Assembly: GCF_000003815.2 (NCBI RefSeq)
Contig: NC_049982.1
Location: 16,354,621 to 16,418,620, forward strand
Source: Branchiostoma floridae
Lineage: Eukaryota; Chordata; Leptocardii; Amphioxiformes; Branchiostomatidae
Reading direction: 5' to 3'
Length of the DNA: 64,000 bases
The notes beneath the pieces are model-generated. The model was given only the letters and a program-made list of their open reading frames with translations. It had not been told where the DNA came from and made no database searches. Both the position numbers and the translations under genes were made by a program. Numbering within the stretch: position 1 is the stretch's first letter; each line of letters opens with the position of its first letter. Below are positions 1-64,000 of this stretch, piece by piece.

Positions 1-3000
1 GCTTCATGGTGATTGTTGTGAATTGTCCTAGAAAATATTCTGTGTCTATCCTGATGAACATTTGAGAAACACCAAGGGAGCACCTTTATCTATGAGCCTC
101 ATCCAAGATGGGTACACAATATGAAGCACCAATCCTGAATGAAAATATATAAGTTATAACAGTATTCAATGACATGATGTGGCACTGCAAGATATAACCT
201 TTTTTTCTTTCATGTTGATATTTTAATAGCACAATCTTCAAAGTATTCCTTAAATACGCTATATTGTTCCCTTTGCCCTCAACTCATTACTCATAAATCA
301 ATCAATCACCCTTAATTAATCATGGAAGTTTTGCTTTCATCTTTGCTATGACGGAGTCAACATTTGATTTTTCATTACTCCAAGAATGGTGGCACATTGT
401 GTTATTTATGCCCTAAACTAGCTGCAGCTCCTGAGGGACAGATTATACTGTCAATTATTGGCTTCTGACCAAATCAGTCCTCAATTTTCTCCCACTTAAA
501 TCCTGCATGGAACACTGGAGGGTGTTTAATAAAGTCTATCAGTAATGACTTGGGCCTGTTGGGAATAAATGGAGAAGATAATTATAATGACTTGATGTGA
601 GATAAATGTCCCTGGGAGTTATCTGAATAATAATGCTCACAATCCATTACTTATGGATGACTAACCATTCGTATGTTGCATGTGTAAGTACAACTACAAC
701 GATAATGTAGGAACAGAGTTAAAAGATACAGTCTAAATGCATTCAGTAAAAGGAGCAAACCATAAAAAGTTCCAGGATAGGCACCACACACATATTCATT
801 GATTGTCAGTTGACACAATTTTAGCATACCATGCCATCAGGAAAATATGAAGTTCACATAGTTTTCATATCTTTCATTTACATATATTATACATACATTG
901 TACTATATTTACCTTACATCAAAACAAATTTTCCCTAAATAATCGTTATTACAGTGTTGTTATTGCTCTTGAGGTAAGGGCTGTAAAGCTTAAAAAAGAC
1001 TGCACCCTTTTGTTACATGATAACTCACATAAAGGGCTCAGCTACTCACGGATGACCATATCATAAGGAAACAGAACAGGAGGTTTCCCTCATAGTACTG
1101 CTTTGATGACGGGTGTAGATATCAACATAAATACGTTCAGTTCAGAAAGGCTATTTTTGTAACATCTTTTCTAGTGTAAACAGCTTTAAATCAAGGATCA
1201 TACCATAATACAGACACATGTACATAGCTGTAAGCAAATGTTTGGTAACTAACAGGTAAACACAATAATACTTGTTTCTTCAAAGTAATACTTTGTTAAC
1301 AATAACGGGAGAACTGTCTTTCAAGTGTTGACTGAAGGATACCTCGTACATGTAGTCGACAAAAGTTGTTGCAGGGAAATGAACAGGGTCAGGGAGAACC
1401 TACAATACATGTACATCTAACTCAAAGTTAGCTCAAGATCATGCACTCACCACACAAATCTTGTGATACATGTACCAATTGACTTACAAAAGACCCAAGA
1501 GAACTAAAGCTGGCAACTTATCAAAACAACTAAATAGACACAGTACATGTACAGATGTGAGGACTTGATGCCTCCACATTTTTGCTTCTATCTAAAAAAG
1601 GGCATTCTGCATTCTAACCTATCACATGTCCAGCAATACCATAAACATGTCAAATCATTCCTTGATTAATTGCAATGGCAGGTTGATATGGTCACAGCAA
1701 ACCTTCATAGCAGCTCAGAATCTAAGGGATTTGTACCATTTAACAGCTGGCCCATAAACATACAAAGCAACTCATGTGTTCAATCTGTTGGTACACTGAA
1801 AACTGTGTGTATGTATACAGTATTGCCCAAATGACAAGTGTTGACCAATTATACACTCAAAACCTAGATTGGTATTGTAGGCTGAAGGTTAAAAGGTCAG
1901 ACATCAGGATCATCTTCCTCCAGGACAGGAAGTAACAGTGTCTGAATTTGGAATGTTCCATTTTACCAGCAGGGGATCCACAAGTGGAAGCAGTAAATCT
2001 ACATCTACCTGACCTGAAAAATTTTTATTGTAACAAACAACTACCTTTGACACATTGGTATATACACCATCCATTTCTAGAATCTTTTTGTCAATTCCTT
2101 TTCTGTTAGAATACTCATATGAGATGTGTCATTCTGCTGTATTCTTAGTCAACAGATTTATTGACAAGACCCATGTCTAGAGGTTGAATGACAACACCCA
2201 TGTTGTTTTGGTGCCATACTGGTAGTTGTAATGAGTATCTAAGCACAAAATTGTAAGCAAAGACTAAAATGAGCCTGTTACCTCTTGTGTTTTGACATGT
2301 TGATTGATTCATAATTATTGTTTAGATGTGCAGCACCTCCCAATTAATCCTATCAATCAATGAATGAATGATTTGTTTGAAATTGTTTCACAACCAATTC
2401 AACGTGTTCCAAAAACCTCTATATAGAAGCAATATTTTTATTTTGTCCTTCACTAAATTTCACAATTCTACTGCCATTGCAAGTGAAGTTTAGTTTATAC
2501 ATGTACAAATAGTTGAAGTACTTGGGAACATACCCCACATAGGTACATTATGGTATGGGTCAGGAAGTCAACTACCAGGGTTTATATCTCCTACATGTTT
2601 ATTTACTGAAGACGTAGGCTGTCAGCAATAGCAACAGTGCACTTCAGGATACAGTACATAACAATCTCACTGATTTTTCTCTACCATGGAATGACTTTGT
2701 GGTTTGCCTAGTTAGCCGTTAAATCAGGATTTTCTACTGTCTTTTTTATGAAATAAAGGTCCTTCAACATGACATAACTGTAAATGCAGAAATGTTTGCA
2801 GTGGTTTTCTGTTCACAGTTTTTGCTGTGGCCCCTTCACCGTGAACACAAAACCATCGCAAACAAAATTACAGTGACTACAGTATACAATGCTATTGCAA
2901 ACTCAAAACCACCACGAATACTGCATTTTTCCATGTAGTACCGCAAAATTAAATTTCTGTGAACCTAAATTGATTTACAGTAATTCTTAACATACATGTA

Positions 3001-4799
3001 GTTGCCAAGCAAGTTGGAGTTGTATGTATTGTAGTGTCTTACAAAGTTTATCCAGGCACTTCAATCAATTTGAATTCGGTATGTAGGATACTACTTCTGT
3101 ATGGAAATATAAATTTTGTTAACTTACTTTATCTTTATTCTTTCTTTGTTTAATTCATGGTGACCATCCATGCATCTATTCATTCATTCAACTACAAACT
3201 ATTCAACTAATTCATCTATAACTTCCTTCATTCATTATTTGACAACAGGTTTAAAACATGTAGCATAATTTAACTCTCACCATGTCATATATATACTGAA
3301 GCACAGCTAAGTGTGAAATTATACAACAAGTGGGTTCCAAAGAGTATGCAAGCAAACAGAATTAAAAACTAGAGTTCGGGGACCTCATACCTCCATGAAA
3401 TATTTATTGCTTTTTTGTGGATGGTATGTATGTTTATAGTCAGTTGTATTTGAGAGTAATGGTTATATAATATAAATGTTATGGGAAAGTAGTGGTGTAT
3501 TTATTTAATGACACAGAGGATGTCCATCTGATTAGTAATTATCAAAATGTGACACTTAATTGTGTAATGTGCGTTTAAGAGGTCGACGGCATATGGTAGC
3601 GTGGTGTTCCTTAAGCTTGATGTTTGGCATTTAAAATGTCTAAGGTTGTCAGCATTATTGAGGTTCGAATACTAGTATGTGCCTCAGAGCTGTGTGGTGG
3701 GAGGAAGTTGGGAAACTCAGAAAGAAGAAGGGATGTGGCCAACTTTAGTCAGATGGTGATTTGATTTTCCACCAATATGTCATAACATCAGCTGTTCACA
3801 TGGTACAAAAACGAGATGCACACTTTCCTCTGACAGCCCTACACCAACTGTAAGATGAATACTTGGCGCCAACCCCGTCTGCTAACAGCTGTCACCTCAC
3901 CATCTGCTTGGAGCTAAGCCCATTAACAAACACATAAAGCACGATGCCTGTACCAATATATCTCAAATATAGGGGTGATTTCTGATATTATTACATCGAT
4001 TATAACGACAGATACGGCTCCCAAAATCTCATCGATTCGAGCTTTCATCACACCCCACCAACACAACAAGTATGAAACCAATCCATCCAGCCGTTCTTGA
4101 GTAATCATCTACACAGACAGAGACACATAACAGAAAATATAACCTCCATTCCATGACATTTCATGGAGGTAACTACAGTACATCATTTGACTAGAGTGCC
4201 AAACATAGGGCCTGAACTCCTCCAGATACAAAGGTTGTTCTGAATGACAGTGATCGTGATACTGTTAACTTGTTGTCATGTAGTAATATGTGAATTTCTT
4301 GGTCCAAAACATGGAGTGGAAGATCACCTTGAAAAGTGAATATGTGCGCAAACTAACGGCTGTTTACTTGATTTGCAAGCAACAGGATCACAATAAACAT
4401 TAATCTTGATGGGGTGAGAAATAAACAAAAAGATGAGTTGAAGAAGCCACATCTAGTTTTTACCGATCAACATACATAAATTAGGTTAGAAGGTTGTTGC
4501 TGCTCTTCTCGTAAATATATCAACAGATCAGATACATGTAAACTTCGCGAGCAACAAGTTTAATAGTAGGATGTGACTGAACCAACAAACATACAGTAAA
4601 ATGGAGATCAGGAACGAATTTGACGATTTTAAGGCAAAAGAAACGCACAACAGGAAACGCTTTTGTGGGCGTTCGCCGAAAGCGGAAGGGTGCAAAACAT
4701 CCTCAGGACGCTGGAATTTCACCAAAAAATCCCTTGAAAAATCGATTAGCTGCCGTCATTGGTCCCTAAAATTAACACCCCAGGTGACTCTGTACTCAC
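1..4799. other. Non-coding, probable first intron of the DOCK-like gene
   Basis: AT-rich sequence with no long reading frame and no exon that I could tie to a known protein on either strand. It lies downstream, on the minus strand, of the DOCK-like first exon at 4800-4842, so it is most simply part of a first intron running out of the left edge. Apart from the repeat at about 3388-4171 I see only simple AT-rich and TACATGTA-type sequence. Confidence 0.5.
3388..4171. repeat. Interspersed repeat with short inverted ends
   Basis: The ends match as inverted repeats: TACCTCCATGAAAT at 3388 and ATTTCATGGAGGTA ending at 4171. The right part, read on the minus strand, carries a module (ACTCAAGAACGGCTGGATGG, then a run ending in TCATACTTGTTG) that resembles modules at 43910, 45385 and 46470. 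No protein-coding capacity is evident; a 61-codon frame inside is probably chance. It may be a non-autonomous DNA transposon, but no target-site duplication was established. Confidence 0.4.
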
Positions 4800-4842
4800 C
4801 TACGGCATATTTCCTAGTAGTGGTGGGCACCCAGCGCGTCAT
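4800..4842 (-). CDS. First coding exon of a DOCK1/2/5-like Rac/Rho guanine exchange factor (partial)
   Basis: On the minus strand an ATG at 4842 opens 14 codons reading MTRWVPTTTRKYAV and then a first-position G, followed by a canonical GTGAGT donor. The peptide closely matches the remembered start of DOCK1 (MTRWVPT then a KYGV-type run) that leads into the N-terminal SH3 domain. DOCK1/2/5 proteins work with ELMO to load Rac with GTP at the membrane for engulfment, migration and cell fusion. The rest of the gene should lie to the left, outside the window; I found no second exon in 1-4799, so intron 1 would exceed 4.7 kb. A ten-codon upstream ORF lies 40 bases 5'. The exon is tiny, so the call rests on seven identical leading residues plus the splice site. 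Confidence 0.65.
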
Positions 4843-4881
4843 CTTGCGATGTACTTCACGATTTGGAGGCAACCAACGATG

Positions 4882-4911
4882 CTAACTTTCCCAAAACTCC
4901 ACTTCCGCCAT
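4882..4911 (-). promoter_or_regulatory. Upstream ORF in the DOCK-like 5' leader
   Basis: A strong start context, CAACATGGCGGAAG, opens the ten-codon frame MAEVEFWES-stop just 5' of the DOCK-like start. The AACATGGCGG core also fits the YY1 binding consensus (AAnATGGCGGC) found near many animal transcription starts, so this may mark the promoter as much as a translated uORF. Confidence 0.4.
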
Positions 4912-5508
4912 GTTGAATATCTGTGACCACCGCAGAAAAGCATAAAGTGGTATGATGAAATACAATACAATATTGCCTTTCAAAATAACACGTATAACAC
5001 ATATAAAAATTGGTTGAACAAAACGTCTCAATTGTACATTTTCTAGCATGATAAGTCCACATAAGTCATGCTCTACTTCAGAAGATGATATTTAGCTACA
5101 ACGATGGGTAATAGCGTGTTGATGCGCTTGTCGATTCCTGGTCATATGATCCAGGACGACCCCATTATCCAGTGGGAGTGTCAGACTACGGGAACTGATG
5201 GGTCAATTCAATTCATGTCATGTCAGACGTCAGATGTCACCAGGACGGTCCTTTTTTTTTGCCCTTTACAGCTTTTGTAGATTGTTGATTTTGGAAGAGA
5301 AGAAGAGATTATCTTTCATCCACAATATCTTTAGTATTTATTCATTTCTGATTCTGCCATGTTTAAACTTTAAAGTTATTCATTTATTTATAAATGTAGA
5401 ATTGATTGACGCAATAACGTTAACGTTATATGGATGACATCCTCTGGGATTTTTTTTTTATTCGAATGAAACAGACGAAAATTGATACGATCGGATGTCA
5501 TCAATATT

Positions 5509-5638
5509 CTCCAAGCAGAGGTTGACTTGCGGAGATAACTGTAGACGTATAGTGGTGGTCGGGATGTTTTACAGTCTTGCTCCCCTCAGGTGAGCTTGTA
5601 AAATCCCCACCATGCCGCAACCCAACCTCTGCTTGGAG
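5509..5638. mobile_element. 130-bp MITE with 16-bp terminal inverted repeats
   Basis: CTCCAAGCAGAGGTTG at 5509 is mirrored by CAACCTCTGCTTGGAG ending at 5638, and similarity continues a few bases inward. The interior has no coding capacity. A second fragment with AGCAGAGGTTG occurs near 6119, showing that the sequence is dispersed. A clear target-site duplication was not found. Confidence 0.6.
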
Positions 5639-6312
5639 TAGTCATTAATACAATCAAATTATGAAACCAACATGGATTTTTTTATGGATGGCATTCGAGC
5701 ACATCGATCTTCATTCATTTGCTCCAAAAAATTCGACCATACTGTTAATCGTACCAAAGTAGCTGTAAAATGAGCACGTTATATGCCATAAAAACTGATA
5801 CATTTTTCTCTGCCTTCGTCACTTTGGACGGGAGTAAAACATGCCAGATTCAAGTAAATTTATTGGGTTAATTTTCATTAGTGATGTAACGTGATTGTGA
5901 TTGGGTTAGATGCCTCCATGATTTTCCTCTTTCAACCGCCGGGCGTTGTTTAAAACAAACAAACAAATGGCTACGAAACTATCACGATAATGATATTTCA
6001 TTTTGCGAATAGTTAATCACGGTAACAATGATAAAAGTTAAATAAAACTTTAGATGCTCGGTCTCAGATGATTATAGCAAGGAATCCAAGGCGGGGAGCA
6101 CCGAATCATTACTCTGAAAGCAGAGGTTGAGGGGGAATCGTGACCTCTTTTGTATGCTGTCCGAAAAAGACAGCATATAACAAAAAGCTCACGATTTTCT
6201 CCTCTAACGTTACTCAGAGAAAGTAGGATGAGCGTAACAGACGTCGGAGGACAAAGAAAGAGCTATTTAAAAGGAAGGCAAGGTTGACAACCCCCATACC
6301 GGAAAGAGTGGT

Positions 6313-6333
6313 ATGGCCTACGTGAGGTCATAG
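6313..6333 (+). promoter_or_regulatory. Upstream ORF in the PLPBP leader
   Basis: ATGGCC opens a six-codon frame MAYVRS-stop, 32 bases before the PLPBP start codon. Whether it lies within the transcript depends on the unmapped transcription start. Confidence 0.3.
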
Positions 6334-6364
6334 AGGTCAGGTCTGACGTTGTGAACATTTGGGT

Positions 6365-9300
6365 ATGCGAAGATTTGCAGCGATGGTCGACAGCGAAGTG
6401 GGCCGTGCTCTGCGCTCTGTTCTCGATCGTGTACAGACTGCGGCTGCTAAACGGCCCGAGGTAAGGTTAAGGAACGCCTGGAAGTGCCGATGTGGCTTGA
6501 TTACCGAGAAGTGGAGACTGGGAGGTCGGGTAGGAAGGACGCCCTCTACACTGTGACCTAGTTCATGTTCTATTTTTGGCGACGCTTCCAGCGAAGCACT
6601 GTACAAACCAGATTTCGTTCGACTTGAAATTATATAAACCTTAACCCTCCTACATATTACATATTACGTGTTGCATTTTGCCCAGTTTGACGTTTATTGT
6701 AAACAACGTTGAGGGTTGTCGCAAATAATGTCCCGTTTAGCTAGTCTTGCACGTCCTTCTTCTAAAAACAACGTTGAGGTCAAGGCGGTTTTAACGTCCT
6801 TGATTTGGTGGCAACTGCTTGTGACACCGGTCGCAATTAGTACAGTTCATCTACCGCAAGTCCTACAGGGATGCTGAGGTTGCAGTAACAAATTACAATG
6901 TACGGGATCATTTTAACAGCCACATGGTTTGAACTTTGAACCTAAGTACTTAGTAAGGAGACATAAACTCCAACACTCAAAGAAGATGACTGCCCCTTCA
7001 TACACAGGTTACATGTAGCACCTAGTCTCTAACAGACTCCATTGGTTGGTAGTCCAAAGTGGGCAAGTAGACAGAAGAGATCATTATGCAGCCATATGTG
7101 TAGCTGGGACCACACTTCAACACATAAAAAAAAAACATATTTTTACTTCTAATACACAGTGTTCTTTTTCTGTGACGTTGGGGCAAGATCCATTAGCGAC
7201 AGGGATAAACAAGTCCACTAGCCCTATTGTCCAGGGCAAGTGAAAGTGCTGTTCGGGCAAGTGCATGTCCTACCCCACTTGTCCGATCGGGCAAGTAAGA
7301 TTTTTCCATTGATTTTAGTGCAATTTTGATATACTTGTTACTTTTTACAGTCATGACATCAAGCAATTGTCTACAGAGAATTCCATTGCTGGAAGTGAAA
7401 ATGCATATACTAGTAACAGTGACATTTGAATTTTGGGCAAGTGAAAAATTGGTTCGGGCAAGTACATTTTTTATGTGCTTGCCCGATAGGACAAGTGGAT
7501 TTTAGAAAACTTGTTCAACCCTGAGCGATAACGTTTTTTGCGTTTCCAGCGCATGAAGATACCTTTTTCTTCCCATTCTTTGCATGTCCCTGCCTTCCCC
7601 GAAGTCTGTCTAATGCGCTGGGGGGTTATAATTAGCCGTCTCAAAACCCCAAAGTACTCCACAACATGACCTATTACAAACATTTATCACTATTCAAACA
7701 TTTGGGCCACCATTTTGAATGGGTCCGGAGATGTTCGGGTACCAGTCCTGGGAATGTTCCGAGCGTCCTGTTTAACTTAGGAAAAATGTGTTTTTCCTTG
7801 CGGGTTTGCCCCAACTTATCATAGGTGTACAGTTTGCAACCAAGGTACCAAACTCCTCTGGCCATCCTTTGGTATATTGTTTCATCTATTTGACCAATTT
7901 CAATTATTTTTACATCAGCCTATGGAGTCTGGTAGAGACTAGGTGGGCTGTTAACCTCTCTTCCCTCCCTCAGCATCTGCCAAAAGTACAGCCTCGTTTG
8001 GTGGCAGTCACCAAGACCAAACCCAAGGAACTGATCCTGTCTGCATATAAAGCTGGTCAGAGGCACTTTGGGGAGAATTATGTGAGTAGATTATGTTTGC
8101 ATGTTATTCAGGTATATGAACCCAATTTCTGTTAGAAATTTCCTGTTTTTTTGGTGAAGGTATCACTTGCCATGGTTATAAAAGACTGGCATTTGTGCCT
8201 TGTGAAAAGTTAGATGCTAAGTATGTAGTAATGATGTTAGCTATATCAAGTATGTGTCCAGTAATTGCTGGTCATCTTTAGTTTTGTCAAGTCATTGATG
8301 GACATATTGGAAAAACTTTAGTTCATATTTCTGCAACTTGTGCTTTCTGTTGAAATGTACCTGGACCTTTATTTGCTTTTTTGTATTCATTCAGACACAC
8401 AGACACAATAAGGTTACTGTTTTGAAGTGGACTTCTGCAAACACTATGCTAAATTTTTGCTTTCTCTGAATCCCTAGGTGCAAGAACTGACAGATAAAGC
8501 ATCAGATCCAGAGGTAAGGTGACATGGGTGCTATTGGTGAAAGCACTGCATCAGTGCATGCATAAAAGTCTACATAGAACCAATTGTCTTAAACTCCAGT
8601 GAGCAGTGTTGTACAACAATCAGCCAATCAAATTAGCCTGTAAGTCCTCTACTGTAACATTCCCTTACCAGGGCTCGAAATTCATTTTTGGGATTAGGTG
8701 CACTGGTGCACCCAGCTTAAAAAAATGGGTGCACCAAAATATTTGTGGGTGCACCGCTTAAATTTAAGTAGAATGTAAAAAGAAAACTAACAACAAAACT
8801 CAGTTACAAGCTATCAAATTCTTAAACAAGTAACATTACAGACATTTTTTATTATTATTAACACTTAGATCTCAAGAATATAATGTATAGTAGTATACTC
8901 TATATTTTTCCATACATAAACCTAAGAAAATATTTGGGTGCACTCTGTGCACCCACTGAAAAAAATTGGGTGCACAGTTTCAATTTTGGGTGCACCTGGG
9001 TGCACATGCACCCAGTATTTCGAGCCCTGCTTACCCAGTACCCATCTCGTGCATATTGAATATTGTATAATTTCAGTATCGTATCAAGCCATTCCAGAAT
9101 ATTGAATCTCATACACTGTATGTGTTACAATTCTTTCAAGATTGTAGGCCAGCTAAATGACATCAGATGGCACTTCATTGGACACCTGCAAAGGAATAAA
9201 GTCAATAAGGTCACTGGTAAGTGTGACAATTTGGTGTGGGCTTGTCTATTCAATTTGCACCTTGACAGATAGGCTGTGAGAAACATTTTTACTCACACTC

Positions 9301-11391
9301 TCTCCTGATCCCCTATTTCAAATATCTCCCCTCCCTTTTTTCACTGTTCCCCTTCCTTCAGTCTTAAAACTTTTATAGCCATAATCAATGATAGTAATAG
9401 TCCTAAGATAGGACTACCAAAAGAAAATATGTAGTAAATAAAAATCACAGTTGTATCCTGAGCAGTTTTTGTATTGTCTATTTTTGGAATACATTAATTT
9501 GCCATCTGAAGCCTGTGAAGTAAAAACTGACAAGTCCAATAGATGATCATTGACATCTAAAGCTTTAACGATTAGTTTTTCATTGCACATGTACAAAGAA
9601 TAGAGGATCTTAAGTTGAATGTTAATTTCTACACCACATGTCACCAAATATCTGTACTCCATAGGTATACCAAACCTTTATATGGTGGAAACTGTTGACT
9701 CAGAGAAGCTAGCTACGGCCATCAATGCATCCTGGGAAAAATTGGGCAGAACAGACAGGTTGAAAGTCATGATCCAAGTCAACACCAGCAGGGAAGAACG
9801 TAATAAGTCACTTTTTCATTCTTTGTCTTTAGTTCTCCTTGATTAACGCAGTCCTTTTTGTAACTTTGAGGATATGCTATGTTGATTGAAACTAAGTGCA
9901 AGTAGATATGATAACATATTCAACATTCTTTTGTACTGTTGTTTCATTTTCAATTTTTCAGGATTCCAAGAAGTTGACAAAACCTTGTATGGCTCTTCAA
10001 ATATCACCACTAAGTGCTGCAGAGTACAAAGTCTTGCATAAACTAGTAATCTTCCTGTAAAATCATGATACTGTTCAATGTGAAGCATTGCAGACAAGTT
10101 AAAGTTTTTTTCACTTTGCAGAAAAACATGGTACATCCCCTGAGAAGGTGTGTGACCTGTATAAGCATGTTGTGGAGAATTGTCCACACCTGCAAGCCGT
10201 GGGGATCATGACTATAGGTGTGTACGACTATGACCTGCGCAACGGACCAAACCCAGACTTCCAGGTCAGTACTAATCAGTTATGTAGATCATTACGATGG
10301 TCAGTTGAAAATATGTCAGGGCTCGAAATACCACCTGCATATGCAGGTTAGTGCAGGTAAAATTGAATCTGTGCAGGCATTTCTGATATCTACCTGCACC
10401 TAACCTGCACTGGTCCATGTACTGGGTTTTATACATAAATTTCCTTTGATTTAGATGTATAGGGATTGTTATTAGCTGCATTGACTGTGACCACCTATTA
10501 AGTATAAAAGAAAAAAAATAGCAATGGTTCCTAAACAATTTTAGTATGATTCATACTTCCTAAACTGAGAGTGGTGCAGGTAAAATTTGTCTGGTGCAGG
10601 TAATTTCTAATGTTACCTGCACCAGTGCAGGTATGCAGAAACAAGGATTTTGAGCTGTGTGTGTATATTACATGTTGACAGGTGCTCCTGGAGTGTAGAA
10701 CAAATATATGCCAGACCTTCAACCTCCAACCTGAAGATGTGGAACTGAGCATGGGCATGTCTACAGACTTTGAACATGCTGTAAGTTGTCTTCTTCCTTG
10801 CCTTATTTTATCTATTTATTTTCTTATAACACTAATGTACTCTGAAAACTTTTGGGGACTTTGTAACTTTGATTTTATCATTATCTAGTACATGTAGTTG
10901 CAATAAAACATTTTCCAAACAGTACGTCACAATTGATAACAAAGTCTTGTGTTTAGTTTTATCTATAATTAGACAGAATTATTAGATAATTGTCATTGTA
11001 AATCCTCTGAAAAGGTGTAGTAGAAGTTTAACTGTCATTCCTAAGACTATTCCTTATGGTACATGTATGACCTTCAGACAAGATATTGTTTCACTCATGA
11101 GGATACCACATTGAACTGTGTACATGTTTTGATTGGTAGTAGTCATGCAATAACATCGTACTATTGCCTAATACCTTTTTAAATCTTTTATGTCAGATTG
11201 AAGTGGGCAGTACAAATATCAGAGTTGGCAGCACCATTTTTGGAGCAAGACAATATCCAGGCTCTAAACCTCCTCCGAAGACCACACCCAACAACCCAAA
11301 TGCCACACCTAACGACCAGCAGCAGCAGACAACTACTGACAAAGTGGAGAGCACCAGACAAAAATTAGATGCTGTAAATGTGAACTCATAA
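6365..11391 (+). CDS. PLPBP: Pyridoxal phosphate homeostasis protein (PLPBP/PROSC, YggS family)
   Basis: Eight exons: 6365-6460, 7974-8081, 8478-8513, 9141-9216, 9665-9799, 10122-10264, 10682-10780, 11197-11391, giving 295 aa against about 275 in human. All junctions are GT-AG and phases agree. The protein binds pyridoxal 5'-phosphate without a known enzymatic reaction and buffers vitamin B6 in the cytosol and mitochondria. Family signatures are visible: LVAVTKTKP with the PLP Schiff-base lysine at about K46, [36 protein letters not shown] and the phosphate-binding [15 protein letters not shown] near the end. The start at 6365 ([13 protein letters not shown]) was chosen because it mirrors the human N-terminus; M7 at 6383 is possible. 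After the conserved domain there is a family-atypical tail of about 45 residues rich in P, T, N and Q. Introns 1, 3 and 6 each hold a MITE. A polyadenylation signal lies at 11507. Confidence 0.95.
7200..7523. mobile_element. hAT-like MITE with GGGCAAGT subterminal repeats
   Basis: Ends are CAGGGATAAACAAGT and ACTTGTTCAACCCTG, flanked by a perfect 5-bp duplication AGCGA (7195-7199 and 7524-7528). Just inside both ends sit several copies of GGGCAAGT or its complement. No coding capacity. It lies in PLPBP intron 1. CAGGG-type ends with a 5-bp duplication fit the hAT5 group of non-autonomous elements; the superfamily is inferred. Confidence 0.75.
8669..9029. mobile_element. hAT-like MITE with GGGTGCACC subterminal repeats
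   Basis: Ends are CAGGGCTCGAAAT and ATTTCGAGCCCTG, a perfect 13-bp inverted repeat, flanked by the 5-bp duplication CTTAC (8664-8668 and 9030-9034). About eight copies of the palindromic core GGTGCACC or TGGGTGCAC cluster within 100 bp of each end. It lies in PLPBP intron 3. Same architecture as the elements at 7200 and 10317 but a different internal motif. Confidence 0.8.
10317..10659. mobile_element. hAT-like MITE with TGCAGGT subterminal repeats
   Basis: The left end CAGGGCTCGAAAT is identical to that of the element at 8669; the right end ATTTTGAGCTGTG is a decayed match. TGCAGGT or ACCTGCA occurs about ten times in the two flanks. The flanking 5-mers TATGT and TGTGT differ by one base. 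Located in PLPBP intron 6. Confidence 0.7.
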
Positions 11392-11506
11392 TATGAAAAA
11401 AAGTTGAACTTTTTAGCAGCAGTGAATGAAATTGAAAATCCAAACTGCTACTATGCAGGGAGGATTCCAGTTCCTATGGAAACTCTTATTTATCAGAAGT
11501 GTGAGA

Positions 11507-11512
11507 AATAAA
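11507..11512 (+). terminator. PLPBP polyadenylation signal
   Basis: AATAAA lies 116 bases after the PLPBP stop codon. No cleavage site evidence is available, so an extended 3' UTR is possible. Confidence 0.5.
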
Positions 11513-11579
11513 AGGCTTTTAGTGCAAATGCATTTCATTGGTGATTTTTTTCAAGGGACCATCGCTTCATTCCTGTTCT

Positions 11580-11815
11580 TTAACGTGCCTGGGGTATGGC
11601 TCTCCCCAGACACGGGACCTCCATTTAACGTCCTATCCGAGGGACGGCCCTAGCCGAAACTAGGTACTCATTTTCACCTGAGTAAAGTGAGGAAAGTCGT
11701 GTAAAGTGCCTTTCCCAGGGGCACAAGATCGGTGACACACAGCTGGATTCGAACCTGCAACCTCTCGGTCATGGGCCGAACACAATACCACTGTGCTTCG
11801 CGGTCATGGTTCTAA
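11580..11815 (-). mobile_element. tRNA-derived SINE
   Basis: On the minus strand an A-box-like TGGTATTGTGTTCGG is followed by the B-box GGTTCGAATCC (complement of 11745-11755), the internal Pol III promoter of a tRNA-like head. Then comes a body containing the complement of TTTCCCAGGGGCACAAGATC and TGAGGAAAGTCGTGTAAAGTG. Related copies lie at 45735-46000 and 48895-49085. No real tRNA gene can be folded from it. Confidence 0.65.
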
Positions 11816-11819
11816 TGTC

Positions 11820-13310
11820 TTAGTGTGTAATTCAGCACACGGGACAGGGTCTAATGTCTTGGTGTGTCATTCAGAAATGGGCTCATGCCTTGTTATGTGT
11901 CATTCAGGCCTGCAAGTCTTGTTGACTGTCATTTAAGGACAGGTCTGCATGTCTTGCTGATGTGTCATTAGGGCCTCATGTCTTGCTGGTGTCTCAGGGA
12001 ACTAGGGGCACCAGGCTTGTTGTTTTCTTCATGAGCAGAGTCACACATCTTATTGATGTGTCATTCAGCACTAGGAAGAGTTACACGTCTTGTTAATGTG
12101 TTTTGGCACAACTTTTGCACGAGAAGAGCCACCAGTCTTGTTGGTGTCTCATTCAGCACCAAGGACAGAGACACAAGTCTTGTTGTGTTGATGTGTTATT
12201 CAGCACGAGGAACATTGCCACCAGTCTTGTTTGTCATTCAGGGGCACCAGTCATGTTGATGTGTCATTCAGCACCAAGGACAGGGGCATCAGTTTTCTCG
12301 ATTTGTCATTCAGCACTAAGGACAGAGGCACTTGTCAGTCAGGGACAGGGGCACCAGTATTAGTGTATAATTTATCACCAGGAAAAGGAACCTATATCAA
12401 ACTCATTTGTGTGAGTGTATTTCTCAATGAGTGCCAGTGTTGTTTCTGCTGCCAAGTTTATACATGGTTCTGACAGAAGGGAGACTAAGCCAGAATATAT
12501 TCCACTTAGCTGTATTTATCAGCAGTGTAAAATTTGCCTTAAAAATGTCAACTGGTACAGACATTGATTTTTTTATGTACCCCATTCAAATATGTACACC
12601 ACTGCATATGATACAATATGGACTGCACAGATATTAGCTATATTGTGAGTAAGAAAAAACCTTGTAATAGAATAAACAAGAAACGTGAAGTACACCACAT
12701 GGCTTAACATGGTGGAAAGACATTACATTGAAACAAGTAACGCTGCTGGAGTTTATGATACAAATTATTTGGTAATGAAGATACATGTTTTGTGATGTGG
12801 TATGATATCTATTTAACAAATTTTCCCGTGCAGCCATGTCACCCTTAGACTTTGTTGAAGTCATTAATTACTTTGTCATATTGCTCAACAAGTTTGAATT
12901 GAAAATCCTGGTGGTGCAGATGGTGTATGATACTAAGAATACAATGTACTACATTTACATGTCCAGTAGCATGATGTCAAGAATTTCCTCTACATAAGTC
13001 CACTTTATGTGTGATATGAAGCATATTACTCTCACATGCCAACATAGGTGTATAAACTACAACTGTTGTATAGTATTAGATATAGTGCTAGGTTGGACAC
13101 ACCCCTACAGTAAGTGTAACAGGAAGTGGACAAGTCTTCAGACTTGTACAGGAACTGGACACTCCCACCTCCACAAGTCCTACTAGAGACCACCTCATGT
13201 GTAAGTTTCTCCACACACCAGTCCTACTCAGTGTTACATGATACAGTCTGTCATAGATGGTTCACATGAGATAATCCCACTCAAACTACACCAGACCACA
13301 CAGTACAGTT
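11820..13310. repeat. Duplicated segment, copy 1 (minisatellite plus unique flank)
   Basis: The first part (about 11820-12370) is a degenerate minisatellite with units such as GTGTCATTCAGCACCAAGGA and CAGGGGCACCAGTCTTGTTG. The rest (about 12400-13310) is non-repetitive but matches 23030-23930 closely over some 900 bases, for example TGGTTCTGACAGAAGGGAGA, TGTACACCACTGCATA and CCACACACCAGTCCTACTCA. The two copies are in direct orientation on either side of the LRR receptor gene. No coding exon is recognised. Confidence 0.85.
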
Positions 13311-13938
13311 CCACCACAGCTGGGTTAGTTCCAGTTCAGTACAAGACCCCATCACACAGACAGGAGACACAAGTCCCTGACAGACTAGTCCACCCTCCCA
13401 CCACTGCAACAACCTGACATGGTTGTGGGGTGAAGTGAGGATGGGGCCCGACATCCCGATTGGCAGACCGGGTGCAGAGCAGCCATCTCTCACTGCACGG
13501 CGCAAACATATCAGATCGATGGTGCAGTGGGAGAGGTTGAAAAGTCTGTAAGAGACACTACACTATAAAACTCACCAGGTGTATGAAGTTTGGTCCCTAG
13601 AGTATCTAGAATCTGGGATTCCAGAGCATTACGCCAGGGGGGCGACTTTTCGGTGCATGTTGATTTGGTGGGGCCGCACAAGGGGGTGTACTGGTGTACA
13701 TATACGGGTTCATATACATATACCGCTCTTTCACCTTACCCTGTGAGAAGACACTATTGTCTTATGAAGTTTCAGATAGATATAGTCAACAAATTGTTTT
13801 CAAGGTTGATTTCTTTTCATATATATGATTTGTTTCAAGAATAATTCAAAGCCCTGCTTAGCACCTTATATTTACACGATTTATTCATCTATGTAGTTAT
13901 GCACTATCTTGACGACAATGATAAAATGTATGTATACG
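13311..13938. other. Non-coding between duplicated segment and LRR receptor 3' end
   Basis: No recognisable gene. It includes the presumed 3' UTR of the minus-strand LRR receptor. Short open frames at 13281-13505 (-) and 13590-13844 (+) lack similarity to anything I know. Confidence 0.4.
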
Positions 13939-16900
13939 CTACATAACTTTTGAAAGCTCAAGATAAGGATTACTGATTCTGCCGGCTCCTTGTTCTGTCA
14001 GCTGCAGGGAGTCAGGGTTATGGTACGGGTTTTCCGGAGTTGAATGTTGATCGTCGTTGATTATGTTGTAAGGAGGATCGTTTGTGATATCACCCTCAGC
14101 TGAGTCGGCAGGCGCTTCCTGCGGTGAACACGACTGGGTTAGCGGTCAGCTGCACATGGTTAACGTTGGCTCGGGATCAGAATGGGAACATCAGAGACTA
14201 CACTTACTCTATGAAAAAGGAAACGGCAGTAAAAAGATAACAATTGAAATACCTGTTGTTGCTGTTGATCTGGCCTGCGTTCCACGTGTTCGGCAGATGA
14301 GTGGCCTTTCCTCTTTAGGCACAAGACGGCCGCCATTACCAGGATGATGAGCAACAGGGGCACTCCCACGGCCAGGCCCACAATTGCTGCTTGTGGCAAG
14401 CCCCCCGTGATGAAGTGCTCACAGTGGTCTACTTCTGGTACCACGAGCTTAATATTATTACAGAAAACAGTCACGCAGGTTATGTAGGACGTGTCAGGGA
14501 GAAGTTCCAGTATGGGGTAAGAACGGCTGGTCGAATGAACCTGTGGTGTTGTCTTCCACGACTTCTCTTTGATAGGTTTGTACTGAATTGCAAATCCTGA
14601 CAGCAGATCTGGACTACCTCCGTATGTCCACGCGACCTCAGCACTAGAGTCTTTTACGTTCTGTACCTCAACGTCTCTTGGGCCAATACAGGTTTCTGTT
14701 TGGCCTACTGTAGAGGACGGCGCGGGTGTTTCTGACGACTGTGGATTTGCCACAGAGGGAGAACCTTGGGAAGGAGTTGTCATTGGCGGTGTTGGGGAGG
14801 GTGTTGGGCTGTGTAAAAAATAGAAAAGTACATTAACTATTCATAAAGACGGATAAGCAAGCACAAATAGTCATAGTAATTCAAATGTCAATTTAAGTTC
14901 TGTTCAGGTCATTCATTGGTGTCATGCCGTTCAAGACATTGCGTAGATTGGCGATATTGCTACTTGGGTCATGATGAGATGTATGGTATTACGTAATCTT
15001 TACTGTCCTGGGCGCAATTTAGTCAGACCCTGAGGAAATCATTGTTACAGTACATTATTTCAAAAATGTGTTACTTCTAATGCCACGGAGCTTGTTGCAG
15101 GGACAAGATGCTGAAACAGAAACTAATGGAAGTGTTGCTTAGCATCCCGTAATACGAGGAACAATAGTCATTTCCAGGGTCGAAGACCAAGGCAGTTTTT
15201 TTTCGACCTTTATTTTTACTGATATCTTTAGCTTTATCAAAAGAAGCTAACGTGTTAACTGTGTTGCATTTACCAGATCTCCACCGCGCCTTGTGATGCG
15301 GGTGGAACAGTTGTTATCGGGCACGTCCCCCCTACGTCCTCTTCGCCTAGGGTTTCCAGAGAACGTCTTCTCAAGGACACTGGAAGGAAGCAGGTTGGAG
15401 AACTTGGGTTGACGTTCACGGCTGCAAGAACAAGGACAGATAAGGTACACTGTGAGTTTGTGTGCCCGATATGCGTTAAACCAATATCGATTACGGTTAC
15501 GTACAATACGTGTAGGTTTATGAACCGTACGGGGTTTGTTTCCAGACATTCTAATTGGTATGTTTTATGTATCTCTCCACATATCACATACATAGGGGCA
15601 GATGATAAAAGCTTACCAGTTTTGTCAATCCATTTCCCGAGATCGAGCACGTCACAGTCGCAGGTGAACCTTGTTCCCATGGTTACCGTTCGGAGGCACG
15701 GGAGATGCCGAAACACTCCTGAAAACAAGGAACTTCATTTCACAATTTCCTTCTAAAGAATTATTTTTTCATACAATGTCGGGCATCATCAATATCAAAT
15801 GATTCACTAATTATTGATGCCTAGACACTAAGCATCATAGATACGGAGGTGGATAACGGAGTCTTCTGACAACATAGACATATATAAAGACAATGTATAC
15901 ATACGCGGTGACCAGGTCGTCACTCTGTCAATGTTCAGACTAAGCAGAGACGTCAGGTTACCGAATGCGTCTGAAGCGACTGACGAAATGCTTTGAAAAT
16001 TATTCCTGTTAAAGGAAATCAAAGGAAAACAGAAAACCCCTACTGTTAAAACCTTTTTACGATCACAAAGTAATAATAGACGCCGTTCAATGGCATTGTG
16101 TCTTTTACAGTTTGCTTCCGTATGAAATGAAGTGAGTTGCATGTACGATGCGAAATTTATGTATTGCTCATACGACAATAATGTCAAGCCCTCATCATTG
16201 TGATGACAATACCGGCAATACCAAACCACAAATAAGTAGTTCAAATGACTAATGTACTTATATCAACACGTGAAGGAAACCTACCACCTGACCGTTATGT
16301 GGCAAGACTGGCATGAAAATACTGTCGTTGCGATTTTTCTCAATTACACTTAATGGCTAGTAATATTGACTATTGATATTGACGTGGCGAATACCTGGAC
16401 AGATCTAGAGTTCTGAGAGCCGGCAATGTCGCGAAAGCAAATGGATGAATCTTCTGAATCCCAGAATTCGACAGGCGCAAGTAAGTCAGGTTGGGGAGTG
16501 GAAGGTGATGTCCTGTCGCTGCAGATGGAGACAATGACAGCAGGAATATGTTAGATACATGAAGCCTTTCGACCAAATCATCGGCAAGTCTACAATCTCA
16601 GGAAAAGTTGTGCTGTAAAACAGACTGCACTGGGACTGGACCTGAAAGCTCGACGTTGCTGTTGCGATATATTCTGCCGAGCGGCAGCATTTTCACTAAA
16701 AACAGATTATGATGCATAGTCCCGGAAATATCACGAGATTGGCGCCAATGAGTGTGTGGTTTGACAGACTGACAATGCAACTCCCTTACCTGATCGGGGA
16801 AGCGTTGTGATGTCTCCCAAGCGGATTTCCGTCAACGACTGGTCATTGTTGAATATGGTCAGTGACTCCAAGGAAACGGGCAGAGCTGGCACAGACGTCA

Positions 16901-19900
16901 ACCTGGAACCTGACAACGCGATCTGCGAAGGGGGACAAAGGAGATAAGATCAGGATGCGCTGCTTATCTTTGCATCGTGTCTATTTTATCTATTCTTGCA
17001 CTCTAAATAGAATTACTTATTATGCCTTCGTTAGGACCATAACTGTAGCTTTGATTGTTTAGGGGGTTCTTTTGTAGACTTTTGGGACTAGAGAACTCGA
17101 AAGCTTTCTGAGCATTGTATTTGAGCACTGTTGACGTGGGTTGAAACAGACTGTCGATGATAGTGTTGGGACTGAGGATGTATTGGTAATTCTGTTTCAA
17201 GTCACGTGGAGAGGTTTGTCAGAATGTATCTTTCAAAACGTTTGGATTCGGTTCTGATATGTAAAAATAACAGCAAGACAGTCGCTGATAGTTGCACGAT
17301 GAAATGTTGCTTGTGAATAAATGAATGGATGAAATTTATTGCATTTGTACATGGTACAATGTAAGACAAGAATGATAAAGCAATTGATTCAATAATCGTC
17401 TGTGTGATGTACGTCTTCGTGACATTCATGTTCTTGTCTAAAACAATTGCAACTTAGGTAGTATTTCTCAACTGAAAACTATGGTGGCACGAATCTGCCT
17501 TCATATTCGTTACAACAAAGACAAATGGATTTGATTTTCTAATTTTCTAGGTGACTTACACTTTTTAAGCTTTGTAGGGGTGACAGCACAGCGTCACTGA
17601 TGCTCACGAGTGGGAGGCCGAGTAGGCCTAAGTGAGCGAGATTCGGAAGGTGCCAGAACGTGTCGTCAGGAAAACTTTGTATAGGGTTACTACCTCCCAT
17701 GGCTATCTGTTCCACAGACACCAGACCTGTAGGGACATCGTGTACACTGTCAAACCTTACGTATACATTGCACTCTGTCAGTCTGTGGTGGAAGTTGTTG
17801 TTTGCTTTAAAACTTATTCCTTCCCGACCTAGATAGTTCGTGTCGTCAGGTACAATAAGGCATGTAATTGTATCGTCTCCAATTGACCTATAGGTCATCC
17901 ATGCGGGACACTCCCTGACCCTGAGCCCTTTATCAACCTCGATTGCATGTTCGCTCCTTTAAAAACATGAAAAGCCAAGGCAAGGTACACGTAGGTAAGC
18001 AGCAGACTAATTTATGTGCGACATACGAACTTTGACCCGACAGCGGTGAAATGTCTAGGCTGGGGTAAAACAGGTATGTCGTTGGTGCCGTAGGGTAAAA
18101 GCTTGTCTGCCTCACATGTATATATATACCACTGGTACTGCCAACTGGTTCTACCACATGCAAATGTACCATCGTAAACAAAGCTAGATTTGACCTTTTC
18201 AAGTCATATCACGCATTCCATCAACCACAGAACACAGAGCAAGACCAACCAATTTTTCTACACATAGTTGGTCCGTTCCTTTCTGACCACTGGTTTGACA
18301 TATAATGTAATTACGTTAGCAACATGTAGAGAATGTGTACTATTATATTCTCAGATTGCTTTTCACGGTAAGAAATGTCATGGTGAACTGCACGGAATTA
18401 TAATTGAGAGCTCTTGTGTCATTACCCTTAACTTTTCAAAGCATGTGCTGCTTACCTTCAAATGTTGCAGCTGAAACACTAGTCAGAAGGTTCCCGAATA
18501 TTTCCAAGAAAAGAAGGTTGGCAAGGTTGGCAAACGAACCGTTCTCCACACTTGTGATCCTGTTAGCCTGTAGGAGGTTAAACAGACGACGCGAGATCTC
18601 TTGGACTTCAACATCAACAACATAATACCGCAAAATCCTGACATGAACTACGTACACTGCATGCTAACCCAGGATGCTATGAAGTACCATGACAGAGAAA
18701 TTACGTTGCATGATAAGGAATAAAGCTGGAAAGTAATAAAAAGTACAGAGAATCCCAATCAAAGCAATTCATATGCGTCGTTTCTCAGATCACTTATCTC
18801 TATTAATGATATAAGAAATTGCTGTTATGTGCTGATAAAATGGACTCACATGTAGATGAAGATACTTCAGTTTTGTCAGCCTGGCGAAATCCTCCCTCCG
18901 AACAGCCGCGAGACTGTTCTCAGCCAGGTCCAGCTCCTGGGAGGACCAGGATGGATTTGCTTTATCTTCGAATTCTTTTATGACTTTACTTTTTACTTAT
19001 TAGTTTAAATGCGCTCTGATGGGAGGCAAGATTTTTCAAAAAATGAAACAAGCTCGGAGTTTACTCTAGTTTATTGGGGTTCAACTCACCCATAGGTCCG
19101 TAGACGTGAATGTCGATGCCGACATGTTCTGTAGTATATTGTTCCTCAGGGTCAATGACTGCAGCTTGACCAGGTCACCAAACGCTTCATCTTCGATAGA
19201 GCTGATGTTGTTCCTGTCTAGGAGCAATGTGGTAAGATTGTACAGTCCAGAGAACGCCGTCTGTGTGATTGTGGAGATGTCATTAGATGACAGGTCCAGA
19301 AACTCCAGGTTTGGGGTTCCGATGAAGGACATGCCAGGGAGATTCTGGATCGTGTTATCACTCAAAGTCAGACGAGTTAAGGCTGGTATCCCCAGGAAGG
19401 TTCCACTGTTCAACACGCCGATATGATTTGAATGCAGGTACAGAACACGCAGCTCCTTGAGATGACTGAAGCTCCCATCTTCTATTGTTGAGATGTTATT
19501 AGACGAGAGGTTGAGCTCCGTAAGAAGCGAGACTTCTGTGAACGTCCCGATGCCGATGGAGGTGAGCTTGTTGTCCTGTAAGTCGAGCATCTTCAGGCTG
19601 CCAACGAAGGAATTACTTCCAAACGCAGTTATTGTTTCGATGACATTTCTATTTAGAACAAGTCTCACAAGTTGGCTCAGCCCATCGAAAGCCGAAGCGG
19701 GTACAGTAGAGATCGCGTTCCCTCCTAACCGGAGAACCTGAAGGTTGGGCCGGCGACTGAACGGGGATCCGGGGCGTGCTATGCTAGTGATGGAGTTATC
19801 TTCCAGGTTCAGTTCCAGCAGGTTGGGAAGCGCTGGATCACGTCTCACCTCTGAAATCTGATTATCATTCAACAGAAAAATTTCTGTTGAAGAAGGTATG

Positions 19901-20055
19901 AGTTGATTCCGCGGGAACTGCGTAAGGATTCCGTGACTGCAGTCGGCGGTGGTACCAAAACATCGGCACTGGGGTGCGCAGTCAAGGGCAGCCACAACTC
20001 CGGTCAGGACAGCGAGCAGAGGTACTGATAGCCATAACGTCCTTGTGTGGGCCAT
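13939..20055 (-). CDS. Leucine-rich repeat, fibronectin III single-pass membrane receptor
   Basis: Eleven exons in transcript order: 20055-19090, 18936-18850, 18567-18456, 17927-17560, 16922-16790, 16518-16395, 16005-15905, 15718-15617, 15421-15274, 14808-14253, 14118-13939; phases all agree and give 958 aa. Order: signal peptide (about 1-27), cysteine-rich LRR N-cap (CAPQCRCFG), about 14 LRRs in residues 55-388, an irregular stretch near 389-460, more LRRs to about 640, LRR C-cap (CDC at 650-652), a P/T/S-rich linker, one fibronectin III domain (755-848), a membrane helix (854-878) and an 80-residue tail. The architecture resembles FLRT or LRRN neuronal adhesion proteins, but I cannot assign an orthologue. 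The tail has tyrosines at about 916, 931 and 951 in YNII, YHNP and YLEL contexts and a Q5 run, and no TIR domain. The ATG at 20055 was chosen because the signal peptide starts there. Confidence 0.9.
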
Positions 20056-21324
20056 GGTGGCCAACTGTTAAAAATAGAACACGAATAGGCGTTGTCATTT
20101 TTTTCTCCCTGTGCCCAATTATCCTGTCAGACGTGATTAACCTTTCCAGCATAATAGTTTGTCATGATCAGAGGAAAGGCAGTGAATTTTAAAGAACAAC
20201 CTTTATGACGAAATAGGTGATAGTGAGGCGAGACCTCTTAATGACACAATGTCTTAAGGAATGAAAACAATGTCTTTGTGGAATTTTAAAAATTAGATGT
20301 TTGAAAACGAATGCACAAAACATTTACCATTCACTTACTAGTTCAATGACAGTATCACACCTCAACACCATGATAAGATAAATGAGCATTTCAATACATT
20401 GACTGCCCTTGGGTCGGACACCAGTGTTGAAAAGGTGTATGGCACCAAATGCACCCTGGCACCCTGACATAGTTGTTGACAACTGTACTATTAAAGAGTT
20501 TAATCAATTGTGAAATTATCTTGACCTTTGAAATGTTTAAGATTCCAGACGGCATAGAAGAAACCCCATACCTGATATGTGCTGTTTGATTGTGTCTCGG
20601 TCGTCTTTGATCCGAGAAACTTACCACCTCCACTTTCTGTACAATGCTTCAGACTTTTTCCTGAATTAGTCCGGTCAAGCATAGAATTAAGTAGTCTGAC
20701 AAGCTTTAATACATACCTTTATAATGACCATGGGCAGTCTTAGATCACCTGATATCATTTATGTTTGTATGTGCGAGCGTGTATTTTATCCAGTCTCTAT
20801 GAAGCATCATCATAATCCATCTAAGTCCAGCAAATGAGCGTACGAAGTGTTGTTTCAGGGCATTAATGTTAAATAGCCAGTGACAGTGTTTACGCAATCT
20901 CTCGCTAGCTGGGGTTAGTGACCCCCTCCATAACTGTAGGGTCCGACGGGCGGTAGGAGCGCGATGTTAGTCAGACTAAATGTCAAAGTGTCGTTGTACT
21001 TTTGTAACTACTTACCATTAAGCAAATCATGCAATTGATTTGACCTTTGATATGATAATAGTCTGCCACAAAGACAACACGAAGCTACATGGTAAGGAAC
21101 TTCGTAATAGACAGGTACATACATACAAAAACATTGTCTTCTAATTCAAATACGTTTTATTCCAAGCTTCCCATAATAATCTGTCAATGAATAGTCATAG
21201 AAAAACAGTAGATTTTCGAGCCTACCGAGCATATAGAACAATTCACTACAGTAATAGGAGTTGGGTTTATGAGCTAGACAGGTTTTAGGTGACTTTTATA
21301 CTTTTTTGGACTTTCCACCTGTCA

Positions 21325-21900
21325 TCAAGTACCTCCTGTTCGTCTTACGCTTTCTTTGCTTATTCAATTAGTCAATCATGGACACAAAGGAAAAACATTT
21401 TGTCTCTGACCCAGAAAGTCTTGTTGTTCCTGACATCGAGCTCGATCCCTCAGAAACACGCAGCACTGTCAAGGGTTAAGTTGCTGATCGGCAACCTCGG
21501 TGTCAGGCACTAGTATCTACCCTCTTCTGCCCTCATTTAGGTAAGGTAGATTTATTTTTACGGTGGTGAAATTAAATTGAATGTGTTTGCGTTACTGAGT
21601 TTGTCTCTGATGGCTTTGGCAAGCAAGACTATACGAAATACAAGGAAATGAATGGCACTGAGATTAGAAAGTAACGACTTACAGTGCAGAAGAGGGCGGT
21701 AAATACTAATGCCTGATACCGAGGTTGCCGATCAGCAAGTTAACCCTTGACCGTGCTGCGTGTTTCTGAGGGATCGAGCTCGACGTCAGGAACAACAAGA
21801 CGTTCTGTGTCAGAGAAAAAATGTTTCTTCTGCTCTAGATTTGTGTCCATGATTGAATAATTGAATAAGCAAAGAAAGCGTAAGCCGGACAGGAAGTGCA
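21325..21900. repeat. Large imperfect inverted repeat (about 205-bp arms)
   Basis: The left arm (about 21325-21530) and right arm (about 21672-21900) are reverse complements with few mismatches. For example GATCGAGCTCGA-type sequence, TTAACCCTTGAC and AAGCAAAGAAAGCGTAAG on the right match their complements on the left. The loop is about 140 bases. It may be a foldback transposon. A third fragment of the outer arm recurs near 22035. No product is evident. Confidence 0.7.
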
Positions 21901-21908
21901 AAATGTCA

Positions 21909-21914
21909 AACGGA

Positions 21915-21942
<28 letters not shown>
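21909..21942. repeat. AT dinucleotide microsatellite
   Basis: Uninterrupted AT repeats directly beside the outer edge of the inverted repeat. Confidence 0.9.
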
Positions 21943-21946
<4 letters not shown>

Positions 21947-22239
21947 CATATAGCCATATAGCGTGTACAGCGGTATCTTAATCCTTCCTTACCCTTTCCA
22001 TACATTCCCATCGGTTCCTTTTCCATCTCCCTCCATTTGACATTTTGCACTTTCTGTAACGTTACACCGGGTTGCACCACAGTCAGACCACAGAGCCCTG
22101 TACACCCCTGTTCTGCGATAGCCTCCTTCACAGACTTCGAGAGCGGTGGCATTTTTTTTTATGGAGCGATGATTCGCGATTTTCAAAATGTGCTAAGACT
22201 CTCTATGCCAGGAGGCGGCGTTTTTAAATAGTGTCTGCG

Positions 22240-23930
22240 AAGGAGGGAATTCTGGGACACCAGTTTTGTTCGTGTGTCAGTCAGCTCAGGGACAGGGGCA
22301 CCACTCTTGTTGGTAATGTCAGGACAGGGACACCAGTCTTGTTGATATGTAATTCAGCACCAAGGACAGACCTCTTGATGTGTCATTCAGCACCAAGGGC
22401 AGGGACACCAGTCTTGATGGTGTGTCAGTCAAGGACAGGGGCACCACTCTTGTTGGTGTGTCAGTCAGGGACAGGGGCACCACTCTTGCTGGTGTGTCGG
22501 TCAGGGACAGGGACACCGGTCTTGTTGATATGTAATTCAGCACCAGGGACAGGGGCATCAGTTCTCTTGATGTGTCATTCAGCACCAAGGTTGGGGACAC
22601 CAGTCGTGTTGGTGTGTCAGTCAGGGACAGGGGCACCACTCTTGTTGGTGTGTCAGTCAGGGACAGGGACACCGGTCTTGTTGATATGTAATTCAGCACC
22701 AGGGACAGGGGCATCAGTTCTCTTGATGTGTCATTCAGCACCAAGGTTGGGGACACCAGTCGTGTTGGTGTGTCATTCAGGGACAGGGGCACAAGTCTTG
22801 CTGGTGTGTCAGTCAGGGACAGGGACACCGGTCTTGTTGATATGTAATTCAGCACCAGGGACAGGGGCATCAGTTCTCTTGATTTGTCATTCAGCACCAA
22901 GGATAGGGACACCAGTCGTGTTGGTGTGTCAGTCAGGGACAGGGGCACCAGTCTTGCTGGTGTGTCAGTCAGGGATAGAGGCACAAGTATTAGTTTATCA
23001 GCAGGAAAGGGAACCCCTATCAAAGTCATTTGTGAGTGCCGGCGTTGTTTTAGATGCCAAGATAACAGTATATACATGGTTCTGACAGAAGGGAGACTAA
23101 GCCAGAAGATAATCCACTTAGCTTCATTTATTGGCAATGGACATTTTAGCTGGTACAGAATTATGTAACCACATTTAGTATGTACACCACTGCATACCAT
23201 ACACTGTGGACTGCACAGATACGTGTATTAGCTATATTGTGAGAAACAAAACCTTTCTGATAGAATATGCAATAAATGTGAAAAATACATAATGCAGTAC
23301 ATGACATGAAGTGGTGGAAAGGCATTACTGTGAAATGAGTTATTCTGCTGGAGTTTATGATACGAATTATTTTGTAACGAACATGTTTTGTGAAGAAGCA
23401 TTATATCTATTTATTAAACAGAGTTTTTTCTGTGCAGCCAGAGTTTGATGACGTCATCATATTACTTTGCTACGTATGTTGCTCTTTACAACTTTGAATT
23501 GAAAATCCTGGTGATTCAGACAGTGTATAAAACTAAGAATAAGACAGTGTATAATACTAAGAATGCTACATTTACAGGTTCATTAGTATAATGTCAAGAA
23601 TTTCCTCTACATAAGTCCACTTCATGTGTGATATGAAATATATTACTCTCACATGCCAACATAGGTGTATAAACTACAACTGTTATATAGTGTTAAAAGT
23701 AGTGCTACAGGTTGGACACACCCCTACAGTAAGTGTAACAGGAAGTGGACAAGTCTCTAGACTTGTACAGGAACTGGACACTCCCACCTCCACAAGTACT
23801 ACTGGAGACCACCTCATGTGTAAGTTTCTCCACACACCAGTCCTACTCAGTGTTACATGATACAGTCTGTCATAGATGGCTCACATGAGATGATCTTACT
23901 CAAACTACACCAGACCACACAGTACAGTTC
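22240..23930. repeat. Duplicated segment, copy 2, with 156-bp higher-order minisatellite
   Basis: The first part (22245-23000) is a minisatellite whose 35-43 bp subunits form a 156-bp higher-order unit. The sequence GACAGGGACACCGGTCTTG recurs at 22506, 22662 and 22818, exactly 156 apart. Because 156 is a multiple of three, long frames stay open on both strands (284 codons at 22231-23085, 293 on the other strand); these are best seen as by-products. The rest (23030-23930) matches copy 1 at 12400-13310. Confidence 0.85.
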
Positions 23931-24846
23931 TTTTTGGAAAGTCAGTTGTAACGAGACTAGTTTAGGGAAGGTCGATGTTATCCTTAATGTCTGAGTAGAG
24001 TCCACGACCTTTGCCAACACTGGTGTGAGAAAGATTGGTCGGAGTTTCTCTAATTATGGGGGGCGGCTTTTGGCAGAGGCACGATGTTGGCTTGGCGCCA
24101 CCAAGGAGCTTTCATTAACCTCCGAGGTTTCATACAGACTGCGTAACACTGCTGGCAACCCTGACGTGGGATAGCGCGCGCTTCGTATACATATCTGGGC
24201 ACCCGCTCTTCATTTCTGCCTTTATCCCGGTTATACGTACGCGTCGTTATCAGCGTCTTCTGCGCCCGGCTAGAACTGATAGGGCCAACATTGCAAAGAC
24301 TGGCCCGATAATGATCGCTATAATGTACGGTATGTCACCCCGTAATGGGCGGTATAACCCCGCCGTGTGTAAACATGTGCGAACATGTGTGTATGGCGGC
24401 TTTGAAAAGGTGACCTTTGAGACCTGTTTCGCCATACCCTCCATTGTCATCGTATATGGAGAATCCTAATAAATAGATAAACAAATAAATAAGTAATCCG
24501 CCCTGTGCTTGCGCGCGGCATCACTTCCCGCAGCATAATTACCCGCTGCACATGCTGATCCACGTATGCCATTATGCACGCGCACGCTGTTGGTGAGCGC
24601 GCCCCCTGTCGTCATGACATCCTCCTCCTAATGAGCCGGCCTCCGTGAAATCCAAAATGTTTGGATAAAGATCGCCTCACGATGTAAACCGCGGTGCATA
24701 TAGTTAAAAGGTCTAATTGATGTATTATTCTACAAGAGATCGTAGCCAAAAAATAAACGTCTGCATGTACTCGTGTTTTTAGCGGTGAGAAATTCCCTTT
24801 TAGCCAGTACAGTGAAGGGAAAGGGAAGGCCTCAGCTCCAGTTAAA
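23931..24846. other. Non-coding stretch with one short hydrophobic frame
   Basis: Nothing recognised with confidence. On the minus strand, 24450-24250 encodes up to 66 residues that end in a hydrophobic segment (IPYIIAIIIGPVFAMLALSV) followed by an arginine run and a stop. This would suit the end of a membrane protein, but there is no family match, no clear acceptor and no neighbouring exon. Confidence 0.3.
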
Positions 24847-25294
24847 GTAGCGTCAGGAGATCCGCAAGGCACTGTCCTGGGACCATTGCTTCCTCTAGCT
24901 CGATTCAAGTGTGAGGTTATTCGCCGATGATTGTCTGCTATATATAGAGGTATCTGCAAAGAATGATTCACAAGTTCTTCAGAAAGATCTGAACACCCTG
25001 AAAGAATTGCAAAGAAATTGGCCTATGCAGTTCAATCCTGATAAGTGCTTTATTATGCACATAACGAACAAACGCACACCAAATGTGTCCCCCTTACCAG
25101 TTTTGTGGTCAGACATTAGCAACCACAAAAAGCCACCAATACCTAGGTGTTACGTTAACAGCTGGGCTGAAGTGGGGTGTCCATGTTAACAAAATATCAA
25201 CCAAGGCTCAACAGACATTAGGAGTGACCAAACGCAACTTGTGGGCATGCCCAGCCAGAGTAAAATCAGCTACCTGTAGGATAGACATTGTGTA
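24847..25294 (+). pseudogene. Broken LINE reverse transcriptase fragment (CR1/Jockey-like)
   Basis: Three blocks of a non-LTR reverse transcriptase are visible. VASGDPQGTVLGPLL at about 24847 is the conserved SG-PQG motif. LFADDCLLY at about 24917 is the catalytic FADD box. A third block contains NPDKCFIMHI, then, in another frame from 25083, LGVTLTAGLKWGVHVNKIST and TLGVTKRNLW. The YINDLP segment expected between the first two blocks is missing and there is a frameshift near 25083-25140, so this copy is dead. No endonuclease domain or 3' tail is present; the fragment stops at the hairpin starting at 25265. Confidence 0.85.
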
Positions 25295-25478
25295 ATAACT
25301 ACTGTTAAAGGTATGCTTAACAAGCATATCTCTTAGCCTGATATTTACCTCCTGAAAAAAAACAAGCCTGAGTCTTTCATGCCTTTTTCAGGAGGTAAAT
25401 ATCTGGCTAAGAGATGTGCTTGTTAACCATACCTTTAACAGTAGTTATTACACAATGTCTATCCTACAGGTAGCTGAT
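25265..25478. mobile_element. Foldback element with about 95-bp near-perfect arms
   Basis: ATCAGCTACCTGTAGGATAG at 25265 is mirrored by the complement ending at 25478. Both arms continue through GTGTAATAACTACTGTTAAA to TTTACCTCCTGAAAA with only a few differences and a spacer of about 30 bases. It sits exactly at the broken end of the LINE fragment. No coding capacity. Confidence 0.8.
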
Positions 25479-26707
25479 GTTACTACTGGTTATGTTTTTA
25501 TTACCAGGTCAATGTGTGTGTCTTGGTGAGCAGCTGGCCAGGATGGAGCTTTTCCTGTTCTTTTCTACCCTGCTGCAATCCTTTTCCTAAAGTTAAATTA
25601 TTCATGTACATGCATAATGAAAAGACCTGAACACATGAACCTGTATTTGTAACAAAAGACAATTGTAACTCCTTATTTTTCACTACTTACAGAATATGTA
25701 CATCACTTATCTTACTTCCATCACCTGATGACCAGATAGATGGATCAAAACGGATAAAATTAGCAGCAAGTATGCACATCGTCATTCCCAACTTGCCATT
25801 AGGATGTAAAGGTCAGAAACATAAGTAGTAACAGAAGCATTTGTATCAAAATTGTTACCATTTTTTCCACAACACTGAAGTTTGTACAGCATTTATGCTA
25901 CAGTAATTTTCATGTCAAAGATTCACTGTTACATTGCACCATTAAGTCAGATGTAGCAAGTAGATATTCACTTCCTGACCACAGGTAAGTCAGATGTTGA
26001 TAAATCATATACACCTTGTTTGTACCAAAAATATTTACAATCCACTTATTTCAGCACAGTTACCTACAAACTTCTAAAAGCATTTTATGTCATTTTGTCA
26101 GAGTGACAGTTGTATATCCTGGCTGTTCCAAAGATGTCACATTTACTTGACATGTCATTCCTAAGTACCAGTATGGTGGGTTCTATAAATGCTTAACTGA
26201 CAATTCTAAAGACAGTATATTTACAACATTCCTTCATCTATCTATACAAACTACTACATGTATTCATGAAAAGACACATATACAGCAAAAAAACATACTT
26301 AGTACATAAATTCACCAATGAATTCATATGTACATGTAGTTTGATAATAGTAATTTTGTTAAAATCCCTGGTGGCAGATACTAGCATATAAAAAACCAAT
26401 GATGTCCAATGTAACGTTATGTCATCACTTCTTATCTTCACCTGGAAGTAAGACAAAGTCTTCAACAGACACCATATGAAACCAACAGACATTAAGAAAA
26501 TTACAGAATAATACAAACATTGAGAACTCTCAGAAAAATGTTTTAAAAATTGCTTGACCCTGATTTTCCTTGTAACAGCAACCCATGCTTGTACCCAAAC
26601 AGTGTGATTATAAAAACTTACATAGACAGTTGCCTGTACAGTTCACCTTTTGAATGCCAACTTACAAGCATAGCAATATCAATGTGGACACAACAGTGTG
26701 CTAAGAC
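25479..26707. other. Non-coding, includes probable 3' UTR of the TMEM8-like gene
   Basis: AT-rich sequence without recognisable exons. The side next to 26708 should hold the 3' UTR of the minus-strand gene. Confidence 0.4.
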
Positions 26708-29700
26708 TTACTCCATATTGTCCAACATACTGTCTGAAGCTGAGTATGATCTCAGCTCAGGAACATAATCAGCTGACACATCTAACAGCTCTTCTGAGTG
26801 GTCATTGCTAGCTGCAGCAGCCTTCTTTCTCCTAGATGGCAGAACAAGGGGAACACATCCAGATATACATACATGCCACAGACTGTGCAGGTATGCATAG
26901 TTGCTCTCTGTCTCAAAGAAAGCGTAGGTGATGAGACCAGTACCAGCCAGGATTGCACCTGGGAGCAGGTAGAACAGGATGCGCCTGACTGATGGGTACA
27001 TCTTCTTCCTCTTGCGACACTGCAGAATCTAGGAGGAGACAGTTGAAGACAAAGTTATGGTAGCTTAGCTAGAAGTCTAGGTAATGATTGTTATTTAAAG
27101 ATTGACTATTATGTAGATTGTCATTCTCCTATAGGACTGTTTAGCCACAGTCAATGCTGTAGGGCTGATATCAATTAGGATTTTACCATGGTCATATTTC
27201 GTAAATCACAGGTATAACTGTAATAAAAGTGTACATATGATCATCATGATAATGGAGCATTCTCACTCATGGGAACTGGATACCGAAGCATGACACAGAA
27301 ATTTATGATTGTTGCTTCTTCCTCAACACTTGTAACAATGAACTAATGCTCATCATGTGTAATTGACAGCACAGTATATCAATCAAGTCACACTATGGCT
27401 GCTTTCATCTTATTTTGTTGTGTTCATACCGATTTTGGGGAAATGCCACACAGCAAAAAAATATTTACACAAAACTCACCCAGGAGATGAGCACTACAAC
27501 CGCCAGCACACCTACAGGTACAGCAAACACCCACAAACCATGGGCATCATACTGCACCCCAGCTGACACCCCTAGGGCCCCAGCCATGTGGGCCAGTCCA
27601 CGCCACGGCTCGGGCAGCTTCGCCATGGCAACCAGGGTGACGACGAAGGACAAGACGGAGGCAAAGAAGTCACAGAAGGACAGGAGGCTGTACTTGGTCA
27701 GGCAGTAGCGCACTGTCTGCTCATCACAGGCATGGTAGAACTGGGGGGGGGGGGAGCAAAGCTGTTGATACATTTCCACTTCTTTTGGTCTAATTACATT
27801 GAAAGACCATGAAGACCTGACACAAGCTGATTTTACTTACATGTCACAACCAATCATACAAAATTTACAAATAGTGTCACAATAAGAGGCATGGTCAGTG
27901 CAAACACCTTAAGGTTGGGCTCTGTTTAGGAGCGGTAATCAAAAGTCCTTATTTCATGGACAGAAACAATGCTGATAACAAACAAAAGTCTTGTACATTA
28001 CTTGGGCTGGAGCACTTACACAAAACCTCACATCATAATAAAGGGATCAAAAAGAACTGCTAAAACCATGACTGCTACCAAAATAAGTTCAATTGATCTT
28101 ACGGTGGAGAAGAACATGTTGAAGGTGTAGACCAGGGCAGCCACGTAGAACTTCCTGTAGATAGCCACACAGATGGCTGGGATGAACATGAGGTTACTGA
28201 GGGTCAGCAGCAGGACACGGACCAGCTTGCTGTTGTAAGACAGCGAATTTGTCCCATCAGTACAGCCCCAGCCTGTCCAGTCTACAAGGTAGAGGAATAG
28301 AAGTCATTAATCTCTTCTCAAAACAGAATAAACAAACACTAATACACAACAAATAAGATAAACAAAACATCCTGAATTGTTGCCTTTCAAAACAACTAAC
28401 TCTTTTTTTCCCAAAAAATTTATGACTGTCTAATGCAACCAATGCCTATAGCTGGACTATAATCCTTTGCACCACAAGTAATAAAGATGTACCATCTTCA
28501 CAGGAACAGGCAGCATAGAAGAAAACACCACTGTAGTAGGTGTGGCATGCTCCATTCTGTCCACAGTCATTAATACATGGCGTGATCTCTGTCCTCAGCT
28601 CCACTGCACTGGTGAGGTTGGAACAGTTCACCTCAACACTGTCATTACTAAGAAACAAAAATAAAAGTGATATTATACCTCCACTTGACATCAGTTCCTG
28701 TTTGGGCTTCATTTCTTCCTTTTCACACACATTTCAATGAGAATTATGCATTTACTGACAGTGCCTTTTTGTCAAAGATCAAGTAAAAGTAAACCACTTA
28801 GCATATTTTACTGCAAAATGAATTAGCATCAGGCTTACAATAGAGTGTACTTGCATATAAAAAGCATATTCAGACACCCCCCTGTAATACTGAAAATGTT
28901 ATCAGTACAGCATCTACCAATAAGGCACTCCCTCTGCCTCCAAAAGGGACATGACTTCTGGATAACAAGAATGGATAAGTGAAAATTACCAACTAGGAAG
29001 GTAATTTGGCTGCATTCAACAATAACATACCCTGATCCAGAGACATTCCAGCATGTCTTGTCCAATGTTAGGTACCACACTCCCGGCTCTGGGAACGGGA
29101 AATACCATGTATTGGTGCCGTTGGTCAGCAGTTCATGGTGAGGTTCACAGCTGAACTTGGAGCCTTCCTGACTGGGTGGAGCTCCAACCCGGATACACAG
29201 CCGTACACTCACAAGCAGGTCAGGGTGCTGCCATGTGAACAACACAACTGGTTACTGGGACATATATCTAGATGTGTATTCTTGATTTGATATTCAATTA
29301 ACTATGCTTCCAGCTTTGTGTAATGTGGGAAGGCGCAGTACAATAGTGAAGTTTTAGAAATATCATTTCCTTACTCTACTCTAAATGGAACTCTATATAC
29401 AATTTCTATTTTTAAAATAGGTTCAGATTAGATGATTGAATATAATCTACATGTAGTTGACTGCAGTGTAAAGCACTTACCAGAGACATGATATCATTTC
29501 TAACTTAATTGAAGATGTTCTTGTTGTACTTTCCAAATTTATGTATAGAGTTGATGTAGTGTAGTGTGACACTTTACTTATCATGTGGTTCAACTTAAAA
29601 AGTGCTATAACTTTTTCAGAAAACAGGACTCACAGGACTCCATATGTCCAGTCCTATGTTCAAGGTTCCCCCGGTGTCCTCCACTGGTAGAATGTGGAAG

Positions 29701-32700
29701 CTGAACACACTGAGTCTGTCTGACTCTGGTACACCTGGATCTACTTCATCCAATACAAAAGATGTCTGGAAGGGGTACGGACTCTTAAACCGCTGGAGCC
29801 AATGGATGACTGGGCACTGGTTGGTCAATGTGTTCTGAGAAGTAAGCTGTAGAAATCAGGAACACAATATTAGGAGAGGACTGAAATGATTGGGTAAAAA
29901 TTGCAGCAGAACAATGATATATTCACATCTGTACCATACTTTATACAGGTAATAGAGGTATCTGAAAGAACAAAAAGTCACCTCAATGTGAGAGGATTTA
30001 GCCAGGGACCGTTGAAACCGGTGCTTCCTCTTGATGGGTACTTTTTCCCCCATGGTAGTCATGGATCCTCCATCTGGACCCTGGTCAGCCATGACAGTGC
30101 CCCTGTTGGTAATGACTTTCTTCCACAAGTGCACATGAGAAGGCAGGCTACTGTTCACCTGGTCTGGATGAATCTCTCCTACTTCATCTAGATAGCCTTG
30201 GGATTTGTCACAAGCTGAAACGTTTAAAAGACATTAAGTCCATGAAATAAGAGACTAAATGTGCCATGACTTGCTTGCAATACACATTTACTATAAACCA
30301 ATAAACACAACATAAATCATGCAAACAATAACATTTTACATAATATATAAATTACCTTGCAAAAAAAATCCCATAAAACCAACAGAACAGGTGGCTTTGA
30401 AAGAGAGTTATCTACAGTGACTTGCAGTGCTAATAAGATTATAGACAAATGCTAAACTCATGTAAAATAGGAATTGTGTTGGTCCATTCCAAAATTCAAA
30501 GTCATTGTGCCCAGTTCGAGACTGCTCATACCTACCTGTCACCTTGACTTCAATATTAAAGCTGATGGTTAGGTTGCCTGGCAACCGTGTCACTTCCAGG
30601 TAATACCAGGTGCTCTGGATGGGTGGGGTGTCACTATTGATGCTGCAGTCTTCCTCCATGGTAGAACAGTTGACATTGTTCTCTTCGCTACCAGGCAATG
30701 GTAGTGATGCAGGTTTGAGGAGTAAGATAACAGGACAGCCAGCTGTGGAGTTCACGGGTGCCTGATGGCAATCACTGATGGTGACTTGGAAACTCAATGT
30801 GTTGGTAGGGACAAAGTACCTGTAGGTAATATCAAAGTAGAATGTAACCATACACCCACCATAAACAAAGGATTGTTTATGCCATGGAACATTTAAGCAG
30901 CCAGTCTGAAGGCTAGAGACTAATCTTGGGCCATGAGTGACCAATGAGATGTAAAATATAAATGAATAATGGTTGCTTCACCTAAAGCCAGCTATGTCGC
31001 TCCCTGATGACAGCATCTTGTGATAAAGTGCACCTCGGTCAGACAGCACAGGTATTTCATCCAGGTACACAGTGGTATGGATGATACCAAGCATGTAGGT
31101 ACAAGATACTGTCAGATCCTGTTGGCAACATACATGTCCCATAGTTAGATCAACATGCAATATAATGTATCAACTATTAATGATCCTTTCTATTGCAGTC
31201 ATTCTAGTAGTATCAAATATTCTACAGTAAAATGCACATCTGTTTGTTTGAACCTTTATCTATTTATGAGAGCCTCAAATTGGCCAGCAGGCCAGTTTTC
31301 ATTGAGGTCATGAGGGAGGTATGGGTCAAATAAGATATATATGTAACAGGGAATAGATTTCATTGAGTCCTAATAAATCTATCCACCTATATTACTACAC
31401 AGGACCCTGTTAAAAGGCACAACACACTAATGAACTTCTTTACTTTGTAAACTTCACCACAGACCAATGTACCAGTGTCAATGACAAACATGTTTGTTTT
31501 CATTCTTGGCAAATGATTTGCCTTGACCTTTACAAGGACAAGCTAACCTTGATGCCATGAAAAGGTACCATGTACCAAACACAACATAAGGACTTAATCC
31601 TTTTGTTGATCTACAAGAAATCAACATCCCCTGTATACATGTGGGTTCCATATAGTTGTATCAAAAGGGAAGTCATATCCAACACTAGGGAAGTCGTATC
31701 CAACACTCCTATCCCGATGCAACACTGACCAAATATCCATCAGATACCATATTCTCATTATGTTCTGGATTCATGCCTGAAAAGATCTAAATGGACACAA
31801 TCTGTTCAGGACAGTAGATCTCACCCTTTGAGTCATCTTCTCAGGTTGATGAGAGAGATACCCTGCTGCATACCAGTCTCCAGGGGCTGGGTTCTTCACC
31901 TCCAGCCAACTTCTTGAAGACACATTGACTTGGAAAGCATTGGTCCTTTTTAGCCAGGTGTTTGCAGGAAAGGATGCATTTTTGGGGTTGACTACAGGAA
32001 AAGAGCCAGACTGAAATGCACTGTGGGGAAAGAGATCAAACATTTGTGTTAACATCAAGAGTGTATCAGAAATAAGCCCAATTACTCATCTATAGCCTTT
32101 ATCATATCAATCATTATCCATTGACAAAGCAAATCTTTCATGACAACTGACTAAACATTTTTTTTGTTAATCACATTAAGCTGGTGCTTTTGCTCCAATA
32201 AAAATAGATCTTTGAAATTACAAAATACATGTATAGATGAATATTGCCAGGTCTTGAAAATTGTGTTTTGATTGCTTGCTACTTTAGGGTTGACAAAACT
32301 TAGCCACGCCAAATTGATTTGCACTATTGATTATTTATGTCATTGCAATATAGCATTACAACGGTTGAACCTAGCATATGGTAAAATATAAAACGTTACA
32401 CACTTACACATGTATAGTCCTGTTGGGACAGGATGCAGCTGATTCCTGATTGCCAGCCAGTTTGACAGCCTGCAGTTCAAACCTGGAGACGATGGCTGCC
32501 CGAGGGATGGTAAAGTGGAAAACCTGTGCGCTACCGAAGCCATTCCACTGGTGCATCACCTTGGTCTGGTGCACTTCCACATTCTCCCTCACAGCTGGGC
32601 ATACACAACAACACAAGTTACACAACTCAAACATGAAAACATTAAACAAATACATGTACCACAATTAGACATGATCATACAGCGTTCTTCCTCCGGGGTC

Positions 32701-33208
32701 AGTGATCCGTAAAATGTGCATTCCTTTAGCTGAAGCTGCAGCGATGAGACACAGTCTAATTAAATGAATTATTGATATAGAAAATTTGGGGCACGGTCCA
32801 TTGGGCGAATTCCTTTCCTGCTGCTATCAGCAATTTTCGCAAGAGAGGCTGAGCTGATCTTTGAAGACAAAATGCAGCAGTAAGAAAATGCTGCAATGAT
32901 TACACGGGCAGATGTCACACTGGATTTACAGGTACAGTAGTGCAAAACAACAACAAGAACATGTTGTTTATGTTAGGGAGCTGAGCTGAGCAAGGGATAT
33001 ACTGGCACTGCACTACTAGTACTACTGTATCTGCACTCTTTGTGGTAACATTCACGACATTCTAGACCCGGCAAAAACTGCCATATATGTTCTTCTGAAA
33101 ACGAAGATAAAACTTACCAACTCCACCAACGAAACACGGACAGAAGAGGGAGAGAAACAAGATCAAGTTTAGAAGCGTCAAACCGAGCAGCTGATTGTCC
33201 TCCGCCAT
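26708..33208 (-). CDS. TMEM8: TMEM8/PGAP6-family GPI-processing phospholipase
   Basis: Twelve exons in transcript order: 33208-33118, 32594-32408, 32020-31825, 31118-30982, 30819-30536, 30214-29982, 29846-29634, 29227-29031, 28647-28493, 28281-28103, 27740-27480, 27028-26708; phases agree, 817 aa (human TMEM8A about 770). Known role of the family: PGAP6/TMEM8A is a cell-surface GPI-specific phospholipase A2 that sheds GPI-anchored proteins. Visible parts are a signal peptide (1-31), a long extracellular region with repeated cysteines, an EGF-like module (about 537-571, CINDCGQNGAC to WTGWGC) and seven membrane segments from about 583 to 775. The CREST-type putative active-site residues are all present: S623 (FFST), H627 (FYHACD), D648 (CDF), H759 and H763 (HSLWH). 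The tail is acidic and serine-rich. Vertebrates have TMEM8A, B and C; I cannot say which is the closest. The start ATG sits inside CAAGATGGCGGAG, a YY1-like motif. Confidence 0.93.
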
Positions 33209-34648
33209 CTTGGGGTTACCAAAGGACAGGCAGTGCATTCTGGGTACGCACCTGTCCCTATTCCCAAAACTTTCAAATTACCGTGTTCAAACAATGAGCC
33301 TTTTTAACCTCCTTGGCTCGGTTCAAAAAGCAATCCGAGTAGATGATGCAAAATTAGGCACCATAAAGTTGTGATGACTGTTGTAAAAAGAAATAAAGGG
33401 ACAAAACATGGTATCAGAGCCAACAAGGCATTCATTCCTGTATTTAAGACATGTACTGGTGTGGTAAAAGTGACACTAGTGTGGTAGACTGGCATCACCA
33501 ACAAAGTTGGTAACCACACTCATAGCTTCCATATTGGTGTCACTTTTACAACTATCTAATAAGTTTCTAAAGTTTCTACAACTACAGTCTCGGGTACCTT
33601 GCAAGTCTCACTTCTACAAGTACAATTATTAGGCTACAACACAACATGTTTGCTCATTTTGGTACTTTATCGTCATGTTGACCATCCCTGCAGAAGAAAA
33701 AAAAATTCTTGTTTTTTTCTCTGAAATCAGGCGAAAATTAATGCGCGCGCTGATGTCATCCATAAAATTTACTTGCTGTAGCCTTACTTCCCCTGCGTAA
33801 TTTGTTGGGGACGGGACAACTTACCGTAGCCAGGTTCAGTACGCCGGGAAGGTTCTTATATCCGGGATGGAATATGCCCGCAGCAGGGACAGGAAGGTCA
33901 TGTATCCCTTCGGCTGGTGGATAAAAGAACTTTCAAGGCGTAAAACCTGGCTAGTCTCTACCAGACTCCGGCCTAGCCGAATAGTAATAGGGGACTTTGG
34001 CCAAGCAAGGAGTTTGAAAAATGGAACCTTTCCCTTTTCAAACTCCTTGCTCCTTCGCGGCCTTTTGTGGGCTTTTGCGTACATTTGTTGGGGAGCGGTC
34101 CGGGACATATCTAATAGCGCGATTTTCAATAATACGCGGCCAAGCCATGCCAAGCAGACAGTGTCAGCTGGATGAAAAAGAGAAGAATTCATGGCCAAAT
34201 AGGTACAAATAAGTTGGCATGGAGTTTCAGTCTTTTGCAGTCTCATGATCCAGCTATCTCCGTAGACCGGTCAGTTCACTCCTAGGCCAATTAACTCCAA
34301 CTTCTAGTACTGGACTTTTATTTAGCTATGATTCATATGGACTTGTTCTAAGAGAATCTGGCAAAGAAGATCAAAGAAGCTCTTTATTCATTATTCATTA
34401 TTCATTATTCATAGAATACTTAAACACTGGAGACTCCGGTTAATTTGATCAGGAATCTCCAAAAGTTTTATTTTTGCAGTTTTTAGGATCATCGCCAGTT
34501 ACTCAGCGGAATGGGCTGGCACGTGCTATCTGAGTCACATGACTTGTGTATGTACTTTTGATCACATGATCAACAACATGGCTGCCGAATGAAAACAAAC
34601 TTCCAGTCTTCCTGAGTAAATGACGATGTCCCTTTTATCGTGGCAAGA
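33209..34648. other. Divergent intergenic region, TMEM8 / HPS1
   Basis: 1.44 kb between two start codons pointing away from each other. It contains a dispersed repeat (33505-33780), a run of about ten TTCATTA units near 34386-34412 and the HPS1 leader with its uORFs. The plus and minus frames at 33836-34246 have no recognised similarity. Confidence 0.5.
33505..33780 (-). repeat. Dispersed repeat, inverted copy of 42818-43085
   Basis: Read on the minus strand it matches 42818-43085 closely. It begins with AGTAAATTTTATGGATGACA, continues through TCAGCGCGCGCATTAATTTTCGCCTGATT and an A/T-rich tract, to GTAGTTGTAAAAGTGACACC and TTGGTAACC. No coding potential. The two copies bracket the HPS1 gene in opposite orientation. 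Confidence 0.8.
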
Positions 34649-34652
34649 ATGA
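34578..34652 (+). promoter_or_regulatory. HPS1 upstream ORFs, the last overlapping the start codon as ATGA
   Basis: Three upstream ATGs are visible. 34578-34592 encodes MAAE-stop in a CAACATGGCTGCC context. 34589 opens a nine-codon frame. 34620-34652 encodes MTMSLLSWQE-stop, whose TGA (34650-34652) overlaps the HPS1 ATG (34649-34651). Such an ATGA overlap is a classic arrangement for termination-reinitiation. Whether the transcript includes all three is unknown. Confidence 0.5.
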
Positions 34653-37600
34653 AGGGACTGGTTGTTATAAATCCTTTGCCAGACATCGTGTTCTTCTGGG
34701 GAGACGTTGAATTTACCACACACATCAACCGTCTTGGAGCGAGAGAGGGTATTGCCGAACAGGTAACGTTACAGATATCTGTGTGGGAGGGGGGCGGGGT
34801 GATTATTTTATAAAAATTCATTATGTAACGTTACAACTCTGTCGTCCGATTTGACAGTAGAAGCCATGTTGTTAAATAGCTGTGAATTATCAACAGAATT
34901 TACAATATTTTTAAGTGTGCTTGGTGTGACCCGTCAATGGCAACCAACCTCCTTGTTGGAATAATAATTGGACGTTTATGAAGTATGTGCGAGTTTGCTG
35001 GACAGGGATCCAAAGCTTGTGGGAGCCTTTATGACTTAAGGCCCACTCTCACTTGACGTGCGGCACGCTTGCGGCATTGCTGCGTTCGTTCGCTGCGGTA
35101 CTGTTTGGTTAGTTTCTCCGATTTGTTATAATTCAGATATTGCGCAATACGTAAAAGTGTGACATAGAAGACGACAAAATACACAACAAGTAAGAAAATT
35201 CGTTCTTTATCTCTGAAATTCGTTGAGCATCTTCCGAAAGCAGCAATGCCGCAAGCGTGCCGCACGTCAAGTGAGAGGGGGCCTTTACCAAGGGACTCCA
35301 ACAGTATAAAGAAAGAAGCAAAACGTAGGGATGTATCAGGACATTATTTCCTCCCACTGACAAAGCTCGATCACTTCATTATTACTATTAGGAAACATAT
35401 TCCCTTTGACACATGTCTTTCATTTGTAAATCTTATCCTCATTCATTGATTTCCTTGAAAGAATGGAATTTCAGATGAAGTGGACCAGAATGCCCTGGTG
35501 CAGTTCTTCTCCCCACTGTTGGCATCCCACCGTTTCCTGAAAGCAGAGTTGGACAACCCTTACAGTTCTATCAGCTGTGAGAATGGCTTCCTGTTTGTGC
35601 TCAGACAGGTATGTTGTTAACATAAGCAGCAACTGGTATACTAGTACCTACTTTATTTACTACTTTTAATGCAATAACGTTACATCAGTGTGTATGTTGC
35701 ATCTGACACTCTGAAAAACAGCATTTGATGTTCACCTACCATTATTAATTCTGATGTGCCATTCACTCGTCATCATCATCATCATTATCATCATCATTTG
35801 TCCTCCAGATTGCTCCAATGAGGTATAGATTGGCCCTTCATTTCATACTGATAAAATTATGTACAAAGTGTTCTCATGATTATACTGGTCCGTTCCTTCA
35901 AACAGTTTGGAGAGCACCTGCACATAGCAGTGTGTGGAGATGGTTCAGAGACAGAGGAGTTCCTGAAGAGAAAGCTGTATGTCTTCCGAAGGCTTGCAGG
36001 GGTGCACTATGGGCCAGTTATTGATGAGTATGTACATGTATTAGCTTGGATCCTTATGTACTTGTTTGTGCCTGTGTGTGTGCCCATGTGAAAAAGAGAA
36101 ACACTTTCTTCACTCGTAGCCATCAGATATAAATTGTCCTCCATTCTTATACCTGCAGGCTGCGACCAGACTCCTCCCATGATAGGAAGAAACGGTGGAC
36201 TTACATGAGCAGGTTGATCAACACATGGGCCCACCTGGCCTCCACAGAACAGAGCTTCCTGGTAGAGGTTAGGAAAACGTGTCTTATCATTAGATTACGG
36301 TCTAGCAAGCATTAAAGGGGCATTCCACTCCACACGGGAGTGTTATTTTCCGATAAATATTAATTTTAGGAAGTGATAACTGCATACTACTTCACATTAT
36401 ACGATAAAGTACCCAGTTGCTCCACATGCCTCAAAAGCATTCAGTCTTCTACTTAACTCCCCAAGTACCCTCTAATTGAATTAATCCTATGGCTGAATAC
36501 AATGCAAGACTTTTAGGTAAGGTTACAAAACTAATTTCAGGTTCGCTAAGAAATCTCGTCTTGTTCTTGTATTCTTTGCTATCTTATGAGCAATTTGCCT
36601 TCTCGGTGTGCTTAGCGTACCTCATTTATTCCGAAAATATGTACGATAAACACAGTGTCTATGCGTATAGGGAATGCATGGGTAGGGTCTGCATGGGTTA
36701 AGTGATTGTCATTATTGTACACATCACGTAATTCATCCCAAGGTGAATTCCACAGAATTCCGCTGATGATGTATTCATTGCCACATTATCTATTGGAAAA
36801 CAAGACTCCCTCCTGGAGTGGAATGCCCCTTTAATTGCTAGTAATTGAAAAAAACCCTAAATGTCTCACATGTATTGTGTTTTCTTAGAATTTATGGTAT
36901 TAGTGTAGGGGAATCATAGAACAGTGACTCTCTTCTGTTGTTAAATGTTTACAGTTTTCATTGAAACCTCTTCACTGCATACTTAAAACCTTGCTTGTCC
37001 TGACGTTGGCTGGCCTAACACCCTGTTTCAACAGCAAACTAAGAACCTCCCTACCGCAAAGTCAAACCACCTTCAACTTAAATGGATCTACACTATTTCT
37101 TTCATTTCCTTTATTTGTTATTCTTCTTTTCATGGTTTGTCCCCTGGGATGTAAACAACATGATACCTAGTAATATGCAGTAAAACACAGAGATATGATT
37201 ATATATGACTTTCATAATTTTTTGTTTATTGTTTATTGTTCATTGTCACCATGTCTGTTGGTGTCAGCAAGATTAACAGTTCTATTTTGTTTTCCAGGCT
37301 GTAGAAAGGCTGAATGTTAACCAGGCTCTGAATGAGACCTGTATAAACATCCTGGAACAGGCCCTGAGTAAGGTGCGGTCAGGCGGGGACAAGCATGCTG
37401 TACACGCCCTCCTGTTGGTCAACACCAAGCTGCTTGCACTCTACTCAAGGTAATGGATGATTAGAGTGACTAGTCTACATCATTGTTCACATTAGCAATG
37501 ACATTTTTCGTTGCATCATTTTACAGATTGGGACAAGTGATACAACATACAATGATACAAATAGGGATTGGACATTGAATTGCAGCAACGAATGAAAAAA

Positions 37601-40600
37601 CATTTTGTATTACTAGTACTACTCATTAACAATCACACATGTATGTATTATTATAACTTATAAACTGCTGTGTCTTATTAAACTTGTAAAACTCATATTC
37701 ACAGTGCATTAACTAAAAATGCACTGCATAAGCTAATAAGAGATCTGAACTATACAATTTCAGTCGGAATGCATGTGAGCTGCAGGCTGCAGACATCCTT
37801 GCCATCACCCTGGTAGTGCGGACCTTGTTTCCCACAGGTGATAGTCTGGAAGAACTGCTGTCCTTCACTCACACTCCATCTACTCCACTCAGTGTCAGGA
37901 GGGTAACTGCAGAGGTATGATGGAATAATAGTGCACTGATATAGTTGTTAATACATGTAAGTGCTCTTGTGGCATGCTTTGTCAATCTCTTAAAAGTATT
38001 TGAAGATAAAAGTTAGTAATGTCTACATGGCTGTACAGATGCATGTACATGTATTAGGAATGTTCTAACAGCCTCAGGAGTGAAAATTGTCATGTCAATG
38101 TTGTAATATAACCGCATTTGGTCCATGACATTTCTACAGCGTTCCCCAACTCCATCATCAACAGATTACTACAGTCCCAGCTCCAGTGTGGAGGAAACAG
38201 AACAGGTTGCTTTTTTTATTCTTATGTTCTGTATAGCAAGGCTTTTCAGACACTAAATAGTGATAAGCTTTTTCTTAGTCAATCTGTGGTTGGTGCCAGT
38301 GATATCTTTTGACAGTAAATTTAGTCAGATGTCATTGAAATTCTTAACTTTTTCTGTATCTATACAAAGATGCTAATGTAGTTTTTAAACAAGTGCTGTG
38401 GATTGGCTAGCAAACAAAGTGTTCTCCCTCAAGTATGACAAGAGAAGCTGTCAACTTTAACCAAAATGTCTTTGTGTAGTTCAAAGCTGTTGCATGACTG
38501 TTTTCATGTCACTGATAGTAATAACTGGTTTTTGAAAGAAATAGAATAGAAAAGCCAAACTTTTATTTTAGGAGCTTAACAAGGAATTATTTTGTGTACC
38601 ATGCAGGAGAAATCAGAGGGTCAGGGGGACAGCAGCCCACAACCTGTGCCAAATAGGGACCTGTTCCACACTCCCATCATTCCCCATGAACAGGATAGTT
38701 TCCACACCCCCGCAGCTGTCCAGGACAGTTTCTTCACTCCCCATCAACCAACCCCAGCCAGCCAAAGAGCACAACAGCCAGAACAGGTAACACATGCAAT
38801 CATATTTTGGACATTATCCATCTATTAGCTCAGATAGCTCATTTTGCAGCTACAAAGATTCAAAGAGAAAAGAAGACAAAGGTCTGTTAGTACTTTGGAT
38901 TAAAAATAGAAAAATTGCAGTTAAGACATTTGATTGTTTTAATTTGTAGAGCAAACCTTTTGCCATTTAAGAATCCCCCCTGCTTCCAAGCAAGCAGTAT
39001 TTGTACACACATTGAATGACTCATATGGCTTTGTAAAGTGTCAGGTTTGTGCCTTGTACAGAACCCGCTGCTGTTATCTGCTTGTGAGGAGGCTTTGGAT
39101 GAGACAGCGGAGAGTAGTCAGGAGTACTTCCATATGCCTGCCTTCCTGCAGACTCCCCTCTGTACCCACTCCCCACACCTACTGCACTGTGTACCCATCA
39201 TGCCTGGCACTGTGCTTGTCATTGTCAGCGAGGTAAGGTATCATGGAGCATATATGGTGTATATGGTGAAGATGATGTATGTTGTAGTCAGATGTCTATG
39301 TATGTACTCGAAGCATAATGCAGTAGAAAGCAGAAAATTACTAAGGAGAAATTGAAAAATTGCAAAGTCAAGTTTCTGATAAACCCGAGTTGTTGGTCAT
39401 AATTGCTGTTGTATAGCAAGATGTGTTAAGGGCCCTACACTAAACATTGACCAAGACAGATACAGATATGGATACATAACCAAGGCCCCTCTGCTATCTC
39501 ATGATCAGGTCCCAAAGAGCCATCTAGCTGGGCATATCTGTCAGTGCCTGTTGACCTTGGTCACCACGGAGATGCTGCAAGGGAAAACAGGAGGCTCCGC
39601 ACGGGATGGTGTTCAAGGGCGAAACCAGGTGGAAGTGTTGGAGGGGAACGTCAAGAGGGTCCTAGATGCAACTCGTAAGATGAAGGTGTGAAGGAGATAA
39701 GTTATCATATAGTTAAGGAGTTGTAAATTACCTTGAATATTTGCCCTCATTCATCAGGGAAAATTTAATTTACAGATGCAAAAAATGTTTTAAATAATTG
39801 ATTACCCGATTTTTGTCATGTTTATATCACTTTAAATAAATGGACTTACTTGTCCATTTTTTTTGGAAAGTGACGGAAAAATACTGACACAGTCAAGCAC
39901 ATCTACATGGATTATGTATTTGAAGCATTAAGTAGTTACAGTAATTCAGCAAAAGATGCAGCCGTCCATGGGATAATGATGTTGTGACTTTGATCGTTAT
40001 CAGGGTGGCCTTGAGCGGGTGCACAAGGACCTAGTGAACAGATGGGACCTGGTCAGGAAAGGCGGATTGTTGGAATACATGGACAGTACTGCTGCTAACC
40101 CTCCACCAAGGTTAGAGTCTAAGAATTTTTTTGTTTGTTTTTATTAGACTACATGTCACCTGTCATGATAAAAAATAAAAGTTAGAATGTGTATCACAAA
40201 TGTAAACAAGCATGCAGTTTCAATTTTCTTTATATTTGAAAGTTATGTTAGTACAGGTCTATGATAAAGATAATAACATTGAACACGTTCCAGATTGGAA
40301 ACAGCCCTGTCAGAGTTCACCAGGACACTAAAGGTGCTGTTCCGGCTGCTGTTCCTGACCTACAAGCCCCCTCAGGCAGCTGAGGACAAGCAGAGGGAAA
40401 CCATGGATGCTGTGCAGGAGCTGGTCAGCAGGAAGATCTCTGACTACAAGGACTACCTGTCAGTCAAGGCTCAGAGGAATGTTACCATGACTACATATCC
40501 TTTTTATTAAGACTGGGCATGCAGATACTGGATTGGAACAATTCCAGTGGACTTCTTTGACCTTTATTTTGTTGAAAACCTTTCTTATTCTTCATATGGC

Positions 40601-41658
40601 AGCTTGAGAAGATAGACGAGAAACACTCTTGACAACCATGTGTCCCAGTCTTTAGAATTATACTGCCACAAAGATGATTTGTTTCCCAGGTTTTTAAGAG
40701 TGTAGCGCATTTCCTTAATCAACCCTAACCACGTATCTGGAGGATTTCCCTGGCCTCATCCACTTCCTGTACATAGACCGTTCCATGGACCTGGTCATTG
40801 CGCCAGCCATCAATGTAACAACACACCCGGAGCCTGGATGCTTTGATGCAACTGCAGTGCTGAAGGTGAAGGTAAAGATATTCCATGTTTAAAAGTTACT
40901 AGACTAAGTGTTCTGTGGTCCAGCACTCAGAAATTCCTCTTCTGGATATTTTAAAAACTTTATTCTTGTGACCATTGACACTGTATATTATTGATTAAAC
41001 CAATGATTTCCTTTATTATGCATGCTTGTCAGGTTTGGGAAATGGTACGACGGTGGCAGCATTACCTACAGAACAGCTTTACCTCCTCTGTTGTGAGAGA
41101 TGGAGACTTCTGCTACTCCTACTTCCTATGGTTTGAGGACCCTTCAGTAAGTACAGAATATTCTAAAGCATACCTCTATCAGTAATGGTATGAGTTAGGG
41201 TTTGATAATATTAGCACATTTCTGTCCTACAGCTTTTATCAACTCGGCTGCATTCAATACCAATAGACAAATTTGTATAACAGAAAAATCAGCTGCCATA
41301 TTTATGTTGGTGCATAGAAATGACTTTTGTAATGGTTTCCAGGGGGACTAGAAGTGAGTTTAGACACTTAAGTACCGATAACTGAATGGAATAAGAGGTG
41401 TCTCAACATTTGGTTATGCAACCAGATTTTCATCTCATAGTTTGGGATCTTGAAATGGTCTTGATTAGAATGTTTTTTTTTGTTTTTGTGTGTCCAGGGA
41501 AACCCCCTATCACCCCAGCAGCCAGTTAAGCAGGTACAGGGAGCACCTCCTGGTATCCTGGCAGGGCACTATTACAGGTGGACAAACCTTGCTTATGTGT
41601 TACAAATATGCAGTTACAGGAGATTACAGAAGCCAGATTGGGGCAGCTTAAATATGTG

Positions 41659-41698
<40 letters not shown>

Positions 41699-42108
41699 GA
41701 GACTGTCATTTTTTATCTTGTGGACTGTTATCTAGGGCTGATATCTAGTAGGATTTGCTATGATACATTTTGACCTAAAGAAGCCACATATATAGATAGG
41801 AGATTGATATTGGGAATTTCATCACACATGAGGTATAAGTTAGGGAATAAAAATAGCAACAGATACACTGTGCAATGTACATGTATCCTCAATGTATGTT
41901 AACTAATTTCTCATTCCCTTTATTTTTCAGAGATCTTTGTTCTAGGTGCTTCCCCACCATGCCAGTGGGTGCAGTGAACTGTTATGAGTTGATGTGCATG
42001 CACGTTGGGGTGATTCCAGCAGAGTTTGTGGCCTCACACTGTCGGAAGCTGGCAGCCATGTTATGGGAGACATCAGGGGAGGCTCACTCGCCCATCAGCC
42101 TACTATAA
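34649..42108 (+). CDS. HPS1: Hermansky-Pudlak syndrome 1 protein (BLOC-3 subunit)
   Basis: Sixteen exons: 34649-34762, 35462-35608, 35906-36027, 36159-36267, 37298-37449, 37764-37914, 38140-38205, 38607-38786, 39062-39232, 39509-39685, 40004-40110, 40294-40494, 40733-40871, 41033-41146, 41498-41577, 41931-42108; phases agree, 735 aa (human 700). HPS1 pairs with HPS4 as BLOC-3, the exchange factor for RAB32/38 needed for lysosome-related organelles such as pigment granules. Matches to the human protein include DIVFFWGDVEF at the N-terminus, LRRKLYV-type KRKLYVFRRLAGVHYG, HALLLVNTKLLALYS, YLEDFPGLIHFLYIDRS, GDFCYSYFLWFED, GILAGHYYR and CYELMCMHVGVIPAEF. The middle (exons 7-8) is a low-complexity P/S/Q linker with FHTP/FFTP repeats. 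The intron after exon 12 is an AT-AC intron. The start is fixed by similarity. Confidence 0.96.
35038..35285. mobile_element. MITE with about 45-bp terminal inverted repeats (HPS1 intron 1)
   Basis: AAGGCCC then CTCTCACTTGACGTGCGGCA at the left is mirrored by TGCCGCACGTCAAGTGAGAG then GGGGCCTT at the right, continuing inward through CGCTTGCGGCATTGCTGC. The 160-bp interior is AT-rich and non-coding. A few mismatches only, so probably recent. Confidence 0.8.
36316..36830. mobile_element. TTAA-flanked MITE in HPS1 intron 4
   Basis: AGGGGCATTCCACTCC at 36316 and GGAGTGGAATGCCCCT ending at 36830 are inverted repeats. Both ends abut TTAA (36312-36315 and 36831-36834), the target duplication typical of piggyBac and Kolobok elements. 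The 515-bp body has only a 70-codon chance frame. Confidence 0.75.
40495..40732 (+). other. U12-type AT-AC intron of HPS1
   Basis: The reading frame (MTT|YLEDFPG, phase 2) can only be joined if the intron starts at ATATCCTTTT and ends at CCTAACCAC. ATATCCTT is the exact minor-spliceosome 5' splice site. TTCCTTAATC at 40711-40720 fits the U12 branch-point consensus about 14 bases before the terminal AC. Confidence 0.9.
41663..41694. repeat. AT dinucleotide microsatellite
   Basis: Uninterrupted TA/AT run in HPS1 intron 15. Confidence 0.9.
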
Positions 42109-42817
42109 ATGTGTCGCCATGTGTCATGAGGGAGAATGTTGCAATAGGACCAATATTGCCTCTAATGTACATTTCCCTACAGTAGAATGACTCTGGTAAA
42201 ATGGCAGTGAAATCTGAATGCAGAAAAATGTATTACCAAAATTCTTATATGAAGTATTGAAAAGTGACAATTCTTTACTATGGGAAAAGAACAGGTGGTT
42301 GTTGGCATGGTAAGCATCTGAATCAAATAGTGCAATATAGGTCACCACAATGATCTCAGCTGGATTTTTTACTCTTACTTCCTTCAGTTCACTCAGATGT
42401 AGGAGGTTGTAAGCTGTTTGAAGCAGTTTTGACAGAAAACATTTAGTGTATATAAGTGCCTGACAGCCTAATAACAGGCCATTTTGTAGCTTACTATGTT
42501 CCTACTGAGGTGAAGGAATCAGTTTTACATTGTTGCATATTTTGGTGTTTTTATCTAAAAGGTGTAAATAATGTTTAAGCCTTTGTTTCAAGTCTTTCAC
42601 CTGTCCTATTTACAGAAAAGGTGTTGGAAAGTATTAGACTATTTATAGTAGTTATCATAATATACTGCAGACTGTCGAAAACTGGTATATTGATTGAAGC
42701 ATTAAGTAAGTCAGTAAGAATGGTAATCTTGATAAAAGGTCAGGGACATTGCTTTCAATCCTTGTAGGACAGAAATGATAAAAACATGTTGTCTCCAATT
42801 TAGGCCACAGCAAGTAA
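42109..42817 (+). other. Probable HPS1 3' UTR
   Basis: Non-coding, AT-rich sequence directly after the HPS1 stop. I see no canonical AATAAA close by, only variants, so the transcript end is unclear. Confidence 0.35.
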
Positions 42818-43085
42818 ATTTTATGGATGACATCAGCGCGCGCATTAATTTTCGCCTGATTCAGAAAAAAAACAAGATTTTTTTTCTTCTGTAGGGACGG
42901 TCAACATGACGATAAAAGTACCAAAATGAGGAAATATGTTGTGTTAAAGCCTAAGAATTGTACTTGTAGAAGTGATACTTGCGAGATACCCAGGACTGTG
43001 GTTGTAGAAAAGAAACTTATTGGATACATTTTTGTAGTTGTAAAAGTGACACCAACCTGGAAGCCATGACTGTGGTTACCAACGG
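42818..43085 (+). repeat. Dispersed repeat, inverted partner of 33505-33780
   Basis: Starts AGTAAATTTTATGGATGACA and ends near GTGGTTACCAACGG. Same sequence as 33505-33780 in the opposite orientation with moderate divergence. It abuts the next element at 43085. Confidence 0.8.
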
Positions 43086-43339
43086 GTGTGCCTAAACACC
43101 ACAAACGACCACAAATGACTCACAAACACCACAAACGACTCTAATATGCAGTGTATATGGGTCAAATACCTTGTGTGGCACTCTGGAGACATTGTTTACA
43201 CATTTATGAATTCAAAAAATGCAGCAAGTCCTACGTATTCACCAGTTATTTAGAGTTAGTCCGCCGGTTTCAAGATCGGTCACGATGGCTGAGCGCACTG
43301 TCAATGAATGCGTCAGCCTGCATTTGAGGCTGAAAAACA

Positions 43340-43342
<3 letters not shown>

Positions 43343-43370
<28 letters not shown>
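43343..43370. repeat. AT microsatellite left of gap
   Basis: TA run 5' of the assembly gap; ORFs that cross it and the Ns encode only YIYI repeats and are not genes. Confidence 0.9.
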
Positions 43371-43372
<2 letters not shown>

Positions 43373-43387
43373 ATAAGTGTTTTTCAG

Positions 43388-43487
43388 NNNNNNNNNNNNN
43401 NNNNNNNNNNNNNNNNNNNNNNNNNNNNNNNNNNNNNNNNNNNNNNNNNNNNNNNNNNNNNNNNNNNNNNNNNNNNNNNNNNNNNNN
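43388..43487. other. Assembly gap (100 N)
   Basis: Exactly 100 Ns, the usual placeholder for a gap of unknown size, inside an inverted-repeat element flanked by AT microsatellites. Confidence 0.99.
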
Positions 43488-43501
43488 TGTTGACACACAT
43501 A

Positions 43502-43504
<3 letters not shown>

Positions 43505-43550
<46 letters not shown>
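43505..43550. repeat. AT microsatellite right of gap
   Basis: TA run directly 3' of the assembly gap, probably the reason that assembly failed here. Confidence 0.9.
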
Positions 43551-43553
<3 letters not shown>

Positions 43554-43904
43554 AGTTTTATAAGTTGACAATGATGGAGTTGTGTCATGCTATAATCTAT
43601 GAACCAACAGCGTCCATAGTTTTATCGTCCTGTCGTCTATGGAACTGTGGAAGGTATCGAGGACTTCCCCATGCAGACTCCTAGCACGGGCGATCCAACA
43701 TGGTGGCAAAGAATCGCTTCGATCTTGAACCCGGCGGACTAACTCGAAATAACTGGTGAATACTAGTACGTAGGACTTGCTGCATTTTTTAAATTCATAA
43801 ATGTGTAAACAATGTCTCCAGAGCGCCACACAAGGTCTTTGAGTTTGGGCCCCCTAGTGGCTTTCATGGAAGTGCAGGCGCCAGTTTAATTGCAAACTTT
43901 TGTC

Positions 43905-44170
43905 CGCGGACAGCATAACTCGAGAAGACTTCGACGGATGCAGCTGGTATTTGGTGGGTGGGTAGGGGTCTGGGAAACGAAGGGGGAGTTTGATAATGGG
44001 CCCCCTAGCGGTTTCCCTTGGTACTTCAGCGCAACTTCCGGGTGTGTTTTTCCATCTTCTGAACATGGTATGGCCACGAGTTTTGGGTGTTAGATAGCTG
44101 TTGTGCTCAGGAGTTAGTGACGTAAGTTTGGGCCCCCTAGCGGCTAGTGTAGGGATAGCAGGGGCATTCT
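43905..44170 (+). repeat. Interspersed repeat with ACAGCATAACTCGAGAAG module
   Basis: The block starting ACAGCATAACTCGAGAAG, followed by TATTTGGTGGGTGGGTAGGG, GGGAAACGAAG and GGGCCCCCTAGCGG, recurs at 45380-45505. Weaker relatives lie at 46468 and 4040-4140. CCCCCTAGCGG is repeated at 43850, 44005 and 44130. Function unknown. Confidence 0.65.
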
Positions 44171-45379
44171 TGTCGAAAACTTCTGAAGCAGTACAACCCC
44201 ACTCCACCTTAGCAGCTGTCAGCACAGTTGAGGGGTTCCTGGTCCATGAATAATGGACTGGCCTATGATCAGTCAGTACTGTGAGCAACCTGATATTTCA
44301 GAGGTGTAAAGGTCAGACCTTGCAAATGTGTTAGTTGACCCTTAGGCCATATGATCAACTTGGCAAGCCAAAATGATGGGCTTATGTACATAACAACGGT
44401 CTTAGTCTGTATTCTTCTCCTTCCTTTGAGTTTGAGAGGTAGGTACACTGTCATCTCTCTTTTCACTACATGGTCTCAATTTGAGCTGTCTTTTAAAAGC
44501 CATTTTCAGTCTCAAAGCCTTCATGCATTCAAGTCTGTCTCCAAAGAGTCAGCTTGAACTATGTAGAACATGTATCTTACCTTTTATATCATATGGTTGT
44601 GAGATTTGGGGCAGAGCTAATTCAGAAGACAATTGCCCAGCAGAAATTACACGGAGGTGATTTTGTGGAAAATCTTTTGGGTGTACATAGAGATACAAGG
44701 AACATGAGGTAGTAGAGCAGAGCTTGGGACATTGTTCCCAATTGACTTACATGTATTTAATGTACAGTCAAGTTGTGGCTACACTTCAAACATTCAGACT
44801 TTTTAACACATCCCCTATTGTGAGTAGGCGTGTTATCACTCTGTCATCAAATTGAATATGAACTGATGAACAGCTGTAAGGAATTCAGGTTACAAGGCGT
44901 AAGGGAAATTTGAAACGATATTGGTTACTTTTTTCTATGGATGTCTGAATTCACAGTTAGACAATAAGTACATAATGTACATTGTTAAAAATGTGGTTGA
45001 AAGATATATATATCCAGACATGTTTTCATTGACTGTCTACAAAAAAGTAAAGAAGGGATTCTCCAGGGAATATTATATAAAATTTTCTAGATAAATATGT
45101 GGTATGGTGGGCTTTGTGCAAATTTAGAAGTAGTGCCTACCCCCTTGCAATTGTGACAGGGTGGTGGAAATGGTACTTGTTTCTCGATGCTTTAAGCTTG
45201 AGGGTGACTTCTGAACAGTTTCATACAACTAAAATGCACATTTGTGGAGTTATGGTTTTGGAGGTGAGGGGTTGCCGCACAAACCTGGACAATAGACTAA
45301 AACCACTGCGACAATTTTACCTTTGCCAGAATGGCTAAGGTTAGGTTTTGGATGTGTTTGTGTGTCTGTGTGTGTGTTA

Positions 45380-45505
45380 ACAGCATAACTCGAGAAGCCT
45401 GGGATGGATCCTGATGATATTTGGTAGGTGGGTAGGGATCGGGAAACGAAGGTCAAGTTTGATAATGGACCCCCTAGCGGCTTGCTAAGGTACTGCAGCA
45501 CTGGG
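45380..45505 (+). repeat. Second copy of the AACTCGAGAAG module
   Basis: ACAGCATAACTCGAGAAG at 45383 with the same downstream series as 43905: TATTTGGTAGGTGGGTAGGG, GGGAAACGAAGGTCAAG and GACCCCCTAGCGGC. Directly followed by the left arm of the large palindrome. Confidence 0.7.
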
Positions 45506-46462
45506 TTTACGGAAAAGGCTGGCCTGTCTACCTGGGCTGTCTACCTGGCCTGGCTATCACGTCAGGCTACTTGGACCTACGAAAGCCCATTGGGACAAAA
45601 GCTGTTTTAGCAGTAGGGGTTGTTTGTGCTCAGCGAAGAAGTTGTGTCTGAAGGATCTGTGTTTTATTATGTGAAAGAGCTGTGTGAAGTTGCTTTATGT
45701 GAAGGAGCTGTTTGTGAAGCAGCTGTGTTTGAAGGAGCTGTGTATGTTACATAACCCAGAGGTTCTGGGTTCGAATCAGTTTATATGCCACCGATCTTGT
45801 GCGCTTGGGAAGGGCTCTTAACACGACTTTCCTCCCTTCACTAGGGTAGAGAAAAGAGTACCTAGCTTTGGTAAGGGCCCTCCCTCAGATAAGGCATAGA
45901 ACCCACCACACTTACGGAAAAGACTAGGGATCCTTCCTTCCCAGTGTAAGTGGTTCAAAACCTTAAGTCCTATGGCCACACCTGGGGTAATTGCTGTCGT
46001 ATTGAGGTCACCTTAGTTAGCACCGAATGGCAGCAGTTCCAGACCCTTGCACTTTAGCAACGCTTATTTTAAGCTCCTCACAATTCAATTGTCGATCCTA
46101 ATGTATGGCGCAGAAGCCGGGACCCTGACAGCCACTAAAGAACGGCTCCTGGACGCCTTTGACCAACTAGCCACCAGTCTTAAGACTAATCCAATCAGCC
46201 CGATAAGTCGTGTTAACAGCCCTTCCCAAGGGCACAAGATCGGTGTCATATCAACTGATTTGAACCCAGAACCTCTGAGTTATGTAACACACACAATAGC
46301 TTCACACATAGCTTCATTGAGCACAAACAACCCCTACTGCTAAAACAGCTTTTGTCCCAATGGGCTTTCGTAGGTCCAAGTAGCCTGACGTGATAGCCAG
46401 CCCAGGTAGACAGCCCAGGTAGACAGCCCAGGTAGACAGGCCAGCCTTTTCCGTAAACCCGC
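45505..46462. mobile_element. Large foldback element with SINE-like inner arms
   Basis: The outer arms, 45505-45630 and 46316-46462, are near-perfect reverse complements (TTTACGGAAAAGGCTGGCCT, ATCACGTCAGGCTACTTGGA, ACAAAAGCTGTTTTAGCAGT). The inner parts also pair: 45745-45830 and 46190-46300 are opposing copies of a tRNA-like SINE head and body. The right arm carries three tandem CCCAGGTAGACAG units where the left has two. Between the arms, 45640-45740 is a GTGAAGGAGCTGTGTTT minisatellite. Confidence 0.75.
45735..46000 (+). mobile_element. tRNA-derived SINE inside the foldback
   Basis: B-box-like GGGTTCGAATC at about 45767 is followed by CCACCGATCTTGTGCGCTTG, AACACGACTTTCCTCCCTTC, a GAGTACCTAGCTTTGG-like run and AAGGCATAGAACCCACC. 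This body is shared with the SINEs at 11580 and 48895. Confidence 0.6.
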
Positions 46463-46489
46463 AGAAACTCAACTTTGGACGAAATAACT

Positions 46490-47110
46490 CTACAACATGT
46501 TGACGGATCGTCATGATTTTTGGTATGTAGATAGAATGAGTGATGACTTACGTAATGAGATACTAATTATGCACATCAACAGCTCATTTGCATAATTAAT
46601 TAGGAAAATTTATAAATCCACAGCATTCCATGATAGGACTTTCAAACTTGTCACATATGTAGCTGGGAAGGAGAGAAATGGCTATAGATATCAATTATGC
46701 AAATGATGACCTCATTTGCATTATTAATGAGGAAATATGAACATGTTGACGGATCATCATGTTTTTTGGTATTTAGGTAGCGTAAGTGAAGACCTACATA
46801 ATTAGATACCAATTATGCAAATCAACAGCTAATTTGCATAATCAATTAGGAAAAGTACAAAAACCCACTGCATTTCATTATAGTACTTTCATCAAAGTTG
46901 TCACATATGTAACTGAGAAAGAGGGAAGAGAGTAAGGGGTGTATTTTATTAAAGACTGAAAGAGAATAAGTCAAGAATGGATCAAAGGATCATCATGATT
47001 TTTGGTATGCTGATAGCTTAAGTAATACTTGATACAATTTGATATCGATTAATGGTAACTTGTGATCTAATTTGCATAATCAATGTTTGAAATTTTATAA
47101 ACCAACTCCC
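46490..47110. repeat. Three tandem units of about 245 bp with ATTTGCAT motifs
   Basis: The units start near 46497, 46743 and 46976 with TGTTGACGGATC or GGATCAAAGGATC followed by ATCATG and TTTTTGGTAT. Each contains TTATGCAAAT and/or ATTTGCATAAT, the octamer ATTTGCAT on one strand or the other, and a CACATATGTA box. Units are 75-85 percent alike by eye. No coding potential. Confidence 0.7.
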
Positions 47111-48025
47111 AGCATATGATTATAAAGAAAATGAAATGAGTAACGCATTTGTCTACAGACATCATTCTACATAACAAACCTTGTTATTTGGCAAAGGTAT
47201 GTGTTCGTGGAACTCTAGTTTGGTACATGTACTAACGTTATGGCTATGCACTTACCCTCTCAGGTGCCAAGGAGAGGCGTCAATTCAAGCCTGATGAACT
47301 ACCAGTACGTGGGATGGGGAAAGATTACAAAATATCTAATCTACCATGCACAAGACCATTGAATAGAATTTCCTTCAGGTTTGGTAAATTCAAACTTCGC
47401 GCACTTTGCCCCTCCCATTTCTGAAGTGAGATCGGCCAAATCAAGTTGAACCTGAAACCGCATCAAAACGTGACCACCAATAAGACGTTCTTTGTAATTT
47501 CTTTACTGATACAGTATTTATTACCATATAATCAAAATTAATCAAAATCACAATAAGTGAATTATTGCGTCTATGTACTGTTATATTTGTAAGTATTCTG
47601 ATCACATAATCGCTAATGGTTGCCATAACTTTTTTTACATTTTGTTGCTCTCTATCATTAGAAATCTAGAAATGGCGACAGTGGTGTGACATAATCGGGT
47701 GATGTGGTGCCACACAAATTATGAGCTGGTGGACAAATACATCTGTACCCGACGACTTATTGTTGACATCGACCACCTTTAAGATGACTTGAGCTACCAG
47801 ATTAGCTGGAGAAGATACCTCCTAGGAATCTGGACGGTTGAGCGAGTCGCGCTTTTGTCGGTGCATTTGTCACATCTCTAGTTTAAAGGTCAACAACCCA
47901 CCGACCGCGACCTACAGGCTTTCCTCTGCGACACGCTGGTTTGTGACTCACCACTATGTGTTTTTGTTGAGGTTTATTGCGTACTTCCATCAGCAGGTAC
48001 CCTCCTCCTCTCTCTCTACTGCGCC
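47111..48025 (+). other. Upstream region of pantothenate kinase
   Basis: No gene assigned. A possible plus-strand exon-like frame begins after CCCTCTCAG at about 47261 (GAKERRQFKPDELPVRGMG) but has no known match. A pyrimidine-rich leader (CCTCCTCCTCTCTCTCTACTG) lies just before the PANK ATG. Confidence 0.35.
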
Positions 48026-51000
48026 ATGGCTGCGAACGGAGCCGCCAAGCCTGCGATGGACGGGGCAACAACGCGCCGGCCCCGCCTGGGTAGCATGAGC
48101 AGGCCGCGTAAGTAGACGTTGGTTTTGCAAATTACCGGCTATTATGTAGTACTGTGAATGAGATCGGTAATTTGTTTTAGCATGTATGCTTTTTGCAAAG
48201 CAAAGCAAAACTTAATAGTAATTCCACACATTTGCCATATCGGTCATTGACTGCTTGAAATGGGTGACACGACGGTTGCTGTTTCTGTTATAACATGTGA
48301 GACGTGACCTTTGGCGTTTTGATCATCTTTGGTTTGTTTTGCACCGTGCATGACATACGGGGGCGTGGTTACTATCCATATTTGAATGGAAGTCATATCA
48401 AGGTGTGATATTTATGTCTTTTGACACTCCGTGACTGTAGTATCTCATACAACACCAAAAACTATTTACACTAAAAATCCATATCCTTTTTATAATACTG
48501 TGCATTGTTGCATGGGCAGCTGATAACTATCTGGTTGGCTGGATTATCTTGTAAAGAATTCTCAACCCTTTGCATGGTTTTGCAAAGATTTCACTTTATG
48601 TTTCATTCAACACTACAGTAAATCAATCAAGGAGAGTATGAATTGATCTGTTGGGTGTTGACAGAGAATTTTTAATGAGTCCAAAGGTCATATCAGACAC
48701 GTTCTACTCACATGAAACAAGTTAAACATTATTGGAGCTGGTATTTAAGGGGTATGTGAAGGTATGAGGGAAGCATGGTTCCACATTTTTGTACTGGCAT
48801 CTAATCTTGAGCAACCTGTCTTTAAAAGAGAAGACCTACCATGTTACGATTAGAATTTGCACCAGTTTAACATCTAATATTAACTCAAGTGATGTCGTGT
48901 GGTGTAATGGCAATGAATTTGATCCAGAACCTAGAGACCCTGGATTTAAATCCTGTTATGTCACCAATCTTGTGTCCTTGGAAAGGCACTTAATTATTAT
49001 TATGGCTTTCATCACTTCACTCAGGTGGAAATGAGCATCTAAATATGGTTAGGAATGTCCCTCAAATAGGACATTAAATAAGGAACTTAAAGGAAGAAAG
49101 ACTGGTACAATCAAACAAATTCAAATGAACCTCAGGCAACTTCCATGTTCATGTACAACATTTGAGTTGTGCATATTATTCAACGTGTCATTGTACTTCA
49201 CAATGCACGGACACTGAATTTTGTTGACTTTATAATTGTTTTTTGTCTCTCAGCATTTCCCTGGTTTGGCATGGACATAGGAGGAACTCTAGCCAAGTTG
49301 GTGTACTATGAGCCCACAGACATTACTCCAGATGAGGCTGAGGCAGAACGAGACAGTCTGAAGGTTATCCGTAAATATTTGACCTCCAATGTGGCATACG
49401 GTAAGGAGGGGATACGGGACACTCATCTGGAAATGAAAAACCTGGCTCTGTGTGGACGGAAGGGAAACTTGCACTTCATCCGCTTTCCCACAACAGGGAT
49501 GGAGCGTTTTCTTCACATGGGCCATGAGAAGAACTTCTCAAGTCTCCATACAACTTTCTGTGCCACAGGAGGCGGGGCCTATCGCTTTGAGGAGGACTTT
49601 TTGCGGGTGAGTCAGTCTACATGCCTTGATCACAAAGTGCTTTACCATATATAATCCAATAATACTTTGATTTTTAGATAGATTGCAGGTCTCTAACAAG
49701 TAACAAAGTGCCTTTAAAATTTGGCAGAATATGTGGCCAGTTTTACTTTCAGATAAGGTCTCACCATGGCAAAAGAAAAGTTCATACTAGACCCCAGAAT
49801 AGTTTTTCAACTATCTCGTTGAGTATGACTAGTACATGTACTAGAAATACTAGTCATAGAAGTATTAAACATGTAGTTGAAAAGCTATTCTAGGAATTGA
49901 CCCATCACCTCTAAGCTGCATGTTAAGTCTCGACTGTCAGAGCTACAAAACTTACATCCTTGTTTTTTCTGTCCAGATCGCAGGGTTGCAGTTAAACAAG
50001 CTTGATGAGCTGGACTGTCTGATCCATGGTATCCACTACATAGATTCCAGTAAATTCAATGGCAGCTCCGAATGTTACTGGTATAAAAATCCCACAAGAG
50101 AGGACTTGTGTGAGAAGATGCCATTTGACTTTCGTAACCCTTACCCCTACATCGTGGTGAACATAGGGTCAGGGGTCAGCATCCTTGCTGTGTATTCGCA
50201 GGACGACTACAAGAGGATTAGTGGAACCAGGTATAGTTATGCTATATTCATATTTATATATGATGTAATTGTATGTCCAATGAGAATTGTACATTGTGAA
50301 AATCTTGTGAATCAAGTGTATAAATTATAATGCATCATCGTCATCAACATTTTGTGTGGCTCACCCAGACCACTATTTCTCATGAAGAGTTACTGTCTTC
50401 CATCATGTGTAATGCAATCCTTTTATCCTGTCCCCCCTCCCCAGCCTTGGTGGTGGAACATTCCTTGGCCTGTGTTGCCTGCTCACAGGCTGTGACACAT
50501 TTGAGGATGCGATAGAAATGGCTGCAAATGGGAACAGTACTAATGTGGATAAGTTGGTCAAGGACATCTACGGTGGTGACTACACACGCTTTGCACTCTC
50601 TGGAGAAACTGTTGCATCAAGGTAATTCTCTGTCTGTTATATATACCATTGACTACTTTTTCATGCTAAAAGACTCTACTACATGTATGTATCACAAAGC
50701 ACAAGGAACTTGTCGTAGTACTGCAATGCCAATAGGAATTAAGTTTATGCTTCTTCAGTCAGCCCAAGCGTTACTTTCATCTTATAGTGGCTGGCAATGT
50801 TTTGAGGAATAACTGACAATGTATAATGTTTTGTTTCCCCAGTTTTGGAAACATGCACATCAAGGAGAAGAGGGAAGCTGCCAGCAAGGAGGACCTGGCA
50901 CGAGCAACACTTGTCACCATCACCAACAACATCGGCTCCATAGCCCGCATGTGTGCCCTCACTGAGGTATGTATGCCATCAAGCTGGAAGAAGTTAAGAT

Positions 51001-51639
51001 GAAGTTTAGTTGGAACATCTGGCTTTCACCACAGTGCTCTACTATGTGTTGTTACTAATTCATGGCAGTTGATTGTAACCTGTTAATGGTAATCATATTT
51101 TCTGCAAACAGAAAATTGAACGAGTGGTGTTTGTTGGGAACTTCTTGCGAGTGAACCCCATCTCCATGAAGCTTCTGGCAGATGCCATGGACTTCTGGTC
51201 AAGTGGACAACTCAAGGCACTCTTTCTGGAGCATGAGGTGAGGTTTGGACCATTCATCTTTTCAGAATACAGTATGTGCATGTTTTTGGGTGTAAAAATA
51301 TTATGATATCATGATTTTTAAAGCCCAGGTATATGTATATGTGGTCTTAGCTGCTATCATTCATCCCTGTACAAGTCTGCTTTTGTAAGTATGAGATCAT
51401 CATATTTGTGCACTGGTATTGTTAAGTACGCAAAAATGTGTATGTGTATCTTCTAAAATACGCACTAGTAGCAGTTGTGACGACATGCAGGAAATTCTGA
51501 TATGACCATTGCAGATCTACAATGTGTATCAGGGAAACAAAACAGTATCTGTTGTTTGTTTCAGGGTTACTTTGGAGCTGTAGGTGCATTACTGCAACTC
51601 ACAAAGACATCTCCATTTGATGTACCTATTGACCAATGA
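48026..51639 (+). CDS. PANK: Pantothenate kinase (PANK1/2/3 type)
   Basis: Seven exons: 48026-48107, 49254-49606, 49977-50230, 50445-50621, 50843-50966, 51112-51237, 51565-51639; phases agree, 396 aa (human PANK3 370). The enzyme phosphorylates pantothenate with ATP, the first and rate-limiting step of coenzyme A synthesis, and is inhibited by acyl-CoA. Seen: the nucleotide-binding [14 protein letters not shown] (33-46), [14 protein letters not shown] with the probable catalytic glutamate at about E140, [64 protein letters not shown] and the C-terminal [12 protein letters not shown]. The first exon encodes a divergent 27-residue basic N-terminus ([13 protein letters not shown]) and follows a GCC-ATGG context, so this is the chosen start; alternative first exons, common in vertebrate PANK1, cannot be excluded. 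One gene here probably stands before the vertebrate PANK1/2/3 duplications. Confidence 0.95.
48895..49085 (+). mobile_element. tRNA-derived SINE in PANK intron 1
   Basis: A-box-like GTGTGGTGTAATGGC and a decayed B-box GGATTTAAATCC (48942-48953) are spaced as in a tRNA. The body includes CCAATCTTGTGTCCTTGGAA, AGGCACTTAATTATT, CACTCAGGTGGAAATGAGCA and CAAATAGGACATTAAAT. It is the same family as 11580 and 45735, in sense orientation to the gene. Confidence 0.7.
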
Positions 51640-54600
51640 ACAAGTCTCTATTAACACTGCCAACACACTGGGACCAGTCGAACCCCTACATGTACATCTT
51701 TTTTACCTGCACACATTCTCTGCTCTTCAATGTGCCAACATACATCTGTGGAAAAACTACATTTGTACCACTAGACTGGTAGGAAGTGCTGTGGTTAGAT
51801 TTCTCTGTTGTTACCATCAGAGTTGTGTATTAACAGAACAACATGTACCGAAAGGCAATGAAAAGTCAAGAGCCATTGATTAGGTATACTACTTGCTTAC
51901 TTAGGCCTACCTCAAATCCTTGGGTATAGGCCACAAATGAAAGTACCAAACAACCAAATTAAGGTGGCAATGCAACAATGAACTAAACTAATATGTGATT
52001 AGAAACGTTTTAAGCATGCTTAATGTGCAAATCAATTTTAGATGTACATTTATAAGTACTATGTGACAAATCCACATTGATTTTATTCCATTATTTCCTT
52101 ATGTAGAGACCGACATTGAAGTATAAGAAATCTATAGAGAGAACTGAAAATCATTTAAGAATGTAAGTGATATACCGGTACTCCACAATTTAAACTTTCA
52201 GTGCAGTCAGATTGATTGATCAATCGTACATAAAGTAATGTAGAGGCAAGATGCATCAATAAGAAGCAGTAGCACATAGATAGGACTCTTCCATACAATT
52301 CCTATGGGGTTGAGGGGTCAGTTTGGGAACATTTTTGTAACAGAAGGTAGAAACAGCTAGATTGAGAGTGACTGAAGTTCAGTACAACTCAGTTCTTATT
52401 GAGTGTTAGATAACTGTACTTAACCAGTTTCTCAACTTACTGTAGAGTGGTATAAGATGAAATGATGAGTTGATGGACACCAGCATGGTATTTCTTAACT
52501 GTGCAAAATTATATCTTAATAAATCATATGTGCTCTATGGTGCAAAACTTTGAAATATGAGTTAGGGTTCATGCTAAACACGTCGCAACATTCTTATTAC
52601 CTTGACAAGTTGTTTACCCTTTTGTAGCCTATTATGATCTCTTCTGAGGGTGTGATAAACAGTATCCTATGTTGAAAAACAAGGGAGATGGATTCTGGAG
52701 CTATTAAAAAATGGAAATACTGTACATCCATATCAGTGAACAATGTAAAAAATGGATCTGGCCTGAAAAATTACAAGATGACTTGTATAGGAGAGACTTG
52801 TCAGGTTTGCTGTTAGTGTATCTTATTAGAATAGAGGTAGGATACCAGAATTTTGCTGTCCACATGACTCTTTTCACCTTTTAAAAACATTGTCCTCTGC
52901 ATGTTGTACATAATTGAGAAACTAGGAAGGATTTGATATGGGTAAGTTTGAAGTTGAACATTCCCAAACTGAAATCACATGCATGTTCCAAAGCATGGGT
53001 CTCTGCATCAATGTAAAATGTTTCCAAAAATGCTTTTATATTGTATCTCTCCAGCAGTAGCAGTCCTGAGACCAATGTGATGATTATGATGTAACAGAAT
53101 GATTATTATATACTGGGCGCCTACTAGTAATATCAGGGTTTTCCCCTTTTTTGCTTCCAGTTGATGGATTAACTTTCTTATTAGTATCAGGTTATATGTT
53201 ACATGTTTGGAGTTACTCGGTCTAGATCAGAATGATGGAAATGTTGTAAATAATTGTGAAGAGATTAATCTGTGTTAATTTATTACCAATAGGTGTGTTG
53301 TAAAAATCATTGTCGGAAGTGTCACTGGAAGTCTACTTTCCTCAAAAACCTTAAAGGTAATGCTGGTCAACAAAGCTCAACTGGGTCTTGAATTATGAAG
53401 TCTGATACATTGCTTATTCACATAAATTTCGTATATTGCACATTGAGACTTTATTGTTCACGTGAATGCCGTAGACTGAACAGGTGATACATGCAGTATA
53501 ATGTAAATGTTGAAACCTTTGTTGGAGGTAAGATTACCATCTATATATTCTAAATGATGATTTAACAACTACATTGTGTAAATATGCTATTGGTGGTAGA
53601 TCTAGAAAGAACATTGTATCTAGGACTATCCTATATGGACAAGAGATGGTAACAACTACAGGAAGACATTTCACACATTTCGTTTTGACTTGTTTTAAAC
53701 CTACTCAGCGGGCTTTGTTTTATGCTTTTGTAGCCTGGAGTTGCTCCAGATGGAGTAATGCTTGCATTTTCAAGTAGACATTTTAAAGTCCTTCTTTTGT
53801 CAGTGTTGCTTTGTAACTTGAAATTTGAAGTCAAACCAAACCAAACCAAACCTCCCTATTTTCAATTTACTACACGTATAGCTGCATCTGCCCTTGTAAC
53901 CATTTCAACTCCTTGTGGGGGTATCAAATTACTTGGTACAGCACCAATTGTCAACCAAGGTAGTTTGTGATGTATGATTCCCAAAGTCTTTCATAATCAT
54001 GTCAAGGATTTTTCAATCAGCCTGACATCTTGTTCATGTACATTTCCCTCTTATTGCAAAAGTAGCTATGTGATGCCTCAGTTTTTGAATGTGGGATGGA
54101 GGATTTTATTAGCTTTTGTTACAGAAAGTACAGATGCTCCCTGTAATGTGTTAATTGATGGGAAGAGAGGAAACAAGCCTTTTTATTTTAGTGACATGCA
54201 GTACAATGTGAAACACCAAATCTACACAAGACCTGAATTGTTATAGGACTTGAATCTGTTGACATTATACCATGAGACACTTGAATTGCCCGATGTCACT
54301 TGACATGTTGTGATGTATTGATATGCCAGTTGGAGGTCATTGACTACCAATAGACCATCATCAGCATGTTTAGTTTGGCATGGGCAAAGTTGCACATGTG
54401 GTGACATTATGCATTAATTGGAAGGCAATAGCAATTGATTTAGAACACAGATTTAGAGAGCATGTTCTGTTTTTTGCTTGGTCTCAAAAATTTGCTTGAT
54501 ACTGTATTTGAGGATAGTCTTCCAATCTCTTCCCAACAGGTAGAAAACACTTTTCTTTATTTTGGAGTTTGTGAACGAATAAAGCTGTACGTACACAATG

Positions 54601-54945
54601 AAGACAACCAATGGTATACATGTTTGGAATGTGTCATTGTCATAACATGTTAACATACTCTTTTTTCCCTTACATGTACTTAACTTTTAGTCTACCAGAT
54701 TAACATGGAATAATTTTGACTACAAGAATGGACATTTTTCATCTGACATAAGATACAATGTAACTAAGGAAGTAATGAAGGTCCCTGATACACGATTTTT
54801 GTATCCTACAGGAATAACTTGCAGAACATGTTGGCCACATAAAAGTAACAATGTGTGACACTGTGCAAGTACATTGGTTTTGGCCCATTTTTTAACAAAA
54901 CATGACATGTCATCTCTCAGAAGCAAGCAACCTCATTCCTAAGTT
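51640..54945 (+). other. PANK 3' UTR and intergenic, no gene seen
   Basis: 3.3 kb without a supportable exon on either strand. AATAAA-type signals at about 52517 and 54578 could end a long PANK 3' UTR. Short frames such as 53574-53777, 53758-53970 and 53974-54246 have no recognisable domains and look random. Confidence 0.4.
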
Positions 54946-57900
54946 TCAGATCATTTTAATGGCTGAATCTGAAGTCTTTACTTGTATCAGAGTATCTTGG
55001 TCCACACTGTAGCTACTGAGAACACTGTCTGCCAGTGGTGTGATGGCTACGTGGGGCATGTCACAGCAAGGTTTGCTGAGGGCAGGATAGTACTGTCGGT
55101 ATATGGTGTACGCCATCAGCAGTCCCATGGTAGATCCCACAGCAACGTCTGAAATACAACAGACACAAACTTTAGGTTTGTTGTACCAATTATCAGCAAC
55201 TTTGCACACTGGGTATCATTTACCAGTACCTGACAATCACCTTAATCTTTACTGGGGACAAAATTAATGCTTACAGAGTTCTGTCAACAATAAAAACAAA
55301 TGTGCAGAACAAGTTGTAATGGTTGGAAAAGTCCCTAAATGACATACAGACAATGTAATGTATCTGGAAAATATAAAATGAAATCATTATCATGCTAATT
55401 TAACTACAAATACATCATACTTTGGACCCCACAAAAGGTTATTGAATACAGCACCATGTACATTAATAATACCATTCAACTATGACAACACAAACATGCA
55501 AAAAGAAAAAATATGCCCCTCTTGGACCTCTGACAGAATATCCAAGAAGTTAATCTAAACCAGGAGCTATGCCAGCCTTTTTGTCCCACAAATACTTTCT
55601 TTGGCAGGCTAACAGATCAAGTTCTGGGTACAATTTGTTCCATACTTGGTCACAGACTACAACAAGCAAGAGAACAACACAGCCTTTTCAAAATGGTAGT
55701 GTTACTTTTGCTGTGTGTTGTCCTTCCTCTGACTTGTGGGCAACAAGAGGAAAGCTCTGGACCAGCAGACAGGTTTGTGTGCAGCCCTGTCATCAACATA
55801 CCGAAGCAGACTTGCAGTGGCCATGATGACAACTCTGAGAGTCTGGATACCTGCCTAAATACCATAGAAGACTTGGAACGCCATCTTGATAAGGAGAAAA
55901 AGAGAATTGCTGACTTGGAGCAGCGTTTTGCGTCCCTGGAAGGTCAACAATTGAAGGCCAAGCTGGGAACTGCTGCTAATCCAGGACTGTCATGCAAAGA
56001 AATAAAGGACACTGTAGACCAAGCACAAGATGGACTGTACCATCTTCGTAGCCAAGAAGGGATTGTGTACCAGACCTACTGCGACATGACAACTGCTGAT
56101 GGTGGGTGGACTCTTGTGTCCAGCGTGCATGAGAATGACATATATGGGAAATGTACCACAGGGGACCGCTGGTCTTCAACCCGGGGAAGCACCACCAACT
56201 ACCCTGAGGGAGATGGAAACTGGGCTAACTTCTACACATTTGGTTCAGTTCAATTGGCAACTTATGATGACCTAAAGAACCCTGGTTACTTCAGCATCAA
56301 TGCCTCTGACGTGATGCTGTGGCATGTGCCCAACAACACCCCGCTGTTCCAGTACAAGTCTGCAGCCTACCTGAGGTATTACACGACTGATGGGTTCCTT
56401 CAGCAGTACGGTGGCAGTCTATACTCCCTCTTCAAGGATCATTTTCCAATTGTCTACAATGGTGGGACAGGGAATGGACCAGCAATTCCCATCACCTGGG
56501 ACAATGGGAATGACGACCTGCTTAAGTCACTCCTGGCTCCTAATGTGCTCTCTGAGGCAACTCCTGGCTTTGTACACTTCTGTGTCTTCAACAATGAAAA
56601 AGCCCCCCATGCCGTGTGTCCGGGTCTTAAGTATAACGGAGGTAATGTTGAGCATGCGTGCATCGGAGGAGCAGCATACTGGGCAGAGCTAGCCCCTCGT
56701 CAGTGTGGAGACTTTGCAGGCAAGGATTGGAGCGGCTATGGAACACACACTGGCTGGAGCAGCAGTCTCCTGGAACTGGAGTCAGCCATTCTGTTCTTCT
56801 ATCGCTAGAATCAAATGTGTGCTAGCAGTAGAACAAAGACAGCTGATGCAGTTCCAATATCAATAAGACAAGACTATGCCTAATATCTTCAGTGGGTTTT
56901 AAGCAAATGTCTAGTAAAAGGAAATGTCTAGTAAAAGTGTCAACTAGGGGTGGGTACGGGTACTGAAATTCAATATAACATGACAGTCTCTGACCTTGCC
57001 AGTGATGTCTGTAGTCAGAGGTTCGAGACAAGGCAATCATAGTGGCACCAAGCAGGGGCAAGCCTGCAAGAAGAAGTCTCCAAGACTGGCCACGCCCCTT
57101 GCCCTGGAAGCAGTGCAGTTTTCCAGCTAGGTACAGAGAAGCAAATGCCAGTCCTGTGAAGGAAACTGAGAAACAACGAAAATGTTGGTTACTTATTTTG
57201 ACTAATTCTACAGTCACATGTGGTTATGTACGTTGAAAGCCGTAACCTAGCCAGGGCTCTAGCCAGCGTCCGTAATTCCATCATTTGACAGAATTTGGCT
57301 GCATACAACAGAAGAATTTTAAGACCATTCCATCAATCTTGCAGACAAACATTTTTACAGATATATCCCAATTTAAATAAACCATGCCTTAGAACCAGCC
57401 TAGAAACTGAACATTGGCCAGAGCTCTGTCATAATACAAACAAGCACTTTTGACAAAAGCTATCATTTTGACAGCACAGTTGTTATGGAAAAGTTGGTTG
57501 GTAAGCCTTTCTTGAGGCCATTAGCAAGATGTTGCTGTCAATAGAAATTTTCTGTCAAAATTTGCAGGTATAAATTTGTTAGGAACAAATCAGAGCATAC
57601 CTTCCATCTTTTAATAATCTTGTGAAAAACAACTCTTGATCTGTCAACCTTAACCCTAACCCTGACGGAGATCCTATAAGATGGCGCAAAAAATACTTCC
57701 TTATTAGTAATTACATTTCCGAGCAAGACTAATTTCCTCTGCAAGATTAATTATTGAATAGTGGTTAAAAAAGGAAAAGAAAAAGGTTTCCTTGGGCTGA
57801 CTAGGACAGCATGCTTGTAGATATCTAGCTCAGTGCACATGTGCTGATATGAAAACTAAAATATTACCTGATCCAACCTGATGCTTACATATATACAACC

Positions 57901-59238
57901 AACCAAAGTTAAAATATGGAATAAAACTTTATTAAAAGCCAGAGTCAGATTAGAACCTACATGAGGAATGTCCACTGGGAAAACTTTTTCTGCCCTCAAT
58001 AATGGTGTCAGGGTCTCCGGTACATTTCATATCTTTACTCCACTTTCCATCAGGAAAACAACGGGAGAAGAAATCCGGTCTGGGTCTGGACAGAGAAAAC
58101 ATGAGATGAAGTTAGACATTTAATATAACATAGGATAAAGCTTAAAAGAATTTACTATTATTGTTAACAGAATAAAGGTTTTTGCAATGCAACAAATGTT
58201 TGTCAAACTACATTTTGAAAATTGTATTAAGGTATGATAAAAGAAGCTAGTGCCATAATCCATTACTCAAATGTGTGGCTACAGAAGGAAAGGAACACAG
58301 TAGTTTGAGAACATATTGTCCATTCTCTTGTTCATTGTCTATTTTCTGTACTGCTGTGTCTGACTCTCAAAAATGATGTTTGCTAGTAGTGATGATGCTA
58401 TGATAGACATACCTGCCATACATGAGTTTAACTGTGTTGGTAACAACCCCATTCAGCACCAAGGCCAGGGTTACAGCTGAAATCACAAAATATATTGATT
58501 TGGTGTCAAAGGTTAGATATTCCAGTTTCTTTGGATCATGGCAATAAGATTCAAGTTTCAAAAGGTTATGAATAACTGCAGATGAAAATAAAATACTCAC
58601 CTAGAATTCCTTGGAATGCTTCTATCTTGTCTCGTTTGACAGTGGAATAGACAATAACCACCATTAGTGGTGCTGATATTGCTATTGCCTGTAATGTAAA
58701 GGGAACAACTCTTTAGTTCATGGACAACAAAGTACAATTTAGTTTGTCTGAATTCATTTGCCAAGTAATGAGCTAAGAAACTAAAATCACTGAACCAATT
58801 AAGTTATGTTGCCTTTGAAACAATGAATGTACAAAAAACGTTATTTGAAAAATACTCCTATAACACTGTTATTGGACAGAAGTTTGCTGCCTATGACAAA
58901 AAGAATATTCAAGACTATTTTGTCAACCTTTGAACAAAAATTAGCGAGTAAACATGTAACGTTAAATATGTCAAAATTTGAATAAATTGACAGAAATATT
59001 TACAAAAAGTTGGCCAGAATGTTAGGCCAGTTGGTCTCCATCAGATCAGCCATGAGACAAGTTCATAAAGGGCAGAAGCATCTGAACTTCCTTTAACTTC
59101 TGGCGTAATTGTAATGTTGATCAACTCACAAACATGACAGTGCTTGGCACAGCATCATGCTGGATGTGCGGGTACTTGTACAGCCACCTCTCCTCTGGCT
59201 GGATCTCACGAATAAAGGGAACCATGTCTTCTGTGATC
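54946..59238 (-). CDS. PLPP5: Phospholipid phosphatase 4/5-type (PAP2 family), 5' exon missing
   Basis: Six exons found in transcript order: 59238-59130, 58688-58601, 58476-58413, 58085-57961, 57165-56995, 55148-54946. Phases agree (760 coding bases) and the stop is at 54946. The three lipid phosphatase motifs are intact: [28 protein letters not shown] and [15 protein letters not shown]. Membrane helices lie between them. The family dephosphorylates phosphatidic acid, diacylglycerol pyrophosphate and related lipids in cellular membranes. The first recognised residues, [20 protein letters not shown], align just after the first membrane helix of human PLPP4/PLPP5. One upstream exon ending in phase 2 is therefore missing and probably lies near or in the gap at 60087-60186. 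The last intron houses an intelectin gene on the other strand. PLPP4 and PLPP5 are vertebrate duplicates, so the symbol is approximate. Confidence 0.93.
55693..56808 (+). CDS. ITLN: Intelectin, secreted glycan-binding lectin (intronless, nested)
   Basis: A single 371-codon frame. Signal peptide ([16 protein letters not shown]), then a charged coiled coil (about 52-92, [19 protein letters not shown]), then the fibrinogen-like start [16 protein letters not shown] and the intelectin-specific fold: [63 protein letters not shown] and the C-terminal FFYR. Intelectins bind exocyclic 1,2-diols of microbial sugars through calcium. By alignment with human ITLN1 the calcium ligands H263 and E274 correspond to H321 and E332. 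The two aromatic wall residues W288 and Y297 are W346 and W355 here. The gene lies in the final intron of the PLPP gene, antisense to it. Vertebrate intelectins have introns, so this copy may be a retrogene. A hydrophobic leader and clean start context support the ATG. Confidence 0.95.
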   Translation: MVVLLLLCVVLPLTCGQQEESSGPADRFVCSPVINIPKQTCSGHDDNSESLDTCLNTIEDLERHLDKEKKRIADLEQRFASLEGQQLKAKLGTAANPGLSCKEIKDTVDQAQDGLYHLRSQEGIVYQTYCDMTTADGGWTLVSSVHENDIYGKCTTGDRWSSTRGSTTNYPEGDGNWANFYTFGSVQLATYDDLKNPGYFSINASDVMLWHVPNNTPLFQYKSAAYLRYYTTDGFLQQYGGSLYSLFKDHFPIVYNGGTGNGPAIPITWDNGNDDLLKSLLAPNVLSEATPGFVHFCVFNNEKAPHAVCPGLKYNGGNVEHACIGGAAYWAELAPRQCGDFAGKDWSGYGTHTGWSSSLLELESAILFFYR

Positions 59239-59388
59239 CTGCAACACAAATCATACACAAACAAGATTCTGAATATAATCCCATGTATTGCGGGCTCAGC
59301 AGAAATGAAGAAGGAAAAGAAGTTAGATTTCAATTGACACAAACTATCACAATCTCTTGTTGGATCAACTATTACTGATGCGGTCTGC

Positions 59389-59715
59389 CTAAACACCACA
59401 AACGACTCAGAAACACCACAAACGACTCTAATATGCAGTGTATATGGATCAAAAACCTTATGTGGCGCTCTGGAGACATTATTTCCACATTTATAAATTT
59501 AAAAAATGCAGCAAGTCCTATGTATTCACCACTTATTTCGAGTTAGCCCGCCGGTTTCAATACAAAACTCGAAATAACTGGTGAATACGTAGGACTTGCT
59601 GCATTTTTAAAATTCATAAATGTGTAAACAATGTCTCCAAAGCGCCACACAAGGTTTTTGACCCATATGCACTGCATATTAGAGTTGTTTGTGGTCGTTT
59701 GTGGTGTTCAGGCAC
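59389..59715. mobile_element. Foldback MITE (about 150-bp arms)
   Basis: Near-palindromic: the left arm (CCTAAACACCACAAACGACT, CTCTAATATGCAGTGTATATGG, GCAGCAAGTCCTATGTATTC, TTATTTCGAGTTAGCCCGCC) is mirrored by the right arm with about 10 percent mismatch and a spacer of about 20 bases. It is a compact relative of 43085-43845, located upstream of the first recognised PLPP exon. Confidence 0.85.
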
Positions 59716-60086
59716 AACCTTACTGATGCAAGGGCACCGAAGTATAAGGAAGATCACAAAGATTAGGCCCGGTGTGCGGTGACAGGAAGTAATATGTCAA
59801 AGGTAAAGGCCTTGAAAAAGAAAACAGTCCCTCACCATTGTTTCGATATGACATTGTTTTGATATTTCAATATAGACTAACAACGTCCAGGCGGGTTTTG
59901 TTTCCTTTTTGTGGGCCTTTACCTAGAGTAGAATTCCTGTCGCCACACATTCGTCCTGATCTCTGTGAAAGGGCTTATAGCATCATTACTCGGGGTCCAG
60001 TGTGGAAAGCCTCGTTCCAGTGCTGACCAAGCAGACCATTCTTGAACAAAACAACTTTGGGTTTTTGTCGTACTCTAAAAAAAAAA

Positions 60087-60186
60087 NNNNNNNNNNNNNN
60101 NNNNNNNNNNNNNNNNNNNNNNNNNNNNNNNNNNNNNNNNNNNNNNNNNNNNNNNNNNNNNNNNNNNNNNNNNNNNNNNNNNNNNN
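60087..60186. other. Assembly gap (100 N)
   Basis: Placeholder of 100 Ns following a poly-A run, between the PLPP and WDR11 starts. The missing first PLPP exon may be here. Confidence 0.99.
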
Positions 60187-60488
60187 GTACCTGCGTCAAT
60201 AATTTACCATTTACTAGTAGCTCAGCTGTCAGTCTTTTATTGGGGTGGGGAGGGGGGCTACCATAGCCTCTCCGAGAGTCTGCGTTTTCCCAGAAAACCA
60301 AATGATGTCAACTCTGACTTTATTGCATAGCCGATGCAACAACGTAGACGTAGATAATGCAACAACAAAACTTCTCAGTGACAGACGTTAAATTGTACTT
60401 TCCTGTTGTATTTCTGTCAGCCGGCTTCATACGTGTCAAATTTTCCTTCCGAACCGCATTTTCCTTCCCGTCATGCACTGTAAACAAC

Positions 60489-60509
60489 ATGGCTGACTTA
60501 GGATCTTAG
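60489..60509 (+). promoter_or_regulatory. Upstream ORF in the WDR11 leader
   Basis: CAACATGGCTGAC opens the six-codon frame MADLGS-stop, 107 bases before the WDR11 ATG. The context matches those upstream of HPS1 and the DOCK-like gene. Confidence 0.4.
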
Positions 60510-60615
60510 TTGAAAACTCGGCCGGTGTACGTCGGAAAATTCCCTCATTTATGCGGTTTGCTCGAAATCTTTGCATCTAAACACATCACCGATAGCAGCG
60601 AGCTAATTGTAGAGC

Positions 60616-63600
60616 ATGAAGACGCTACAGATGGCCCTGACAGGGGCCCTGCACCACCAAAACAAAGGGGCTTCCGACTGGTAAGAGATACGCCTTCGTC
60701 ATCAGTCATTCGTCTAGTCACATGATAATTCATCCGAGTTTAAATTAGTTTTTGCACACTCTTACTTATGGGCCCACGTCTATAAAATCATGACCATTCC
60801 TGTCAAGTAACGACGAATGTGCATGGTTGAATAGTTGGTCATAACTTTAAAGTCACTGCTTCACTGCTGAATTCTAAGTAGAATTTGATATAACTGCATA
60901 TATATCGATGTGTTGAAACAGGCTAGTATGATAATTTTTAACGTCACCGTCTTCTGATCTTCCGCCCCTCCCATTGATCTAAGCTTCTTCATCAACAAGT
61001 CGAGTATTGTTAATCAATGTCATATATACGTAACACTGTATTATTCATGCTTTTACTTGTCAACATGTAAAAATATGCACAATGACAAGTTTGTCTACCT
61101 GGTTCATTGTTCAGAAAACCATGTCAGCTATTATAGTATCAACGTTATATATCGTTAGGTACAGTTCATGAATGTCCTTGTTCAAATGGTATTATTTTAG
61201 GGGATGGCCGGGCCTGCTGGCGTATGGCTGCCAGAACTTTGTTGTAGTGGTGGATACTCGTACTGTGCAGGTTGGTATAGAACAGCATGCAGAACAGCAA
61301 TAGCTCAACTTTTAAATCATGAGTTTGGATCACAAGTTGTAAGTCTCTTGTGTGCAGGGTACAAATGTATGTCTGAAGGAAACTGCATTTTAAACAGATT
61401 GAAAATTGTTAACTGTGCTAGCCTAAGGCCAGACCAGTTTAATCAAATGGTTCTCCAAATCTTCCGCTCCTATTTTTCCCAAATTGAAACATTACTTTTT
61501 CCTGTTATAACGTTAACGTTATAGTGTTAACTAAAAGGTGGGAAAATTATGATTGCATAAGTATACTGTTGTTTTTCAGTTTTTGTCTGCCAACCTTTTC
61601 ACCTTCAATATTGATGTTTTTTAATGAAGGTCATACGTGTATGCTTAAAAACTGTACTTTTAATAAATAATTTTTAGCAAATAGGTACACCTACTATACA
61701 GTGATACTGTCAGGAGAAGATGGTTGTCTGCCATAGAATGTTTGTTTGCTTATTTTCAAGCTGAAAACGTACTATATAGCTAAAAGCAAGTAAAACTACC
61801 ATTCTTTATATGTTAGCCCTTATTTTCACTCGTTCAAGACATTACAGTATGCAGTTTTCCCCCTGTTGCTCCAAATGAGGGTCTGCATGGGGGGGGCCTT
61901 GGTAACGCTTAACGGTGAATTCAGGAGGTCCGGTAACGCTTAACGGTAAATTCAGGAGGCCCGGTAACGCTTAACGGTAAATTCAGAAGGAGTTACAACG
62001 CATAACACTTAAGTAACATTGGCCTGCATTCCTATTCATACAGCGCTAGAGTAGTTATATCAATGGGTGAAAATATCCGTTTAATGACATTGTGAGAAGC
62101 AAAAGGTGCCCAGAACCCGGAGGAATGACATGTCCATGACATCTGTAAATTGACGGAGGCAGATCTAGAGTTCCCGGCCAGTCACAGAGACGACGGTAGC
62201 AAATTACTTATGGAGGGATTGAACTATTGTTTCAGCACATGGAGCGCCAAAGGCGCGACGCATCCCAAGGGGGTCCGGGGGTATGCTTCCCGGGAAAATT
62301 TTAAAATCAAGACCCTCTTAAATGCTTTTTCCTGCATTTTTCGGCAAATTTTGCCGACCGACTAAGCTACAGTAGGTTGATTTTAACATTTTCATCAAAT
62401 TACACATGGTTATAGCTTTGGCCCCAGAGCCCCCGACATATTTTACCATTTCGATTCGAGCTCGGAAGGCACGAGACGTTGCAATATAAGTCCGGGGAAA
62501 TTTTAAAATCTGGACCGTCTGAAACGCCATTTACTGCCTTTTGAAGGACAGATTTTGCTGTGAGACGAAACTAAATTAGATTTTATTTGAGAGAAAAGAT
62601 TTCTTTGTGCGAAAACCCACGCCCCTAACATATTTTCACCATGTCGTCGTAAGCGCCAAGGGCGCAAGCCGTCGCAAGAGAGGTCCGGAGAAACCTCATT
62701 TTCTGCATTCTAGGAGTACTTTTTGCCCGAAACTAAGCTTGACACTGAAATCTGTATGAGTGATAAAGTTTTTGAAGGCAACGCTTCCACAACATATTTT
62801 ACCCTGTCCAGAGACGAAGGCCGGGAGGCTCGGAGAAATTTTTAAATATGGACCCTTTGAAACGCCATTTCCTGCATTCTCAGGGGTTCTATCTGGCATT
62901 AGACTTCGTGTGTATAACGGGTTACGAAGAATTTCTTGGTAACGCTTAACGGTGAATTCGGGATAACAAAGAGCGATTAACGTTGAATTAAAACGACCAA
63001 TAACGCTTCACGATGAATATACCGATAACGATTAACGTTGAATTAGAGCAGGTCGGTAACGATTAACGGTGAATTAAAATGGCTCGTAACGCTTAACGGA
63101 AAGGCATGCAGACCCTCCCAAATGCTTTTCTAGAAAAATCTGAGAACCAACACAGCAACAAATTAAATTGGTGTGACCTATTACATCACTAAGTCTTCCT
63201 TACTTACTGTAGGTCCCTATGCATTGTATATTGTCAATACACTTGTAAGCTGTCAAAGACTCAAACCCTAGCTCTTTATCCACACCTCCTCCCTACCTCT
63301 ATCAATTGGCCCCCAACCAAGTCCTGGACAGTGACAAAGTGATGATAAGAAAGCCAAAGCAAAAAGAAACTGTAGATACCTTATAAAATTACAGAAAGAT
63401 CAGTGTTTGCAACTTAATGCATTAACGTTACCGATTTCAGTTCATGGTAACGGAGCAAAATCTTTGATACATGTAACTTATATTGTTATTATAAAGAATA
63501 TTTACAGTAGCTGTAACCTCATTTTGCAGGTCATTCAGACCCTTGACAGACACAAGACCAATGTTGTCAAGGTAAGAGCAATGAGTTTATAGTAAGTCTG

Positions 63601-63924
63601 AAATCTTCTTTGTTTACAAAGAAATCCCTGATTTATGCTGACCTTTCTCGCTCCTTTGTATGCTGTTACTTAAAATGTACATGTTTTTGTTTTTGATCTG
63701 TAAAATAAAGCATGTAAACATTGATTTTGTGGCTCTTTAATGCAGACTTGTTTGTTACAACATTTGATAGGTAAAGTGGGCACGTGAGAACTACCACCAT
63801 GACCTGAACCTCCCATACACTCTGCGACTAGCCTCGGCTGACTCTCATGGCAGGATTGTGGTATGGGATGTCAGCCAGGGGCTCATACGTGCAGACTTCT
63901 ATGATGGGACCAAACCTGTTCAGG
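60616..63924 (+). CDS. WDR11: WD repeat-containing protein 11, first four exons (partial)
   Basis: Exons 60616-60680, 61201-61270, 63530-63571 and 63771-63924; phases agree and the last ends in phase 1, continuing beyond the window. The 110 residues match the human WDR11 N-terminus: LTGALHHQNKGASDWGWPGL, LAYGCQNFVVVVDTRTVQ, LDRHKTNVVKVKWARENYHH and LRLASADSHGRIVVWDVSQG, the first WD blades. WDR11 scaffolds a complex with FAM91A1 that captures golgin-bearing vesicles at the trans-Golgi network, and it affects ciliogenesis and Hedgehog signalling. An in-frame TAG six bases upstream of the ATG fixes the start at 60616, giving a shorter N-terminus than human. Intron 2 holds a 1.2-kb transposon. 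Confidence 0.93.
61876..63118. mobile_element. 1.24-kb non-autonomous element with AACGCTTAACGG repeat arrays
   Basis: The outer ends GAGGGTCTGCATG (61878) and CATGCAGACCCTC (about 63104-63116) are inverted repeats. Next to the left end stand three tandem units of GGTAACGCTTAACGGTGAATTCAGGA type. Next to the right end stand six more diverged units (AACGATTAACG, AACGCTTCACG and so on), all in the same orientation. The centre (62260-62930) has three or four diverged units of about 200 bp around AAATTTTAAAATCTGGACC and GAAACGCCATTTCCTGCATT. No transposase frame. Lies in WDR11 intron 2. Confidence 0.7.
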
Positions 63925-64000
63925 GTGAGGAATCTGTCATGGTCTTTCTTTTGTGGTTAGGATCAATACAATGGACATGCAACTTGATTACTTGTTTAAT

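Follow-up and report, generated by a model that had tools for sequence, protein, structure and literature searches.

A Branchiostoma floridae window that probably represents an unduplicated counterpart of the vertebrate FGFR/GnRH paralogon

Gene content of the window

The window analysed here is the whole stretch of 64,000 nucleotides from Branchiostoma floridae. Its gene content was rebuilt by six-frame readings, with exon pieces placed together with their flanking bases, and identities were assigned using Pfam and the sequences of solved structures. Exon joins were made by hand, and the junction residues of the joined peptides are approximate, most of all in the TMEM8-like gene, with family assignments unaffected. 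A codon-based coding score was tried and rejected for exon definition because its noise was too high. The tRNA and Rfam scans returned 0 matches. The analysis shows gene identities and order, the latter being DOCK1/5-like exon, PLPBP, LRR receptor, TMEM8-like gene, HPS1, PANK, PLPP4/5-type phosphatase with a nested intelectin, and WDR11. The features are as follows.

4800..4842, minus strand: putative DOCK1/5-like first coding exon, encoding MTRWVPTTTRKYAV and one base of the codon after it, followed by a GTGAGT donor
6383..11268, plus strand: PLPBP (PLP homeostasis protein), seven exon pieces; Ala_racemase_N 2.7e-13
12455..13311, plus strand: direct repeat copy 1, 81% to copy 2 over 905 aligned positions
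13942..20067 (both ends approximate), minus strand: LRR receptor that also carries fn3 and a transmembrane segment; LRR_8 1.3e-57, fn3 1.1e-07
23067..23930, plus strand: direct repeat copy 2, on the other side of the LRR receptor gene from copy 1
26711..28303, minus strand: TMEM8-like gene, multipass-domain part; DUF3522 1e-48
35513..37866, plus strand: HPS1, four exon pieces; HPS1 chain 8zwc 1.3e-21, Pfam Fuz_longin_1 and Fuz_longin_2
48026..51603, plus strand: pantothenate kinase of PANK1/2/3 type; PANK1/2/3 solved-structure sequences, best 2.5e-190
55072..59237, minus strand: phospholipid phosphatase, probably of PLPP4/5 type, six exon pieces; PAP2 1.5e-25
55693..56808, plus strand: intelectin, one uninterrupted ORF; Intelectin-1 1.7e-101
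61202..63923, plus strand: WDR11, three 5' exon pieces; WDR11 chain 7.4e-33, Beta-prop_WDR11_1st 1e-07

A preliminary description of this DNA had counted six gene families of one paralogon here. Five of the six (PLPBP, HPS1, PANK, the PLPP phosphatase and the 5' part of WDR11) are firm family identifications, but the sixth, DOCK, is weaker and comes from one 43-base exon. Against solved-structure sequences, PLPBP matched PLP homeostasis proteins from bacteria and yeast (7.4e-28 for the best match); its query peptide had one residue V where the window has I, which leaves the family assignment unaffected. The HPS1 gene probably extends to about 42.2 kb, its later exons having been read by eye only, as were further upstream exons of the TMEM8-like gene to about 32.6 kb. 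WDR11 runs off the window end, and its 5' part only lies within the window.

The DOCK exon runs from ATG to GTAG and is followed by GTGAGT, a good splice donor. Its peptide, MTRWVPTTTRKYAV, matches the N terminus of DOCK1 (MTRWVPTKREEKYGV) and of DOCK5 (MARWIPTKRQ-KYGV). The extended peptide pattern occurs once in the window, and because the 7-residue core was absent from 100 of 100 mononucleotide shuffles of the window, we accept the exon as DOCK1/5-like on its sequence. Further DOCK exons were sought with the SH3 motif WY[RK]G in six frames of the whole window and with the SH3 motif [LV]S[LF].[IV]GD on the minus strand up to 9 kb, and none was found by either. Pfam scanning of 1-9999 in its three forward frames was of no use, yielding a single sub-threshold match; the DOCK exon lies on the other strand. 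Absence of an SH3 motif from the 4.8 kb between the exon and the window edge would be expected if the first intron is long; the call, which depends on 14 residues, is the weak point. One Dock1/5 and one Tmem8a/b/c are entered for amphioxus in the table of PMC8805411.

The pieces of the LRR receptor are taken to belong to one gene. The two direct-repeat copies lie 10.6 kb apart and bracket this gene, and related minisatellites are present too. A tblastn search of the window, using the fn3 piece and one of the LRR pieces as queries, gave no significant extra receptor copy near repeat 2 or elsewhere in the window, with weak matches from E 0.05 up.

The intelectin ORF lies within the last PLPP intron found (55149-56994). 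Because the PLPP exons on either side have matching splice phases, with an aspartate codon split between G and AC, the intelectin gene sits inside that intron in antiparallel orientation. The nesting of intelectin and the repeats around the LRR gene are new details, and both fit a later arrival without proving it; tandem duplication followed by loss would also leave direct repeats of this kind. The earlier suggestion that the LRR receptor, intelectin and TMEM8-like gene are insertions or losses thus finds unproven but fitting signs for the first two (repeats and nesting, respectively), and no such sign was noticed for the TMEM8-like gene.

PANK and PLPP compared with their human relatives

The PANK exons span 49256-51603 on the plus strand, and a possible first exon at 48026-48112 is tentative. 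Over 356 sites, the window protein was 76.4% identical to human PANK1, 75.0% to PANK2 and 71.6% to PANK3, and the three human proteins were mutually 81.2-84.3% identical. The largest human-human distance stayed below the smallest window-human distance in 1939 of 2000 bootstraps, a comparison made with no outgroup and assuming similar rates. Sites grouping the window protein with a single human paralogue numbered 9 for PANK1, 5 for PANK2 and 3 for PANK3, and may reflect unequal rates. By these unrooted distances the window gene behaves as a pre-duplication PANK, outside human PANK1/2/3.

The PLPP queries used for the Pfam and solved-chain searches had three faulty exon junctions, with the family assignment unaffected. 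The solved chains matched were phospholipid phosphatases 1-3 (best 2.1e-15), PLPP4 and PLPP5 being absent among the five chains matched. For the identity comparison, the junctions of the peptide were read from splice sites. Over 213 positions it was 61.0% identical to PLPP4 and 59.2% to PLPP5, with provisional human sequences. PLPP4 and PLPP5 were 67.1% identical to each other, and this human pair was the closest in 1922 of 2000 bootstraps, again on these provisional sequences and with no outgroup. The probable 4/5 subtype is likewise based on those provisional sequences.

A position outside the vertebrate duplicates may be indicated for PANK and PLPP by these unrooted distances, in the case of PLPP with provisional human sequences; the DOCK exon is too short for such a comparison. 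Of the six families, only DOCK, PANK and PLPP have human duplicates; PLPBP, HPS1 and WDR11 are not known to have any, and bear on linkage only.

Human positions, linkage and local order

The human positions in the preliminary description, with members at 10q23-26, 8p11-21 and 5q34-35, agree with the known human map, and some also appear in the papers cited below. That description omitted PANK2, which we take to be at 20p13. On these positions, 10 of 11 human genes lie on chromosomes 4, 5, 8 and 10, with PANK2 as the exception.

An FGFR paralogon has long been described on human chromosomes 4, 5, 8 and 10 (PMC6585022), and the FGFR quartet has been given as 4p16/5q35/8p/10q26 (PMC2655272). On human chromosome 5, the TLX3 region contains DOCK2 along with TLX3 itself and FGF18 (PMC2446394). 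Among the GnRH loci, GnRH1 is accompanied by DOCK5, GnRH2 by PANK2 with PTPRA, and GnRH3 by DOCK1 with PTPRE and EBF3 (PMC6135963). These loci tie the DOCK and PANK families together independently of the window. Because PANK2 is at the GnRH2 locus while DOCK5 and DOCK1 are at GnRH1 and GnRH3, 20p13 is counted in the quartet, to which it probably belongs, and we infer that the GnRH and FGFR quartets are the same. Of the earlier proposal of a pre-duplication FGFR-type paralogon on 10q/8p/5q, the gene content holds up, fitting the FGFR/GnRH set, as does the PANK position by the unrooted distances above, but the arms concerned appear to be 4p16 together with 20p13, 5q, 8p and 10q, and not 10q/8p/5q alone. 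In our search of the literature around this gene set we met no paper in which the complete set is called a paralogon, which is no proof of absence.

PLPP adjoins WDR11 in the window, and PLPP4 and WDR11 have the same adjacency in dog, where SEC23IP, PLPP4, WDR11 and FGFR2 are the genes listed for an interval of chromosome 28 (PMC9897549). This adjacency is the only such match shown among the window neighbours, and looks like the sole candidate for a kept neighbourhood. Conceivably, though we think it rather doubtful, this microsynteny is older than the vertebrate duplications, lies next to FGFR in vertebrates and may be maintained by the regulatory elements of some developmental gene close by. 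The window block would then be its unduplicated form, which the intelectin and the LRR gene with its flanking repeats entered later.

A stronger version would have all six genes sitting close together as early as the chordate ancestor, in a block that broke up once it had been duplicated. It would draw on the same pair beside FGFR2 in dog, and on human PLPBP and PLPP5 lying within about 0.5 Mb of each other. We consider it unlikely, since PANK1, HPS1 and DOCK1 are megabases apart on human 10q, and PLPP and WDR11 are divergent in the window but point in the same direction in human. In the published comparison, moreover, amphioxus chromosomes or large segments represent ancestral linkage groups within which most of the gene order has been scrambled (PMC7269912), so tight spacing need not be ancestral, and the description of the window as a tightly linked ancestral block was too strong. 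Since linkage is kept with scrambled order, many amphioxus windows would be expected to give a similar picture.

The six families are linked within about 59 kb, with DOCK represented by one exon and human positions taken partly from papers and otherwise as background. The linkage of the window families exceeds chance: for at least 6 of 8 families on human 4/5/8/10, p was about 2.7e-4, rising to about 0.005 when multiplied by the 17 linkage groups, with families taken as independent and with map positions and gene shares approximate. The count of 8 takes TMEM8 and intelectin as misses and leaves out the LRR gene, which was assigned to no family. Chance clustering of unrelated genes, read post hoc as a paralogon, is favoured by the choice of the set after the genes were seen, with TMEM8, intelectin and the LRR gene set aside, but it is highly improbable given these figures and the independent link between DOCK and PANK at the GnRH loci.

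Proposed history and comparison with known systems

We consider it very probable that the window corresponds, in unduplicated form, to the FGFR/GnRH paralogon carried in human on 4p16 and 20p13, 5q, 8p and 10q, with linkage on the scale of the chromosome and local order mostly reshuffled. The window chromosome would descend without whole-genome duplication from an ancestral linkage group, and two early-vertebrate genome doublings would have copied the ancestral chromosome. Since each copy would have lost different members, duplicates would have persisted for DOCK1/2/5, PANK1/2/3 and PLPP4/5, and one gene each for PLPBP, HPS1 and WDR11. The pairing of PLPP with WDR11 may be a neighbourhood that escaped the reshuffling. 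Chromosome-wide homology and an origin by whole-genome duplication are the parts of this history that we infer. On the latter the literature differs: small-scale events, and not 2R, were held responsible for such paralogons, including the FGFR one, by the authors of PMC6585022, while the genes of the GnRH loci have been proposed as 2R products (PMC6135963) and the chromosome-level amphioxus study infers genome duplications (PMC7269912).

Some observations count against the history proposed here: the DOCK call has 14 residues behind it, TMEM8 and intelectin (2 of 8 families) are misfits, and the comparisons for PANK and PLPP are unrooted.

The window leaves the accepted picture as it is. It illustrates well, though in no unusual way, what has been published before on entire amphioxus chromosomes. 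It serves as a compact worked example of one unduplicated region corresponding to several vertebrate arms, and it argues for the inclusion of 20p13, with PANK2 and GnRH2, in the FGFR quartet.

Compared with known systems, the window is like the FGFR paralogon of human chromosomes 4, 5, 8 and 10 in that human DOCK, PANK, PLPP, PLPBP, HPS1 and WDR11 members lie there, and unlike its four-chromosome definition in that PANK2 falls outside, at 20p13. With the GnRH loci of the vertebrate 2R it shares the DOCK and PANK families (DOCK5, PANK2 and DOCK1), whereas no GnRH gene is among the genes identified in the window and the portions of PMC6135963 available to us describe no amphioxus linkage. The chordate linkage groups of PMC7269912 are drawn at the scale of chromosomes, and the window's genes go unnamed in the portions of that study available to us, but the relationship is the same as that proposed here, with amphioxus holding unduplicated counterparts of vertebrate paralogous chromosomes.

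Intelectin gene within the phospholipid phosphatase gene

In the window, the last intron found of the PLPP4/5-type phospholipid phosphatase gene contains an intelectin gene in the opposite orientation, a nested antiparallel arrangement.

55693-56808, antiparallel to the phosphatase gene: intelectin gene, single uninterrupted ORF

Repeats around the LRR receptor gene

The leucine-rich-repeat receptor gene is flanked by direct repeats, 81% alike and spaced 10.6 kb apart.

12455-13311: direct repeat, copy 1, one side of the gene
23067-23930: copy 2, other side

Minisatellites related to these repeats were observed at ~12.0-12.3 kb and ~22.25-22.99 kb. Two long inverted repeats with short loops are MITE-like, and an open frame lies between the second direct repeat and the TMEM8-like gene.

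21334-21533 and 21683-21894: inverted repeat arms, 88%
25259-25359 and 25384-25484: inverted repeat arms, 96%
24253-24465 (-): open frame with transmembrane-like stretch, six-frame reading

Runs of N and a dispersed repeat

Two runs of N are probably assembly gaps.

43388-43487: N, exactly 100
60087-60186: N, exactly 100

Copies of a short dispersed repeat, possibly a mobile element, were 88-93% similar.

43103-43278, 43720-43842, 59391-59560, 59566-59703: copies, both orientations
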